The translations under genes were made by a program, and so were the position numbers. Under the pieces are notes generated by a model. It had not been told where the DNA came from. It was given only the letters and a program-made list of their open reading frames with translations, and ran no database searches. Positions 1-64,000 of a stretch of 64,000 bases of DNA are shown here, piece after piece. The stretch is from Mycobacterium sp. BK086 (GTDB lineage: Bacteria > Actinomycetota > Actinomycetes > Mycobacteriales > Mycobacteriaceae), in contig SNWL01000006.1 in the NCBI GenBank assembly GCA_004362315.1, forward strand, positions 124,001 through 188,000. The letters are read 5' to 3'. Each line of letters starts with the position of its first letter. Position 1 is the stretch's first letter.

Positions 1-104
1 CCCGCGGGGATCTCGGCGAACGCCGGCCACAGGCTGTGCTGCTCCTCATCGTTGACGAGCACATAGAAACGGCCGTCCTCGGCATCAAAGGGATTGGTAC
101 TCAC
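1..104 (-). CDS. mbtH: MbtH-like NRPS chaperone (5' part only)
   Basis: This is the first ~34 codons of an MbtH-family protein; the gene continues past the left edge. The visible N-terminus begins [15 protein letters not shown] and goes on through [12 protein letters not shown], the typical opening of this roughly 70-residue family. MbtH proteins bind NRPS adenylation domains and support their folding or activity. A GTG start at 104 is chosen because GGAGGA lies just upstream. It overlaps the 3' end of mbtG by 20 bases, so it is probably translated from the same mRNA. The conserved Trp residues in the rest of the protein cannot be checked here. Confidence 0.9.
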
Positions 105-1377
105 TGTTCCTCCTGGTAGTGGAATGTGCTGGGCGGACGCCTGCTCCCCCACCGAGGACCCGGTCGGACAGCAGACCCAGACAGCTGAGGTTCGGAAAGC
201 CCGGTCCCTGGGTGAGTCCGGAAAGATTGGGCAGGAACAACTTCGGCTGAACTCCGGTCAATGAGAGGTCGGCACCGATGGCCTGCTGCAGCCGGTCGCT
301 GGTCAGAAGTCCGTTCAGCCTGACCTCGAGCAGATCCAGCGCGTCCTGGCCCAGCAGCGACAGGAACCACAACGAGTCGGCACCCGAGCCGTCGATCACC
401 AGATCGAACCCGTGCACCGTCTCCAACCGCTCGCCGTGCCGATCGGTGTGCAGGGTGATCCGGATCCGGTCGTCGGCGGCGACACCGTGCGCGACGCGGC
501 CACGCAGGTGCCGAATCCGGTCGTCGGCCAACAACGAATCCTGCACGCGTGCCGAGAACACTCCGCGGTCGGTGCGGGCCATCACGTCGCGGCGTTCGGC
601 GATGGTCAGCCCCGTCCAGTCCGTCGGATCGCTGAACATCCGGTTCTCGAAGAAACTCTCTCCACGGGTGAAGAGGGTCGCCTGCGGAGAGATGACCGTG
701 ATCGTCGAAACCCGGTGTTTGAAAAGCTCGTTGAGCATCGAAGCGGCGGTTTCGCCGCCGCCGATCACCGCGACCCGTTCGGCGTCGATCCGATGATGAT
801 CGGCGGCCAGTTGCCAGAACTGGGCAATCGAGAGCACCTGCGGATGCCCGGGCAGCACCGACCTGTCGGGCTGGCCGGGGCCGGTGATCATCACTGCATC
901 GGCTGTAACAGTGGCGTCGCGGGTGTGCAGCTGCCACGATGGACCGTCCAGCGACAGCCGAATGACCTCGCCCGCAACGATGTTCAGCCCGGCGGCATCA
1001 CCCACCCACCGCAGGTAGCCTGCCCAGGTCTCGTGGGTGGGCGCCGGTTTGCCGCGGTCGACCCACTCGGCGAACCGCCCCGTCGCCACCAGATACGACT
1101 GCCAGCTCAACGTCATCATCCGCTGGTCGAGTTCGGCGTTACGGCCGGGCAGGATCGCCGAGCGGTACGGGAAGCCGACATCCTTCTCCGGGCTGGTCCC
1201 CAGCCGGTGCTGGCCGTCGGTCCAGCCGCCGCCCGCCCGCCAGTTCGCGGCGATCGCGGTCTGCTCGACGGCGATGATGTCGGGTGTGGCCACGCCCATG
1301 TCGCGCAGCATTGCGGCCTTGGCCGCCACCGCAACGGCTTTGGCTCCTGCCCCGAGAATCGCCAGCCGCCCGGTCAT
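85..1377 (-). CDS. mbtG: MbtG, flavin N6-monooxygenase for mycobactin lysine
   Basis: This 430-residue FAD/NADPH-dependent N-hydroxylase forms the hydroxamate on the epsilon nitrogen of (acyl-)lysine, giving the iron ligands of mycobactin. The N-terminal FAD motif [17 protein letters not shown], the segment [16 protein letters not shown], and the second dinucleotide motif [18 protein letters not shown] are near-identical to what I remember of M. tuberculosis MbtG, and the length is also as expected (~431). The C-terminal [20 protein letters not shown] is also intact. Its ATG overlaps the mbtF stop in an ATGA arrangement, so translation is probably coupled. It is expected to be iron-repressed through the IdeR sites at the far end of the mbtB operon. 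Confidence 0.95.
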
Positions 1378-4300
1378 CGGGGCACCTCGGCCAACTCCCG
1401 GAGGGTGTCTTGCCAGATAGACTGCAGCGCGGCAACATCCGCGTCGTCAAAGATGTCGGGAACGGTTCGCCACTGGGTGACCAGTTTCCCACCGGCGATC
1501 GCCGCGACGAGGGTCAGTTCGTGGCGGACCGCGATGTTCGGCTCGGTCATGATCGGCACCCCGGCGAGCAGACCCCGGTCCAGTAGCGAGCCGGCGTCCA
1601 GGTCGAGCCTGCCGAGATAGTTCAGCAACACCTGGGGTCCCCGAAACCCACCGAGTCGTGCGGCGGTGTCGGGTCGCGCATACCGCAGCAACGCGAAGTC
1701 GGTTGGTTCCCCGGCGATCTCGGGGATCGGTTCACCCGGCCGGATCCGCAACGGATAGATGGCACTCAGCAGGCCGACGGTGTCGTCGGCGGCACCGCTG
1801 CGCCCGTGCGTTTCCAGCGCCACCAGTGGAACCGGGCCGCCCTCGCCACGCTCGTCGCGCCAGCGCGTGATCAGCCGCGCACAGGCATCGGCCAGCACAT
1901 CTTGGATCGGTACCTGGGCGCGCAACAATCCACTCGTGACGTCGTCCTCAGTGACCGATACGGTGATCGCCAGGTCGCCGAATCGGTCCACCCGTGGGCG
2001 AATTCGCCGGGCGCCCAACGCGGGGTCCTCTCCATCGAGCTGTTCCAGCCAGAACTCCACGGTGTCGAGCTGGGTCGCCCGGTCGGCGAGCGTGCATGCC
2101 CACCGGCGATAGCTCATTCGCTCACCGCTGATCGACTCGTCGGCCGCGGTCGACCAATTGGCCATCAGCTCACCCAGCACGATGCGCCACGACGCGGGGT
2201 CCATGGCCAGCACGTGGACGACGAGCACGAGGACTCCCGGGTCGCCGGGTCGGTGCAGCCAGAGCGCCTCGGTGAGGTGGCCTCGCTCTGGGTCCAGCCG
2301 CTCGATGGCGGCGGCGGCATGTTCGGTGACGGCGTCACCGAGCTCACCGATGACCTCCACCTCGGTCAGCGGAATGGTCTGACGGTCGGCAGGCAGGAAC
2401 GTCATGGTCGGGAGATCGATTCGGCTGCGGAACATCTCGTGACCCGTCGCGATACCGTCCAGAAGCAGGCGCAGCCGATCGGCGCTGGCGTCGGGTGGCA
2501 GTGTGATCGCCTCGATCTGAGCGAGCCGCCGGGGGTCGCCGTGTTCGTAGAGCCAATGCACAGCAGGCAATGCGGGGATCGGCCCCTCCGGCTCGGGTCC
2601 GGCGGCCAGGTCCTCGGCGGTGTCGCGGTCAACCGCGGCGGCGAGTTCGCGAAGTGTTCCGCATTCCAGGACCAGTCGCGCCCGCAGCGGGAGCCCGGAC
2701 CGGCGTGCGGTCTGCACCAGCGACAGGGCGACAATGCTGTCGAGACCCAGCTCTAGCAGGTCCGCGTCGATATCGACGTCGGTGATGCCCAACAGTGCCG
2801 TGATCGCCTGTGCCAGTGCAACTTCGGTCGGGGTAGCGGGCAGTTCCAGGGTCTCGTCGGGGGTGACGGCGGCTGCCAGCGCGGATTCGTCGACCTTGCC
2901 GTTGGCGGTCAGCGGGATGGTGTCGACCACGACCAAGCGATGCGGCATCATGTAGCGCGGCAGCCGGTTTCGCAGCAGCGACCGCAGATCCGGCACCGGC
3001 ACGTCACCGGCGACATACGCAATCAGCCGCTGACCCGCCGCCTGACGGTGCACGGCAACGTGAGCGTGCCGCACGCCTGGTATTTCCTCCAGCACCGCCT
3101 CGATCTCGCCCGGTTCGACGCGATAACCCCGAACCTGGATCTGGGCATCGGCACGGCCGATGAACGACAATGCGCCGTCCCGATCCCGGCGCACCAGATC
3201 ACCGGTTCGGTACATCCTGCCGCCACCCGGTGCGGCCACGAACCGCGTCGCAGTCTCGGCGGGACGGCCGAGGTAACCGCGGGTCACCTGGTCGCCGGCC
3301 AGATACAGTTCGCCCACTACGCCGTCGGGTACGGGCTGCAGCCACGAGTCCAGCACCACGGCACCGGTGGAGCCGGTCGGATAGCCGATGACCGGCGAGT
3401 CGTGATCGCTGATGGCCGCGACGACGGCCTCGACGGTCGTCTCGGTCGGGCCATAGCAGTTGTGTGCGGCCAACAACGTTTGGGTACAGGCCTTTCGGAT
3501 GTCGGTCCAGTCCACCGACCCCACCGCCTCGCCACCGAGGGCGAGCACCGACAGCAGCCCGCGGTCCAGCAACCCGGCGCGGCGCAAGTTGGTGAACAGC
3601 GACGGAGTGACATCCAGCATGTCGATCCCGTACCGGTCGATGATTTCGACGAGTGCCTCGGCGTCCCGGCGGTCAACCTCATCGATCAGGTGCACAGTGT
3701 GGCCGAACAGGAGTCCCGCCAACGGCTGCCAGGCGGCGTCGAACGCGAAAGACCACGCGTGCCCGACGGACAGCGGACGACCGAGCCGTTCGGCAGCGGG
3801 CCGCAGCATCCGCTCGGCGTGGTCGTCGATGTAGGCGAGCAGAGCCCGGTGAGTTCCGATGACGCCCTTGGGTTCTCCGGAGGTGCCCGAGGTGAACACC
3901 GCGTAGGCGGCTTGGCCCGGTGCGGTCGGCGTCGACATTCTGGGTGCGGTGCGGGCGGCTGCGATCGTGCCCTCGTCGACGACCAGTGCTGCTCCGGTCT
4001 GGGCGAGAATCGACTCCACCCGTCCGGCCGGCATGCCCCGTTCCAGCGGCACGTACATGCCGCCGGCCTTGAGCACACCCAGCATCGCCACCACGTAGTC
4101 GGCGCCGCGCGGCAACTGGATCGCCACCGCGGTTTCGGCGTGCACGCGAGACTCCACGAGCAGCCCGGCGAGGCGATCCGATCGTTCGTGCAGCTCCCCG
4201 TAGGTCAGCTCGCCACCGTCCCACCGCAGCGCGATCGAATCACTGTGCGCCGCAGCGGCTTCAGCAAACCGCTCACCAACTCCTGACTCGCCGGCGGTGA

Positions 4301-5639
4301 GTCGTTCGGGTGTCCCGATCGAGCCGACTTCACCGTCGAGCAGGATGGCGACCGCGCCCAGCGGCCTGTCCCACATCTCGATGAGACGGCGCATCGTCCG
4401 CAGGACCCTCGTGCCCAGCAGCTCGGGGGTCATCGCGCCCAGCGCGTTGTCGGAAACCTCCACCAGCAGTGTGAGTTCGGCGCCGCTGCGGTAGGCGGCG
4501 ATGGTGACCGGGAAGTGGGTGAGGCTCTCCATCGCGGCGGGCCGGAAGCTCACCTCGCCTGACGAGAACTCCTGGCCACCGATCACTCCGGACGACGGGA
4601 AGCTCTCGTAGACAAGCAGGGTGTCGAACATCTCGCCGACTCCGGCGAAGGTGCGCAGCTGGGAATGCGTCAAATGACTGTGGTCGCGCAGCTGGGCAGC
4701 CTCGCGCTGCAGCGTCGAACAGTGCTGACCCACAGTCGTGTTCGGGTCCAGTCGCACCCGCATCGGAATGGTGTTGATGAACAACCCGACCATCGTCTCC
4801 ACGCCGGCCAACTCGGGCGGCCGCCCGGACACAGTGACACCGAACACGACGTCGTCACGGTCGGTCAGCCGCGACAGGATCAACCCCCAGGTCATCTGCA
4901 GGAGTGTGTTGAGCGTGACACCCCGCGAGCGGGCCGCTTCGGCGAGCTGCTCAGCCTCGGCGGCGGGCAGCGTCAGCTCGGTCCGCTTCGGCAGACCGGC
5001 ACCATCACCGCCCAGTGCCGGTGACAGCAACGTCGGCCCCGGCATCCCGGCAAGGTGCTGACGCCACACCTGTTCGCCGACGTGCGGGTCGCGGTCGGCG
5101 AGCCAGCCGATGTAGTCGCGATACAGCCGCGGCGGCGGGAGCGTGTCGGGGTCTCCGCCGCCCCGGTACAGCGTGAGCATCTCACCGATGAACACCGGAA
5201 GCGACCAACCGTCGATCACGATGTGGTGCGCGGTGACCACCAAACGCCAGCGCTGATCAGGCAATTCGATCAGCAGGAAACGGATCAGCGGGCCGTCGTG
5301 CAGGGTGAACGGCCGGCTGCGTTCGTGGTGTTCGAGGGCGGCCGCCTGATCGTCATCGGCCCGCACCTGCTGCCACGGCAGCTCGACCGCCGACGGCACG
5401 ATCTGGACGGGGTGCGGGAGGTCCTGATGCCAGAAGCTGGCCCGCAGGTTGGGATGCCGCACCAGCATCGCCGATGCGCACTCGCGCAGCAGGGCGACGT
5501 CGAGCGGCCCGGTCACGTCCGCGGTCATCGCGATGACGTACGGGTCGTCGGCGTCGGGTCCGATCAGCGTCGCGTGTGAATACAGCCCCAGCTGCAGCGG
5601 CGACAACGCCAGCACGTCGTCGATGTCGGCGTTGGTCAC
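1374..5639 (-). CDS. mbtF: MbtF, NRPS module C-A-T plus degenerate E-like domain
   Basis: This is the terminal peptide synthetase of the mycobactin line. In order it holds a condensation domain with intact HHIVIDG (about residues 5-430), an adenylation domain with FTSGTSGEPKG and YRTGDLVRRD (about 450-920), and a carrier domain with ELGLDSIVAL. A C-terminal epimerase-like domain (about 1020-1420) follows, whose active motif reads VHVLAMDP instead of HHxxxDG but which keeps NYLGR. A manual alignment to GrsA gives the specificity residues DAQDAGCVEK, close to the lysine code DAQDLGVVDK as I recall it, so lysine (to become the cyclic hydroxamate) is the likely substrate. GTG 5639 makes a GTGA overlap with the mbtE stop and has GAAGG upstream; ATG 5660 is the alternative. 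Confidence 0.93.
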   Translation of the reverse strand: MTNADIDDVLALSPLQLGLYSHATLIGPDADDPYVIAMTADVTGPLDVALLRECASAMLVRHPNLRASFWHQDLPHPVQIVPSAVELPWQQVRADDDQAAALEHHERSRPFTLHDGPLIRFLLIELPDQRWRLVVTAHHIVIDGWSLPVFIGEMLTLYRGGGDPDTLPPPRLYRDYIGWLADRDPHVGEQVWRQHLAGMPGPTLLSPALGGDGAGLPKRTELTLPAAEAEQLAEAARSRGVTLNTLLQMTWGLILSRLTDRDDVVFGVTVSGRPPELAGVETMVGLFINTIPMRVRLDPNTTVGQHCSTLQREAAQLRDHSHLTHSQLRTFAGVGEMFDTLLVYESFPSSGVIGGQEFSSGEVSFRPAAMESLTHFPVTIAAYRSGAELTLLVEVSDNALGAMTPELLGTRVLRTMRRLIEMWDRPLGAVAILLDGEVGSIGTPERLTAGESGVGERFAEAAAAHSDSIALRWDGGELTYGELHERSDRLAGLLVESRVHAETAVAIQLPRGADYVVAMLGVLKAGGMYVPLERGMPAGRVESILAQTGAALVVDEGTIAAARTAPRMSTPTAPGQAAYAVFTSGTSGEPKGVIGTHRALLAYIDDHAERMLRPAAERLGRPLSVGHAWSFAFDAAWQPLAGLLFGHTVHLIDEVDRRDAEALVEIIDRYGIDMLDVTPSLFTNLRRAGLLDRGLLSVLALGGEAVGSVDWTDIRKACTQTLLAAHNCYGPTETTVEAVVAAISDHDSPVIGYPTGSTGAVVLDSWLQPVPDGVVGELYLAGDQVTRGYLGRPAETATRFVAAPGGGRMYRTGDLVRRDRDGALSFIGRADAQIQVRGYRVEPGEIEAVLEEIPGVRHAHVAVHRQAAGQRLIAYVAGDVPVPDLRSLLRNRLPRYMMPHRLVVVDTIPLTANGKVDESALAAAVTPDETLELPATPTEVALAQAITALLGITDVDIDADLLELGLDSIVALSLVQTARRSGLPLRARLVLECGTLRELAAAVDRDTAEDLAAGPEPEGPIPALPAVHWLYEHGDPRRLAQIEAITLPPDASADRLRLLLDGIATGHEMFRSRIDLPTMTFLPADRQTIPLTEVEVIGELGDAVTEHAAAAIERLDPERGHLTEALWLHRPGDPGVLVLVVHVLAMDPASWRIVLGELMANWSTAADESISGERMSYRRWACTLADRATQLDTVEFWLEQLDGEDPALGARRIRPRVDRFGDLAITVSVTEDDVTSGLLRAQVPIQDVLADACARLITRWRDERGEGGPVPLVALETHGRSGAADDTVGLLSAIYPLRIRPGEPIPEIAGEPTDFALLRYARPDTAARLGGFRGPQVLLNYLGRLDLDAGSLLDRGLLAGVPIMTEPNIAVRHELTLVAAIAGGKLVTQWRTVPDIFDDADVAALQSIWQDTLRELAEVPR

Positions 5640-8600
5640 GAGGGACGAGCCTTCGACCATGACGATTTCAACGCATCCAGATCGCCCGCGGACAGCCCCG
5701 AGACGCTCATCGCTTCGTGGCGGGTGTCCGCCCGAACCTCACTCTCACCCTGCTCGTCGATCGCGCTTGCCAGTGCCGCCACGGTCGGGTAGTCGAAGAT
5801 CATTCTGGGGTCGACCGTCAGCCCGGCGGCCCGCATCCGGGCGGCCAGCTGCACCGACAGGATGCTGTCACCGCCGAGCGCGAAAAAGTCGTCCTCCCGG
5901 CCGATTCCGTCGACGCCGAGCAACTGGCCCATGGCACCTGTGACCGCACGCTCGGTGTCGGTCCTGGCCGGCTCATTCGTCCCGGTGGTGTGCACCTCCG
6001 GCCGGGGTAACGCCGGCCGGTTCAACTTGCCGGATTCCGTCGCCGGCATCACCTCGAGCACCGAGATCGTCGACGGCGTCATGTAGCCCGGCAGCGCGGC
6101 GGCCACCGACGCACGTACCGCGGCCGCGAACTCCGCTGGGTCCGACACCGGCTCGTGGGCCACCACGTAGCCGGCCAGGCTGGCCCCGCCGGGGCCCTCC
6201 CAGGTGCGTGCGGCCGCGGCGGCAACACCGTCGGCAGCCTTCAGTGCCGCTTCGACTTCAGCCAGTTCGACGCGGAATCCGCGCACCTTCACCTGATGGT
6301 CGGTGCGGCCGACGAATTCGAGCCGGCCGTCGTCGGTCCACCGCCCACGGTCGCCGCTGCGATAGAACCGCGAGCCCGGTTCGGACGCATACGGATTCGG
6401 GATGAAGCGGGTGGCGGTCAGACCTGGCTGCTTCCAGTAGCCGCGGGCGATCTGCTCCCCCGCGTAGTACAACTCGCCGACCACACCGATCGGCACCGGC
6501 TGGAGCGCATCGTCGAGCAGGTAGACCTGCGACCCCTCCATCGGTGCCCCGATCTTGGGGATCGGCAGGTCCAGCGGGCCGCGGATCAACGCACCCGAGG
6601 TTTCGGTGGCACCGATCGCGTTCAGCAGCTCACTGGTTCTCGCCGAACTGTCCCCCACACAGGCGACGAGCCGTTGCAGCAGAGAGACATTCACCGGCTC
6701 ACCACAGGTCACCAGGCGGCGCAGAGCGCGCACCGCATCCGGCGCACTGTCGACGAGTGCGGACACCAGGCTGGCGACACCAGTGACCTGAGCCACCGCG
6801 TGCCGCTCGATCAGACCGGCGATCGCCTCGGCGTCGCGGTGCTCGGCGTCGTCGGCGACGATCAGCGTCGATCCGGCCACCAACCCGGCCAGCGTCTCGA
6901 TGCATCCCTCGAGGAAGGTCATCGGCGCCTGGGCCAAGCGGATATCGGCCCCGGTCACCGGATAATGCTTGAGCTGCCAGGTCAACCGGGTGCTCATCGC
7001 CCGGTGGGTGCCCACCACGCCCTTCGGCTTGCCGGTGGAGCCCGAGGTGAACATCAGGTACATCGGATCGTCCGGGCGCGGAAGGGCAAGTGGTGCAACC
7101 GGATCGGTGGAGCCCAGCTCCGCCCGGACCGCCGGGTCGTCCATCGAGATCAGCGTGACCCCGTGGGCCTCGGGCATCGACGCAGCGGCTTCTGCGGTGA
7201 CGACCACAACTTCCGGCGCCACGTCGTCGAGCATGAACTGCTTGCGCGCCGGCGGATAGCTCGGATCGAGCGGGAAGAACCCGGCACCGGCCTTCATGAT
7301 GCCGACCAGCGCGACGACGAGATCGATACCGCGACGCATGGACATCCCGACCAGCGACCCGGGGCCGACGCCGTGGCGAACGAGCAGATGCGCGAATCGG
7401 TCCGAGCGATGGTGCAGCGCAGGGTAATCGAGATACTGGTCGCCGCAACGCAGTGCGACGCGGTCCGGACCCCAGGCGCGGCCGGCTTCCAGCAGCCCGG
7501 GCACCGTGCGGGGCCGGTCCGCCGGCGACGGGATGCCTCGGCTCTGGGCGAGCACCTGTTCCAGCTCCGCATCACCAAGCAGGTTGACGTCACGCAGCGT
7601 CGCGTCGGGGTCGGTGGCAAAGGCCTCGATGACCTGGCTCAGCCAATTGGTGAACCGCTGCATCGTCGACGCGTGGTACAGCTCGGTCCGGTAGATGACG
7701 TGGCCGCGGTAGCCGTCGTCACCGACGAAGAAGTTCACGCTCAGATCGGCGTGCGCCACATCGAATGTCGGTTCCAGCGCGGTGAACCTGGTCTCCCCGT
7801 CGGGTCCGGCCTCGATGAGTTGATCCTCGGGCAGCTCTTCGCGGACGTGTACGACGACCTGGAACAGCGGGTTGCGGGACAGCGACCGCACCGGGTTGAC
7901 GGCGTCGACCACCCTGTCGAACGGAAGATCCTGGTTGGCGTAGGCGGCCAGCGCCATCTCCCTGGCCCGCAGCAGTGCCTCACGCAGCGTCGGATTGCCC
8001 GACAGGTCGTTGCGCAACACCAGGATGTTGACGAAAAAGCCAACCAGCCGGTCCAATTCGGTGTCGGTACGGCCCGCCACCGGGGTGCCCAGCGGGATGT
8101 CGATACCGCCACCGGCCTTGTGTAGGACGACGGCGATCGCGGTCTGCAGCAGCATGAACTCGGTGATGCCCAGTTCACGGCTCAGCGCGGTGAGCCGGTC
8201 GCGGGTCCGGGCATCGAACCGCAGCGGAATGGCCGCGCCAGCCCCGCCGGCCATCGGCGGCCGCGGCAGATCGGGCCGCAGCCCGGTGTCCTCCGGCAGC
8301 CCGTCGAGTTGGCCCACCCAGTACTCCCGCTGGGCGTCCATCAGCTCGGTGTCGGACAGCAATTCGACCTGCCAGGCCGCGTAGTCGCGGTACTGGATGG
8401 GCAGCGGCTGCCAAGACGGCGCGGTGCCCTCACGCCGTGCGCGGTACGCGGTCAGCACGTCGGTGAACAACACACCCGCCGACCAGTGGTCGGCCGCGAT
8501 GTGGTGCACGACCATCGACAGCACACATTCGCCGGGGGTGCGCAACACCGCGACGCGGATCGGCAGCTCCGACTCCAGCTCGAAGCGGTGTGCTCGCTCA

Positions 8601-11600
8601 GCGTCGAGTTGCGTTGTCAGCCAGGCGCTGTCCGGGCCGTCAAGGCGGCGCACCTCGACGGTGTCGGCAGTCTCGACGGTCTGATGGGGAACACCGTCGA
8701 TCTCGCGGTAGACGGTCCGGAGAATCTCGTGGCGGGCAACGGCGTCACCGACGGCACTGACCAATGCGTCGACGTCGCACGGCCCGGTCAGCCTCGCGGC
8801 GAACGGGATGTTGTTCACCGGGCTGGGGCCGTCGACCCGGTACTGGAACCAGCTCCGCAGCTGTGCTGCCGACAACGGCGAATGCTCGGCATCGGTGGTA
8901 CGCGAGGTGAGCTGCGGCCGGTTCGAATTCGGTTGTCCGTCACGCAGGTCGTCGACTAGGGCGGCGAGCTCTCCGGGGGTGCCGTGCTCGAACACGTCAC
9001 GCACGCTCACATCAACCCCGCAGGCCTCACGGACCGCGGCCACCAGTTTGGTGGCCAGCAGTGAGTGGCCGCCCAGACTGAAGAACGAGTCGTCGCAGCC
9101 GACCTCGTCGGCGCCGAGCAACTCGGCGAACAGCGCGGCGACGGCGCGCTCGGTCTCGGTGACCGGTGCGCGGTAGTCGACAGCGGGCCCGATCTCCGGT
9201 TCCGGCAGCGCGGCACGGTCGAGCTTCCCGTTGGCGGTGACCGGAATTTCGTCGACGATGACGTAGGCGGCCGGGATCATGTAGTCCGGCAGCGCGGCCG
9301 CGACTCTGGTCTTGATCCGGTCGACATCCACCGTTTCACCGGCCGCGGGCGTCACGTACGCGATCAAACTCTTGCCGAGATGAGGGAGTTCGGCGGCGAT
9401 GACGACCGCGTTGCCCACGCTGGGATCGACCGTGACAGCGGCGGCCACCTCTCCGAGCTCGATCCGGAAGCCGCGGATCTTGACCTGTTCGTCGGCGCGG
9501 CCGACGAATTCGAGATCGCCGTTGCGGTTACGTCGGGCCAGGTCACCGGTTCGGTAGAGGCGGCCACCCGGGTTGAACGGGTCGGCGACGAAGCGCTCGG
9601 CGGTCAGCACCGGACGGTTATGGTAGCCGTGCGCCAGTTGCGTTCCGCCGATGTAGATCTCACCGATCACGTCGGCCGGAACGGGCCGCAGTGCGTCGTC
9701 GAGCAGATGGATCGTGGTGTTGATCTTGGGCGTGCCGATCGGGACCACGCCAGTGCCCTGCCTGCCCTCGACCTTGAACCGGGAGGCGTTGATGATCGTT
9801 TCGGTGGGCCCGTAGAAGTTGTGTAGCAGCGCGTCGAAGGTGGCGTGGAACTTGTCGGCGAGTTCGCCGGGCAAGGCTTCGCCGCCGATCGGCACGCGGC
9901 GCAGCGTGCGCCACTGCTCGACACCGGGCAACGACAGAAACAGGCCGAGCAGCGACGGTACGAAGTGCATGGACGTGATGGCCTCGCGCTGAAGCAGATC
10001 GGTGAGATAGCCGATGTCCCGCAAGCCATCGCTGCGCGGAATCACCAGGCGCGCACCTTGTGCCAGCACCCCGAAGATCTCGCCGATCGACACGTCGAAG
10101 CTCGGCGAGGCGACCTGCAACAGACGGTCGTCCGGACCGATCTGGTATTCCTCGGCGAACCAACGGAAGTAGTCGGCGACGGGCCGATGCGGCACCGGAA
10201 CGCCCTTGGGAAGTCCGGTCGAGCCCGAGGTGTAGATCAGGTAGGCGGTGTTGGCCGGGCCGAACGGACACGCCAGATCCCGTGTCGTTAGGTCGTCTGC
10301 GGAGAAGCTATCGGTTCCCGTGATCGGTTCGCGTACAACCAGTTTGGGATCAGAGTCGGCGAGGATGTAGGCGATGCGATCGGCCGGATATTCGGGATCC
10401 ACGGGGAGGTACACCGCACCCGCTTTCGCGATACCGAGCGCGGTGATCACCAGCTCGGGTGATTTCTCCAGCAGCACCGCGACCCTGTCCTCGGTGCCGA
10501 TGCCCTGAGCGATGAGCCAGCGCGCGTGTTGGTTCGCCGCTTCGTTGATCTCGCGGTAGCTGTAGCGGCGGCCCTCGTAGACAACCGCGATGGCATCCGG
10601 CTGCAGCGCGGCACGCTCGGCGATCAGGTCACCGAGTGTCATTGGGGGGCAGTCGTAGTCCTCACCCCGCGACACCCGCTCGAGCCAGCCGGTGTCGTGC
10701 TGGCCCAGCACTGCCAGGTCGGCCAACAGCCGGTCGGGATGGGGAACGGCGTCGTCGAGCAACACAGTGAAGCTGTCGAGCAGCTGGCTGGCCAGGTCGG
10801 CATCGATCACCTCGGTGAGGTATTCGGCCTCCACCTCGATCTCACCCGCGCTGAACTCGACCATGAAACCCAAAGGCAGCTGGGCGAACTGGCCGCGGTA
10901 CTCGGCCCGCTCGCACCGCACGCCTGGCGAGGTGAAACCGTGACCCTCGGACTCGCGCACGCCGAATCCGACCCGCGCCATCCGCTCGACGCCGTAGCGC
11001 CGGTCCGGGTTGAGTTCGCGCACTACCCGGTCGAGGTTGACCCGCTGATGGGCGAACGCTCCGACTGCGGTGTCGCGGGCAGCCTCGACCAGCTCACCGA
11101 AGGTGCCCCAGCGATTGGGCCGCATCCGCAGCGCGACCGTATTGCCGTAGTAGCCGATGACGTCATCCGAGGACCGGTTGAGAACCGGTGCGGCGACCAG
11201 GAAGTCGTCGGCGTGGGTGTAGCGCTGCATCAGCGCGGAGAATGCGGCCAGCAGCACCATGTAGGGCGTCGCGCCCAACTCATGCGCGAGTTTCGTCACC
11301 GCATCGACGGTGTCGGCGCTCAACCGGGTCGTGCACCGGTCGGCCCGCCACTCTGCCGGCACCGCCGAGCCTTTGGGTCCTGGCAGCTCCAGCGGTTCAG
11401 GCGGATCGACGAGCAGTGTGCGCCAGTACTCCACGTCGGCGTCGTCGGTACCGGATACCGGCGCCTCGGCCGCTACCACCGGCTCCAGGACATCGTCCTG
11501 ATAGGCCCGGGTGAGATCGGTGAAGAACACCCGCCAGGAGGCGTCGTCCCAGGCGATGTGGTGGGCGGCCAGCATCAGCACGTGCTCGGCAAGACCCACC

Positions 11601-12064
11601 TGGGCCAGCGTGATCCGCAGCGGCGCTTCGGTACTGAGGTCGAATGGTGTGGTGAAGGCGCGCTGAGCCAGCACCTCCAGCCGCAACCCGCGGGCCTGCG
11701 GGCTGAGCTCGCACAGATCGTGCTGTGCCCAGGCCGGTTTCAGGTCTTGGTGAACAGTGGTGCTCGGTTCTCCGTCGGAACCGGTGCGGTAGGTGGTGCG
11801 CAAGATCGGGTGACGCGCGGCGACGGCGTCGACCGCCGCATGTAGCCTCGCCGCATCGATCTCGCCGATCAGCCGATAGGAGACACCGACGTTCAGCAGA
11901 GCACCGGTGGTGTCGATGGACTGGACGAACCACATTCGTCGCTGGCCGTCGGTCATCACTGCGGGATCGGCCGTGGAAGTCGGCTCGGCCAGCAAGCCGC
12001 GCTGAGCGAGCCTGTGGCGCAACAGCTCCAGGCGCTGTTGGTCGGTGGCAAGAACGTCAGTCAT
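5636..12064 (-). CDS. mbtE: MbtE, dimodular NRPS (C-A-T-C-A-T)
   Basis: This synthetase of about 2140 residues carries two complete elongation modules. Module 1 has C (HHIAWDD), A (YTSGSTGLPKG, YRTGDLARRN) and T (SLGGHSLLATKL). Module 2 has C (HHIAADHWS), A (FTSGSTGKPKG, YRSGDRGRW) and T (ALGGDSILSVQL). The M. tuberculosis MbtE I remember is about 1680 residues, so this protein is clearly longer. The A1 specificity residues read DVGHPGFINK by manual alignment; a small-residue pocket could suit a bulky acyl-hydroxylysine, which is inference. The A2 residues read LEITVCAGAK, with Leu at the usual Asp235. ATG 12064 follows GAGGAGATCCC; a longer form starting at 12133 would run into mbtB and lacks a ribosome site. 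Confidence 0.92.
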   Translation of the reverse strand: MTDVLATDQQRLELLRHRLAQRGLLAEPTSTADPAVMTDGQRRMWFVQSIDTTGALLNVGVSYRLIGEIDAARLHAAVDAVAARHPILRTTYRTGSDGEPSTTVHQDLKPAWAQHDLCELSPQARGLRLEVLAQRAFTTPFDLSTEAPLRITLAQVGLAEHVLMLAAHHIAWDDASWRVFFTDLTRAYQDDVLEPVVAAEAPVSGTDDADVEYWRTLLVDPPEPLELPGPKGSAVPAEWRADRCTTRLSADTVDAVTKLAHELGATPYMVLLAAFSALMQRYTHADDFLVAAPVLNRSSDDVIGYYGNTVALRMRPNRWGTFGELVEAARDTAVGAFAHQRVNLDRVVRELNPDRRYGVERMARVGFGVRESEGHGFTSPGVRCERAEYRGQFAQLPLGFMVEFSAGEIEVEAEYLTEVIDADLASQLLDSFTVLLDDAVPHPDRLLADLAVLGQHDTGWLERVSRGEDYDCPPMTLGDLIAERAALQPDAIAVVYEGRRYSYREINEAANQHARWLIAQGIGTEDRVAVLLEKSPELVITALGIAKAGAVYLPVDPEYPADRIAYILADSDPKLVVREPITGTDSFSADDLTTRDLACPFGPANTAYLIYTSGSTGLPKGVPVPHRPVADYFRWFAEEYQIGPDDRLLQVASPSFDVSIGEIFGVLAQGARLVIPRSDGLRDIGYLTDLLQREAITSMHFVPSLLGLFLSLPGVEQWRTLRRVPIGGEALPGELADKFHATFDALLHNFYGPTETIINASRFKVEGRQGTGVVPIGTPKINTTIHLLDDALRPVPADVIGEIYIGGTQLAHGYHNRPVLTAERFVADPFNPGGRLYRTGDLARRNRNGDLEFVGRADEQVKIRGFRIELGEVAAAVTVDPSVGNAVVIAAELPHLGKSLIAYVTPAAGETVDVDRIKTRVAAALPDYMIPAAYVIVDEIPVTANGKLDRAALPEPEIGPAVDYRAPVTETERAVAALFAELLGADEVGCDDSFFSLGGHSLLATKLVAAVREACGVDVSVRDVFEHGTPGELAALVDDLRDGQPNSNRPQLTSRTTDAEHSPLSAAQLRSWFQYRVDGPSPVNNIPFAARLTGPCDVDALVSAVGDAVARHEILRTVYREIDGVPHQTVETADTVEVRRLDGPDSAWLTTQLDAERAHRFELESELPIRVAVLRTPGECVLSMVVHHIAADHWSAGVLFTDVLTAYRARREGTAPSWQPLPIQYRDYAAWQVELLSDTELMDAQREYWVGQLDGLPEDTGLRPDLPRPPMAGGAGAAIPLRFDARTRDRLTALSRELGITEFMLLQTAIAVVLHKAGGGIDIPLGTPVAGRTDTELDRLVGFFVNILVLRNDLSGNPTLREALLRAREMALAAYANQDLPFDRVVDAVNPVRSLSRNPLFQVVVHVREELPEDQLIEAGPDGETRFTALEPTFDVAHADLSVNFFVGDDGYRGHVIYRTELYHASTMQRFTNWLSQVIEAFATDPDATLRDVNLLGDAELEQVLAQSRGIPSPADRPRTVPGLLEAGRAWGPDRVALRCGDQYLDYPALHHRSDRFAHLLVRHGVGPGSLVGMSMRRGIDLVVALVGIMKAGAGFFPLDPSYPPARKQFMLDDVAPEVVVVTAEAAASMPEAHGVTLISMDDPAVRAELGSTDPVAPLALPRPDDPMYLMFTSGSTGKPKGVVGTHRAMSTRLTWQLKHYPVTGADIRLAQAPMTFLEGCIETLAGLVAGSTLIVADDAEHRDAEAIAGLIERHAVAQVTGVASLVSALVDSAPDAVRALRRLVTCGEPVNVSLLQRLVACVGDSSARTSELLNAIGATETSGALIRGPLDLPIPKIGAPMEGSQVYLLDDALQPVPIGVVGELYYAGEQIARGYWKQPGLTATRFIPNPYASEPGSRFYRSGDRGRWTDDGRLEFVGRTDHQVKVRGFRVELAEVEAALKAADGVAAAAARTWEGPGGASLAGYVVAHEPVSDPAEFAAAVRASVAAALPGYMTPSTISVLEVMPATESGKLNRPALPRPEVHTTGTNEPARTDTERAVTGAMGQLLGVDGIGREDDFFALGGDSILSVQLAARMRAAGLTVDPRMIFDYPTVAALASAIDEQGESEVRADTRHEAMSVSGLSAGDLDALKSSWSKARPS

Positions 12065-12104
12065 GGGATCTCCTCGGTGTCGGTGATCATCGAGCGCGGC
12101 GGCG

Positions 12105-15100
12105 TCAGCCGGGCATCCGCTGCGCTGCGTCACCGGCTGTGGTGAGCGCCATGGCCACCTCAGCGCTGTCCATGTCGGTCACTTCGAGATACAGCTCGGC
12201 GATTTCGTCGAGCCGCTCGGCGGGTTCGAGTTCACGAAGCCGGTTGGCCAGGCCTTCGACGGTGCGGGTGGCGAAGATGTCGGCGACGCTGACGCCCGGG
12301 ACGTCCAGCCATTGCCTGATCCGTGCGACCACGGTGGTGGCCAGGACGGAATCGCCGCCCTGGCTGAAGAAGTCGTCGTCGACTCCCAACCGTGGCGCCC
12401 CGAGGACACCGGCGACGATGGCCGTGAGCGCCGATTGCAAGGGGCCGACAGCGGGCCGGTACATAGCCGCGGATTCGGCGTGATCGGCCAGCTGACGCGC
12501 GACCGCCTGCCGGTCGACCTTGCCACCCACCGTGTAAGGGATGTGGTCCAGTACCTCGACGTGCTGCGGAACCATGTGGGGTGGAATCACTTTGCCCAAC
12601 TGATGCCGAAGTTCGTCGACCGGCGGCGAATCCGCTGCGAGCACGACACTCGCAGCCAGCCAGTCCTGGGCGCCGGTTCGCGCAGGGAGCGTCACCGCGA
12701 CGGCACCGAGCACACCTGGCAACCGTTGCAGCGCCGCCTCCACCTCGCCGAGTTCCACCCGGTAGCCGCTGATCTTGACCCGGTTGTCGGCGCGGCCGAC
12801 GAACTCGCATGTCCCGTCCGGCCAGAAGCGGGCCAGATCCCCGGTGCGATACCAGGTGATGCCGTCGTGGTCGACGAATCGCTCGGCGGTCAGGTCGGGT
12901 CTGCCCCGGTAGCCGCGGGCGATACCGCGTCCACCGATCCACAGCTCGCCGGGCACCCAGTCCGGGCAATCATCACCTGTCGCGCTGACAACGCGGCACC
13001 GGTTGTTGGGCAATGGTTTTCCGAACGGAATCGCGGTCCAGTCGGCCGGCACGTCGACCACTTCGCAGACCGTGTTGTGAATCGCCGTCTCGGTGGCGCC
13101 ACCGAGGCCGGCAAACCGGACTTCGGGGGCGCGGTCGCGCAACTGTCTGGCCATCGCGGGGGTGACCCAGTCCCCGCCCGTCGGGACCACCCGCACGGTC
13201 GGCAACGGGCCTGCGACCTCGAGCAGCATTGCCAGCCAGCCGGGCAGGAAGTGGAGCACGGTGACCTGATGGGCCTCGATGAGCCGCACCCACTGATCCG
13301 GGTCGCGACGATGCTCCTCGCCGACGACGACGATCGCCCCGCCGGTGGCCAGGGTGGCGAAGATGTCCAGCACCGAGATATCGCACTCCAGGGTGGACAG
13401 CGCCAGGCATCGGTCGTCTGGTCCGAGCCCGAAATGCTCGGTGATGAACTCGACGGTGTTCATCGCGGCGTCGTGGGTGACCTCTACGCCCTTCGGCTCG
13501 CCGGTCGACCCCGAGGTGAACAACACATAGGCGAGGCGGTTGGGATCACCGGTGACCGAGGATGATTCGATGCCGTCCCCGCGGGCGACAGCGTCGGCAA
13601 CCGTCATGGCAGGCACCGCGACGTCGGGCAGTTCGGTGCCACACACCAGTGCGATGTCCACCGCCGCGCCCGCAATGATCCGTTGAGCCCGCTCAGCCGG
13701 CTGGTCTGCGCCGATCGGCAGATAGACGCCGCCGGCCGCGTGGATTCCCAGCAGGGCAGGCACCTGCTCCGCGGTCTTGGGGCCGAGCACCGCGACGGTC
13801 CCGCCGTCGGGGAGCCCCGCGGCGCGCAATGCGGCGGCGACCGCCAGCGCCTGTCGCCGCAACTCCCCATACGTCAGGTCGCCCATCCCGGAGAAGGCCG
13901 CAGGTGCATCTGGCTGACGGGCGGCGGCTGCGAAGAAGCCGTCGTGCAGCATTCGCCCGCTGGGGGGCGCGGTCGTCGTGACCGCTTCCCGGGCCTTGCG
14001 CTGCAGCGCGGGCAGCAGCGTCTCGCGCGGGGCGTCCCAGCCCTCGTCGTCGTGGGCCAGGTGCCGCACTTCGTCGATGTGTCGAGCGAACATCGCGTCG
14101 ATCACACCGGGGCAGAAGGCGTCCTCCCGGACGTCCCAGTTCAGCAGGATGCCGCCGCCGAATTCGGTCACCTGAGCGTCGAGCAGAACCTGCGGCCCCT
14201 GGGAGATGATCCACTCCGGTGAGCCGAATTGTGTTGTCACCTCGGGACTGAACAGTTCTCCGAGGCCGAGCGCGCTGGTGAACACGACTGGCGCCAGCAC
14301 CTGCGTCCCGCGGTGGCGGCTGAGGTCGCGCAGCACCGATAGACCGGGATACGACGCGTGCGCCGCGGCCTCGTGCATGCTCTGTTGCACCGATCGTGCT
14401 CGCTGCGCGGGGGTGTTCGCGGCGGCAAGGTCGATGTCGAGAAGCAGCGATGAGGTGAAGTCACCGACCACCTTCTCGACGTCGGGATGCAGCGGCTCCC
14501 GGCCGAACAGCGGGACGTTGAGCAGGAAGCGCGGATCGGCCGACCAGCCGGCCACGGTGTCGGCGAACGAGGCCGCCAGGGTCATCGCCGGTGTGACACC
14601 GCGCCGCCGGGCCCGCGCGAAGAGGCCGTCGCGGGTCGCCGGATCCAGCCAATGCCAACGGCGGCCGGGCCGGTGCGGGTCGGTCCGCTGGGCGACGGGC
14701 CGCAGCGGCAGCGCCGGCGCATCGGGCAACTCGGGCACCCGCTCAGCCCACCACTGCCGATCGTCCTCGAAGCTGTCCGGCTGCGAAACGTGTTGGCGGT
14801 ATTGCTGATACGTGTAGCCGATATCGGTGAGCGGGTCACCGCCGTACAGCGCGGCCAGGTCGGTCATCAGCGCCCGGTAGCTCATCGCGTCGGCGGCCTG
14901 CATATCCAGGTCGACATGCAGGCGGGTGCGGTCTCGGGGCAGCAGGGTCAGCGTCAGCTCGAGTACCTGGCCGGAGAGCTGTTGGCGCGACTTGGCCGTG
15001 CGAACGGCCGCCAGGTGCTGACCGACCGCCACATCGTCGGCGCCACGAAGGTCGGTGACCGCAACGGGGAACGGATCCGGGGCGGGACCGATGCGCTGGG

Positions 15101-15596
15101 TTCCGTCGGGCAGGAACTGCACGCGCAGCATCGGATGCCGGGCGGCCAGTTGGGTGGCCGCCCGCCGGAAGCGGTCCGGGTCCGTCACGGAACCGTCGAA
15201 CTCGACGTAGAGGTGACCGGCCACGCCGCCCAGTTGTTGGTCGGCATGCCTGCCGATCCACATCGCGTGCTGCATCGGCGCCATCGCGAACGGCTCGCCA
15301 TCGGCAGGTTGGGCATGTGCCGGTGCCGGATCGGGCCGGTCGGCGGGCGTCAGCAGCTCAGCCCAGGCGCGGACCGACGGGGCAGCCGCCAGCCTGGCGA
15401 AGTCGATGTCGAAACCGGCGCGACGCCACTGTCCGGCCAGGGTCATCATCCGGATCGAGTCGAGCCCCTGCGCGATCAGGTCGTCTTCCGGGTCGATGTC
15501 AGCGCAGTCGACGCCGAGCAGCTCGGCGACCCGGTCGGTGATCCTGGCCGCTTCCGGACCCCCCGGGTGCGGGGAGCCGACGTCAGCCCCGGTCAC
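12105..15596 (-). CDS. mbtB: MbtB, salicyl-oxazoline NRPS (ArCP-Cy-A-T), no thioesterase
   Basis: MbtB receives salicylate from MbtA on its N-terminal aryl carrier domain (QGLDSIRMM), condenses it with Ser or Thr and cyclises the product to an oxazoline. The cyclisation domain carries a perfect DxxxxDxxS signature (DMQAADAMS). Next come an A domain (FTSGSTGEPKG, YRTGDLARFW, signature about DILHPGLIHK) and a carrier domain (SQGGDSVLATT). The protein ends about 60 residues after that carrier, at ~1163 aa, whereas the M. tuberculosis protein I recall is ~1414 aa with a C-terminal thioesterase. GTG 15596 is preferred because AGGAGG lies five bases upstream; the GTG at 15611 has no such site. It is 40 bases upstream of mbtE and heads the operon. 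Confidence 0.93.
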   Translation of the reverse strand: MTGADVGSPHPGGPEAARITDRVAELLGVDCADIDPEDDLIAQGLDSIRMMTLAGQWRRAGFDIDFARLAAAPSVRAWAELLTPADRPDPAPAHAQPADGEPFAMAPMQHAMWIGRHADQQLGGVAGHLYVEFDGSVTDPDRFRRAATQLAARHPMLRVQFLPDGTQRIGPAPDPFPVAVTDLRGADDVAVGQHLAAVRTAKSRQQLSGQVLELTLTLLPRDRTRLHVDLDMQAADAMSYRALMTDLAALYGGDPLTDIGYTYQQYRQHVSQPDSFEDDRQWWAERVPELPDAPALPLRPVAQRTDPHRPGRRWHWLDPATRDGLFARARRRGVTPAMTLAASFADTVAGWSADPRFLLNVPLFGREPLHPDVEKVVGDFTSSLLLDIDLAAANTPAQRARSVQQSMHEAAAHASYPGLSVLRDLSRHRGTQVLAPVVFTSALGLGELFSPEVTTQFGSPEWIISQGPQVLLDAQVTEFGGGILLNWDVREDAFCPGVIDAMFARHIDEVRHLAHDDEGWDAPRETLLPALQRKAREAVTTTAPPSGRMLHDGFFAAAARQPDAPAAFSGMGDLTYGELRRQALAVAAALRAAGLPDGGTVAVLGPKTAEQVPALLGIHAAGGVYLPIGADQPAERAQRIIAGAAVDIALVCGTELPDVAVPAMTVADAVARGDGIESSSVTGDPNRLAYVLFTSGSTGEPKGVEVTHDAAMNTVEFITEHFGLGPDDRCLALSTLECDISVLDIFATLATGGAIVVVGEEHRRDPDQWVRLIEAHQVTVLHFLPGWLAMLLEVAGPLPTVRVVPTGGDWVTPAMARQLRDRAPEVRFAGLGGATETAIHNTVCEVVDVPADWTAIPFGKPLPNNRCRVVSATGDDCPDWVPGELWIGGRGIARGYRGRPDLTAERFVDHDGITWYRTGDLARFWPDGTCEFVGRADNRVKISGYRVELGEVEAALQRLPGVLGAVAVTLPARTGAQDWLAASVVLAADSPPVDELRHQLGKVIPPHMVPQHVEVLDHIPYTVGGKVDRQAVARQLADHAESAAMYRPAVGPLQSALTAIVAGVLGAPRLGVDDDFFSQGGDSVLATTVVARIRQWLDVPGVSVADIFATRTVEGLANRLRELEPAERLDEIAELYLEVTDMDSAEVAMALTTAGDAAQRMPG

Positions 15597-15610
15597 TGTC
15601 GCCTCCTGCA

Positions 15611-15649
15611 CCTTTACAGCCTCACCTAACTTTGGGAAGGCTACCCTAT
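15611..15649. promoter_or_regulatory. IdeR box(es) between mbtB and mbtA
   Basis: The 19-mer TTTGGGAAGGCTACCCTAT at 15631-15649 matches the IdeR consensus TTAGGTTAGGCTAACCTAA at 14 of 19 positions. A second, poorer box abuts it: the reverse complement of 15611-15629 reads TTAGGTGAGGCTGTAAAGG, with a perfect left half only. The pair lies in the divergent mbtB/mbtA promoter, so iron-loaded IdeR should repress both operons. Matches were counted by eye. Confidence 0.8.
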
Positions 15650-15685
15650 GCTCGCTGCGCGAAGATGCCTACCTCAGGGAGTGCA

Positions 15686-17281
15686 ATGACCGGGTTCACA
15701 CCCTTTCCACCGGACCGTGCGACGGCGTACCGCGACGCGGGTTACTGGGCCGGCCGGCCCCTCGACGAGATCCTTCGGTCGGCCGCCGCGCGCTGGCCCG
15801 ATCACCCGGCCGTCATCGACGACCGGACCACGCTCACCTACGCTGAGCTGGACCGACGCGCCGATTCGGCGGCGGCGGGGCTTGTCGGGTTGGGCATCGG
15901 CACCGGGGACGCGGTACTGGTCCAGCTGCCCAACAGTTGCCAGTTCGCTGTCGCGCTGTTCGGGCTGCTGCGGGCGGGCGCTCTACCGGTGATGTGCCTG
16001 CCCGGTCACCGCGACGCGGAGCTCGCGCACTTCCTCGACGTGAGCGAGGCGGTCGGCGTCATCGTGGGAACCGACGCCGGATTCGACTTCCGGGCCATGG
16101 CCGAGCGGCTTCTCGAGCGCGACAACAAGCTGCGGCACATCATCGTCGACGGCGATGCGGGCCCGCACATCTCCTGGCCTCAGCTGTGCGCGGGCGACGG
16201 GCGACCCCCACAGCTGTGCCCGGATACGTGCGGGCCGGCCGTGCTGCTGGTGTCCGGCGGCACGACCGGCGCGCCGAAACTGATCCCCCGCACGCACGAC
16301 GACTACGTCTACAACGCCACCGCGAGTGCTCAGCTGTGCGAGCTCACCGATGCGGATGTGTATCTCGTGTCGTTGCCCGCGGGCCACAACTTCCCGCTCG
16401 CGTGCCCCGGGCTCCTTGGCGCGATGACCGTCGGGGCGACGGTGGTGTTCGGTCGAGATCCCAGTCCGGAAGCGGCGTTTGCCACGATCGCCCGTCACGG
16501 CGTCACCGCCACGGCACTGGTGCCGGCGCTGGCGCGGTTGTGGGCGCAGGCCTGCGAGTGGGAGGAACAGCTCCCGACCACCCTGCGGCTGCTGCAAGTC
16601 GGCGGTGCGAAACTGGCTGCCGACGATGCCCGGCAGATCCGCTCCGTGCTCACCCCCGGGCTGCAGCAGGTGTTCGGAATGGCCGAAGGCCTGTTGTGCT
16701 ACACGAGAATTGGCGACCCCGCTGAGATCGTCGACCAGACCCAGGGCCGCCCGCTGGCCGAGCACGACGAGCTGCGGATCGTCGACGACGCCGGCGTCGC
16801 GGTGCCCGACGGCGAGCCCGGCGAGCTATTGGTGCGTGGGCCATACACGATCAACGGCTACTTCCGGGCCGAGGCCGAGAACCAGCGGTCGTTCACCCCG
16901 GACGGCTTCTACCGCAGCGGCGACAAGGTGCGGCGCTTCGCCAACGGTTATGTCGAGGTCACCGGCCGGGTCAAGGATGTCATCCTGCGGGCCGGCGAGA
17001 CCATCTCCGCGCTCGACCTCGAAAGCCACCTACTGACCCACCCGGCGGTGTCCACCGCCGCGGCCGTAGGCCTGCCCGATCCCTATCTGGGTGAGAAGAT
17101 CTGTGCCGCAATAGTCTTTCGCGGACGTCCGGTGTCACTGTCCGAGCTCAACGACCATCTCGACGCCCGCGGCGTCGCCGTACACAGCCGTCCCGACATG
17201 ATCGCGCCAATGCCCGCCTTGCCGACCACCGCGGTCGGGAAGGTCGACAAACGCGCAATCGTCGCGCAGCTGTGTCCGTGA
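15686..17281 (+). CDS. mbtA: MbtA, salicyl-AMP ligase
   Basis: This stand-alone aryl-acid adenylation enzyme of 531 residues activates salicylate and loads it onto the MbtB aryl carrier domain. It shows the ATP loop VSGGTTGAPKLIPRTHDDY, the aryl-acid pocket segment GHNFPLACPG, and YRSGDKVRR; the C-terminal TTAVGKVDKRAIV holds the catalytic Lys. ATG 15686 is chosen because GGGAG stands five bases before it; the in-frame ATG at 15665 is possible, while a start near 15632 would lie inside the IdeR box. It is divergent from mbtB and convergent with mbtI, with six bases between the stop codons. Confidence 0.95.
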   Translation: MTGFTPFPPDRATAYRDAGYWAGRPLDEILRSAAARWPDHPAVIDDRTTLTYAELDRRADSAAAGLVGLGIGTGDAVLVQLPNSCQFAVALFGLLRAGALPVMCLPGHRDAELAHFLDVSEAVGVIVGTDAGFDFRAMAERLLERDNKLRHIIVDGDAGPHISWPQLCAGDGRPPQLCPDTCGPAVLLVSGGTTGAPKLIPRTHDDYVYNATASAQLCELTDADVYLVSLPAGHNFPLACPGLLGAMTVGATVVFGRDPSPEAAFATIARHGVTATALVPALARLWAQACEWEEQLPTTLRLLQVGGAKLAADDARQIRSVLTPGLQQVFGMAEGLLCYTRIGDPAEIVDQTQGRPLAEHDELRIVDDAGVAVPDGEPGELLVRGPYTINGYFRAEAENQRSFTPDGFYRSGDKVRRFANGYVEVTGRVKDVILRAGETISALDLESHLLTHPAVSTAAAVGLPDPYLGEKICAAIVFRGRPVSLSELNDHLDARGVAVHSRPDMIAPMPALPTTAVGKVDKRAIVAQLCP

Positions 17282-17287
17282 TCCCGA

Positions 17288-20444
<3,157 letters not shown>

Positions 20445-20448
<4 letters not shown>

Positions 20449-21185
20449 CCGCCATCACCGCGCTGACCGAACGCGTCGTGCACACCGCCGTGCGTGACTT
20501 CGACCTGGCGCTGTCCGTATTGGTTCCGGTGGGAACTCTGCTGGGGCTCAACGGCGCGCTGCGACACGTCATCGATACCGGCGAGATGAGTTACGCCGAC
20601 TATCTGGTGCCCGCGATCATCGTCCAGGCGATGCTGCTCGGCGCGGTGACGACGGCCGATCGGGCGGGCCGGGAACAGGCGTCGGGCCTGACGCTTCGGC
20701 TTCGGACACAGCCGATTTCGTTGCTCGCACCGATGATCGCGCGCATGCTGTACTGCCTTCTCCGCGGAATCTTGTCGCTGGCGGCGGCGCTGGTGACGGC
20801 CTACCTCCTGGGCTTCCGGATCACCGGCGGCGTCGCCTGCACGGTGGCGTTCGTGGCGATCCCGCTGTGCCTGACCCTGGCGCTCTCACTGGGCGCCGAC
20901 GCCACCGGTACCTGGCTGCGCAGGATCGGCGGCAGTCAGCTCTTGCTGATGCCCCAACTGATCCTTATTCTGGTCTCGACGGGATTGGCTCCCGCCGAAG
21001 CCTTTCCGAACTGGGTCCAACCCTTTGTCCGGTATCAACCGGTGTCGGTGGTGACCGACACCATCCGCGGACTTGCCGGCGGAAATGTCGCGGGCAGCCA
21101 ACTGGCGATCACCGCGGCATGGTGCCTGGGCCTTCTTATTGTGTTCGGGCTGATCGCCGTTCGCATGCAGAGGCGGCCGGTATGA
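20445..21185 (+). CDS. ABC-2 type permease, first subunit (DrrB-like)
   Basis: This 246-residue integral membrane protein has about six hydrophobic segments, for example around YLVPAIIVQAMLLGAV, LSLAAALVTAYLLGF and WCLGLLIVFGLIAV. The ABC-2 family signature region FPNWVQPFVRYQPVSVVTD is present. It overlaps the ATPase gene by four bases (ATGA) and the second permease in the same way, so the three subunits are translationally coupled. It is probably a half-permease of the exporter. Confidence 0.87.
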
Positions 21186-21976
21186 GTACCGTCATCGGCA
21201 CCCGCCGGCGGATCGCGCCCGCCCTCATCCTCACCGAGCGCATGTTCATGCATTGGCGGCTGCATCCGATGGTCCCGCTGCAGTCCGTACTGGTGCCCAC
21301 CCTGTTGCTGTTGACGTACTACCTGGTGATCAGCAAGTCGATGATGCATGTCACCGGATCCGACAACCTCGCCACGCTCGTTCCGATGTGCATCGTGGCG
21401 GGCACCATGATGGGAACCCTCGGTGCCGGCTTCCATATCCCCGGTGAACGCGATAGTGGTCTGCTGAGCCGATTTTGGGTGATGCCCGTACACCGGGGAA
21501 GCTTCCTGGCAGGCACCCTGCTGGCCGAAGCCGCACAAACACTGGTCGCGAGCTTCCTGATACTTCTGGTCGGGATGGGCCTCGGGTTGCGGTTCGAGGG
21601 TTCCTGGCACGCGGTCATCCCGTTCCTGCTGATGCCGGTCTTGGTCACTCTCGTCTTCGCCGCCATCGTGATGGCCGTCGCGGTGCGCAACAACAGCGCC
21701 CCGTTACTGACGCTGTTGGGCGGCACGGCAATTGGGATGGCCTTCTGCACGGGAGGGGTGGCGCCACTCGAGCACTTCCCGGATTGGGTCGAGCCGATCG
21801 CACGCGCCCAACCACTGGCTCACGTCATCGAGGCGATGCGGGCGCTCTCCCAGGGCGAGCCGGCCGGTCACGCCCTGCTCGGCTCGCTCGCGTGGTTGGT
21901 CGGCCTGGCGGCGGTCTTCGTCCCGGTGGCGGTGCGGGGGTACCGGGGCGCCGCGCAATCCGGCGGTGCGGGCTAG
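21182..21976 (+). CDS. ABC-2 type permease, second subunit (DrrC-like)
   Basis: This 264-residue membrane protein has about six transmembrane segments and the family motif FPDWVEPIARAQPLAHVIEAMR near its C-terminus, the counterpart of the motif in the previous subunit. Both permeases therefore appear to come from one family and to form a heterodimer. ATG 21182 overlaps the preceding stop (ATGA). A stretch of about 230 bases without an obvious gene separates it from the GT1 gene, so that gene could have its own promoter. Confidence 0.87.
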   Translation: MSTVIGTRRRIAPALILTERMFMHWRLHPMVPLQSVLVPTLLLLTYYLVISKSMMHVTGSDNLATLVPMCIVAGTMMGTLGAGFHIPGERDSGLLSRFWVMPVHRGSFLAGTLLAEAAQTLVASFLILLVGMGLGLRFEGSWHAVIPFLLMPVLVTLVFAAIVMAVAVRNNSAPLLTLLGGTAIGMAFCTGGVAPLEHFPDWVEPIARAQPLAHVIEAMRALSQGEPAGHALLGSLAWLVGLAAVFVPVAVRGYRGAAQSGGAG

Positions 21977-22206
21977 GACCAACCCGCCCGCCGTCTGCGG
22001 CAGCGCCCAGACGTAGCCCCCACAGGAAGCGCCAAGCCCGCAATAATGGCCACAACCAAGCGCCGGACGACCGTTCGGCTCAGGGCGGTGCGCCGCCGTG
22101 CTTGCTCGCGCCACAGCCGGCGGTGCGCTCAAGCGTGAAACCAAACTGCAAGGCCCGGCTGATTTTCGGTGCGCGCATGTGCCCGCGGGAGGAGGAAACC
22201 GACGCG

Positions 22207-23622
22207 ATGAAGTTCGCGATAGCCGTTCACGGCACCCGCGGCGACATCGAGCCGTGTGCAGTGGTGGCACTTGAACTGATCCGCCGCGGCCACGACGTGT
22301 CGATGGCAGTACCTCCCAATTTGGTCGCCTTCGTCGAGGCGTGCGGTATCGGTCCCGTGAAGCCCTATGGTGTGGATTCGCAGCAACAACTCGAGGCGTC
22401 CATCTTCCGCAAGTCCTGGGGAGTCCGAAACCCGCACAGGGAATGGCGTGAGCTCGAGGACTACCTGAGCCAGGGCTGGGCTGAAATGAGCAATTCCCTG
22501 GTGTCGCTGGCCTCCGATGCCGATCTGATCCTGACCGGCACCACCTACCAAGAGGTGGCGGCCAATGTCGCCGAGCACCTCGATACACCGCTGGCGTCCT
22601 TGCACTACTTCCCATTCCGCGCCAACAGCGTGATGTTTCCCCGCGTGCCCGGCTGGCTGGCCCACAGGATCTGGCCGATCGCCGAGGCCGTGTACTGGCG
22701 ATTGATGAAGCGAGCCGAGAGTGCGCAACGACGCGCATTGGGCTTGCCGCGCACCCGGAAACGGGCGATCCGGCGCATCGTCGAGCTGAGCGCGGTCGAG
22801 ATCCAGGCTTATGACCCACTGTTTTTCGACGGCCTGGCGCAAGAGTGGGCAGGGCTGCGCCCTCTGATCGGCTCCCTCACACTGCAACTCGATACCGACA
22901 GCGACGCGCACACCGACGCCTGGATCGATGCGGGCAAACCACCCGTCTATTTCGGCTTCGGCAGCATGCCGGTCGAATGCCCGACGGCTGCGGTGGCGAT
23001 GATCACCGAGGTGTGCGCCGAACTCGGTGAGCGTGCGCTGATCTGTTCTGGGGTGTGGGATATTCCAGACACCTCGTCACCCGACGTACGCATCGTGCGC
23101 AACGTGAATCACGCCGCCGTGTTCCCGAGATGTCGTGCCGTCGTTCACCACGGCGGGGCCGGTACCACGGCAGCCGGGTTGCGCGCGGGCATGCCGACGT
23201 TCGTGCTGTGGATCAGCGCGGAGCAGCCGCTGTGGGCCAAGCAGGTCAGCCAACTCGGGGTGGGCACCTCCGAACGATTTTCCATCGCGACCCCCGAGTC
23301 GATCCGTACCGGACTGCAGACCGTGCTGGAGCCACGTTATCGGCGGCGCGCCGCCAAGGTCGCCGAACAGATGACCACCCCGCAGGACAGCGTCGAGGCC
23401 GCCGCCGACCTTCTGGAAGCAGCGGCACGCGGAAGCCGCACCGCGGCACCACCCACCACACATGCGGCGCGACACCAGCCCGCGCGTCATCACGAGCATG
23501 AGATGTCCGCGGCGGCATTCGATCTCGCCGGCCGCGACGTGCTGGCCGATCGAGCACATCAACCGGTGATGCGGTTCAACGCCGTGCACCCGAGCGACCG
23601 CCGGATCCCCATTGCCGAGTGA
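22207..23622 (+). CDS. GT1-family glycosyltransferase (GPL/UGT type)
   Basis: This 471-residue enzyme resembles mycobacterial GT1 enzymes that glycosylate glycopeptidolipids and related lipids. The N-terminus FAIAVHGTRGDIEPCAVVAL and the donor-binding AVVHHGGAGTTAAGLRAGMP are diagnostic. A TDP- or UDP-sugar donor is likely; the acceptor is unknown. About 50 residues past the usual end form a His/Ala-rich tail containing RHQPARHHEHE, whose role I cannot assign. ATG 22207 follows GGGAGGAGGAAA. It overlaps the next gene if that gene uses its TTG start. Confidence 0.88.
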   Translation: MKFAIAVHGTRGDIEPCAVVALELIRRGHDVSMAVPPNLVAFVEACGIGPVKPYGVDSQQQLEASIFRKSWGVRNPHREWRELEDYLSQGWAEMSNSLVSLASDADLILTGTTYQEVAANVAEHLDTPLASLHYFPFRANSVMFPRVPGWLAHRIWPIAEAVYWRLMKRAESAQRRALGLPRTRKRAIRRIVELSAVEIQAYDPLFFDGLAQEWAGLRPLIGSLTLQLDTDSDAHTDAWIDAGKPPVYFGFGSMPVECPTAAVAMITEVCAELGERALICSGVWDIPDTSSPDVRIVRNVNHAAVFPRCRAVVHHGGAGTTAAGLRAGMPTFVLWISAEQPLWAKQVSQLGVGTSERFSIATPESIRTGLQTVLEPRYRRRAAKVAEQMTTPQDSVEAAADLLEAAARGSRTAAPPTTHAARHQPARHHEHEMSAAAFDLAGRDVLADRAHQPVMRFNAVHPSDRRIPIAE

Positions 23623-26215
23623 TTCGGGCTCGACGCGGTTGTTACCGGTCGGGCTGACGATCGTCGCCGCGGGAGCCACCATCCTCGCCGCGACGCAGAT
23701 CCGGCGGCACCGCACACAACGTCCTACGGCGGTCGCGACGCCGGAATACCAACCGGATCCGGCATCCGTTCCGCCCGAACGACCACTCGAATACCGTTCT
23801 GTAGCAGCTCACTTCGAGGCGACCGCCAAGAGCTACCCGAATCGGGTGGCGTTGCGAACCGCGACCCAGGCGGTCACCTACGACGATCTGTTCGCCTCGG
23901 CATGCGGGGTACGCGATGGCGCCCGGCGCTGCGGCCAATCGCCGCGGGCGGCGCTCATCCCGGGTTCCCTCGACGCCGCCACCGTGTCCACCATCCTCGG
24001 CCTCATCGCGGCCGGCACTGTCGTGGTGGCGCTCGACCCAGAACTGCCCCGCAACCGCACCGACACCATCGCGGCCATCCTCGCCGAACACGACTACGAC
24101 GTGGTGCCGGTGGAGTCCGCGGCCGGGGCGGGTGGGCACACGCTCGGGTCGGATACCGACACCGAAGACGTGACCAGCATCCAATTCACCTCCGGATCCA
24201 CCGGCACCCCGAAAGCCGTGCTGCACACCAACGGACTCTGGTTGGCCGATGCGCAACTGCTGAACGAACGGTTCGGCCTTGCCGACGGCCGCACGGTGGC
24301 ACTGTGCATGCCGATCAGCTTCGCCGGCGGGCTCAACGTCCTGATCGGTTCGCTGCTCGGCGGTGCCGAGATCGTCGCCGTCGACCCACGCGAACACACC
24401 GCGCGCGAGGCCTTCGACCGCATCAAGAGCTCTCATGCCCAGGCGATCACGTGCACACCGTCGTTTGTCGACGCCCTCCACCGGGCCGCAGTCGGCGCCA
24501 CCCTGCCTCATGTCACCCGCATCGTCACCACCGGCGAGCCGATCCAGGCACGTCATGTGAAGCTGGCGCGGGAGCTGGCTCCCGATGCGGTGGTCACCAA
24601 CTGGGTCGGCTCGACCGAGACGTTGGCCATCGCCAGTCACGACATCCCGCCTGCCGCACCGCTACCTCGCGGCGTGATTCCGGTGGGAATCGCCGCCCCG
24701 CACAAGAAGGTCGAGATCAACGCGGACGGGATCGTGTCGATCACCTCCCGCTATCTCGGTCGCGGATATCTGGACCCGTCGGCATCGACGGCCACGTTCG
24801 TCGACAACGGCAACAGCACCACGACGTATGTCGGCGGCGACGTGGGCCGCTGGGACGAACACGGCAATCTGGTGTTCTCGGGCCGGGCCGACAATACGGT
24901 CAAGATTCGCGGCTACCTTGTCGAGCCCGCCGAGATCGAGGCAATGCTGGCGTCATATACCGACATCCGCGAAGTCGCCGTCGTGGCCGATTGCGCTGGG
25001 ACCCCGACGCTTACCGCATATGTCGCACCCAGCGCGACGGCGCGGACACCGTCGGCAGCCGAACTGCGAACCCGCCTGCATCGAGATCTGCCGCCGTGGA
25101 TGGTGCCCGCCAACATCGAGATCCTGGCCAACCTGCCCCGGGGCGAACGCGGCAAGGTCGACCGGATGGCGTTGCCGAAGCCGACCCGAGTACCGTTCGA
25201 ATCCCCCTGCGACGACCATGAATCGACGGTCGCCACCCTGTGGGCCGACGTGCTGCGAATCGATCGCGTCGGCCGTACCGACAGCTTCTACGCCCTTGGC
25301 GGCGATTCGCTGTCCGTCGCTCAGATGCTGGTCGCACTGCGCGAATCCCACGGGATCGCCCTGAAACCCACCGATCTCGCCAGTGCGCCGACCGTCGCGT
25401 CGTTCGCGCAGACGCTGGCCGCCGCCCTCCAGAAGACTCCAGGGGCAGTGGCCCGGCGGGCCCTGCGGCCGACCACGACGCCGCTGCGCCCGCTGTCGGC
25501 CGAGACCGCCGGCGCTCCCCTGTTCTGCTTCACCGGCGCGGGCGCGTCCGCATTGTGCTTCCTTCCGCTGGCCGAGCACGTCGGGGACAGGACCGCGGTG
25601 TATGCGTTCGAGCCGAGTGGGCTGTCCGAACGTGCCCTGCCCGATTGGTCGATACAGCGTGCCGTGCAACGGCATTGGACCGATCTACGCCGCATTCAGC
25701 CGCACGGCCCCTACACACTGGTCGGCCATTCGCTGGGGGCGCACATCGCGCTGGAGACGGCCCGCGCGCTGCAGGCCGACGGCGAGACCGTCGAGATGGT
25801 CGTCATGCTGGATCCCTGGCTCTCGCCCCGCGTGGCATGGGAGGCCCGCAAGGACGTGCCCGGTGCGACGGTGACCCTGCAAACCGATGATGCGAACGGA
25901 TTCGGGACCTGGTGGGAACGCCAGAAGACAGTTCCACTGGCGGGTCTGTTCTCCGGCGACTACGACCGCAAGACCCGGGCCATCGAAGAGGTCGGCATGA
26001 TGGCCGCATTCCGGTACCGGCCCGCTCCGTGGGATGGCCGGGCACTGCTGATCCTCAGCCATCTGAACACTGACGATCCGCGGCTATGGCGACGAATTCT
26101 GACCGGGCAGCTCGAATCTCAGGTGCTGGACTGCGATCACCATTCGATCGTGCGGGCGCCCCATATCGGGGCGGTCGCCGACACGATTCTCGCGGCCCGA
26201 GACGTGCGCTGCTAA
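23612..26215 (+). CDS. Membrane-anchored NRPS-like A-T-TE enzyme
   Basis: This protein of about 867 residues begins with one hydrophobic helix (LPVGLTIVAAGATILAA). An adenylation domain (FTSGSTGTPKAV, GRADNTVKIRGY, RGERGKVDRM) follows, then a carrier domain with Ser566 in LGGDSLSV and a type I thioesterase with nucleophile Ser707 in GHSLGAH and a late His (CDHHSIV). No condensation domain is present. The A-domain specificity residues read about AGNTVTWAIK, with Ala at the alpha-amino-binding Asp position, so a non-amino carboxylic acid is plausible. A-T-TE enzymes of this layout dimerise aryl-pyruvates in other microbes; a trans-acting thioesterase for MbtB is another possibility. The TTG start at 23612 is tentative; TTG 23639 is possible. 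Confidence 0.8.
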   Translation: MPSDSGSTRLLPVGLTIVAAGATILAATQIRRHRTQRPTAVATPEYQPDPASVPPERPLEYRSVAAHFEATAKSYPNRVALRTATQAVTYDDLFASACGVRDGARRCGQSPRAALIPGSLDAATVSTILGLIAAGTVVVALDPELPRNRTDTIAAILAEHDYDVVPVESAAGAGGHTLGSDTDTEDVTSIQFTSGSTGTPKAVLHTNGLWLADAQLLNERFGLADGRTVALCMPISFAGGLNVLIGSLLGGAEIVAVDPREHTAREAFDRIKSSHAQAITCTPSFVDALHRAAVGATLPHVTRIVTTGEPIQARHVKLARELAPDAVVTNWVGSTETLAIASHDIPPAAPLPRGVIPVGIAAPHKKVEINADGIVSITSRYLGRGYLDPSASTATFVDNGNSTTTYVGGDVGRWDEHGNLVFSGRADNTVKIRGYLVEPAEIEAMLASYTDIREVAVVADCAGTPTLTAYVAPSATARTPSAAELRTRLHRDLPPWMVPANIEILANLPRGERGKVDRMALPKPTRVPFESPCDDHESTVATLWADVLRIDRVGRTDSFYALGGDSLSVAQMLVALRESHGIALKPTDLASAPTVASFAQTLAAALQKTPGAVARRALRPTTTPLRPLSAETAGAPLFCFTGAGASALCFLPLAEHVGDRTAVYAFEPSGLSERALPDWSIQRAVQRHWTDLRRIQPHGPYTLVGHSLGAHIALETARALQADGETVEMVVMLDPWLSPRVAWEARKDVPGATVTLQTDDANGFGTWWERQKTVPLAGLFSGDYDRKTRAIEEVGMMAAFRYRPAPWDGRALLILSHLNTDDPRLWRRILTGQLESQVLDCDHHSIVRAPHIGAVADTILAARDVRC

Positions 26216-27450
26216 GCGGCTTCGGCGACTTCCGTCGTTTCCCGAGTCTCGCTGGCCTCCATACCGAGTGCGCGATAGAGCGGCGCGGTCGCCGCGGTGG
26301 TGGCAATCGCCAGACCGCACAGCATGGCGAAGGCGAACGGACTGATCAACCTCGCCTGGAAACCCACTGAGGCGATGGCGATCTCGGTGACACCGCGGCA
26401 ATTCAACAGCACGCCCAGTTTGGCCGAGGTCCGCCACGGCCAGCGGCTCATCATCCCGAAGATCATGCCTGCCAACAGCTTCGAGGCCACAGCGACGATC
26501 GCAAGGATCGCTACACACGCCAAGCCACCCCAGCTCACCACCTCGTGCAAGGCCTGCAGGGGAACTGACATCGCGATGCTGACGAAGAAGGCCGGCCACA
26601 GCACATTGACGACCGAGTAGAACGTGCGCCCCGAAGACGCGTCGGCAAGGGCGGCGGGGAAGGTGAAACCGGCGATCACCGCGCCGATCGCCGGGTGGAA
26701 TCCGAGCAGCTGCGTCGCAGCGGCGCCGGCAAGGGCCGAGACGGCCATCATCGCCCACGCCGCGGCACCGCGGTTGAGCCACTCGATTCGGACGATCACC
26801 CGGGGAACGACCAGCACCACCATCACCAGCAGTGCAGCACCGATCGCCACCGTCCGGGCCGACATTGCGGTCGCGTGGGAGATCACGACCAAGCCGGTCA
26901 CCAGAATCCACGCGAATCCGTCGGTGACGACGGCGACCCGCAGTGCCACCTGCGCGACGGATAGCAGCCCGATACCCAGGTCCTTGACGATCAGCACCAG
27001 GACCGGCACGGCCGTGATCCCCAGCGCCACACCGACGAACAGCCAGCCGTAGACGTCGTGGTGCTCGGGTCCGCCGATACGCGCGGCGAACGGCCACGCC
27101 GCCAGCGCCGACACGGCGATGGGAATGACGACGCACGGCGCCACCCGCCACCCCAGCGAGGCATCGCCCAACGTGCCGAAACGCTTCAGTTCATTGCCCG
27201 CCGAGAACATCAGGAGCAGCAAGCCGGCAGTTCCGACGGCATCGAGCAGTTGACGAGACGTGGTCGAGACAAGCTCGGAGCGAACGGGTTCGGGGCACGC
27301 GGCCAGAGCGGTACCCACGAGGATACCGACGACGATCGGTCCCAACACCCTGGGCTGACCGATCCGGCTGAACAGGCTTCCGATGATCACCGAACCGATG
27401 ACGATCACCGCCAGAACGGTCAGCCCTTGGAGCGCGGCACCGAGCGGCAT
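26212..27450 (-). CDS. CPA2-type cation/proton antiporter
   Basis: This 412-residue Kef/CPA2-like exchanger has about 12 hydrophobic helices. Family landmarks include GQPRVLGPIVVGILVG at the N-terminus, LLLLMFSAGNEL in helix 3, and a LNCRGVTEIAIASVG motif near the C-terminus. Only the membrane domain is present; there is no C-terminal TrkA-N domain. The gene starts four bases after the flavin monooxygenase stop and should be its operon partner, hence under the same IdeR box. Antiporters of this family also occur in natural-product clusters, so transport of something other than K+ or Na+ cannot be excluded. Its stop overlaps that of the A-T-TE gene. Confidence 0.85.
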   Translation of the reverse strand: MPLGAALQGLTVLAVIVIGSVIIGSLFSRIGQPRVLGPIVVGILVGTALAACPEPVRSELVSTTSRQLLDAVGTAGLLLLMFSAGNELKRFGTLGDASLGWRVAPCVVIPIAVSALAAWPFAARIGGPEHHDVYGWLFVGVALGITAVPVLVLIVKDLGIGLLSVAQVALRVAVVTDGFAWILVTGLVVISHATAMSARTVAIGAALLVMVVLVVPRVIVRIEWLNRGAAAWAMMAVSALAGAAATQLLGFHPAIGAVIAGFTFPAALADASSGRTFYSVVNVLWPAFFVSIAMSVPLQALHEVVSWGGLACVAILAIVAVASKLLAGMIFGMMSRWPWRTSAKLGVLLNCRGVTEIAIASVGFQARLISPFAFAMLCGLAIATTAATAPLYRALGMEASETRETTEVAEAA

Positions 27451-27454
27451 CGAC

Positions 27455-29248
27455 TCACACCGCGGCTCTGCTGGACACCAGCTCCGGGACGGGGGTTTTC
27501 GACGATGGGTAGGTACCCCCGAGTAGCGGGCTGTCGACCCAATTCAGGGTCGGCGTGCCCATCATGTGCTTCTGGTGGACGAACGAGGGTGCCAGCTGGA
27601 GCACGACGTGGCGGAACGCCATGTCCCTTCGGTTCTCGACGGGTTCGGAATAGAGGTCCGCCAGAGCCGCGTCACCGAGGTTGTGCGGTCCCACGATTCG
27701 GTAGCCGGACTGATTGAAGCTGCCAAACCACAACTGGATGAACAGCTTCGGGTTGAGCAGCATCTTGTGCATCGGCACGAGGCAGCCGATTTCCCGCGCG
27801 AGGGAGTCGAGGTACATGATCTGCGACGGAATGGATTCGGTCTGGCGCGGACTGAGCACCGTCCAATGCTCTTCCCATTCCTTCTCCCGCTGGATGACGT
27901 CGTCGAGATCGTCGGGCAGTCGTTGGGCGCCACTGCACACCCGAGCGAAGTAGCGGGCCTGCATCTCCGCACAGATCGGAATGCCGCCCGAGAAGGGCCG
28001 GACGAAGCCGATGAACGCCACCGTCCCCCGATGGTCGGGATGCAGGAAGTGCTTGTACAGGTTGCGGACGTTGCCATCCGCGACCTGCAAATCGCCGATG
28101 TTGAAGTCGTGCTCGAAGCCGGTGCACAGGACAACGGTGTCGAACTCGGCATCTGTCGAGTCTGCGAAGACGACGCGGTTTCCGTCGGAGCTCTCAATTC
28201 CGGCATCGTTCAACGTGACTCGCCCCGCGGCGATAGCCGGAATGAAGCTGACGTTCTTGCAGAAGATGCGCCGCGGGCTCCAACTGCCGTCCGGATGGGA
28301 GCGGCGATTCCACGTCTCGATCAGCTTCCAGTTCTCGTCGTTCTCGAGCGTATCCACGTCCAGTTTCGCGGGATCGATGGCTTCACCCATCGGGTTGGTC
28401 GCGGAGCCGCCCTTGACCCGGCGCCCGCCGAAGGCCGCCAGCACGGAGGTGGCGAATCCGTAGACGACCGACATGGCCAGGAAGACGGCCTTCGCGAATG
28501 GGCTTCGCCCCCAGAATGTTTGGAATTCGAGCGGATAGGTGGTGGCGCGACGATACATCTCGTGGTGGTGCGCCCGGACGGTGCCGTGGTCGGTCGTCCT
28601 GGTGCTGTCGGACACCCTCGGCAACAGGTAGGTGTACGACCGGATGGCCAACGTGCAGGCACCGGCGACATCGCCGATCTGACGGACGATGTCGGCGCCG
28701 GATTCGGCGAGGCCCACGATGAGCACACGCTTGTCACGGAACCGCTCGTTGTTCCGGTACTCGGAGGAATGCACGATCTCGCCGGTGAAGTTCTCCAACC
28801 CGGCAATAGTCCGGTTCGGGGTCTTGAACGGTCCTGAGCAGACCGCCACGGCATCGAAAGGTTCCTTGGATTCGATCCCGTCGCGGCGCACCGACACCAC
28901 CCAACGATCCGAAACCCGTTGCACGTTGGTGACTTCGCTTCCGAAGCGAATGCGATCGCGGAGCCCGAAGCGGTCGGTGTAGGCCCTGAGATAGTCGTGG
29001 TACTCCGCGCGGGAGTAGAACCTCCGATCGCCATGGAACGGGAAGTCCGAGTACGCCATCAGCTTCATCGAGATGGTCAGATACAGATCGTCGTAAGCCT
29101 TCATCCGGTCGTCGTCACCGTCATGGCGAAGCCAGATCCCGCCAACGTCGGGGTTCTTGTCGAAGCAGACGACCTCATGGCCTTCGTCGAGGAGCTGCTT
29201 GATGGTCGTGAGCCCGCACGGCCCCGCCCCGACGACACACACCTTCAT
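27455..29248 (-). CDS. Flavin-containing monooxygenase, iron-regulated
   Basis: This 597-residue class B (FMO/Baeyer-Villiger/N-hydroxylase type) enzyme has the FAD motif VCVVGAGPCGLTTIKQL at the N-terminus, VLIVGLAESGADIV as a slightly altered NADPH motif, and VVLCTGFEHDF as the distal ATG-like segment. It is longer than typical microbial FMOs (~450) and closer to eukaryotic-type FMOs, with an extra C-terminal ~100 residues. ATG 29248 follows GGAGGAATTGG. An IdeR box lies about 50 bases upstream, so it is expected to be induced in low iron. Its substrate is unknown; a siderophore or an adjacent pathway intermediate is a reasonable inference. Confidence 0.88.
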   Translation of the reverse strand: MKVCVVGAGPCGLTTIKQLLDEGHEVVCFDKNPDVGGIWLRHDGDDDRMKAYDDLYLTISMKLMAYSDFPFHGDRRFYSRAEYHDYLRAYTDRFGLRDRIRFGSEVTNVQRVSDRWVVSVRRDGIESKEPFDAVAVCSGPFKTPNRTIAGLENFTGEIVHSSEYRNNERFRDKRVLIVGLAESGADIVRQIGDVAGACTLAIRSYTYLLPRVSDSTRTTDHGTVRAHHHEMYRRATTYPLEFQTFWGRSPFAKAVFLAMSVVYGFATSVLAAFGGRRVKGGSATNPMGEAIDPAKLDVDTLENDENWKLIETWNRRSHPDGSWSPRRIFCKNVSFIPAIAAGRVTLNDAGIESSDGNRVVFADSTDAEFDTVVLCTGFEHDFNIGDLQVADGNVRNLYKHFLHPDHRGTVAFIGFVRPFSGGIPICAEMQARYFARVCSGAQRLPDDLDDVIQREKEWEEHWTVLSPRQTESIPSQIMYLDSLAREIGCLVPMHKMLLNPKLFIQLWFGSFNQSGYRIVGPHNLGDAALADLYSEPVENRRDMAFRHVVLQLAPSFVHQKHMMGTPTLNWVDSPLLGGTYPSSKTPVPELVSSRAAV

Positions 29249-29296
29249 CCAATTCCTCCGACATTCCTACTGGTGCCAGCGCACCCCGCAGAGATA

Positions 29297-29315
29297 TTAG
29301 GGCGGCCTAACCTCA
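29297..29315. promoter_or_regulatory. IdeR box upstream of the flavin monooxygenase
   Basis: TTAGGGCGGCCTAACCTCA matches the IdeR palindrome TTAGGTTAGCCTAACCTAA at 15 of 19 positions, with the outer TTAGG and GCCTAACCT halves perfect. It lies 48 bases upstream of the monooxygenase start. This ties the monooxygenase-antiporter pair to the iron regulon although neither is a known mycobactin gene. Confidence 0.78.
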
Positions 29316-29352
29316 TTTGGGGGGCTACCTCTTACCGACCGAAAACAGACAA

Positions 29353-29395
29353 CGGGTACGAACCCCGGCTGCCATGCAGCCGAGGCTCGTACCCG
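29353..29395 (-). terminator. Hairpin terminator of the PGRS-protein gene
   Basis: The outer arms CGGGTACGA (29353-29361) and TCGTACCCG (29387-29395) pair perfectly, and a nearly perfect inner stem CCGGCTGC/GCAGCCG closes on a three-base loop. Read on the minus strand the hairpin stands 27 bases after the PGRS stop and is followed by a modest T-rich run (GTTGTCTGTTTTC). It also separates that gene from the IdeR-controlled promoter of the monooxygenase. Confidence 0.75.
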
Positions 29396-29422
29396 CGTCA
29401 ATGCGTGCCGAGCTGGGCGCTA

Positions 29423-30976
29423 CTAGCTGCTGTTGCTGGCGTTTCCGTCGTTGCCCTGGTTGCCGTTGCCGCCCGAGCCGCTGCCACCGGAGCCGCCATT
29501 GCCACCGGTGCTGGACTTGCCCGCACCGCCGGTGGAATTGCCGCCACTGCCGCCGGCACCGCCGACACCGGTGCCCGCGCCGTTCTGGTTTCCGACGGAC
29601 ATGCCACCGTTGCCACCCGTCCCGCCGTTGCCACCGCGAGCGTTACCACCGGTTGCGCTGCCGCCGTTGCGGCCGGCTCCACCGTTACCGCCGATGGCGC
29701 CGCCGTTACCGCCGTTACCGCCACGGCCACCGGTGGTGTTGCCGCCCTCGGTCGACTTCGCGTTGCCGCCGGTACCGCCACGGCCGCCGAGGCCGGAGAT
29801 GCCGGCGCTACCGCCCTGGCCGCCCGCGCCGCCGGTCGCAGTCCCGGCTTCCGAGTTCGCAGCGCCACCCGAACCGCCCCCGGTGCCCATGGCCAGAAGT
29901 CGGCCGCCGCCGGCACCGCCGGCACCGCCGACCGCCTTGCCGCTCTGGTAGGCCGTGGCGCTTCCGCCCTTGCCGCCGCTGCCGACCAGAACGTTCGGCG
30001 ACGAGCCGGCCAGGCCGCCGTAGCCCGCGGCGCCGCCGGTACCGCCGGTCGCGGTCTGGCTGCTGGTGCCACCGGTCCCATCGGCCAGGCCGACAGTCGC
30101 GCTACCGCCCGCTCCACCCGAGCCTGGGCCGTAGTCGGTGATCGGGTGGGACTCGGGATCCTGCGGCAGGCCCCAGAACGAGCTGCCGCCGGCGCCGCCG
30201 TTACCGCCGGTCGCGTTGCCGTTCACCGACGAAGCTGCACCGCCCGCACCGCCGTTGCCTGCCTTGCTCGCACCGGCGCCGCCCGTGACAGCGCTGAGCA
30301 CCGACAGGGCGCCACCATCACCGCCCTTACCGCCGTTGCCGCCCACCGCATTTGCGTTCGCACCCGCGGCGCTGGTGTTGGTGTCCGAACCGCCCGCGCC
30401 ACCATTGCCGCCATTGCCGGAGAACAGGCCGGCGTTACCGCCGTTGCCACCGTTCGTGGCTGCCGACTGAAGCGTGCCGTCGGTGTTGTAGACGGCGTTC
30501 TTGCCCGCCGCCCCATCGCCGCCGTTGCCGCCGAGCCAGCCTGCGTTGCCACCGTTGCCGCCGTTGGCACCGGCACCGCCGTTGCCGAACAGCAGACCGC
30601 CGTTGCCGCCGTTGCACGCAGCACCGACGCAGTCGGACGCGGCGTCGACGCCGTTGCCGACCAGCCAGCCGTTGACGCCGACGGCGTTGGCCAACACCGA
30701 CTTGGAGGCGTCAGGGGTCGCGATACTGGAAACCTCAGGCGCCGACGAGCAGCCCGGGTCGGCGACGTTGCCCGAGGCCTCGCAGGAGACCAGGCGGATC
30801 TCGTGTGCCTGGACGCTCTGCGCCGAAATCGTGGTCGGCTCATCGAGGGCGACCGCGGCGGCGGCGGCCGCCAACGCGAAAAGTCCGATCATCGCCGCCC
30901 CAGCGACTCCCGTCGGCGTCACGTAGTTCTGAGTGGAATGCGTTGCGGCTCTGCGGAGTCCGAACTTCGCGTTCAT
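29423..30976 (-). CDS. PGRS-type glycine-rich protein without PE domain
   Basis: This 517-residue protein has an N-terminal hydrophobic segment (VAGAAMIGLFALAAAAAAVA, about residues 20-42). A short Cys-containing region (SCEASGNVADPGCSS, then CVGAACNGG) comes next, followed by some 370 residues of Gly-Gly-Asn/Ala-Gly-Gly repeats as in PE_PGRS proteins. The PE domain that normally precedes such repeats is missing; the N-terminus looks like a signal peptide or membrane anchor instead. Repeats of this kind bind calcium or sit at the cell surface in the family; the role here is unknown. ATG 30976 has AAGGGA upstream. Its + strand shadow contains long open frames caused only by the repeat. Confidence 0.85.
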   Translation of the reverse strand: MNAKFGLRRAATHSTQNYVTPTGVAGAAMIGLFALAAAAAAVALDEPTTISAQSVQAHEIRLVSCEASGNVADPGCSSAPEVSSIATPDASKSVLANAVGVNGWLVGNGVDAASDCVGAACNGGNGGLLFGNGGAGANGGNGGNAGWLGGNGGDGAAGKNAVYNTDGTLQSAATNGGNGGNAGLFSGNGGNGGAGGSDTNTSAAGANANAVGGNGGKGGDGGALSVLSAVTGGAGASKAGNGGAGGAASSVNGNATGGNGGAGGSSFWGLPQDPESHPITDYGPGSGGAGGSATVGLADGTGGTSSQTATGGTGGAAGYGGLAGSSPNVLVGSGGKGGSATAYQSGKAVGGAGGAGGGRLLAMGTGGGSGGAANSEAGTATGGAGGQGGSAGISGLGGRGGTGGNAKSTEGGNTTGGRGGNGGNGGAIGGNGGAGRNGGSATGGNARGGNGGTGGNGGMSVGNQNGAGTGVGGAGGSGGNSTGGAGKSSTGGNGGSGGSGSGGNGNQGNDGNASNSS

Positions 30977-31332
30977 ACAATCCCTTTGCAATTTACGGCC
31001 TGGCCGCTGTGGCAGGCGCTGGTTCTGTGCGTTTCCTGAGAGAAAGGCAGCATCATCTTTGGATCGGCTTTCACCCGGGTCAATACCTACGTCTGAGCCC
31101 CGGGCGGCATTTCCGGCGTTTTTGCGAACCGCAACGGCCATGTCGCCGAACGGACTTCGGCACCGAAAACCCGAGGTCACATGGGATAAGTGACGTGCGT
31201 CCACACGATTGGGGAACTGAGCCAGAACCAACCGGAAAAAAATTCTCAAATGTCCGCGGATCTCGGCATTTCGAGCCAGGTCGCGCCATCGCCACAGAAT
31301 GTATTGCGACATAACGTGTTCCGTTGGCGAAC
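30977..31332. other. Intergenic region, 356 bases, no gene seen
   Basis: This lies between the PGRS gene start and the stop of the upstream isomerase gene, and must hold the PGRS promoter. I see no convincing coding frame, no IdeR box and no strong hairpin. An A-run (GGAAAAAAATTC near 31230) and a short TCAC...GTGA inverted repeat near 31180-31195 are the only local features. Confidence 0.5.
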
Positions 31333-32193
31333 TCAGGCCGAGTGCCGGCAGCCGGCATCGGCGAGTTCGAGAACCTCCCGCGCGCCCCGGAGTGCGGCAC
31401 GGCTGCGATCAAGGGCAGGAGCCTGCCAGAGCACCGGCGCCTCGACGCTGACCGGAACACCCGGCGGCAGTGCACGCAGCATCGCGACCAGATCGATGTT
31501 CCCGGTAGCGCCGGGAAAGAGCCGGGCGTTACGGCCCTGGTACCGCAGCGCTTCGACGGTCGTAGGCCGCTCGGCCACGCCGTCACAGATCTGGACGTAG
31601 TTGATCCATTCGGCCGGCAACGCCGTCAGATCCGCGGGCGTGTTGAGTGCGCGATCGTAGTGCAGGGCATCGACCAACAGGCCGACATTGGGATGCGCAC
31701 AACGGGTTACGACCGCGGCCGCCTGCTGGAGGTTCACCACGTCCGTCCACGGCATCGGTTCGAGGTTGGGGGTCAGGCCGTAATCGGCTGCCAGATCGGC
31801 AAGTTCGGCCAGGTGGTCGGCCAGCCGCGCGTGATCGGGATCGTTGCCGGTCGCCAGGATCTGACTGGCACCCAGGTATGCCCCGGTCTCGACGAAGGCT
31901 TCGTAGTCATGCCGAACCCGAGTCTGCGGGGTCAGGCGGAGCACTTCGATGTCGATCAGTGCCAACCCGGTGTCGTCGAGCCTGCGGCGGGCCTCCCGGA
32001 TCAGCGGCGTCATGCCGATCGTCGGGCGCAACGGCTCTTCGTCGGTGGCTCGGATCAAGCGGAGCCCGACGGCGTCGAACCCCGCCCGCGCGGCGCAGTC
32101 GATCATCTCGTCGGGCCCGAGCTCGACCACCGTGAGCGGTGCCAACGAGATCGGGCGAGCGACGTCGCCGACGTCACCTCTGGGTCTCACCAT
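31333..32193 (-). CDS. TIM-barrel sugar-phosphate isomerase/epimerase family protein
   Basis: This 286-residue protein is of the xylose isomerase-like/AP endonuclease 2 TIM-barrel family. Metal-ligand-like positions are visible in the segments NLEPMPWTDV, LLVDALHY, and VSVEAPVLW near the C-terminus. Members isomerise or epimerise sugars or act as inosose dehydratases; the substrate is not predictable. ATG 32193 follows GAGGAGTATCC. It lies alone between the PGRS gene and the secreted-protein gene, with a terminator hairpin upstream of it, so it probably has its own promoter. Confidence 0.75.
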   Translation of the reverse strand: MVRPRGDVGDVARPISLAPLTVVELGPDEMIDCAARAGFDAVGLRLIRATDEEPLRPTIGMTPLIREARRRLDDTGLALIDIEVLRLTPQTRVRHDYEAFVETGAYLGASQILATGNDPDHARLADHLAELADLAADYGLTPNLEPMPWTDVVNLQQAAAVVTRCAHPNVGLLVDALHYDRALNTPADLTALPAEWINYVQICDGVAERPTTVEALRYQGRNARLFPGATGNIDLVAMLRALPPGVPVSVEAPVLWQAPALDRSRAALRGAREVLELADAGCRHSA

Positions 32194-32300
32194 GGATACT
32201 CCTCGTCTCCCAACACCTCCCGTGGTCGCCGGCGGTGCCAGTGTCGGACATCCGAGCCGAAAAGTGGGGGCTACCTTTTTTGGGGCCCTCAATGCCGAAA

Positions 32301-32332
32301 AGCCGGACCCCCGCGAATGCGGGAGCCCGGCT
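32301..32332 (-). terminator. Hairpin terminator of the secreted Ser-rich protein gene
   Basis: AGCCGG (32301-32306) pairs with CCGGCT (32327-32332), and CCCGC (32309-32313) with GCGGG (32319-32323), giving a compact GC-rich stem. On the minus strand it stands 15 bases after the stop of the secreted-protein gene and is followed by TTTTCGG. It insulates the downstream isomerase gene. Confidence 0.72.
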
Positions 32333-32346
32333 CTTCGTGGGATGTC

Positions 32347-33627
32347 CTAGTCGGATGAACCCGACGACTTCGATGCCGACGACTTGGCACGGGCACTGTG
32401 TCCGCTGCCCGCCGTCTTCTTGGTGCCCGATGACGCGGTGGTGTCGGACGCCTTGACCGAGCTGCTGCTCGTCTTCTTCACCGACTTGTTGCTGGCCGCG
32501 CTCGACGCGGAAGGTGTACTTACCGAACCGCTTTCGGAGGTCACGGCGGTCGTGGTCGCACTTTCGGTCGATTCCGGGGTGGCCTCGGTTGTGCTATCCG
32601 TCCCCGACGTCGTCTCTGCCGCCGCGGTGACCGCTGCTGCGGACGTGGTGACACTGGCCGTCGTGGTGGCCGGCTTGATGGCGTTGGCGATCGCCGCCGG
32701 GATCTTGACCAGAAGCTGGCCGAGCAGCCCGATCGACGTGGTGGCATAGGTGCCGGTGTTCTGATAGGTCAGCAGTGCCGGCCACGCAACCTGTGCGCTC
32801 GGGTGCTGCCAGCCATTCACGAAGGCGTCCACAGTGATTCCGGGCAGGTTGATCAGACCGTTGATCGCGCCGCCGAGATCGCCGGACTGAACCGCCTTGG
32901 CGACGTCGCCGAGGGTCTCCCCGACGGCGAACACCGTGCCGAGCGAACCACCGTATACCGCGGTGAAGATGCCGTTGACAATCGTTGTGCTGCTGAAGAT
33001 CACACCGATGGCATTGGCGAAGTTCTGCGCGATCTCCTGCGGAATGCCCGGGGTCGACACCGTGCTGCCACGCGGGGTGGTGGTCAGCAAGTGACTGTAG
33101 ATCGGCTGCAGCGTGGCCAGCAGTCCGAACAGCAGGTAGCTGCTGGCGGCCGTCGCGGCGGCGGTGGTGTCGCCCGCGGCCAGCGCCGCTTGCAGATTCT
33201 TCAGATAAGTCCCGCCGCCGGAAGTGCCGCTGCCCGTGCCCTGGCTGAACTTCGCCCAGTTGGTGGGAATCGCCGCAATCCCGCCGAAGATGTCCTCGAA
33301 ATAGCCGGCCTGGTTGCTCGCGATCTGGGACAGCACCGGCAACGGGTTGGCCGCGATGGCCTCACCAAGATTCTGCAGGTTGGTCAGGGTGTTGGTGAGG
33401 ATCTCGGGGTAGACCGTCAACGGCGACGCGATGGGGTTCGCGACCGCCGCCAGTTCTACGGCACGTTGTTGAATCTCGGCCGGCAACGACGGGGTGATCG
33501 GACTGGCGGCAAGGGCGCCGGCCGTCACCATCGCCGCACCTGCGGCCAGGAATTTGTTGACCCGTCGGGCCGAGGGCGCCGGGACGGACATGGCATCGGC
33601 CCCCGACAAGCTGAGTGCTCGTAACAC
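32347..33627 (-). CDS. Secreted protein with Ser/Thr/Lys-rich tail, IdeR-boxed
   Basis: This protein of about 426 residues has a signal peptide (RRVNKFLAAGAAMVTAGALAAS). A central ~270-residue part is rich in Ala, Asn, Leu and Ile with segments such as IASPLTVYPEILTNTLTNLQN and NPLPVLSQIASNQAGYFEDI. The ~100-residue tail is low-complexity Ser/Thr/Lys. The central part resembles a family of mycobacterial secreted proteins of unknown function that I associate with PE/PPE-like surface proteins; this is recall, not a search. GTG 33627 has AAAGGAG five bases upstream; ATG 33591 is possible. Two IdeR-like boxes precede it, and it is divergent from mbtL, so it may act in siderophore traffic at the envelope. 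Confidence 0.75.
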   Translation of the reverse strand: MLRALSLSGADAMSVPAPSARRVNKFLAAGAAMVTAGALAASPITPSLPAEIQQRAVELAAVANPIASPLTVYPEILTNTLTNLQNLGEAIAANPLPVLSQIASNQAGYFEDIFGGIAAIPTNWAKFSQGTGSGTSGGGTYLKNLQAALAAGDTTAAATAASSYLLFGLLATLQPIYSHLLTTTPRGSTVSTPGIPQEIAQNFANAIGVIFSSTTIVNGIFTAVYGGSLGTVFAVGETLGDVAKAVQSGDLGGAINGLINLPGITVDAFVNGWQHPSAQVAWPALLTYQNTGTYATTSIGLLGQLLVKIPAAIANAIKPATTTASVTTSAAAVTAAAETTSGTDSTTEATPESTESATTTAVTSESGSVSTPSASSAASNKSVKKTSSSSVKASDTTASSGTKKTAGSGHSARAKSSASKSSGSSD

Positions 33628-33677
33628 GTGTGCTCCTTTGAATTTATTTTCCGTGCCGTTAGCGACGGGAGGCGACA

Positions 33678-33721
33678 TTAGCTGAGGCTTACCTATATTT
33701 CAATGGGCCTGGCTAACCATA
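33678..33721. promoter_or_regulatory. Tandem IdeR-like boxes before the secreted-protein gene
   Basis: TTAGCTGAGGCTTACCTAT (33678-33696) matches the IdeR consensus at 15 of 19 positions. A second, weaker box, ATGGGCCTGGCTAACCATA (33703-33721), matches 12 of 19 and starts 25 bases further on. The first lies 51 bases upstream of the GTG start of the secreted protein. Confidence 0.72.
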
Positions 33722-33846
33722 GTTAGTCATCCTCTCCACGCAACTACCTGCACATTTGGCTATGATCCAGCTATGAATTCGCTGTGAGAGCTACGCACGA
33801 CTGGGGGCTGCGGACCGCTGCTGGCTCCAGCGGACAGACAAAGGCA

Positions 33847-33865
33847 TAAGGGTAGCCTTACCAAA
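33847..33865. promoter_or_regulatory. IdeR box upstream of mbtL
   Basis: TAAGGGTAGCCTTACCAAA matches the IdeR palindrome at 15 of 19 positions and stands 24 bases before the mbtL ATG. It should make the mbtL-mbtM-mbtN operon iron-repressed, as for mbt-2 genes elsewhere. Confidence 0.8.
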
Positions 33866-33889
33866 TTCCATGACGTACTCTTCCGACCC

Positions 33890-34135
33890 ATGGACTCATC
33901 GACGATCAGTGGCGAGCTGGCGAGCATCTTCCGCGACGACCTCCAGGTCGACGTGTCACGCTTCACCGCGGACTCCCACCTGATCGATGAGGTCGGACTC
34001 GACTCGGTGGCGTTCGCCGTCGGCATGGTCGCGATCGAGGAGAAACTCGGCGTCGTGTTGTCGGAGGAAGAACTGCTCACCTGCAACACGCTCGGCGACC
34101 TCGACACCGCGATCCGGGCCAAAGCACAGGGATGA
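33890..34135 (+). CDS. mbtL: MbtL, acyl carrier protein for the mycobactin acyl chain
   Basis: This 81-residue carrier protein has its phosphopantetheine Ser39 in GLDSVAF. It carries the fatty acyl chain activated by MbtM and oxidised by MbtN until MbtK transfers it to the lysine side chain. The size, the acidic composition and the gene order L-M-N are those of the mbt-2 set. ATG 33890 is chosen although no strong ribosome site precedes it. Its stop overlaps the mbtM start (ATGA). Confidence 0.92.
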
Positions 34136-35676
34136 ACGCACTGGCATCGGCGCTCACGGAGTCGATGACCTCATCGGCCACCGACCTGGTCGTCTTCGAC
34201 CGTGAGACCGACACCTGGCAACGATGCCCGTGGCCCGAGGTGCACGCCCGCGCCCAGCAGGCGGCCGCACTCATTCACGAAACCGGCGCCCACGCAATAG
34301 GTTTGGTCGGCGAGCCGACGATCGACCTGGTCGCTGTCCTGTTCGGCGCGATGATCTCCGGTCGCAGCGTGTCCATCCTGCCGACGATGACCCGGGGTGC
34401 CGACCCCGTCCAGTGGGCGACCAACGCGCTGGACCGTTTCCACGACATCGGCGTCGGCGCGGCATTCAGCCACGGGACCGATCTGAAGCTGCTGCGCGAC
34501 AACGACTCCCGCACGATAGTCCATGATGTCACCGAGGCCGGCCGTCATCCGGCAGGTGCGGTCGCGCCCGCATATACCGACGCCGCGGTGCTGCAGGGAA
34601 CGGCCGGGTCCACCGGTTATCCACGCACCGCAATGTTGTCGCCGAACGCTGTGCTGAGCAACGCCCGCGGACTGATCCAGCGGCTTTCTGTGAACGCCTC
34701 CTACGACACCGGATGCCTATGGCTGCCGCTCTACCACGACATGGGATTGACGTGCCTGGTCACCTCCGCGATCGCGGGCATCCCGTTGTGGCTGGCGCCG
34801 ACCGCCGCATTCGCGGCCTCCCCGTTCCGCTGGCTGAAGTGGATCACCGAGAGCCGTGCCACCATCACCGCCGGGCCGAATTTCGCCTACAACCTGATCG
34901 GCAAGTACGCCAGCCGCGTCAGCGAGGTCGACCTGGGTAGCCTCCGGGTCGCGATCAACGGCGGGGAGCCGATCGACTGTGACGGCTTCACCCGCTTCGC
35001 AACAGCCATGACACCCTTCGGATTTCACGCTTCGGCTGCCGCTCCCGCCTACGGGCTGGCCGAATCCGTCTGCGCGGTCACCATGCCGGCCGCCGGCACC
35101 GGCCTGCTGGTCGACGAGGTCGACGGTCCGACCGGCAGGCAGCGCCAGGCTGTGCTCGGACCGCCGATCGACGGGATGGAGATCCGCAGCGTGCCCGTCG
35201 ACAACGCCCCGTCGGGCGTCGGTCAGATCGAGATCCGTGGTACCTCGCTGATGAGCGGTTATCTCGGTCAGGGACCAATCGATGGCGAGAGCTGGTTCCC
35301 CACAGGCGATCTCGGCTATCTGACCGACGATGGACTGGTCGTCTGCGGACGCGCCAAAGAGATCATCTGGGTTGCCGGGCGCAATATCTTCCCCAGCGAG
35401 GTCGAACACGTCGTCGCCCAGATCCCGGGCGTACGCGAGGGCGCGGTGGTCGCCGTGGGCACCCCACCCGGTTCGCCACGGCCCGGACTGGTGGTGGCCG
35501 CCGAATTCCGCGGCCGCGACGAGGCGGCAGCTCGCGCCGCGGTCACGCAACGGGTGGCCGCGGTATGCGGTGTCGCGCCTGCCACCGTGATGCTGCTGGC
35601 GCCCGGGTCGCTACCACGGACATCGTCGGGCAAGTTGCGCCGCCTCGAAGTGCAGAGCCAACTGGAGAACGCATGA
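34132..35676 (+). CDS. mbtM: MbtM, fatty acyl-AMP ligase (FadD33-like)
   Basis: This 514-residue adenylating enzyme activates a long-chain fatty acid and loads it on MbtL. The AMP-binding loop is [14 protein letters not shown], a variant of the usual TSGTTG-type loop. LPLYHDMGL is the FAAL-type motif, and [13 protein letters not shown] and [10 protein letters not shown] complete the family signature with the catalytic Lys. Loading of an ACP rather than CoA is expected for this family. It overlaps mbtL and mbtN by four bases each, so the three proteins are likely made in step. Confidence 0.93.
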
Positions 35677-36821
35677 CCGATTTCACTGAACTGCTGGACG
35701 CCACCTTCGACGATCAGGTCGCGCTGTGGACCGCGGATGCCGAAGCCAGCGAACGATTCCCGCGCCAGCTGATCGAACACCTCGGCAAGTCCGGAGTGTT
35801 CCGGCAGAAGTGGGGTGAGCCGTCCCAGACGCATGCCGACCTCGGGAAGCTCATCGCGCTCGCGTCATCCCTCGGGGATCTGATGTCGGCCGGGATCGCG
35901 GTGGGTGTCAGCCTGCACGACTCCGCGATCGCGATCCTGCGCCGCTTCGCCAGATCCGACTACCTACGCGAGATCTGCGAACAGGCCATCGACGGCGACA
36001 CGGTGCTCTGCATCGGGGCATCGGAGGAATCGGGCGGCTCGGATCTCCAGATCTGCGAGACCACGATCTCCAAGCGCGACGGTGGATTCGACGTGCGCGG
36101 GATCAAGAAGTTCGTCTCGCTGTCCCCCATCGCCGATCACATCATCGTGGTGGCCCGCAGCGTCGACCACGACCCGTCGAGCCGGCACGGCAACGTCGCA
36201 CTGATCGCGGTGCCGACCGCGAACGTCGACGTCCAACCGCCCTACCGCAAGCTCAGCGCGGGACCCCTGGACACCGCGGCCGTACACATCGACACGTGGG
36301 TTCCCGAGGAGGCGCTGGTCGCGCGGTCGGGCACCGGTCTCGCCGCCATCAGCTGGGGCCTGGCGCACGAACGCCTGTCGGTGGCCGCGCAGGTTGCCTC
36401 GTCCTGCGAAAAGGCAATCGCAATCACTCTGGCGCGCATGATGACTCGCCAACAGTTCGGACAGACACTCTTCGAACATCAGGCATTGCGCCTGCGGATC
36501 GCCGACCTGTCCGCGCGCGTGGCATTGCTGCGGCACGGCCTTGACGGGATCGCGGCCGGGGGGCGCCTCGACCTGCGTACCGCCGCGGGGATGAAGGTCA
36601 CCGCCGCCCGGTTGGGCGAAGAGGTCGCCGGCGAATGCCTGCACATCTTCGGCGGCTCGGCGTTTCTGGTCGACGAGACACCGCTCGGCCGCTGGTGGCG
36701 CGATATGAAGCTGGCCCGCGTCGGCGGTGGAACCGACGAGGTCCTCTGGGAACTGGTCGCCGCCGGGCTCAAGCCCGACTTCGACGGCTACGCCAAGTTG
36801 GTCGGCCGCGCGAACTCGTAG
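35673..36821 (+). CDS. mbtN: MbtN, acyl-ACP dehydrogenase (FadE14-like)
   Basis: This 382-residue flavoprotein of the acyl-CoA dehydrogenase fold introduces the cis double bond next to the carbonyl of the mycobactin acyl chain while it is on MbtL. Visible landmarks are [13 protein letters not shown] (flavin/substrate contact), the helix region [17 protein letters not shown], and [22 protein letters not shown] near the end. ATG 35673 overlaps the mbtM stop. Its last 34 bases overlap the convergent mbtK gene. Confidence 0.92.
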
Positions 36822-37387
36822 AGTGCCATCCTCCGATTCGCCATGTCGAACTCGCCGAGGAAGGTGCACCCGACGAACTCACACAGCCTGCGGGCCGCGG
36901 TATTGCGGTGGTCCGGGTCGAACATCACACGGTCACAACGGGGTTCGATCGCGAACAGATTGGCGACGATCCGCGGGAGTAGCCGGGGAGCCAACCCCCG
37001 ATTGACCGCGCCGAGGTCGGCGATCGCGGCGTGCAAGCCGAGATCGTGCGGGTCGGCGTCATAGCACGGCGCGATCGAATCCTTTGCGGCACGGTATATC
37101 TCGAGGTAGGCGCCCGCCACATCGTTGAGGCTGGCGATCAGCGGTAACGAGTATGTTCCGTCGAGCTGAGCTTGTAGATGCGCTTCCCAGCGCTCGACCG
37201 GCCAGTCGTACTCCCATGCCTCGGCCAGGTGTGGCCGGTTCATCCATTCGGCGACCATCGCGGCATCCGACACCGTCGCCGCCCGCAGCGCATACGGCTG
37301 GTCGACATTCGGAACCGGCGGCGCAGGTACCTGGGCCACCTCGTCAGGCAGGTCGGTGAGCGCGCGGGCAAGAACAACCTCGGTCAT
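36788..37387 (-). CDS. mbtK: MbtK, lysine N6-acyltransferase
   Basis: This 199-residue GNAT-fold enzyme moves the acyl chain from MbtL to the epsilon amine of lysine for mycobactin. [17 protein letters not shown] and the acyl/CoA-contact segment [17 protein letters not shown] are typical of siderophore acyltransferases (IucB/MbtK type). ATG 37387 is the natural start; the frame stays open upstream but loses similarity. It is transcribed towards mbtN, and the 3' ends overlap by 34 bases. No clear IdeR box was seen in its 84-base upstream gap. Confidence 0.92.
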
Positions 37388-37471
37388 CGGGGCGAGCGTA
37401 GCCCACCGGGCCCGGGCAGCGGTGGCTCCGATCCCCCAACATGGTCTCCGCGGGTGCGGTTGAATGGTCCC

Positions 37472-37915
37472 GTGGCCGAGACTCGCCGCACGCGCACGGT
37501 AGCGGCCGAGCCGCAGGCAATTTGGGATGTCCTCGCAGACTTCGGGGCGATCAGTTCGTGGGCCGACTTCGTCGATCACTCGTGCCTGCTGAGCCCCGAA
37601 GCTCAGGACGCCGGTGTGGGCACCACCCGGCGCGTTCAAGTCGGCCGGAACACTCTCGTCGAGCGGATCACGGCGTTCGACCGGGCCCGGACCCTCGCGT
37701 ACGACGTCGAAGGCTTCCCGCGCTGGTTGACGGTGAACAACCGCTGGACATTCGCTCCATCGGCAGGTGCCACCGCGGTCACGCTGGTCAGCACCGTCAA
37801 GGTCAGCGGCCCGCTGGGACGGATCGTCGAGGGCGTGGTCACCCGGGGTTCCGTCAAACAGCTCGACCTTGTCCTCGAGGGGCTGGCGAAACGAGTGGAG
37901 GGCAAAAATGTCTGA
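37472..37915 (+). CDS. SRPBCC-family (polyketide cyclase-like) protein
   Basis: This protein of about 147 residues has a START/Bet v1-like fold, recognised from the N-terminal [21 protein letters not shown], a middle [19 protein letters not shown], and a long C-terminal helix. Proteins of this fold bind lipids or aromatic ligands, and only some are enzymes. The start is uncertain (GTG 37454 or 37472). It overlaps the downstream sulfatase by eight bases, so the two are probably cotranslated and work on the same compound. Confidence 0.75.
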
Positions 37916-39665
37916 CAGTCCCGACGTCATCATCGTGATGACCGACGAGGAACGTGCCCCTGTCCCCTACGAATCCGGCGAGGTCCTCGCCTGGCGGAAC
38001 CGGGCGTTGACGGGCAGGCGGTGGTTCGACGAGCACGGGGTCAGCTTCTCGCGCCACTACACGGGTTCACTGGCCTGTGTGCCGAGCCGGCCCACGATCT
38101 TCACCGGCCAGTATCCCGACCTACACGGCGTCACCCAGACCGATGGCATCGGGAAGGTCTTCGACGATTCACGGATGCGGTGGCTGCGGCGCGGAGAAGT
38201 GCCCACCCTGGGCAACTGGTTTCGCGCCGCGGGCTACGACACCCATTACGACGGCAAGTGGCATATCTCGCACGCCGATCTGACCGACCCTGAGACCGGT
38301 GGCCCGTTGGCGACCAACGACGACGACGGCGTCGTCGACCCCGCCGCGGTGCAGCGCTACCTGGACTCCGACCCGCTGGCACCGTTCGGCTTCTCCGGCT
38401 GGGTCGGCCCCGAGCCGCACGGTGCGGGCCTGGCCAACAGCGGATTCCGGCGCGACCCCCTGATCGCCGACCGGGTCGTCGCCTGGCTGCAGGACCGCTA
38501 CGCGCGCAGACGTGCCGGCGACGCCGCCGCCCTGCGGCCGTTCCTTCTCGTCGCCAGCTTCGTCAACCCGCACGACATCGTGCTGTTCCCGACGTGGGCG
38601 GCGCGAAGTCCACTGGATCCTTCACCGCTGGATCCACCGCCGGTGCCAGCGGCGCCCACCGCACGCGAAGACCTGCGGACCAAGCCCGCCGCGCAGATCG
38701 CGTTCCGGGAGGCCTACTACTCCGGATACGGTCCCGCGCCGGCGATCCAGCAGGTGTACGACCGTGGCGCCCAGCGCTATCGCGACCTCTATTACCGGTT
38801 GCACGCCGAGGTGGACGGACCGATCGACCGGGTGCGCCGCGCGGTGACCGAAGGCGGCTCCGACGACGCCGTGCTGGTGCGCACCGCCGATCATGGGGAC
38901 CTACTCGGCGCGCACGGCGGACTGCATCAGAAGTGGTTCAACCTCTACGACGAGGCGACACGCGTCCCGTTCGTGATCGCCCGGGTGGGCGCCCGCGCGA
39001 CACAGCCGCGCCTGGTCACCGCCCCCACATCGCATGTCGATCTGGTTCCGACCCTGCTCGGCGCCGCCGGCGTGGACGTAACCGCCGTCGCCGCAATACT
39101 TTCCGAATCGTTCTCGGAGGTACACCCGCTGCCGGGGCGCGACCTCATGCCTATCGTCGACGGCGCGCCGGCCGACGAGGATCGCGCGGTGTACATCATG
39201 ACCCGCGACAACATGCTCGAAGGCGACACCGGCGCGTCCGGTCTGGCCCGCCGACTCAAGAGGACAACGAATCCTCCTGCGCCGCTGCGCATCCGGATAC
39301 CGGCTCATACCGCGGCAAATTTCGAAGGACTGGTCACCCGGGCGGACGGCCGCCTGTGGAAGCTGGTGCGGAGCTTCGACGACCCCGGCACCTGGACCGA
39401 ACCGGGTGTTCGGCATCTGGCCGCCAATGGGTTAGGTGGTGAGGTGTACCGGACCAGCCCGCTCGACGATCAGTGGGAGCTCTACGACCTCACCGACGAT
39501 CCCATCGAGGCGGTCAACCGCTGGAGCGACCCGGCACTGCACGACCTGCGGGCGCAGCTGCGGACCCAACTCAAGCAGGTGCGAGCCGACGCGGTCCCCG
39601 AGCGCAACAACCCGTGGCCGTACGCCACGCGGCGGCCACCGGAAAGGCGGCGCCGCTTCCGCTGA
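37908..39665 (+). CDS. Type I sulfatase (arylsulfatase/choline sulfatase-like)
   Basis: This 585-residue alkaline-phosphatase-superfamily hydrolase has the formylglycine motif CVPSR with Cys57, preceded by [11 protein letters not shown] as the first metal-binding segment, and [15 protein letters not shown] as the distal metal and substrate site. It cleaves sulfate esters once the Cys is converted by a formylglycine-generating enzyme, which is not encoded here. No signal peptide is visible, so it acts in the cytosol. No sulfate transport gene is adjacent; the partner SRPBCC protein is the only link. Confidence 0.88.
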
Positions 39666-39702
39666 GCCGCGCGAGGACGGCTTGACTGAGGACTCCGTCG
39701 TA

Positions 39703-39720
39703 TGTGACGATTTCGTCAGT
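39703..39720. promoter_or_regulatory. Palindromic operator before the extradiol dioxygenase gene
   Basis: TGTGACGATTTCGTCAGT contains a 14-base palindrome TGACGA-TT-TCGTCA. It shares 14 of 18 bases with the site at 42452-42469 next to the TetR gene, so it is probably the binding site of that regulator at this second promoter. Confidence 0.65.
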
Positions 39721-39740
39721 ACCACTGGAGGTGGGTTCTG

Positions 39741-40865
39741 ATGCGGATCGGCGCGCACAACAATGTGCACAGCGAGCAGGGTGCGCTGCGCGGTGAGCAT
39801 CCGGGCCGGTCCCGCAATCCGGTGATCAAAGTGCACGACCTCGCGTGGCTGGAGTTCGAGAAGCCCGACCTGGTCGCCGCCGAGGCGTTCGCCCAGGCTT
39901 TTGGCTTTCAGACGGTCGCCCGCACGGCCGATGAGCTGCACTTACGTGGCGCAGATGCCGGAGCGCCGTGCGTTCTGATCCGCCGCGGACCGCAGACACG
40001 ATTCCGCGGAGTGGCGTTCATCGCCCCCGACGCCGTCGATGTCCACACACTCGCCGAGGCCAACCGCACCGCGGCCGAGCCGCTGCCCGAATCCCTCGGC
40101 GGACTGTCGGTTCAGCTCACCGACCCCGGCGGCATCCCGGTGAAGGTCGTCGCCGGACTGCACGAACTGCCCGAACGGCCTGCCCAGCCCCCGCACACCT
40201 TCAACGTCGGCCGCGAGGCGGTCCGCGTTAACGCCACCCAGCGCCCGCCCCGAACGCCTGCGGTGGTGCAGCGGCTCGGCCACGTCGTGATGCAGTCCGC
40301 GAAGTACCTCGAGGCGCTCAACTGGTACCTCGACAACCTCGGGCTCATCGTCAGCGACTTCCTCTACTTCCCCGGCCAGCGCGGCCGCGGCCCGACGATG
40401 AGCTTCATCCGCTGCGACCGAGGTTCAGTACCTTCCGATCACCACACGCTGGCCCTGGCGCTGGGCCCGGCGAGCCGCTACGTGCATTCGGCGTATCAGG
40501 TCAGCGATCTCGATGCACTGGCCGCCGGCGGCGAATACCTGTGCGACCGAGGTTATTTCCGATCTTGGGGCATCGGCAGACACATCCAGGGCAGCCAGCT
40601 CTTCGACTACTGGCGCGACCCGGACGGGTTCCTGGTCGAGCACTTCGCCGACGGCGACATGTTCGACGACACCCTCGAGCCGGGTTGGGCACCGTTCACG
40701 GCGTCAGGGTTGGCCCAGTGGGGTCCGCCTGCCACCGCCGACTTCCTCGGCACCAGTCCCAAACATGCTCGCCACGAGGTGATTTCGATGATCACCGGCC
40801 TGCGCGAGAAGAACGAGTTCGACGTCAAACGCCTCATCGGCTTGCTGAAAGTTGCCACCTCATGA
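39741..40865 (+). CDS. Extradiol ring-cleavage dioxygenase (VOC fold)
   Basis: This 374-residue two-domain vicinal-oxygen-chelate protein resembles type I extradiol catechol dioxygenases. The iron ligands are visible as His in RLGHVVMQS, His in SDHHTLALAL and Glu in FLVEHFADG. It should cleave a catechol-type ring next to the hydroxyls. It is longer than the usual ~300 residues because of a ~30-residue N-terminal and a C-terminal extension. It overlaps the FAH-family hydrolase by ATGA and shares an operator-like site with the TetR and hydroxylase promoter, which suggests a ring hydroxylation, cleavage and hydrolysis sequence. Confidence 0.85.
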   Translation: MRIGAHNNVHSEQGALRGEHPGRSRNPVIKVHDLAWLEFEKPDLVAAEAFAQAFGFQTVARTADELHLRGADAGAPCVLIRRGPQTRFRGVAFIAPDAVDVHTLAEANRTAAEPLPESLGGLSVQLTDPGGIPVKVVAGLHELPERPAQPPHTFNVGREAVRVNATQRPPRTPAVVQRLGHVVMQSAKYLEALNWYLDNLGLIVSDFLYFPGQRGRGPTMSFIRCDRGSVPSDHHTLALALGPASRYVHSAYQVSDLDALAAGGEYLCDRGYFRSWGIGRHIQGSQLFDYWRDPDGFLVEHFADGDMFDDTLEPGWAPFTASGLAQWGPPATADFLGTSPKHARHEVISMITGLREKNEFDVKRLIGLLKVATS

Positions 40866-41800
40866 CCACTTCCGTCCTCCGCACCGCCGACGCTTGGTGG
40901 GTGGTCACCCCGGCCGGCGCGGTCAGGATCGCCACCTCGGCGGGCACCACCGCGGAGCTACTGGCCGACCGCGCGGCGATCGAGGCCGCGAAGCTCGGCA
41001 CCGATGCTGTCGACGTCGACGAACTCGATCTGCTCTCACCGGTGACCGCACCGTGCCGGGTGGTGGCCCAGATGACGAACTTCGCCTCGCACGTCCGGGA
41101 CGCCGGTATGGATCCCAAGACCATTCCGCTGACGTTCTTCCGCAAGTCGTCGGCGTCGATCAGCGGGCCCTTCGCCCCGGTGCGCAAACCCGCACACGTC
41201 AAGTTCCTCGATTACGAGGTCGAGATCGGGCTCGTCATCGGCCGTGACATCCCGGTCGGGACAACGATTTCCGCGGACAACCTCGGTGAGTACATCGCCG
41301 GTCTGGTCGTGACCAACGACGTGTCGGCCCGCGATATCCAGCTGCCGCAGACCCAGTTCTACGAGGCCAAGTCGTATCCGACGTTCACCCCCGTCGGACC
41401 GGCGCTGGTCCTCGTCGACGCCGGGGAGTTCGCCCGCTTCGGCGAACTGCGGCTGCGGCTATCCGTCAACGGCGAGGAACGCCAGAACGCGCTGGTCGCC
41501 GGCGACATGCTCTACCGCCCGCTGGAAGCACTCCAATCACTGTGCCGTTTCCAGGATCTCGCGGCCGGTGACCTCATTCTCACCGGGACACCCGTCGGCA
41601 CGGCGCTCAGCGCACCGCCGAAACCGATCGAGATGATCGCCGCACTGTTACCGCCCGCGGTCAAGTGGAAGGCGTTCTTCAAGCGCCAGGCCGGCAACCC
41701 GAAGTACCTGCGCGACGGTGATGTGATCGAGGCATCGGTGCGCACCGACGATGGCGCCATCGATCTCGGCGCACAGCGCATGCCGGTGTCCTACTCCTGA
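40862..41800 (+). CDS. Fumarylacetoacetate hydrolase-family protein
   Basis: This 312-residue FAH-fold enzyme is expected to hydrolyse or hydrate a ring-fission product. The metal-binding segment LDYEVEIGLVIGRDI with its paired Glu residues and VTNDVSARDIQL is characteristic, as is LILTGTPVGTAL. ATG 40862 overlaps the dioxygenase stop. Its 3' end overlaps the convergent TetR gene by ten bases. Its substrate follows from the dioxygenase and is otherwise unknown. Confidence 0.85.
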   Translation: MTTSVLRTADAWWVVTPAGAVRIATSAGTTAELLADRAAIEAAKLGTDAVDVDELDLLSPVTAPCRVVAQMTNFASHVRDAGMDPKTIPLTFFRKSSASISGPFAPVRKPAHVKFLDYEVEIGLVIGRDIPVGTTISADNLGEYIAGLVVTNDVSARDIQLPQTQFYEAKSYPTFTPVGPALVLVDAGEFARFGELRLRLSVNGEERQNALVAGDMLYRPLEALQSLCRFQDLAAGDLILTGTPVGTALSAPPKPIEMIAALLPPAVKWKAFFKRQAGNPKYLRDGDVIEASVRTDDGAIDLGAQRMPVSYS

Positions 41801-42426
41801 AATGCCATGTCCGGCAATGGTAATGAACAGATCTTGCGGGCATCAGCGGCCGACATTCCGAACAGCCGTAGGACATCCACGGTGACGGCATCGGCCGTCG
41901 CGCCCGCGTCGCGGTCGGGACGCGCCTGCAACAGGTATCCGAGGCCGAGCAGCGCGCCGGCCGCCACCGACAGCGCCAACTCCGGGTCGTCGACGTGAAA
42001 GCGCCCTCCGGCAATGCCCGCATTAATGTCGCGCATGGCCCGCGGAGCCAGACCGCGATCCGAGGACAGCAGCGCGCCTGCGTTGTCCAGCAGGATCCGG
42101 CTCTCCTGCGGGCGCTCCCGGAAAAACCGCCCGGTCAGCCGGAAGCTGCAGGCGAACACGGCCGCCGGGTCCTCGATATCGGCGGTGAGCTCGTCCAGCA
42201 CGGCGCCGTGCGAGTCGAGGACATCGCCGACGGCCGCCTCGAACAGTTCCTCTTTGCTCTGGAAGTGGTTGTAGAACGACCCCATCCCGACGTCGGCGGC
42301 CTGGGTGATCTCCAGAACCGGGACATTGAGTTTTCCCGCGGCGATCATCGACTGAGCCGCCTTGATCAGGGCCATCCGCGTCCGCTGTTTGCGGCGCTCC
42401 AGCCGGTTGATCGGCGCTTCGGTCAC
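41791..42426 (-). CDS. TetR-family repressor of the aromatic gene set
   Basis: This 211-residue regulator has an N-terminal helix-turn-helix (ALIKAAQSMIAAGKLNVPVLEITQAADVGMGSFYNHFQSKEEL, spread over about residues 19-61) and a helical ligand domain. GTG 42426 (VTEAPINRLERR) is used; the frame is open upstream but the region there carries the divergent promoter. It lies between the dioxygenase/FAH pair and the divergent FAD monooxygenase, both of which carry matching palindromes. Repression relieved by an aromatic intermediate is the expected mode. Confidence 0.85.
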   Translation of the reverse strand: MTEAPINRLERRKQRTRMALIKAAQSMIAAGKLNVPVLEITQAADVGMGSFYNHFQSKEELFEAAVGDVLDSHGAVLDELTADIEDPAAVFACSFRLTGRFFRERPQESRILLDNAGALLSSDRGLAPRAMRDINAGIAGGRFHVDDPELALSVAAGALLGLGYLLQARPDRDAGATADAVTVDVLRLFGMSAADARKICSLPLPDMAFQE

Positions 42427-42451
42427 GGCACGAAGCCTACCGGGTCTCACT

Positions 42452-42469
42452 ACTGATGATTTCCTCAGT
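42452..42469. promoter_or_regulatory. Palindromic operator between TetR and FAD monooxygenase genes
   Basis: ACTGATGATTTCCTCAGT is an imperfect palindrome (14 of 18 positions symmetric) in the 60-base divergent gap. A site with 14 of 18 identical bases stands before the dioxygenase gene at 39703-39720, so one TetR protein may control both. Confidence 0.65.
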
Positions 42470-42486
42470 TGGGCGGAAGGAGCGCC

Positions 42487-44037
42487 ATGCCCTGCAGTGA
42501 TGGGCCACCCGTGGTGATCGTCGGCGCCGGGCCCACCGGCATCACCGCCGCCACCCTGCTCGCCCAGTACGGCGTCCGCAGCCTGGTGCTCGATCGCTAC
42601 GCCGACGTCTACCCCCAACCCCGCGCCGTGCACCTCGACGACGAGGTGTTCCGGATCGTGCACCGACTCGGAATCGCCGAGGAGTTCGCGAAGATCTCGC
42701 GACCGGCTCACGGCCTTCGGCTGCTGGATCCCCACATGCGCGTGCTGGCCGAGTTCAACCGGGATCCCGCGCGCGCGCCGCACGGTTATCCGGAAGCCAA
42801 CATGTTCGACCAGCCCGAGCTCGAAGCGCTACTACGCACCAATCTCACCCGGCATCCACTGGCGACACTGCGCGGCAATGTGGAGGTCACCGACATCACC
42901 GGCCTGGCCGGTGGCCGCATCCGGGTCTCCTACACCGATCGTGCCGACGGCCGGACGCATGCCGTCGACACCGACTACCTACTGGGGTGCGACGGCGCCA
43001 ACAGCCTGGTGCGCACGCGGATCGGATCGACCATGCGCGACTTGCGATTCGAACAACGTTGGCTGGTGGTCGATGTGGCGACCACCGCGGACCTGGGTCA
43101 GTGGGCGGGTGTGCACCAACTCTGCGATCCGCACCGAGCCGGCACCTTCATGCAGATCGGCGACGTGCGCTACCGCTGGGAGTTCCGGCTACTGCCGGGC
43201 GAAAAGGCCGACGACTTCGGCACATTGGCGGCACTCGCACCGCTCATCGCGCCGTGGACCGCGGCAACCAGTATCGACGAGCTCGACCTGATTCGGGTGG
43301 CGGAGTACACCTTCCGCGCTCAGATCGCCGACCGCTGGCGATGCGCCAATACATTTCTGCTCGGCGACGCCGCCCACCTGACACCGCCGTTCGTCGGTCA
43401 GGGCATGGGAGCCGGAGTGCGCGACGCGATGAACCTGGCCTGGAAGCTGGCGGGTGTCACCAACGGGACGCTGACGCCGGCCGCCCTGGACACCTACGAG
43501 CAGGAGCGAAAGCCGCACGCGCGCAAAATGATCGACGTCGCACTGATGGTTGGGCGAGCCATGACCTCGGGTGGTCGTTTCGGCAACATGTTGCGCCGCA
43601 CCATCGTTCCGCAGATCCACCGGCTGCCCGGGCTTCGCGAGCGGGTGATCGATTCCCGGACACCGCCGCTACACCGCTCGGCGCTGGTCCATCGCTCACA
43701 CCTACCGGGCCGGCTGGACGGGAGGATGTGCCCCAACGTACTCGATTCCACCGGCCGGCGACTCGACGATCTGCTGGGCAACGGCTTTACGATCGTGACA
43801 ACACAGGCGCCGAGCACCGCGGATCGACGGTTCGCCGAACGCTACGGCGCCGCAGTGCATGTGGCGTCACCCGGAAGTGCCCTAGCGCAGTGGCTGCGCA
43901 ATGGCCATGCCGGCGCGGCCATCATCCGGCCCGATCGGACCGTGCTACGTGCGGGACGTGACGTGGGAGAGCTGGCGCGCCTACTCGGCTGCTATTTGGT
44001 GGCTGTCCACGAAAACGAGGGTGCCGGCGTCCAATAG
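42487..44037 (+). CDS. FAD-dependent aromatic hydroxylase (MhpA/PheA-like)
   Basis: This 516-residue class A flavoprotein monooxygenase has VVIVGAGPTGITAATLL (FAD), LLGCDGANSLVR (DG motif) and FLLGDAAHLTPPFVGQGM (GD motif). It also has a ~120-residue C-terminal thioredoxin-like domain as in 3-(3-hydroxyphenyl)propionate or phenol hydroxylases. It would add the ring hydroxyl that makes a catechol for the dioxygenase upstream. ATG 42487 follows GGAAGGAG by four bases, so the earlier TTG is not needed. The 3' end overlaps the small convergent gene by 57 bases. Confidence 0.88.
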   Translation: MPCSDGPPVVIVGAGPTGITAATLLAQYGVRSLVLDRYADVYPQPRAVHLDDEVFRIVHRLGIAEEFAKISRPAHGLRLLDPHMRVLAEFNRDPARAPHGYPEANMFDQPELEALLRTNLTRHPLATLRGNVEVTDITGLAGGRIRVSYTDRADGRTHAVDTDYLLGCDGANSLVRTRIGSTMRDLRFEQRWLVVDVATTADLGQWAGVHQLCDPHRAGTFMQIGDVRYRWEFRLLPGEKADDFGTLAALAPLIAPWTAATSIDELDLIRVAEYTFRAQIADRWRCANTFLLGDAAHLTPPFVGQGMGAGVRDAMNLAWKLAGVTNGTLTPAALDTYEQERKPHARKMIDVALMVGRAMTSGGRFGNMLRRTIVPQIHRLPGLRERVIDSRTPPLHRSALVHRSHLPGRLDGRMCPNVLDSTGRRLDDLLGNGFTIVTTQAPSTADRRFAERYGAAVHVASPGSALAQWLRNGHAGAAIIRPDRTVLRAGRDVGELARLLGCYLVAVHENEGAGVQ

Positions 44038-44229
44038 GACGGCCCAGCGGCGGGCGGCGTCCGAGATGTGGACGTCCCCGACGTCGACAGCGTGGCCGGC
44101 CAGGTCGCCGAAATCCTCGACGATCACACCGCTCGCCTCGTCGTCGGTGTCGACGTAGACCCGGACGCGTAGATCGACGGCGAGCTCTTCGTCGCCGTCA
44201 GCCCGCTTTCCCGCTGACTTCTTGGCCAC
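43981..44229 (-). CDS. Small conserved-looking acidic protein (82 aa)
   Basis: This small protein starts VAKKSAGKRADGDEEL. The rest shows balanced hydrophobic and acidic segments (DLRVRVYVDTDDEASG, FGDLAGHAVDVGDVHI, RRWAVLLDAGTLVFVDS) that look like a small beta-rich fold rather than shadow sequence. I do not recognise a family function. GTG 44229 is chosen because the upstream residues look non-coding. It overlaps the end of the FAD monooxygenase gene by 57 bases on the other strand, which lowers confidence somewhat. Confidence 0.6.
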   Translation of the reverse strand: MAKKSAGKRADGDEELAVDLRVRVYVDTDDEASGVIVEDFGDLAGHAVDVGDVHISDAARRWAVLLDAGTLVFVDSHQIAAE

Positions 44230-44274
44230 CCAAATACCTTCCCCGGCACACAAATGTCTAGCCAGTAGAGCACG

Positions 44275-44883
44275 TCAGACCCGATTCGGCCCGGAATTCC
44301 GCGGTATTGGCGGCACGATCGACCACAGGACTTCACTTTCGCTCTCCCCCGGGTTGTCCCAGGAGTGCACGGCCTTCGCCGAGAACGTGTAGCAGTCGCC
44401 GGTTTTGAGCACGGATTCTTGACCCTCGACGGTCAGGCGCAGACACCCACGGAGGACGAAAACGAAGATGGTTTCCGACTCCAGCGCATACGCCCCACCC
44501 GTTCCGCCGCCCGGGCTCAGCACCGAGCGCATAACTTGAAGGTGCTGTTCGGTCGCCGGCGTCAGAAGGTACTCGCGGATTCCGCTGCCGCCCATCTCGA
44601 CTGGCGCACCACCGCCACCGCGCACCACCGCCGACTCCGGGTAGTCGAACAGCGAACCCACTGAGACACTGAGGATTTCGCACACCTTGAGAAGGTTGGG
44701 CACCGAGATCGTGGTCTGGCCGCGCTCCACCAGGCTGAGGAATCCCTTGGTGAGCCCGGCGCGGTCGGCGACCGCCTCGAGCGTCAGCTCCCGCTCCTTG
44801 CGCAGGGCGCGAAGTTTCGGGCCGAGCCGGTTCATCCAGCCGTCGACGCCCGCGGGAGCATCGGTGTCCGCGTCCTGTGACAT
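44275..44883 (-). CDS. XRE-cupin transcription regulator
   Basis: This 202-residue two-domain regulator has a helix-turn-helix (LRALRKERELTLEAVADRAG, then LTKGFLSLVERGQTTIS) near residues 20-75 and a C-terminal cupin (about 125-195, EGQESVLKTGDCYTFSAKAV). This layout is that of PuuR-type regulators of polyamine, GABA or amino-acid catabolism. ATG 44883 follows GGCGAGGTG. It is divergent from the aldehyde dehydrogenase/acyl-CoA dehydrogenase operon, with a nested palindrome in between, and probably represses that operon until its small-molecule ligand binds the cupin. Confidence 0.88.
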   Translation of the reverse strand: MSQDADTDAPAGVDGWMNRLGPKLRALRKERELTLEAVADRAGLTKGFLSLVERGQTTISVPNLLKVCEILSVSVGSLFDYPESAVVRGGGGAPVEMGGSGIREYLLTPATEQHLQVMRSVLSPGGGTGGAYALESETIFVFVLRGCLRLTVEGQESVLKTGDCYTFSAKAVHSWDNPGESESEVLWSIVPPIPRNSGPNRV

Positions 44884-44936
44884 CGGGGCACCTCGCCTTC
44901 ACCCGTCGATCCGTCGCCGACCCTTGCGCCGCCAAA

Positions 44937-44978
44937 GTTTAGCGGTATATAACTTTCATAAGTTTTACACCACTAAAC
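44937..44978. promoter_or_regulatory. Nested inverted repeats in the XRE-cupin/ALDH divergent promoter
   Basis: GTTTAGCGGT (44937-44946) and ACCACTAAAC (44969-44978) are inverted copies with one mismatch. Within the 22-base spacer lies a second perfect inverted repeat, AACTT-TCAT-AAGTT (44951-44964). The region is AT-rich against a GC-rich background and ends 15 bases before the aldehyde dehydrogenase start. It is the most likely binding site of the XRE-cupin regulator. Confidence 0.65.
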
Positions 44979-44993
44979 CATCAGGACGGAACA

Positions 44994-46337
44994 ATGAGTC
45001 TGTACGCCGTGGTCGACCCGAAATCCGGTGACGTTGTCCGGGAGTACCCGACCGCCACCGACGAACAGATCGAACAGGCCTTGGCCGCGGCCGCCACGGC
45101 CTACCGCGAGTGGTCCAAGACCTCGACGCTGGCCGACCGGGTGGCCCTGATCCGGCGGGTAGCCGCGCTGCACACCGAGCGCCGCGAGAAGCTGGCCGAG
45201 ATCATCCACCGCGAGATGGGCAAGCCGCTGGACCAGGCTCTCGGCGAGGTGGATTTCAGCGCCGCGATCTACGAGTACTACGCCGACAACGCCGAGAAGT
45301 TCCTGGCCGACGAGCCGATCCAGCTGCTCGACGGCGACGGCAGCGCGGTGATCAAGCGCGGGCCGGTCGGTGTGCTGCTGGGCATCATGCCCTGGAACTA
45401 CCCCTACTACCAGGTGGCCCGCTTCGCCGGTCCGAACCTGACGCTGGGCAACACGATCGTGCTCAAGCACGCCCCGCAGTGCCCGGAGTCCGCCGAGGCC
45501 ATCCAGCAGATCTTCGACGACGCCGGCTACCCCGCCGGGGCCTACGTCAACGTCTATGCCACCAACGAACAGATCGCCGATGCGATCGCCGACCCGCGGG
45601 TGCAGGGTGTCTCGCTGACCGGCTCCGAGCGCGCCGGCGCCGCGGTGGCCGAGATCGCCGGGCGCAACCTGAAGAAGGTGGTGCTGGAACTCGGCGGTTC
45701 CGACCCGTTCATCGTGCTGTCCAGTGACGACCTGGACGCCACCGTCGAGGCCGCCATGGCCGGCCGCTTCGAGAACACCGGTCAGGCCTGCAACGCCGCC
45801 AAGCGCTTCATCGTGGCCGCCGATCTCTACGACGAGTTCTTGGACAAGTTCACGGCCAAGGTCGTCGAGGCCGCCGACGGCCTGGCCCCGCTGTCTTCGC
45901 TGGGCGCGGCCCAGCGGCTCGCCGAGCAGATCGACCGCGCGGTCGCCGACGGCGCCAACCTGGTCTCGGAGGGCAAGCGCGACGGCGCCTACTTCCCACC
46001 CGGTGTGCTGACCGGGGTCACCCCCGATTCGGCGACCTATCGCGAGGAGCTGTTCGGCCCGGTGGCGATGGTCTTCAAGGTCAGCTCCGAGGATGAGGCT
46101 GTCGAGCTGGCCAATGACATCCCGTTCGGGCTCGGCTCGTACGTCTTCACCACGGATGAGGAGCAGGCCAAACGGGTAGCCGACAAGATCGACGCCGGCA
46201 TGGTGTTCGTGAACGTCGTCGGCGCCGATGGTGTCGAGCTTCCGTTCGGCGGGGTGAAGCGCTCCGGCTTCGGACGCGAACTGGGCCGCTTCGGCATCGA
46301 CGAGTTCGTCAACAAGAAACTGATCCGGATCGGATAA
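44994..46337 (+). CDS. NAD(P)-dependent semialdehyde dehydrogenase (GabD-like)
   Basis: This 447-residue aldehyde dehydrogenase has catalytic Cys266 in NTGQACNAAKRF, the general-base Glu in VVLELGGSDPF and the nucleotide segment GIMPWNYPYYQ. The compact length and these motifs resemble succinate-semialdehyde dehydrogenases of the GabD1/Sad type. With a glutaryl-CoA dehydrogenase-like gene next door, glutarate semialdehyde from lysine or 5-aminovalerate is an equally good substrate (inference). It is the first gene of the operon, three bases before the next. Confidence 0.85.
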   Translation: MSLYAVVDPKSGDVVREYPTATDEQIEQALAAAATAYREWSKTSTLADRVALIRRVAALHTERREKLAEIIHREMGKPLDQALGEVDFSAAIYEYYADNAEKFLADEPIQLLDGDGSAVIKRGPVGVLLGIMPWNYPYYQVARFAGPNLTLGNTIVLKHAPQCPESAEAIQQIFDDAGYPAGAYVNVYATNEQIADAIADPRVQGVSLTGSERAGAAVAEIAGRNLKKVVLELGGSDPFIVLSSDDLDATVEAAMAGRFENTGQACNAAKRFIVAADLYDEFLDKFTAKVVEAADGLAPLSSLGAAQRLAEQIDRAVADGANLVSEGKRDGAYFPPGVLTGVTPDSATYREELFGPVAMVFKVSSEDEAVELANDIPFGLGSYVFTTDEEQAKRVADKIDAGMVFVNVVGADGVELPFGGVKRSGFGRELGRFGIDEFVNKKLIRIG

Positions 46338-46340
46338 CCA

Positions 46341-47534
46341 ATGAGCACCACCACGGCTCCGGCCAAGAAAGACATTTACACCCCGCTGGAGCTGTTCGCG
46401 ACCGACCGTCTGCTCGACGCCGACGAACGGGACATCGCGGCGACGGTGCGCAAGTTCGTCGACACGCGGCTGCGGCCGAATGTCGAGGACTGGTTCGAAT
46501 CTGCCACGCTGCCAAAAGAACTCGCCAAGGAGTTCGGCGAACTGGGCGTGATGGGCATGCACCTGCAGGGGTATGGCTGTGCGGGCACCAATGCGGTGAG
46601 CTACGGCCTGGCGTGCATGGAGCTCGAAGCCGGTGACAGCGGCTTCCGCAGCTTCGTGTCGGTGCAGGGCTCGCTGTCGATGTTCTCGATCTACCGCTAC
46701 GGCTCCGACGAGCAGAAGAACGAGTGGCTGCCGCGGCTGGCCACCGGTGAGGCCATCGGATGCTTCGGGTTGACCGAGCCCGATTTCGGCTCCAACCCGG
46801 CCGGAATGCGCACGCGAGCGCGACGCGACGGCAGTGACTGGGTGCTCGACGGCACCAAGATGTGGATCACCAACGGCAATCTCGCAGATGTCGCCACGGT
46901 ATGGGCGCAGACCGACGACGGTATTCGGGGCTTCCTGGTGCCGACGGACACCCCCGGCTTCACCGCCAACGTCATCCACAAGAAGCTGTCGCTGCGCGCT
47001 TCCGTGACTTCCGAGCTGGTGCTGGAGGGCGTCCGGCTGCCGGCATCCGCCCAACTGCCGGAGGCCAACAGCCTTGGCGCGCCGCTGTCCTGCCTCAACG
47101 AGGCGCGGTTCGGCATCGTGTTCGGCGCGCTGGGTGCGGCCCGCGACAGCCTGGAGACGGCGATCGCTTACGCGAAGGAGCGCGAGGTCTTCGACCGTCC
47201 GTTGTCGAGTTTCCAGCTGACACAGGAGAAGCTGGCCAACATGACGCTCGAACTGGGCAAGGGCATGCTGCTGGCCGTGCACCTGGGCCGGATGAAGGAT
47301 GCCGAGGGTGCCCGGCCCGAGCAGATCAGCCTGGGCAAGCTCAACAACGTACGCGAGGCGCTGGCGATCGCGCGGGAATGCCGAACCCTGTTGGGCGGCA
47401 GCGGGATCACCCTCGAATATTCACCGCTGCGCCATGCCAACAATCTCGAGTCGGTGCTCACCTATGAGGGCACCTCGGAGATGCATCTGCTGTCGATCGG
47501 GAAGGCCCTGACCGGACAGGCAGCGTTCCGCTGA
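46341..47534 (+). CDS. Acyl-CoA dehydrogenase, glutaryl-CoA dehydrogenase-like
   Basis: This 397-residue flavoprotein has catalytic Glu376 in TYEGTSEMH. Arg103 in SGFRSFVSVQGSLSMF corresponds by alignment from memory to the Arg that binds the distal carboxylate in glutaryl-CoA dehydrogenase. CFGLTEPDFGSNPAGM is the usual flavin/substrate motif. Oxidative decarboxylation of glutaryl-CoA to crotonyl-CoA is therefore likely. It sits between two aldehyde dehydrogenases under an XRE-cupin regulator, which fits lysine, 5-aminovalerate or glutarate breakdown. Confidence 0.8.
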   Translation: MSTTTAPAKKDIYTPLELFATDRLLDADERDIAATVRKFVDTRLRPNVEDWFESATLPKELAKEFGELGVMGMHLQGYGCAGTNAVSYGLACMELEAGDSGFRSFVSVQGSLSMFSIYRYGSDEQKNEWLPRLATGEAIGCFGLTEPDFGSNPAGMRTRARRDGSDWVLDGTKMWITNGNLADVATVWAQTDDGIRGFLVPTDTPGFTANVIHKKLSLRASVTSELVLEGVRLPASAQLPEANSLGAPLSCLNEARFGIVFGALGAARDSLETAIAYAKEREVFDRPLSSFQLTQEKLANMTLELGKGMLLAVHLGRMKDAEGARPEQISLGKLNNVREALAIARECRTLLGGSGITLEYSPLRHANNLESVLTYEGTSEMHLLSIGKALTGQAAFR

Positions 47535-47535
47535 G

Positions 47536-48981
47536 GTGACCGAAGTCAACGAACTGCGACAGTTGATCGCCGGACAATGGTGCGCGGGTAGCGGGGACGC
47601 GCTCCGCAGTATCAATCCGACGCGACCGAGTGTGGTTGTCGCCGAGGGTAACTGCGCGACGGTCACCGATGTCTCTCATGCGGTGGCAGCGGCGGGTGAA
47701 GCGCGCGGTGGTTGGGCCCGCACGCCCATCCATCAGCGTGGCGCCATCCTGCTGGCGGCCGCGGCGATCGTCGAACGCAACGCCCAGGCTTGGGGCCTGG
47801 AGCTGGCGACCGAAGAGGGCAAGACCAAGACCGAGGGTATCGGCGAGGTCGGCCGGGCCGCCCAGATCCTGCGCTACTACGGCAACGAGGGTGATCGCCA
47901 GGCCGGGGAGATCTTCGCATCACCACGGGCCGGTGAGCAGATCCTGGTGACCCGCAAGCCGATTGGCGTGATCGCCATCATCACCCCGTTCAACTTCCCG
48001 ATCGCCATCCCGGCGTGGAAGATCGCTCCGGCGTTGGTGTACGGCAATACGGTGGTGTGGAAGCCCGCGACAACCGTTCCGCTGCTGGCGATCAGGCTGG
48101 CCGAGGCGCTGACCGAAGCCGGCCTGCCGCCCGGGGTGCTCAATCTGGTGATCGGCGATTCGCCGGTCGGCGAGGCACTGGTCGAGCATCCCGACATCGC
48201 CGCGATCAGCTTCACCGGCTCGACTGCCGTCGGCAGGAGCATCGCCGCCTCGGCTGCCGCCCGCGGCGTGCCGGTCCAAGCCGAGATGGGCGGCAAGAAC
48301 GCGGCGGTGGTCCTCGACGACGCGGATATCGAGCTGGCGCTGGACCAGGTGATGCTGGGGGCATTCCGTTCCAGTGGCCAAAAATGCACGGCAACATCGC
48401 GATTGATCGTCACCGAACGGATCGCTGACCAGTTCCTCGAAGAGATCGCGACCCGGGCCGACGCCCTGGCCGTCGGCGATCCGACCGACGAGGCCACGCA
48501 GATGGGCCCGGTCATCACCGGTGCCGCACAGAGGAGCATCTACGGGGGCCTCGGCACGGCTATGGCTCAGGACGCCGAGGTGCTGGCCGGCGGCGAGCCC
48601 TATTTCAAAGGCCTATTGGCCGAGGGGTTCTTCGTCGCACCCACGGTGGTGGAGTTATCGGGGCCAGCTGACATCTGGTCGCATGAGCTGTTCGGCCCGG
48701 TGCTGGCGGCGCGGCGTGCCGCTGATGCCGAGGAAGCATTCGCCTTGGCCAACGACAGTGAATTCGGTTTGTCCGCTGCGATATTCACCCAAGACCTGAC
48801 CCGCGCGCTGGCTGCGATCGAGCATGTCGACGTCGGTGTGCTGCACATCAACTCCGAATCGGCGGGCGCCGACCCGCATGTGCCGTTCGGCGGGGCGAAG
48901 AAGAGCGGGCTCGGCCCGAAAGAGCAGGGCACCGCGGCGCGCGAATTCTTCACCCACACCACGACGGTCTATCTTCGTTGA
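47536..48981 (+). CDS. Aldehyde dehydrogenase (oxoglutarate/other semialdehyde type)
   Basis: This 481-residue aldehyde dehydrogenase has catalytic Cys284 in SSGQKCTATSR, the coenzyme segment ITPFNFPIAIPAWK and VQAEMGGKNAAVVL with the base Glu. It groups by eye with 2,5-dioxovalerate or betaine-aldehyde type enzymes rather than with its operon partner at 44994. GTG 47536 comes one base after the preceding stop. The end of the gene lies inside a long palindromic terminator. Confidence 0.85.
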   Translation: MTEVNELRQLIAGQWCAGSGDALRSINPTRPSVVVAEGNCATVTDVSHAVAAAGEARGGWARTPIHQRGAILLAAAAIVERNAQAWGLELATEEGKTKTEGIGEVGRAAQILRYYGNEGDRQAGEIFASPRAGEQILVTRKPIGVIAIITPFNFPIAIPAWKIAPALVYGNTVVWKPATTVPLLAIRLAEALTEAGLPPGVLNLVIGDSPVGEALVEHPDIAAISFTGSTAVGRSIAASAAARGVPVQAEMGGKNAAVVLDDADIELALDQVMLGAFRSSGQKCTATSRLIVTERIADQFLEEIATRADALAVGDPTDEATQMGPVITGAAQRSIYGGLGTAMAQDAEVLAGGEPYFKGLLAEGFFVAPTVVELSGPADIWSHELFGPVLAARRAADAEEAFALANDSEFGLSAAIFTQDLTRALAAIEHVDVGVLHINSESAGADPHVPFGGAKKSGLGPKEQGTAAREFFTHTTTVYLR

Positions 48982-49036
48982 TTGAGCACTGAGGTCGCAC
49001 ATTCGCGCGAATCCTCAGTCGCTAGTACTCAATCAA
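48978..49036. terminator. Three-tier palindromic bidirectional terminator
   Basis: Three inverted repeats are nested between convergent genes: TTGATTGAG/CTCAATCAA (48978-48986 and 49028-49036), ACTGAGG/CCTCAGT (48988-48994 and 49013-49019), and the perfect palindrome ATTCGCGCGAAT (49001-49012). Folded as RNA this makes one long stem with bulges. The stop codon of the aldehyde dehydrogenase lies in its outer arm, and the next gene ends three bases beyond it. Confidence 0.7.
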
Positions 49037-49038
49037 TG

Positions 49039-49719
49039 CTAATTCTCTTCGACGGCGCGCGCCTGCTGACGCTTCTCCTTCTCGACATCGGCGAGTTCAG
49101 CCACCCGGTCGGCATCTTTACGAATCGACGCTGCCTCGGTGCGCTTCTCGTGCGCATCCTTGAGTTGTGCGTCGGCCCTCTTGGCCGCCGTCTTCGCCAT
49201 CGCATCGATCTGCGCATTCTCGGTCCGCTTGGCGTTCTCCACTGCCGCAGTGCGTTGCGTTGCCGTCTTGTCGGCACGCTTCCCAAGGGAAGCCGCCCTT
49301 TCCTCAGCGTTCTGCGCAGCCTCACGCTTACGCGCCTCCGCTTGTTGGCGCGACTCCTTGACGGTCTTTTCCTTTGCGGCTTGGGCGTTTTGCCGCTGCT
49401 GGCTTGCGGATTGACGCCGGGCTTTGAAGTTCTGACCCGCTTCCCGCACCTCTGCATCAGCTTGTGCGTCGAGTTCGGCAGCCAGAAGTCGCGCTTCACT
49501 GCGGTCGGCGATTGCCGCCCCGCGTTCGGCAATCTTCTGGTCGCCCAGTACGTTGCCGACTGTGATGTCGAGAGCGCCCAGCGACCGCTCATAGATCAGC
49601 CGCGGCGACGACTCGGCGTCCAGGCGGGCCACCAGCTGTTCTTCGATGATTTGCAGCGGCAACCGGGCGGCGCGATACTGCAAGCGCAGAATGGCGAAGG
49701 GCACGTCGGAGATTTTCAC
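49039..49719 (-). CDS. Alanine/charge-rich coiled-coil protein
   Basis: This 226-residue protein has an N-terminal globular ~60 residues (PFAILRLQYRAARLPLQIIEEQ) followed by ~150 residues of Ala/Lys/Glu/Arg/Gln heptad-like sequence that should form a long helix or coiled coil. I recall similar mycobacterial proteins but no established function. Its N-terminal hydrophobic helix could bind a membrane surface. It ends close to the palindromic terminator and lies 29 bases downstream of the CsbD-like gene, with which it shares composition; the two probably form one transcript. Confidence 0.7.
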   Translation of the reverse strand: MKISDVPFAILRLQYRAARLPLQIIEEQLVARLDAESSPRLIYERSLGALDITVGNVLGDQKIAERGAAIADRSEARLLAAELDAQADAEVREAGQNFKARRQSASQQRQNAQAAKEKTVKESRQQAEARKREAAQNAEERAASLGKRADKTATQRTAAVENAKRTENAQIDAMAKTAAKRADAQLKDAHEKRTEAASIRKDADRVAELADVEKEKRQQARAVEEN

Positions 49720-49748
49720 TGTATTCCTTATCCGATAGTCGTTGCCAC

Positions 49749-50300
49749 TCAGGGCAATTCAGCGTCTTTTGACAGATCTTCGGCTTCCTCACGCAGACGC
49801 TCGGCCTCCGCTCTCGCATGGGCAGCCTCACGGATGGCGTCCTGGTGCTCGTCGGCAGCGGCCTCAGCTTGCTCGTGAGCCTGTTCAGACTCCATCTTCG
49901 CTCGGGCCTCGGCACCGGCGGCCTGGCGTTGGGCGTCTCGCTCGGCCGCCGCCGCCGCGGCCGCTGCCAGCTGGCCCGCATCTTGTTCGGCCGCATGCCT
50001 CTGGGCGGCCGCCTCGTTACTGATCGCCTGTTCAGCCGTTGCGGCACTGGCATTGACTTCGGCTCGCGCCCGCGCGGCTTCCACGGTGGCCTCGAACTTC
50101 TCGTCGCGGGCGTCGGCAGCCTCGGCATCAGCTAGCGCCTGTTCGGCGGCAGCCTCCTTGCGGTGCTTCGCCGCGACCTGATCCAGCTGCCCTTCCGCGG
50201 CCAACGAATCGTTGCCGGTGACAGCGCCGAAGACCTCCTTGGCCTTGCCTTTGATCGAGTCGATCAAACCCTCACGGGCTTGCTCAGCTTTGTTGTCCAT
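49749..50300 (-). CDS. CsbD-like stress protein with Ala-rich helical extension
   Basis: The first ~55 residues of this 183-residue protein match the CsbD family (LIDSIKGKAKEVFGAVTGN then AEGQLDQVAAKHRKEA), small stress-induced proteins. The remaining ~125 residues are almost entirely Ala, Glu, Gln, Arg and Asp and should be one long helix. CsbD proteins are normally ~70 residues, so this is a fusion or extension. ATG 50300 (MDNKAEQAREG) follows GAGGGGATC. It is probably cotranscribed with the coiled-coil gene downstream. Confidence 0.75.
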   Translation of the reverse strand: MDNKAEQAREGLIDSIKGKAKEVFGAVTGNDSLAAEGQLDQVAAKHRKEAAAEQALADAEAADARDEKFEATVEAARARAEVNASAATAEQAISNEAAAQRHAAEQDAGQLAAAAAAAAERDAQRQAAGAEARAKMESEQAHEQAEAAADEHQDAIREAAHARAEAERLREEAEDLSKDAELP

Positions 50301-50373
50301 CTGATCCCCTCGTTGTCATGCGTGCGCACACTGCATTCCACGAGAGAGCCGGATGAAACCCGAATCAAGCGAC

Positions 50374-51432
50374 CTATGGCTCGACGGTGACCTTGATGGC
50401 TTCGCCGCTCTTGACGATGCCGAACGCGTCCATCACATTGTCGAGCGAAATGTGGCTGGTGATCAGGTCTTTGACGGGAACCTGCCCGGTCGAGATGTAC
50501 TCCAGCGCGCGCTTGTTGTGCTCGGGCGCTGAGCCATTGGCCCCGTGGATGTGCAGCTGCCGGTAATGCACGACGTTCGAATCGCAAGTGATCGTCGGGT
50601 TGGTCTTGGGCAGCCCGCCAAAGAACGAGATCCGCCCGTTGCGGGCGGCCATTGCGATCGCCTGCTCCTGGGTGATGTTGGCCGCCGTCGCGGTGATGAT
50701 GACGTCGGCACCACGCCCGCCGGTCAGCTCCATCACCTTGGCGACGACGTCGACATCGGCGGCGTTGATGACCTCATCAGGGCTCACGGCGTCCGCTGAC
50801 ATCTTGAGCCGGCTGTCGTTGACGTCGACGAGATAGACCGGACCGCAGTTGTGAACGCCGCGAGCGATCCGGATGTGCATACAACCGATCGGGCCGGCGC
50901 CGAACACGACGACGGTGTCCCCCTCTTCGATGCCGAGCAGTTCCTGGGCGTTGATGGCACAGGCGAACGGCTCGGCGGCCGACGCCTCGTCGAAGCCGAC
51001 GTTGTCGGGGATGCGGTTCAGACCGTCGACGGCCAGCACCTGCTTGGGCACGATCATGTACTCGGCGAATCCGCCGTCGTACTGATAGCCCACCGAGGTC
51101 TGGTTCTGGCAGACCGCCATCCAGCCCTTGCGGCACTCATGGCATTTCCCACACGGCACCGCGGCGATGACCTGAACCCGGTCGCCGACCTTCCATTGGC
51201 TGCCGTAGGTCTGGTTGACGTCCGCGCCGACCTCGACGATCTCGCCGGCGATCTCGTGCCCGATCGTCCGCGGCGGGGTGAGGTTCTGGTGACCGTTGTA
51301 GAAGATCTTGACGTCGGTGCCGCACGTCGAGCAGTTGCGCACCCGGAGTTTCACCTCGTCAGGGCCACACGTGGGCTCGGGAACATCCTCCAGCCGGACA
51401 TCCTCGGGGGCGTAGAAGCGCAGGGCTTTCAT
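50374..51432 (-). CDS. Zn-dependent polyol/alcohol dehydrogenase (MDR family)
   Basis: This 352-residue medium-chain dehydrogenase has a catalytic zinc site in NCSTCGTDVK and TIGHEIAGEI. The structural zinc loop CGKCHECRKGWMAVC is complete and the NAD-binding segment is VVVFGAGPIGCMHIRIA. Sorbitol/xylitol or L-threonine/mannitol-type substrates are typical of this branch. ATG 51432 follows GGAAGGA. It is divergent from a mannitol-type PTS transporter and a DeoR regulator, so oxidation of a polyol or its phosphate is the most likely role. Confidence 0.82.
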   Translation of the reverse strand: MKALRFYAPEDVRLEDVPEPTCGPDEVKLRVRNCSTCGTDVKIFYNGHQNLTPPRTIGHEIAGEIVEVGADVNQTYGSQWKVGDRVQVIAAVPCGKCHECRKGWMAVCQNQTSVGYQYDGGFAEYMIVPKQVLAVDGLNRIPDNVGFDEASAAEPFACAINAQELLGIEEGDTVVVFGAGPIGCMHIRIARGVHNCGPVYLVDVNDSRLKMSADAVSPDEVINAADVDVVAKVMELTGGRGADVIITATAANITQEQAIAMAARNGRISFFGGLPKTNPTITCDSNVVHYRQLHIHGANGSAPEHNKRALEYISTGQVPVKDLITSHISLDNVMDAFGIVKSGEAIKVTVEP

Positions 51433-51507
51433 GGCGATCGTCCTTCCGACGGGCTCCGGCAAAGCCGGCGATGTAGCGAGCGGCTGGTCAACACTCTAAC
51501 GGCCAAC

Positions 51508-51571
51508 CGGGCAGAAAACCACAATTATCTTTGCCCGTTTATGACCGATTGCTTGCATTAGTGCCCGATTG
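51508..51571. promoter_or_regulatory. Repeat cluster in the polyol divergent promoter
   Basis: Three direct copies of a ten-base motif lie in phase: TGCCCGTTTA (51532), TGACCGATTG (51542) and TGCCCGATTG (51562), spaced 10 and 20 bases apart. CGGGCA at 51508-51513 is an inverted partner to TGCCCG at 51532-51537. DeoR-family proteins use repeated operators, and the DeoR gene lies at the end of this operon, so these are candidate sites for it. Confidence 0.6.
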
Positions 51572-51638
51572 TGGGGTTTACTGGGAATTCGATGTGATCG
51601 GCATCACCCCTAGAGCTCACTTGATCGGAGGCCTCAAG

Positions 51639-53603
51639 TTGTCCACCACCGAGACGAAACCGCGGACCGGCGCACGGGTTCACGTTCAGAAGCTGGGCAC
51701 GTCGCTGTCGAACATGGTTATGCCCAATATCGGCGCGTTCATCGCCTGGGGCTTGATCACCGCACTGTTCATCAAGGCCGGCTGGCTCACCGGCATCTTC
51801 CCGGGGCTGCGCGACCCGAGCGGCTGGGTGGCCAAGATCGGCGGCTGGGGCGACTTCGCCGACGGCGGCGTCGTCGCGCCGATGATCACCTACCTGCTGC
51901 CGATCCTGATCGGGGCCACCGGCGGCCGGATGGTCTACGGGATCCGCGGCGGTGTCGTCGGCGCGATCGCAACCATGGGCGTCATCGCGGGCACCGACAT
52001 CCCGATGTTCCTCGGCGCGATGATCATGGGCCCGCTCGGCGGCTGGGTGATGAAGAAGGTCGACGCCATCTGGGACGGCAAGGTCCGCCCGGGCTTCGAG
52101 ATGCTCATCGACAACTTCTCGGCAGGCATCGTCGGGCTCATCCTGGCCACGTTCGGCTTCTTCGGAATCGGCCCGATCGTGTCGAGCTTCAGTCACGGCG
52201 CAGGCAAGGTCGTGGATTTCCTGGTCGCGCACGATCTGCTGCCACTCACCTCGATCTTCATCGAACCGGCCAAGGTGCTGTTCCTCAACAACGCGATCAA
52301 CCACGGGGTGCTGACGCCACTGGGAACCACGCAGGCGCTGGAGACCGGCAAATCCGTGCTGTTCCTGCTGGAGGCCAATCCCGGGCCCGGGCTGGGAATC
52401 CTGCTGGCGTTCATGGCATTCGGTCGGGGGGCGGCAAAGGCATCGGCTCCCGGCGCGGCGATCATCCAGTTCTTCGGCGGCATCCACGAGATCTACTTCC
52501 CGTACGTGCTGATGAAGCCGAAGCTGATCCTGGCCACGATCCTGGGCGGTATGACCGGCATCTTCATCAACGTGCTGTTCGGCTCCGGCTTGCGTGCACC
52601 CGCCGCGCCCGGCTCGATCATCGCCGTCTACGCACAGACCGCGACCGGCAGCTTCCTCGGTGTCACCCTGTCCGTATTCGGCGCGGCCGCAGTCTCATTC
52701 GTGGTCGCCGCTCTGCTGCTCAAGACCGACAAGTCCGACGACGAGGGCGACTTGGCCGCCGCGACCGCGGACATGGAAGCCCTCAAGGGCAAGAAGTCGA
52801 GTGTGTCGGCCGCACTGGTCGGGACCTCCGCCAGCGGTCCGATCACCAACATCGTCTTCGCCTGCGACGCCGGGATGGGATCTTCGGCGATGGGCGCATC
52901 GGTGCTGCGAAAGAAGGTGCAGGGAGCCGGATTCAGTGACGTCAAAGTCACCAATCAGTCGATCGCGAACCTCACCGACACCTACGGCCTGGTGGTGACG
53001 CACCAGGACCTCACCGCTCGCGCGAAGCAGCGGACACCGTCGGCCGTTCACGTCTCGGTCGAGAACTTCATGAACGCCCCGCAGTATGACGAGATCGTCG
53101 AACTACTCGGCCATGCCAACGGCACCGCCAGCGCACCCGCCGTCGAGGAGCCGGCCGAAGAGGCGCCGGCCACCGACGTGCTCACCGTCGATTCCATCGT
53201 GCTGGCCGGCACGGCCACCACGCGGGACGGGGCGATCAGCGAAGCGGGCCGACTCCTTGTGTCCGCCGGTGCCGTCGAAGCGTCGTATGTGCACGCCATG
53301 CACGAACGGGAGAGCTCGGTGTCCACCTACATGGGCAATGGCCTGGCCATCCCCCACGGCACGAACGAAGCCAAAGACTCGATCCGGCACACCGGGATCT
53401 CGTTCGTCCGGTACGCCGAACCGATCGACTGGAACGGCAAGCCTGCCGAGTTCGTGGTCGGCATCGCCGGAGCCGGGAAAGACCACATGGCGCTGCTGAC
53501 GAAGATCGCCGGGGTATTTCTCAACAAGGACGAGGTGGCCCGGCTCCGGCAGGCCACAACCCGCGAGGAGATCCAGTCGGTGCTCGGCGGCGCCGGCGGG
53601 TGA
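51639..53603 (+). CDS. mtlA: PTS mannitol-type transporter EIICBA
   Basis: This protein of about 654 residues imports and phosphorylates a hexitol, most likely mannitol. The EIIC membrane part (about 20-380) has the family segment GGIHEIYFPYVLMKPK, EIIB has phospho-Cys409 in FACDAGMGSSAMG, and EIIA has phospho-His573 in GLAIPHGTNEAKDS. The three domains stand in the order of E. coli MtlA with short Ala/Glu-rich linkers. TTG 51639 is chosen because GGAGG lies seven bases upstream and sequence before it is not family-like. Enzyme I and HPr are not in the window, so they must be supplied from elsewhere. Confidence 0.9.
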   Translation: MSTTETKPRTGARVHVQKLGTSLSNMVMPNIGAFIAWGLITALFIKAGWLTGIFPGLRDPSGWVAKIGGWGDFADGGVVAPMITYLLPILIGATGGRMVYGIRGGVVGAIATMGVIAGTDIPMFLGAMIMGPLGGWVMKKVDAIWDGKVRPGFEMLIDNFSAGIVGLILATFGFFGIGPIVSSFSHGAGKVVDFLVAHDLLPLTSIFIEPAKVLFLNNAINHGVLTPLGTTQALETGKSVLFLLEANPGPGLGILLAFMAFGRGAAKASAPGAAIIQFFGGIHEIYFPYVLMKPKLILATILGGMTGIFINVLFGSGLRAPAAPGSIIAVYAQTATGSFLGVTLSVFGAAAVSFVVAALLLKTDKSDDEGDLAAATADMEALKGKKSSVSAALVGTSASGPITNIVFACDAGMGSSAMGASVLRKKVQGAGFSDVKVTNQSIANLTDTYGLVVTHQDLTARAKQRTPSAVHVSVENFMNAPQYDEIVELLGHANGTASAPAVEEPAEEAPATDVLTVDSIVLAGTATTRDGAISEAGRLLVSAGAVEASYVHAMHERESSVSTYMGNGLAIPHGTNEAKDSIRHTGISFVRYAEPIDWNGKPAEFVVGIAGAGKDHMALLTKIAGVFLNKDEVARLRQATTREEIQSVLGGAGG

Positions 53604-53613
53604 GAATAGCGAC

Positions 53614-54372
53614 GTGGATTCGGACACCCGTCAAGGCCGCATCGTCGAGTTCGCCCGCACCAGGGGGCGGGTCGAGGTAGCCGCGCTCGCCGAGGAGCTG
53701 GACGTCGCGGCCGAGACCATCCGCCGCGACTTGAAGGTCCTCGCCGGTCGCAGGATGCTCAAGCGGGTCCACGGCGGCGCCGTCCCGCTGGAGACCGCGG
53801 CATTCGAATCGACGGTCGAGTACCGCAGTCAGGTCGACCTCGCCGAGAAGCACCGGATCGCGGGCGGAGCCACCGAGCTACTACACGGGGCCGAAACGGT
53901 CTATCTGGACGAGGGTTTCACCCCGCGGCTGATCGCCGAACGGCTCGCCGACGAGGAATTGACGGTGGTCACCTCATCGCTGTTGGCGGCCGAAGCGCTG
54001 GCCCACAGCGATTCGGTAACGGTCTTGTTGCTCGGCGGGCGGATGCGGGGCCGCACCCTTGCCACGGTTGATCATTGGGCGACCGACATGCTGGGCAGCC
54101 TGGTGATCGACATCGCTTACCTTGGCACGAACGGGATTTCGCCCGAGCATGGCCTCACCACCCCCGACCCGGCAGTGGCCGCGGTGAAACAGACCGCGGT
54201 CAAGACCGCACGGCGCCGAGTTCTGGTGGCTGCGCACACCAAGTTCGGCGTCAGTAGCTTCTGCCGGTTCGCCGAAGTATCGGACTTCGACTCGATCGTG
54301 ACCGGCACGGAATTGTCTCTCGCCGAAGCCCGGCGCTATGAGGCGATGGGGCCGACAGTGGTGCGGACCTAA
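53614..54372 (+). CDS. DeoR-family sugar regulator
   Basis: This 252-residue repressor has an N-terminal winged helix (RQGRIVEFARTRGRVEVAAL, then ELDVAAETIRRDLKVL), the DeoR hallmark KRVHGGAV, and a sugar-phosphate-binding domain (SLLAAEAL...GGRMRGRT...YLGTNGIS). It starts at GTG 53614, ten bases after the PTS gene, so it is cotranscribed and likely controls the polyol genes in response to a phosphorylated sugar. Its stop overlaps the convergent LuxR-family gene by four bases. Confidence 0.9.
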   Translation: MDSDTRQGRIVEFARTRGRVEVAALAEELDVAAETIRRDLKVLAGRRMLKRVHGGAVPLETAAFESTVEYRSQVDLAEKHRIAGGATELLHGAETVYLDEGFTPRLIAERLADEELTVVTSSLLAAEALAHSDSVTVLLLGGRMRGRTLATVDHWATDMLGSLVIDIAYLGTNGISPEHGLTTPDPAVAAVKQTAVKTARRRVLVAAHTKFGVSSFCRFAEVSDFDSIVTGTELSLAEARRYEAMGPTVVRT

Positions 54373-55313
54373 GGTCCCCGGCGGGTCAGCCGGTGATAGA
54401 GCGCCGCGGCCTCAGTTCGGTTGGCAGCGCCCAGCTTCCGCAGGATGCGCTTGACATGCACCTTCACCGTGTTCTCGGTGAGGAACAGGCCGGTGGCGAT
54501 CTGGGCATTGGTCTTTCCCAATGCGATGCTGCGCAACACATCCCACTCGCGCGGCGACAACCGCTCCGTGGCGTGTTCGGCGCTGGGCAACGGCGACACC
54601 GCCGCAAGCCGCACCGGCGCAACCTGGTTCGCGTCGTTGTCGGCCACCCGCTCACCCGGGGCCACCGACGCCTGATTGATCACCTTCAACCGGTCGGCCA
54701 GCTGAGCCCGCTCGATAGCCAGACCCAGACCACCCGCGTACAGGCCGAGTAGCCGGCGGTCGATCTCCTCGACACTGCGATCGGGATACCGATCGGCATG
54801 CACCATGGCTACCGGAAGGCCCCACGCCTGGACGGGTGCGGCCACGTAATCGGTTGTCCGAGCGAATCTCACGAGCTTGCGGAAGACCCTGGGGTGTGAC
54901 TGCGCATCGGACACCAGGATCGGAGTTCCGCCGAGCAACATCTCAGACTCCAGGAGCTGTCCGGCCAACCGCCGGGAATGGGCGCTTCCGAAAGCAACGA
55001 GCTGCTCGGCGAAATCGGGATCGTCTACGGTGAAGGCACTTTGGGTCAGCCAGATCCCATGGTCGACGCGGGAGAACAACACCCGGGTGAAGCCGATCTG
55101 GGCGGCCGCCTCGGCCGCCAGCGCCAGGAGTTCGTCCATCGACGATGCCGCGACGAGCCGGTCGACCGCCTTCTGCACCCCGGCGATCAGGTGGCCGGTA
55201 TCCGGCTCGCGCACGTCCTCTTGCGCCCGGGCGGGACCGCCCACCACAGCGGGCAGACGACTCAGCGAAGTCCCGCCAGATGTCTTCGCCGTCGCATCCA
55301 GACGACCGATCAC
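54369..55313 (-). CDS. LuxR-family regulator with GAF-like sensor domain
   Basis: This regulator of ~314-323 residues has a C-terminal LuxR helix-turn-helix (RLSPREWDVLRSIALGKTN, then LFLTENTVKVHVKRILRKLG). The middle region (about 45-210) is GAF-like and has no receiver Asp, so phosphorylation is unlikely. It may sense a small molecule or redox state. The frame is open to a TTG at 55340, but that codon falls inside the palindrome at 55334-55349, so the GTG at 55313 is preferred; no good ribosome site supports either. It converges on the DeoR gene and is divergent from the tandem TetR gene. Confidence 0.8.
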   Translation of the reverse strand: MIGRLDATAKTSGGTSLSRLPAVVGGPARAQEDVREPDTGHLIAGVQKAVDRLVAASSMDELLALAAEAAAQIGFTRVLFSRVDHGIWLTQSAFTVDDPDFAEQLVAFGSAHSRRLAGQLLESEMLLGGTPILVSDAQSHPRVFRKLVRFARTTDYVAAPVQAWGLPVAMVHADRYPDRSVEEIDRRLLGLYAGGLGLAIERAQLADRLKVINQASVAPGERVADNDANQVAPVRLAAVSPLPSAEHATERLSPREWDVLRSIALGKTNAQIATGLFLTENTVKVHVKRILRKLGAANRTEAAALYHRLTRRGP

Positions 55314-55333
55314 CCCCGCGAGAGTACGCGGAC

Positions 55334-55349
55334 TAGACAATTATGTCTA
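55334..55349. promoter_or_regulatory. Palindrome TAGACA-ATTA-TGTCTA upstream of the LuxR gene
   Basis: This 16-base inverted repeat with six-base arms lies in an AT-rich divergent promoter region between the LuxR and tandem-TetR genes. It is a candidate operator for either regulator. Its position argues against the most upstream (TTG) start of the LuxR gene. Confidence 0.5.
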
Positions 55350-55508
55350 TATCTGTTAACCGTGAATATCTAGCAGTGTCAGTCCAATTTCCCATGCAGA
55401 CATGCCTTTTATACGCACGATGTATTTTTTTAGTACGTTCTCAATCCGGAGGCAATGCGATCTGCGAAGATGTTGCGAATCGGCGATCCCGGAAGGAGCA
55501 CTCCAGCG

Positions 55509-56711
55509 ATGCAGCCAACCGTGCCGGCCGTGCGGCGCAGGCCCAAGGACCGCAAGAAGCAGATCCTCGACCAGGCCGCCCGGCTGTTCATCGACCGCGG
55601 ATTTCATTCGGTCAAGCTGGAGGAGATCGCCGAAGCGGCCGGCGTCACTGCCCGCGCGCTGTATCGCCATTACGACAACAAGCAGGCCCTACTCACCGCG
55701 GCAATCCTGAACGCTCAGGACGAGTATCAGAGCGTGCGCAATCCGCAGGGCCGCGCACCGGAAACGGCAGCGCGTCCCCTGCATGCCGAATTGCCCGAGC
55801 TGATCGCAGCGGCGGTCGAGACGCGCGCGCTGACCGTGCTCTGGCAGCGGGAAGCCCGCTACATCACCGACGACGATCGTGCCGAGGTCCGCGGTCGTAT
55901 CAACGCGATCGTCGCGGGCATGCAGGCCGGGGTGCACCTGGAGATGCCGGAGCTGGACCCCCCACATGTCGAGCTACGGGCATGGGCGGTATCGAGCACA
56001 CTGACCAGCCTTGGGCGGCACAGCCTGAGCCTGCCGGGCGGCGAGCTCAAGGACCTTCTGTACAGGGCCTGCATGGCGGCCGCTCGCACCCCGCCGACCG
56101 GAGCTCTCGAGCCGATGGAGACGGCCGCAGACCGGGAGCCGGCATCGTTCTCGCGCTACGAAACCCTGCTGGCGGCAGGCGCACAACTGTTCCGCGCCCA
56201 TGGATTTCCCGCCGTCAGCACAGCCGACATCGGTAAACGGGTTGGTATCGCGGGCCCGGGTCTGTACCGCTCGTTTTCGTCCAAGCAGGCCATCCTCGAC
56301 ACACTGGTCCGGCGCCTCGACGAGTGGTCCGCACTGGAGTGCATCCGCGCACTTCGCGCGAATACCACTGCGGCACAACGCCTCAGCCAACTCGTCGCTG
56401 GACGCGTACGGATCAGCCTGGACGATCCCGACCTGGTGTCGGTGTCGATCACCGAGCTGTCCTCGACGTCCGACGAAGTTCGTGACAGCTTCGCCAAGAA
56501 CCAGGCCGACCGCGATGGCGTGTGGATCGACCTGATTCGCACCCTTGTCCCGCAGACTTCCGTCGCGCAGGCCCGGCTACTGGTCGCCGCTGCCGTCAGC
56601 TTCATCGAAGACGTTTCGCGCACCTGGCATCTCACCCGTCGGACCGATGTCGCGCTGGAGATGACCACCATCGCGTTGTCGATCCTTACCAGCCAGGACA
56701 AATCTGAGTAG
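55509..56711 (+). CDS. Tandem TetR regulator (two TetR repeats in one chain)
   Basis: This protein of about 400 residues contains two TetR units. The first helix-turn-helix reads [23 protein letters not shown] (near residue 40) and the second [23 protein letters not shown] (near residue 240), each followed by a helical domain. A single chain may therefore bind both half-sites of an operator. ATG 55509 has GGAAGGAG about 11 bases upstream; ATG 55455 is a longer option. It is the gene nearest to the leftward SDR-to-luciferase operon and converges on it, so control of that operon is possible but unproven. Confidence 0.82.
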
Positions 56712-56731
56712 ACCGCCGAAAACGCCGAACA

Positions 56732-57502
56732 TCACCACAATGCTGCGAGCGTTCCGCCATCGGCGACCTGTGCCGTCCCGTTGACCATCGACGCGTCGTC
56801 GGACAGCAGAAATGCGACCACGCTGGCCATCTCGTCGGGACCGGCCATCCGGCCCTGCAGGCGCCCGATCATCGTGTCAGCGCCGCCCTCCCCCAAGGCT
56901 TCATCGAACATCGTCATCGCGGTCTGCTGCATCGGGGTATCGACGAAGGCGGGCAGCAACGCATTCGAGCGCACATTCGCCGAACGCAGTTCCGCCGCGG
57001 TGATCCGGCTGAGGTGGATGATGCCGGCCTTGGACATGCCGTAGGCCGAGGTGCCTGCGGCGGCGACCTGCCCGCCCAGCGAGGACATGTTGACGATGGC
57101 GCCCCCGCCGCGCTCGATCATCCGGGGCGCAACGTGTTTGGTGCACAGCCACGCACCACGCAGGTTGATACGCATGATCCGGTCGAAATCGTCGACGCTG
57201 GTCTCCAACAGCGGCGCGAAGTGGACCACACCGGCGTTGGCGACGAGCTTGTCGACGCCACCGAATGCCGCGACACAGGCGTCGACCATGGCGATCACCT
57301 GTGCCTCATCGCTGACGTCCACGCGGTGGCCGACCGCGCCGCCGCCGATCTCGGCCGCCGCGACATCGGCGGACTCGGGGTTGATGTCGGCGCACAGCAC
57401 CCGGCACCCTTCGGCGGCCAGCCGTCGTGCGATCGCCAGGCCGATACCGGCGCCCGCGCCTGTCACGATCGCGGCTTTGCCGGCCAGGTCCGGATGCGTC
57501 AT
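56732..57502 (-). CDS. Short-chain dehydrogenase/reductase (SDR)
   Basis: This 256-residue classical SDR has the coenzyme motif VTGAGAGIGLAIARRL, NAG in LVANAGVVHF, and the catalytic Ser-Tyr-Lys in NMSSLGG and SAYGMSKAG. Asp in CADIN after the second beta strand predicts NAD(H) preference. It is the last gene of a five-gene leftward operon and probably oxidises a hydroxyl made by the upstream monooxygenases or the epoxide hydrolase. Confidence 0.87.
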   Translation of the reverse strand: MTHPDLAGKAAIVTGAGAGIGLAIARRLAAEGCRVLCADINPESADVAAAEIGGGAVGHRVDVSDEAQVIAMVDACVAAFGGVDKLVANAGVVHFAPLLETSVDDFDRIMRINLRGAWLCTKHVAPRMIERGGGAIVNMSSLGGQVAAAGTSAYGMSKAGIIHLSRITAAELRSANVRSNALLPAFVDTPMQQTAMTMFDEALGEGGADTMIGRLQGRMAGPDEMASVVAFLLSDDASMVNGTAQVADGGTLAALW

Positions 57503-57540
57503 CGCACCATCACTCCCATCATGTTGTGTCCCAACACTTC

Positions 57541-58641
57541 TCAGCCGACTGCCGACAGTGTCGACGCAGCCGACTCGACGTGCAGCCCGTGCTCGCGGAT
57601 TGCCCCGAACATCAGCAGACCCAGTTCGGGTGCGTCATCGGACAGTCTGACGGTATATACCCCGAGGTCGCGCAGAATCCAGGCGACTGTCTCCGACAAC
57701 AGATCCGGCGCCGTTGCGCTGGTGAGCACACCGCAGGCACGTGCGGTCGGCGGACGCAGGTAGATGACCATGCCGGTGCCCTGCTCGCGCATCGCGGCAA
57801 CCGCACCATCGAGCTCGGCCCCGCAGCGGCAGGCCAGGGATCCGAAGACATCGCCGCTGAGACACTCGATATGCACGTACACCGGCATCGGGGTATCCGC
57901 ATCGGCGTTGCCCGCGATCATCGCCAGGTGTTCGCAACCGTCAGCGGCGTCGCGGAATCCGACCACTCGGAACGTGCCCGCAGCGGTGGGTAACGTCGTC
58001 TCCGCCGAGCGGACGACCTGCGGCTCGGTACGACGCCGGTACGTGGCGATCTCGGCGATCGAGACGAACGGCAGCCGGTGCTGCTCGGCGAACGAAGCCA
58101 GTTCGTCCCGGCCCGCCATCTCGGCCGGATTCCGCTGGGAAACAAGCTCACACAGCACGCCAGCCGGTCTACGCGTACCCAGCACGGCCAAATCCACCGC
58201 AGCCTCTGCCGCACCGGGCAGCGGTCCCAACACGCCACGCCGTCCCGACCGAACCGGGATCACGTGTCCGGGCCTGCGGAAGTCGGCTGGTGTCGATTCG
58301 GCCGCAGCCAGGGCAGCGATGGTCCGGGCACGGTCGATCGCCGAGATCCCCGTGCCCGTCTCGCGGAAGTCGACCGCGACCCGGTGGCCGGCCGTGCCGG
58401 TGAGTTCGCCATCCTTGTGACACACCGGAGGCAGATTCAGCCGTTCGCATTCCGCACCCGGCAGCGCGACCCGGACGTATCCCGATCCGTGCCGGACGGT
58501 GAACGTGAGCAGCTCCGGTGTCGCGGCATCCGCGGCGAACACCAGATAGCCTTGCGCTTCACCGTCATCCATCACCACCACCGGACGGCCGGTGGCGACA
58601 GCCGAGACGGCGCGCCGAACGCGTCCGTGTGAGGTTCTCAT
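57541..58641 (-). CDS. Degenerate RibBA-like protein (DHBP synthase/GTP cyclohydrolase II paralogue)
   Basis: This 366-residue protein follows the RibB-RibA fusion layout. In the RibB half, TGISAIDRARTIAAL and RPGHVIPV are kept. The acidic metal motif (normally DDEDRENEGD) reads MDDGEAQGYL, and the catalytic His region (GHTEA) reads GAAEA. In the RibA half the zinc Cys motif CLSGDVFGSLACRCG is intact, but the GTP site (normally RGIGL after YLR) reads YLRPPTARACGVL. Riboflavin-precursor synthesis is therefore doubtful; a binding or altered catalytic role is more likely. ATG 58641 follows the epoxide hydrolase stop by 11 bases. Confidence 0.78.
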   Translation of the reverse strand: MRTSHGRVRRAVSAVATGRPVVVMDDGEAQGYLVFAADAATPELLTFTVRHGSGYVRVALPGAECERLNLPPVCHKDGELTGTAGHRVAVDFRETGTGISAIDRARTIAALAAAESTPADFRRPGHVIPVRSGRRGVLGPLPGAAEAAVDLAVLGTRRPAGVLCELVSQRNPAEMAGRDELASFAEQHRLPFVSIAEIATYRRRTEPQVVRSAETTLPTAAGTFRVVGFRDAADGCEHLAMIAGNADADTPMPVYVHIECLSGDVFGSLACRCGAELDGAVAAMREQGTGMVIYLRPPTARACGVLTSATAPDLLSETVAWILRDLGVYTVRLSDDAPELGLLMFGAIREHGLHVESAASTLSAVG

Positions 58642-58652
58642 CGCCGACGCAC

Positions 58653-59702
58653 CTACGACAGCCCGGTGAGGAAGTCGAGGAGCAGCCGATTGGTCTCCTT
58701 GGGCTCCTCCTGCTGGATCCAGTGCCCCACGCCATCCACCATGTGAGTGCCGCGGTAGTTCGGCATCACCTCGTGTGCGCGTTCGGCGGCCTCGGCGCCC
58801 CAGGTGGTGCCCACGTCGTACTGGCCACCGATGAACAGCGCAGGCGGGGTCAGCGGGGTGCCATCGTACTCGGCGAGGTCGTGCCAGTCGTTGTCGATGT
58901 TGTGGTAGAAGCTCAGCGGACCACCCAGCCCGGATCGCTCGAATTCCCCTGTGTAGAAATCGAGATCGTCCTCGGTGAACCAGTCGGGCATGGTCTCCGG
59001 GTAGACGAAAGCGTCCTTGAGCCGGGCGCCGTGCGGCATGCACAGCGGGCCCGAACGGATCACCTCGATCGGGTCCATCGCGGCGAGATCGACACCGGCT
59101 GCCACCGCAGCCTCGGTGGCGACCCGCATGGCGTCCCCGGACACCGTGTAGGTGAGACCGAGCAACCAGCCGCGCAGATCCTCTTCGATCTCGGTGATGA
59201 TGGCGTCCTGTTCGGAGAAGTAGTCCTGGTACCAGACCTTCCCGGGACCGGCCAGTTCGAGGTGATAGTCATTGGGCCGCTGCTCACCGAAGGGACTGCC
59301 CGGCAGGCCGATCACCCCGCGGCCGGCGAACGGCACGCTGATCCCGACCACGCCGCGGCAGCGTTCGGGATGCAGCCAGGCGAAGGTCCATGCCACCGGG
59401 GCACCCCAGTCGTGGCCAACCACCACCGCCTGCTTCTCGCCGTAGGCGTCGATGACTCCCACGATGTCGCCCGCCAATTCCTTGATGCGGTAGGCGGTTT
59501 GCACCCGGTACTTCGAGGATTGGCCGTAACCGCGCTGATCGATCGCCACCACCCGGTAGCCCGCGGCAGCCAGCGCCGGGATCTGATGACGCCAGGAATA
59601 CCACGACTCGGGGAAGCCGTGCACCAACACAACCAGCGGCCCCTCACCGTCTTCGACGGCGTGGATCCGGGTGCCGCGGCAGTTCAGCATCCGATGAATC
59701 AT
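58653..59702 (-). CDS. Epoxide hydrolase, alpha/beta fold
   Basis: This 349-residue enzyme opens epoxides to diols. It has the oxyanion motif HGFPESWYSW, nucleophile Asp98 in VGHDWGAPVAW, and the terminal His in DGVGHWIQQEEP; the cap-domain Tyr residues lie between. The fold and length are typical of EphA/EphB-type proteins, common in mycobacteria. It lies between the RibBA-like gene and the reductase/monooxygenase fusion, with gaps of 11-13 bases, so an epoxide made by the flavoenzymes is its likely substrate. Confidence 0.88.
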   Translation of the reverse strand: MIHRMLNCRGTRIHAVEDGEGPLVVLVHGFPESWYSWRHQIPALAAAGYRVVAIDQRGYGQSSKYRVQTAYRIKELAGDIVGVIDAYGEKQAVVVGHDWGAPVAWTFAWLHPERCRGVVGISVPFAGRGVIGLPGSPFGEQRPNDYHLELAGPGKVWYQDYFSEQDAIITEIEEDLRGWLLGLTYTVSGDAMRVATEAAVAAGVDLAAMDPIEVIRSGPLCMPHGARLKDAFVYPETMPDWFTEDDLDFYTGEFERSGLGGPLSFYHNIDNDWHDLAEYDGTPLTPPALFIGGQYDVGTTWGAEAAERAHEVMPNYRGTHMVDGVGHWIQQEEPKETNRLLLDFLTGLS

Positions 59703-59715
59703 CTGGGCCTCTTCT

Positions 59716-62265
59716 CTAATGGGAGGGGGTTGTCGCCAAATCGGCCGGGACAGGCTCGATGTGGCCGAAGCGGTCAGGCGACGGGATGGTGCGATTCTCG
59801 TAGTTGCGGGCGATGAGAGTCTTCTGCCCGGACAGCCGGGTGCGCGCCCACTTACCCACCACGCGGGCTGCCACCTTCGGCGTCATCAGCGCCGCAGCGG
59901 GTTTCACCAGATGCACCACAGCGAGGAACTCGTTGTAGACGTCCGGGTCGTCGTGCACCAACTCCATGACCCGGTCCATGTACCAGGTGAGCACGCCGAA
60001 GTAGAAGGGACGCTTCTTCTCGACATCCTTGAGCCAGTTGAACCGCAGGTTCTGCTCGCGGATGACGAACCAGGCGGTGTCGGCCAGCTTGGAGATGATG
60101 CGGAAATAGCGGCGGGGCAGATCCGGATGCGTGGGCTCGTACTTCGCGAGCAGCAGCTGCATTTCGCGAACTTCCTTGAGTGCCAGCGTCATCCCCAGGC
60201 CCGATATCGGATCGGCACTGGTGAACGCATCACCGACCACCAGCAGTGCGCGCGGCAGGTTGCGCTTCTTCTCGTAATGCAGCCGCAGCATGTTGGGATA
60301 GCGGAAGTTATAGATCGGTGAGGCAGGTTCCAGTCCGTCGATGTGTTCTCCGACGACGGGAGATGGCATGAAGTTCGCGAACTCCCGGAACTCCTGTGCC
60401 GTACGCGGAGGCGAATAACAGTTGTACGCGGCAAGTGTGGTGGAAAGGATGGTGCGCGAACTGTCGGTGTAGTACTGCGCGGAGTAGGTGTCCTCATACG
60501 GGCGGTACGCGTAGCCGATGACCATCACCTTGTCGTCCCATTGCCGCTCCGGAGGCACTTTGTGGAACATGGTGGAGTAGAAGCAGTTGATGAGGTCCTG
60601 CTCGACCTCGGGTGCCCCGACGCCGATGCGGTCCAGAAATTCCGGGATGCGGGTGTTCTTCCCCGACGCATCCACCACGAATTCGGCTGGCACCACCTCG
60701 AGTTCGTCACCATCGCCATCGACCGCAACGCCTATGACGGCATCGTTGGCGCGGTCGTAGACCAGGTCGGCCACCTCGGCCTCGTAGCGGAAGCTGATCC
60801 TCGGTTCGGAGTCCAGTCGGCGTCGCACACACCACTCCAGCAGTGGCCGACCGGCGCACACGATCTGAATGGGACCGGTTCCGGGCTTCTTCCACGTGCC
60901 CCCGAGGCGAATGCGGTACTGGGCCGCCATATCGACGTCGAAGGCGCCCTCGCGGACCATGTCGTCGATGATCCCGGGGAAGAAGCGCTCCAGTTCGATA
61001 CGGCCAGCGGTGAGCAGATGGTGCAGGTGCCAGCCCTGTGCGGCTCCGGGCCTGCCCTCGCGGCGGGCGTGCGGCGCGTCCTTCTCCAGGACGATGACCT
61101 TGTCGAACGTCTCGCTGAGCACCTTGGCCGCGGCGATACCCGCGATGCTGCCGCCGACGACGACCGCGGTGCCGCGGCCGCGGCGGCGGATGTCGGCCAG
61201 GTCGATCGTGGCATTGTCCAGTCGCGCCGGTGTGCGCCGTCGCGCAGCACCGCTGGCCACGAACTTCTCGTAATACAAGCCGGTGCCATGGATGCCGTTG
61301 TCGTCGAGCCACTTCCGGGTGGATTCGACCATTCCGGCCGGTCCGCATACATAGACGTCCGCGTTACCGCCGTCGAACATCGTCGGATCGAGCACATCGG
61401 TGATTCGGCCAACCGCCCCGTCCCACTCCGCATTCGGACGAGAGACGACGGTGTGGACGTCCAGTCCCGGAAGTCGCCGCTTCAGCGCGTCGAGTTCGTC
61501 GAGCTTGCACAGGTCTTCGACTTCGGACACGGCGTACAACAGGTGGACGGGGCCGCGGTGACCATCGTCCAGGCTCTGCGCCATGGCGAGGATCGGCGAC
61601 AGTCCGGTGCCGCCGGCCACCAGAACCACCGGCCGCACGGCCGGCCGGAGGAAGAAGCCGCCCTTGCTGCACCGCATGGCGATTCGATCGCCTACCTTGG
61701 CGTCATTACGCAGGTAGTCCGACATCACGCCCTGCGGCAGAAGTCGCACGATGAATTCCACTTCGGTGCGGCCGTCGGCGGGATGCGCATACGAATAGTT
61801 GCGCCAGATGTTCGTCCCCGGTACCTGCAGCTGAGCGAACTGCCCGGGTAGATAGACCAGCGGGTCCATCCCCGAGACGTCGACACGGAGCAGCGCCGTG
61901 GTCGGCGACACCTGCTCCACCGCGCTCACCACACCGAACCCGGTAACCAGCCGCGCGGCATTGTCGTCTGCCGGGTACTGCAGGTCGATCACGCAGTCGG
62001 ACTTGGCGAAGGTCTGACACGTCAGCACCTTGCGGGCAACCCGTTCGTCGCCGGAAAGCCCCTCGGTACGGCCCATCTCGTAATCACCTGCGGTGCAGGT
62101 CGCTACGCAGGTCCCGCAGATCCCGCTCTGGCATTCGTTGACGATCGCGATGCCGTGTTCCTCGGCAGCCTCCAGGATCGACTGGTCCGGCTGGGCCGGC
62201 ATCGTCTTCTGTGTCCCATCCGAATACCGCACGGTGATCGTTGGAACGTCCGTAGCCACCTGCAT
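59716..62265 (-). CDS. Ferredoxin-reductase/FAD monooxygenase fusion
   Basis: This 849-residue chimera has, in order, a plant-type 2Fe-2S domain (about 1-95, CQSGICGTC plus a later Cys in LTCQTF), a flavin-binding reductase barrel (about 100-205, RNYSYAHPA), an NAD domain (about 210-340, VAGGTGLSPILAMAQ and YVCGPAGMVE), and a full FAD-dependent oxidoreductase of the geranylgeranyl reductase/halogenase-like superfamily (from about 365, AVVVGGSIAGIAAAKVL, with VVGDAFTSADPISGLGM). The first half is like BenC/XylZ-type reductases. It would be a self-sufficient electron chain from NADH to the second flavin. It starts 28 bases after the luciferase-like gene. Confidence 0.85.
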   Translation of the reverse strand: MQVATDVPTITVRYSDGTQKTMPAQPDQSILEAAEEHGIAIVNECQSGICGTCVATCTAGDYEMGRTEGLSGDERVARKVLTCQTFAKSDCVIDLQYPADDNAARLVTGFGVVSAVEQVSPTTALLRVDVSGMDPLVYLPGQFAQLQVPGTNIWRNYSYAHPADGRTEVEFIVRLLPQGVMSDYLRNDAKVGDRIAMRCSKGGFFLRPAVRPVVLVAGGTGLSPILAMAQSLDDGHRGPVHLLYAVSEVEDLCKLDELDALKRRLPGLDVHTVVSRPNAEWDGAVGRITDVLDPTMFDGGNADVYVCGPAGMVESTRKWLDDNGIHGTGLYYEKFVASGAARRRTPARLDNATIDLADIRRRGRGTAVVVGGSIAGIAAAKVLSETFDKVIVLEKDAPHARREGRPGAAQGWHLHHLLTAGRIELERFFPGIIDDMVREGAFDVDMAAQYRIRLGGTWKKPGTGPIQIVCAGRPLLEWCVRRRLDSEPRISFRYEAEVADLVYDRANDAVIGVAVDGDGDELEVVPAEFVVDASGKNTRIPEFLDRIGVGAPEVEQDLINCFYSTMFHKVPPERQWDDKVMVIGYAYRPYEDTYSAQYYTDSSRTILSTTLAAYNCYSPPRTAQEFREFANFMPSPVVGEHIDGLEPASPIYNFRYPNMLRLHYEKKRNLPRALLVVGDAFTSADPISGLGMTLALKEVREMQLLLAKYEPTHPDLPRRYFRIISKLADTAWFVIREQNLRFNWLKDVEKKRPFYFGVLTWYMDRVMELVHDDPDVYNEFLAVVHLVKPAAALMTPKVAARVVGKWARTRLSGQKTLIARNYENRTIPSPDRFGHIEPVPADLATTPSH

Positions 62266-62293
62266 GTCTCCCGTCCTCTCGCGTCGGTCTCGA

Positions 62294-63403
62294 TCAGACG
62301 ATCAACGACGCCGGTTTCTTGGCGATGCGCGCATTCAGCCGCGGCATGACCTCTTCGGCCAGCAGCCGCATGGACTCTTTCCACGGACCCGGATTGTCGA
62401 GATAGTCGAAACCGAGGATGAGCAGGTGCCCGAATCCGCCGACCTGGTCGTAGGTGGCTTCGAGCTTGTCGACCACGGTTTCGACCGAGCCGACCACAAA
62501 TGTGTTCTCGGCCAAGTACTCCGGTGTCACATCCTCGTCGGGCACCGACGGGTTGTGTTTGTAGAACTTGGTCATGCCGAACATCCGGAACGTCGGAAGG
62601 ACGTATTCGCGCATGTTGCGGCCCATCATGCCGTCGACGGCATAGCGGAATGCCTGTTCGTCGGTTTCGGCGACGACGACCTCGCGCACCAGCCGCCAGT
62701 CCCGCCGATCCGGTGTCCGCCCGGACCGCTCGGCCCCTTCCAGCACCGCATCCCAGTGAGTGGCAACGTATTCGGCGTTGAGGTCGAGGCTCATCGGCAG
62801 GTACCCACGCTCGCCGGCCAATTTCAGAGTCTCGGAGCCCGCACTGAATCCGGTGACGCCGATCGGCGGGTGGGGCGCCTGGAACGGCTTGATATGCCGC
62901 TTCATCAAACCCTCGAACATCGGCGCAATTCCGTTGGCATTCCAGTACTTTCCGCGGAACTCCCACGGCTGATCCTCGGTCCAGACCTTCAGCATGATCT
63001 CGAGCGCCTCACGAGTCATCTCGCGGTGCTCACCGTTCTGGCCGTCGACGTCGAACAGCGCCCAGTCCCCGGGAATGCCGCTGGCGCCGACACCAAGCAT
63101 GAACCGACCCTGCGCGAGGTGATCGAGGTACGCCACCCGATGGGCCAGCTCGACCGGATGGTGATAGGGCAGCAGATGCGCGCCGGGAGCGAGCTTGATG
63201 TTCTTGGTCCGCAGCAGCGCCTGAGCCAGTAACAGGTCCGGCGCACAGATCGGCTCCCACGGCACCGTGAAGTGCTCGCCGACCCACGCCTCCACGTAGC
63301 CCAGCTCGTCGGCCAGCGTGATGAGGTCAAGGTCCCACTGGGTCGCGTCGTACAGGCTGCGCTCCGGTGGATGCGCCGGCATCAGGAAAAGTCCGATCTC
63401 CAT
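62294..63403 (-). CDS. LLM-class flavin-dependent monooxygenase
   Basis: This 369-residue bacterial luciferase-fold enzyme starts MEIGLFLMPAHPPERSL and shows WVGEHFTVPWEP and RFMLGVGASGIPGDWALF, both typical of the family. Such enzymes use reduced FMN (a few use F420) to hydroxylate or cleave alkanes, ketones or sulfonates. It is the first gene of the leftward operon and is expected to work with the reductase fusion that follows it. It is divergent from the enoyl-CoA hydratase. Confidence 0.85.
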   Translation of the reverse strand: MEIGLFLMPAHPPERSLYDATQWDLDLITLADELGYVEAWVGEHFTVPWEPICAPDLLLAQALLRTKNIKLAPGAHLLPYHHPVELAHRVAYLDHLAQGRFMLGVGASGIPGDWALFDVDGQNGEHREMTREALEIMLKVWTEDQPWEFRGKYWNANGIAPMFEGLMKRHIKPFQAPHPPIGVTGFSAGSETLKLAGERGYLPMSLDLNAEYVATHWDAVLEGAERSGRTPDRRDWRLVREVVVAETDEQAFRYAVDGMMGRNMREYVLPTFRMFGMTKFYKHNPSVPDEDVTPEYLAENTFVVGSVETVVDKLEATYDQVGGFGHLLILGFDYLDNPGPWKESMRLLAEEVMPRLNARIAKKPASLIV

Positions 63404-63474
63404 CTTGAACCCTCTCGGTAGTGGTCGAGCAAGCGCATGCGATCCGTCGGCTGCGACTTACAACACAGTACTAG

Positions 63475-63512
63475 CAAGATACTTGATTCGGCGCAAGATC
63501 CATTTTTCTTGC
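63475..63512. promoter_or_regulatory. Inverted repeats in the luciferase/hydratase divergent promoter
   Basis: CAAGATACTTG (63475-63485) is a short palindrome, and GCAAG (63493-63497) pairs with CTTGC (63508-63512). The CAAG/CTTG core therefore appears as two adjacent inverted repeats in a 225-base AT-richer divergent region. It is a candidate operator for a TetR-type protein; which one is unknown. Confidence 0.5.
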
Positions 63513-63628
63513 TTGTTTACTGAGCTGGTAGTTTCCCCATGAGCGTATTGGCTATGGACATTTTCGTCGTTGTCCGCGTAGCGTGCTGCATCAGCGGCAG
63601 CCATACGCAGCAACGGAAAGGAGCATTC

Positions 63629-64000
63629 GTGCAGCATTTCGACTACATCGGGTACGAGGTCATCGATGACGGCCGGATCGCCGTGATCACGCTCGATCGC
63701 CCGAAACAGCGCAACGCGCAGAACCGGGGAATGCTCGTCGAGCTCGGGACGGCGTTCGAAATGGCCGAAGAGGACGACGACGTACGGGTCGTCATCCTGC
63801 GCGGCGCGGGCCCCTGCTTCTCCGCGGGCCACGACCTCGGATCCTCCGATGACGTCCGGGAACGCTCCGCAGGCCCCGGCCAGCACCCGACTTACCAATG
63901 CAACGGCGGAACGCTGACCGGCGCCGAAGCCCGGCACCGGCAGGAGTGGCACTACTTCTTCCAGAACACCAAGCGGTGGCGCAACCTGCGAAAGATCACC
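63629..64000 (+). CDS. Enoyl-CoA hydratase/isomerase family protein (5' part)
   Basis: These are the first 124 codons of a crotonase-fold protein cut by the right edge. IAVITLDRPKQRNAQNRGML and the oxyanion segment GPCFSAGHDLGSS are clear family features. The typical position of the catalytic Glu lies past the visible part, so hydratase cannot be told from isomerase or hydrolase. GTG 63629 follows GGAAAGGAG by six bases. It is divergent from the luciferase-like operon and may belong to the same pathway. Confidence 0.85.
   Translation, partial: MQHFDYIGYEVIDDGRIAVITLDRPKQRNAQNRGMLVELGTAFEMAEEDDDVRVVILRGAGPCFSAGHDLGSSDDVRERSAGPGQHPTYQCNGGTLTGAEARHRQEWHYFFQNTKRWRNLRKIT

What the first reader, a model, noticed from the sequence alone, without database searches (positions are those of the whole stretch)
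1..17281. Mycobactin cluster lacking mbtC and mbtD
mbtB is followed after 40 bases by mbtE, where M. tuberculosis has the polyketide genes mbtC and mbtD that make the 3-hydroxy acid unit. No ketosynthase, acyltransferase or ketoreductase occurs anywhere in the window, while MbtE has gained a second full module. The siderophore would have its middle unit made by an NRPS module instead of a PKS. If the rest of the genome lacks these PKS genes this is a distinct mycobactin variant.
Basis: partly seen in the sequence, partly recalled or inferred. Interest (0 to 1): 0.85.

Follow-up and report, generated by a model that had tools for sequence, protein, structure and literature searches.

The report
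Mycobactin cluster without its polyketide synthase
A group of environmental mycobacteria carries the genes for the iron-scavenging molecule mycobactin but lacks the polyketide enzymes thought to make its middle piece, and a second, unusual peptide-synthetase module that seems not to use an ordinary amino acid probably loads that piece directly.

Summary
mbtB and mbtE are 40 bases apart, MbtE is C-A-T-C-A-T, and no MbtC or MbtD orthologue was found in the window or the rest of the 6.9 Mb, 100%-complete genome. It is a clade trait: of 297 same-genus genomes, 18 (window's included) have an A2 domain at least 76% identical and 0 of 18 have MbtC, while 74 of 75 with a more distant A2 match do. All 18 join mbtB to mbtE and have a type VII secretion locus, probably ESX-3, right after mbtH. 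A2 lacks the Asp that binds an alpha-amino group. Its pocket code is LEITVCAGAK in 12 of 12 PKS-less MbtE and LEMTV(G/S)NG(A/G) in 49 of 49 others, and in five pairs compared it is as constrained as A1. Most likely A2 loads a ready-made hydroxy acid in place of the PKS product; which acid is unknown. New variant of a known kind; the chemistry is untested.

The parts
85..1377 (-). mbtG, lysine N-hydroxylase
   Evidence: Pfam Lys_Orn_oxgnase; 85-93% identical in 10 PKS-less relatives, 75% in L060
1374..5660 (-). mbtF, C-A-T plus degenerate C-like end
   Evidence: Pfam and own domain HMMs; A code DAQDAGCVEK
5636..12133 (-). mbtE ORF, C-A-T-C-A-T, likely ATG start at 12064
9209..10621 (-). MbtE A1 domain, code DVGHPGFINK (Asp235 kept, alpha-amino acid type)
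7553..8887 (-). MbtE C2 domain, active-site motif HHIAADHWS
6014..7495 (-). MbtE A2 domain, code LEITVCAGAK (Asp235 replaced by Leu, acid at 236); proposed to load a hydroxy acid
5753..5953 (-). MbtE T2 carrier domain
12065..12104 (.). 40-base mbtB-mbtE junction where relatives carry mbtC and mbtD (and, in L056, a thioesterase gene)
12105..15611 (-). mbtB, T-Cy-A-T
15632..17281 (+). mbtA, salicyl-AMP ligase ORF (true start probably near 15686)
   Evidence: TIGR02275 567 bits, below that model's equivalog cut-off of 723.55
15631..15649 (+). weak IdeR-box-like site, 5 mismatches, between mbtA and mbtB
   Evidence: consensus recalled; no site within 3 mismatches in the window
17303..18553 (-). 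mbtI, salicylate synthase
   Evidence: TIGR03494 535 bits, cut-off 325
18633..18651 (-). weak IdeR-box-like site upstream of mbtI, 4 mismatches
33847..33865 (-). weak IdeR-box-like site upstream of mbtL, 4 mismatches
33890..34135 (+). mbtL-like acyl carrier protein
   Evidence: Pfam PP-binding
34132..35676 (+). mbtM-like acyl-AMP ligase
   Evidence: Pfam AMP-binding
35565..36821 (+). mbtN-like acyl dehydrogenase (ORF start too early)
   Evidence: Pfam Acyl-CoA_dh
36788..37933 (-). mbtK-like N-acyltransferase
   Evidence: Pfam Acetyltransf_8; found near mbtI in 4 of the 5 other PKS-less genomes whose mbtI side was read

Best explanation
This is an NRPS-only mycobactin pathway. The usual steps remain: MbtI and MbtA make and load salicylate, MbtB makes the phenyl-oxazoline, MbtE module 1 adds (hydroxy)lysine, MbtF adds the terminal cyclised lysine, and MbtG, MbtK-N and MbtH modify or assist (roles from the known pathway). 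The middle unit, made elsewhere by MbtC-MbtD, is instead a free non-amino acid, most likely a beta-hydroxy acid from ordinary metabolism. MbtE A2 activates it and loads it on T2, and MbtE C2 esterifies it with the lysine thioester before MbtF continues. The module is older than the genus. The PKS was probably inserted between mbtB and mbtE early in the genus and later lost in this clade, whose A2 pocket has changed. Shown here: gene absence, conservation, residue changes, gene trees. Inferred: substrate, bond type, product and the direction of the history.
For: No MbtC or MbtD orthologue found in the genome. In 18 of 18 PKS-less genomes no MbtC match at E 1e-145. Lower thresholds gave no standalone MbtC-like gene: (window genome, E 0.001) shows 27-48% matches, its only standalone ketosynthases being three at 30-32%; (E 1e-90 and 1e-60) show 38-48% matches in the PKS-less genomes, in ORFs of 1285 aa or more except one of 694 and one of 579. 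A2 lacks Asp235, yet F-L-E-G, T-E-T and the A10 Lys are invariant in 33 of 33 A2 domains aligned (33 of the 61 full ones). Code is LEITVCAGAK in 12 of 12 PKS-less against LEMTV(G/S)NG(A/G)K in 49 of 49 other full A2 domains, three of these cut before K. A2 dN/dS is 0.065-0.116 in 5 hand-picked PKS-less pairs, like A1 (0.062-0.109); in 4 hand-picked PKS-bearing pairs it is 0.101-0.214 against 0.077-0.162 for A1. C2 keeps the DHWS motif of PKS-bearing mycobacteria, whose mycobactins have an ester there (recalled). A review (PMC11253843, passages) describes a small or aliphatic residue at 235 in alpha-hydroxy and alpha-keto acid A domains.
Against: The review also names McyG, which activates Phe with Val at position 235, so loss of Asp235 does not exclude an amino acid. 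No A domain specific for a beta-hydroxy acid was found to compare with. PKS-bearing relatives have both a full A2 and the PKS, so A2 need not do the PKS's job. The PKS-less state is one clade, so the code change is one event and not independent replication. In one member (L060) mbtF is split over two ORFs, a break or a sequencing error. No chemistry or expression data.
Confidence: 0.58

Rival explanations
1. A2 activates a beta-amino acid such as beta-alanine or 3-aminobutyrate, so the middle bond is an amide.
For: A2 has a hydrophobic residue at 235 followed by an acid at 236 (LE here, LD in 4 of 4 outgroups), like NRPS beta-alanine codes (recalled, not from a call). Kasichelins, also phenolate-oxazoline siderophores, carry beta-alanine or beta-aminoisobutyrate as linker (PMC12305651, abstract start and passages).
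Against: The review says the VinN-type beta-amino-acid A domains bind the amino group through Asp235 (PMC11253843, passages). C2 has DHWS as in the other mycobacterial MbtE, not DEWS as in the 4 outgroups.
Confidence: 0.15
2. Another polyketide synthase in the genome makes the 3-hydroxy acid and passes it to MbtE.
For: A PKS on contig C1 (2714-aa ORF: acyl ligase, KS, AT, KR and two carrier domains) has the KS closest to MbtC, 48%, and the best AT and KR matches to MbtD. PKS-less genomes G093 and G441 have a similar protein.
Against: In a 118-genome sample, matches of at least 66% to its first 700 residues at nearly full length are in only 2 of 7 PKS-less genomes (window's included) but in 7 MbtC-bearing ones. 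It is on another contig than mbt, and no iron box within 3 mismatches lies on that contig.
Confidence: 0.1
3. A2 activates an ordinary alpha-amino acid, giving a peptide-linked siderophore, as the first reader suggested in general form.
For: The fold is an ordinary A domain; a Val-235 domain can take Phe.
Against: Leu at 235 with an acid at 236 in all 61 full A2 domains read and in 4 of 4 outgroups.
Confidence: 0.12
4. The cluster is decayed or makes no siderophore.
For: PKS genes are missing; mbtF is split in one member, L060; no iron box within 3 mismatches lies inside the window.
Against: The window's mbt ORFs are open, dN/dS is low in every MbtE domain compared, and the layout is kept in 18 of 18 genomes. 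Weaker iron-box-like sites (4-5 mismatches) sit before mbtA/mbtB, mbtI and mbtL.
Confidence: 0.05

Closest known systems
Canonical mycobactin cluster mbtA-J plus mbtK-N (M. tuberculosis, M. smegmatis; recalled and from passages)
   Same: mbtA, B, E, F, G, H, I and mbt-2 type genes are present, A-B-E-F-G-H in canonical order
   Different: No mbtC or mbtD, full A2 with a changed pocket, type VII secretion locus directly after mbtH
M. abscessus MBT Ab
   Same: An atypical mycobacterial mycobactin locus
   Different: It has MbtC and MbtD at a separate locus, a long alkyl chain in the PKS-derived unit, and no mbt-2 (PMC9505556, passages)
MAC, M. kansasii-group and Mycolicibacter mbt clusters
   Same: Full C-A-T-C-A-T MbtE with A2 of the L-E type
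   Different: They keep mbtC and mbtD between mbtB and mbtE and have code LEMTV(G/S)NG(A/G)K
Unnamed clusters of three other genera in the family (L148-L151)
   Same: Full two-module MbtE and no MbtC/MbtD match in the 20 kb taken; in L148 and L149 mbtB and mbtE are neighbours
   Different: A2 code LDLTVS(S/G)G(G/A/S)K, C2 motif DEWS, no eccA match in the 20 kb
Nocobactins (Nocardia)
   Same: Mycobactin-like scaffold with a beta-hydroxy acid ester
   Different: Middle unit made by NbtB and NbtC polyketide enzymes (PMC7413640, passages)
Kasichelins
   Same: Phenolate oxazoline linked through an NRPS-loaded middle unit, no PKS in the described assembly line
   Different: Beta-amino acid middle unit, hydroxyornithine, Streptomyces (PMC12305651, passages)

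Membership tests
Mycobactin biosynthesis cluster | Salicylate synthase MbtI and salicyl-AMP ligase MbtA | tested here: met
   TIGR03494 535 bits, over cut-off; MbtA best match TIGR02275, below its equivalog cut-off, as expected if its substrate is salicylate rather than DHB
Mycobactin biosynthesis cluster | MbtB T-Cy-A-T, MbtE and MbtF NRPS, MbtG hydroxylase, MbtH | tested here: met
   (MbtH at C4:123907-124152, partly outside the window)
Mycobactin biosynthesis cluster | PKS MbtC (KS) and MbtD (AT-KR-ACP) | tested here: not met
   Not found in window or genome; MbtC not found in any of the 18 PKS-less genomes; MbtD searched genome-wide only in the window's genome and within 20 kb in the other 17
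Mycobactin biosynthesis cluster | Lysine acylation genes mbtK-N | tested here: met
   By Pfam class and clustering only
Mycobactin biosynthesis cluster | Product with a 3-hydroxy acid middle unit | not testable with these tools
   Needs LC-MS
Hydroxy- or keto-acid A domains of depsipeptide synthetases | Asp235 replaced by a small or aliphatic residue | tested here: met
   Leu in 12 of 12 PKS-less and 49 of 49 other full A2; criterion from PMC11253843
Hydroxy- or keto-acid A domains of depsipeptide synthetases | Ketoreductase in the module (keto-acid type) | tested here: not met
   No KR in MbtE; a keto-acid route is disfavoured, direct hydroxy-acid loading is not
Beta-amino-acid A domains (VinN type) | Asp235 retained to bind the amino group | tested here: not met
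   Leu at this position; criterion from PMC11253843

The most novel reading that the evidence does not exclude
Mycobactin assembly began without a polyketide synthase: a dimodular MbtE with a hydroxy-acid-loading A2 is ancestral in the family, the mbtC-mbtD PKS was inserted later and made A2 dispensable in many mycobacteria, and one environmental clade went back to the NRPS-only route with a re-tuned pocket and an altered middle unit, building an mbt-type VII secretion iron superlocus.
Probability: 0.35. Interest if true: 0.75.

Novelty: new variant of a known kind. Interest (0 to 1): 0.62.

Why it matters
Mycobactin biosynthesis is usually presented as an NRPS-PKS hybrid. A clade that does without the PKS, together with PKS-bearing species that keep an intact second A domain in MbtE, reopens how the middle hydroxy acid reaches MbtE, and this is directly testable with one purified didomain and one mass spectrum. 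It would also be an A domain class with no characterised member known to me, and a natural case of an NRPS module and a PKS being exchangeable in one assembly line.

Tried and rejected
MbtE second module as a gain specific to this organism: rejected, since it is present in 49 of the other 69 loci and in the 4 outgroup clusters.

PKS relocated elsewhere in the genome: no standalone MbtC-like gene in any of the 18 PKS-less genomes. Of the 11 named PKS-less loci, L002 and L064 were not searched genome-wide. A relocated, divergent PKS is detectable this way: M. barrassiae (L075) has no PKS between mbtB and mbtE, but a ketosynthase (48-49%, 449-aa ORF) with an MbtD-like neighbour (34%) lies just past the cluster.

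The contig-C1 PKS as substitute: disfavoured.

PKS-bearing mycobacteria as one clade with this clade outside it (PKS never present here): rejected on the MbtE tree, AU p = 2e-6, with the limits of a gene tree, a quick search under LG+G4 and long outgroup branches, which the program warned about. Two separate PKS gains are not excluded.

The gene at 32347-33678, found between mbtI and mbtK in four other PKS-less genomes, as supplier of the middle unit: it reads as a low-complexity surface protein, with no Pfam match near significance and no PDB match.

The A2 model (mean pLDDT 75) and its fold search gave, in the 50 rows shown, NRPS and related A domains and did not help with the substrate.

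Literature: the listings (titles, abstract starts; 85 listed nothing) showed no paper on a cluster with the mycobactin NRPS genes but without mbtC and mbtD, on the dimodular MbtE, or on mbt-ESX-3 adjacency. Most subscription papers are not held, and two relevant ones (PMC3370630, PMC3194918) could not be opened.

Limits: the one genome-contig scan kept its best 80 of 177 confirmed loci; 92 of 297 genomes in the census had neither an A2 nor an MbtC match at the thresholds used and were not examined.
Full report
What is there. The window is part of a 6.93 Mb, 11-contig, 100% complete genome (C4:124001-188000). Reading leftwards on the minus strand: mbtB (T-Cy-A-T), mbtE (C-A-T-C-A-T, 2165 aa), mbtF (C-A-T and a degenerate C-like end) and mbtG; mbtA diverges on the plus strand. 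mbtB and the likely mbtE ATG are 40 bases apart. mbtI lies beside mbtA (TIGR03494 535 bits), and mbt-2 type genes (ACP, acyl-AMP ligase, acyl dehydrogenase, N-acyltransferase) lie at 33890-37933. mbtH begins inside the window's edge and runs out of it, followed by an iron-box-like site (2 mismatches) and a type VII secretion locus with EccA, EccB, an FtsK-type EccC, PPE, EspG, EccD and EccE. I take it for ESX-3 from gene order and the iron box; no call separates the ESX types. Inside the window no iron box lies within 3 mismatches; at 4-5 mismatches five places show up, among them before mbtA/mbtB, mbtI and mbtL (consensus recalled, no chance estimate at that laxity).

No PKS. PF00109 gives 26 matches in the genome, none in the window. 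The best MbtC match is 48%, inside a 2714-aa PKS ORF; MbtD matches are 26-35%. MbtC orthologues in relatives are at least 67% identical to the queries, so I count the genome as having none. In relatives the gap between mbtB and mbtE holds mbtC (KS) and mbtD (AT-KR-ACP) and, in the one locus scanned for it (L056), a thioesterase gene.

How widespread. One scan of named genomes kept 80 of 177 confirmed loci. In 11 of 80 mbtB abuts mbtE: M. rhodesiae (two), M. vinylchloridicum, M. sphagni (two), M. pinniadriaticum and five others. Of the other 69, 63 show mbtC by a 45%-identity, half-length rule, L022 has a cut piece of it, four more cut loci (L011, L024, L049, L054) show mbtD pieces, and L075 has a relocated divergent PKS. 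eccA follows mbtH in 11 of 11 PKS-less loci and is seen in 0 of 69 others, some of which are too short to tell. In a census of 297 same-genus genomes, 93 have an A2 match at E 1e-100. Eighteen, counting the window's genome, are at least 76% identical and 0 of 18 have MbtC at E 1e-145. The other 75 are at most 71% identical (one, G178, only 42%, in a 5169-aa ORF, probably not MbtE), and 74 of 75 have MbtC; G076, with stops in A2, does not. A further 112 have MbtC without an A2 match and 92 have neither. I took 20 kb from each of the other 17: 17 of 17 have mbtB next to mbtE, no mbtC or mbtD match at E 1e-20, and eccA after mbtH. Lower-threshold MbtC searches of these genomes gave only 38-48% ketosynthases, in ORFs of 1285 aa or more except two of 694 and 579 aa.

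The second module is old. A full A2 of more than 350 residues is in 61 of 81 MbtE (80 loci plus window): 12 of 12 PKS-less and 49 of 69 others; 20 of 81 have only a remnant or none. Four clusters from three other genera of the family also have the full module, and the 20 kb taken from each holds no MbtC or MbtD match. Genome-wide (E 1e-90), one of those four (G315) has a 52% standalone KS on another contig, so it is not shown to be PKS-free; G340, of the same genus, has none; G321 and G302 have 46-47% and 40% ketosynthases inside ORFs of 3489 and 1790 aa. On a tree of 53 MbtE without A2, rooted on these four, the 14 PKS-less rows form one clade (SH-aLRT 100), the 16 A2-less rows one clade (99), and four Mycolicibacter rows branch first, while a fifth (L025) falls with the slow growers. 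Without L151, making all PKS-bearing mycobacteria one clade is rejected (AU p 2e-6). A 37-row A2 tree gives the same picture, so A2 looks inherited and not swapped in. The simplest history is one PKS gain and one loss here; two gains remain possible. These are gene trees from a quick search, with long outgroup branches.

What A2 may do. Aligned to the GrsA code, A2 has Leu for Asp235 and Glu at 236; A1, MbtB and MbtF keep Asp. HMMER's own alignment of A2 to linear gramicidin synthetase puts the same Leu opposite an Asp. F-L-E-G is invariant in 33 of 33 aligned A2 domains, together with T-E-T and the A10 Lys. A2 is under constraint like A1 in 5 hand-picked PKS-less pairs and looser than A1 in 3 of 4 hand-picked PKS-bearing pairs. 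The review PMC11253843 (passages) reports small or aliphatic residues at 235 in hydroxy- and keto-acid A domains, Asp235 binding the amino group in beta-amino-acid domains, and one Val-235 domain that takes Phe. C2 has DHWS in all 81 mycobacterial MbtE read (12 PKS-less, 49 full-A2, 20 A2-less) and DEWS in 4 of 4 outgroups. I read this as a module that loads a hydroxy acid and esterifies it; the identity of the acid is a guess guided by the known middle unit.

Novelty. Passages of PMC9505556, PMC9769883, PMC10667711, PMC4810606 and PMC7413640 describe other mycobactin loci or losses (for example M. haemophilum, which lacks many mbt genes), none with the NRPS genes but without the PKS. The searches that showed no report were made, seen as listings in an open-access library only.

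Noticed in passing
window start and C4:108001-124152 (L094): The mbt cluster runs directly into a type VII secretion locus (taken for ESX-3) with an iron-box-like site between mbtH and eccA. eccA follows mbtH in all 18 PKS-less genomes and was seen in 0 of 69 other loci (some too short). ESX-3 and mycobactin are functionally coupled in mycobacteria, so this would be an iron-uptake superlocus.
   Followed up: partly
window 19426-29248: A block with a DrrAB-like ABC transporter, an EryCIII-like glycosyltransferase, an A-T-TE NRPS-like protein (867 aa), a Na/H exchanger and a flavin monooxygenase with a weak iron-box-like site about 50 bases upstream. Of five other PKS-less genomes whose mbtI side was read, only G172 has the whole block; three others have only relatives of the ABC pair (52-57%). 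It may make a second iron-regulated product.
   Followed up: no
window 32347-33678: A low-complexity surface-type protein without Pfam match, with a weak iron-box-like site at its start; relatives of about 50% identity lie between mbtI and mbtK in four other PKS-less genomes.
   Followed up: partly
L075 and L157 (M. barrassiae): mbtC and mbtD are absent between mbtB and mbtE, but a divergent MbtC-like (48%) and MbtD-like (34%) pair lies just past the cluster: a relocated or replaced PKS.
   Followed up: partly
L116 (G076): A same-genus genome with an MbtE interrupted by two stops and no MbtC match, probably a decayed mycobactin cluster.
   Followed up: no
L150 (unnamed genus g26): Dimodular mbtE and mbtF next to each other without a strong mbtB or mbtA match in the 20 kb taken.
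   Followed up: no
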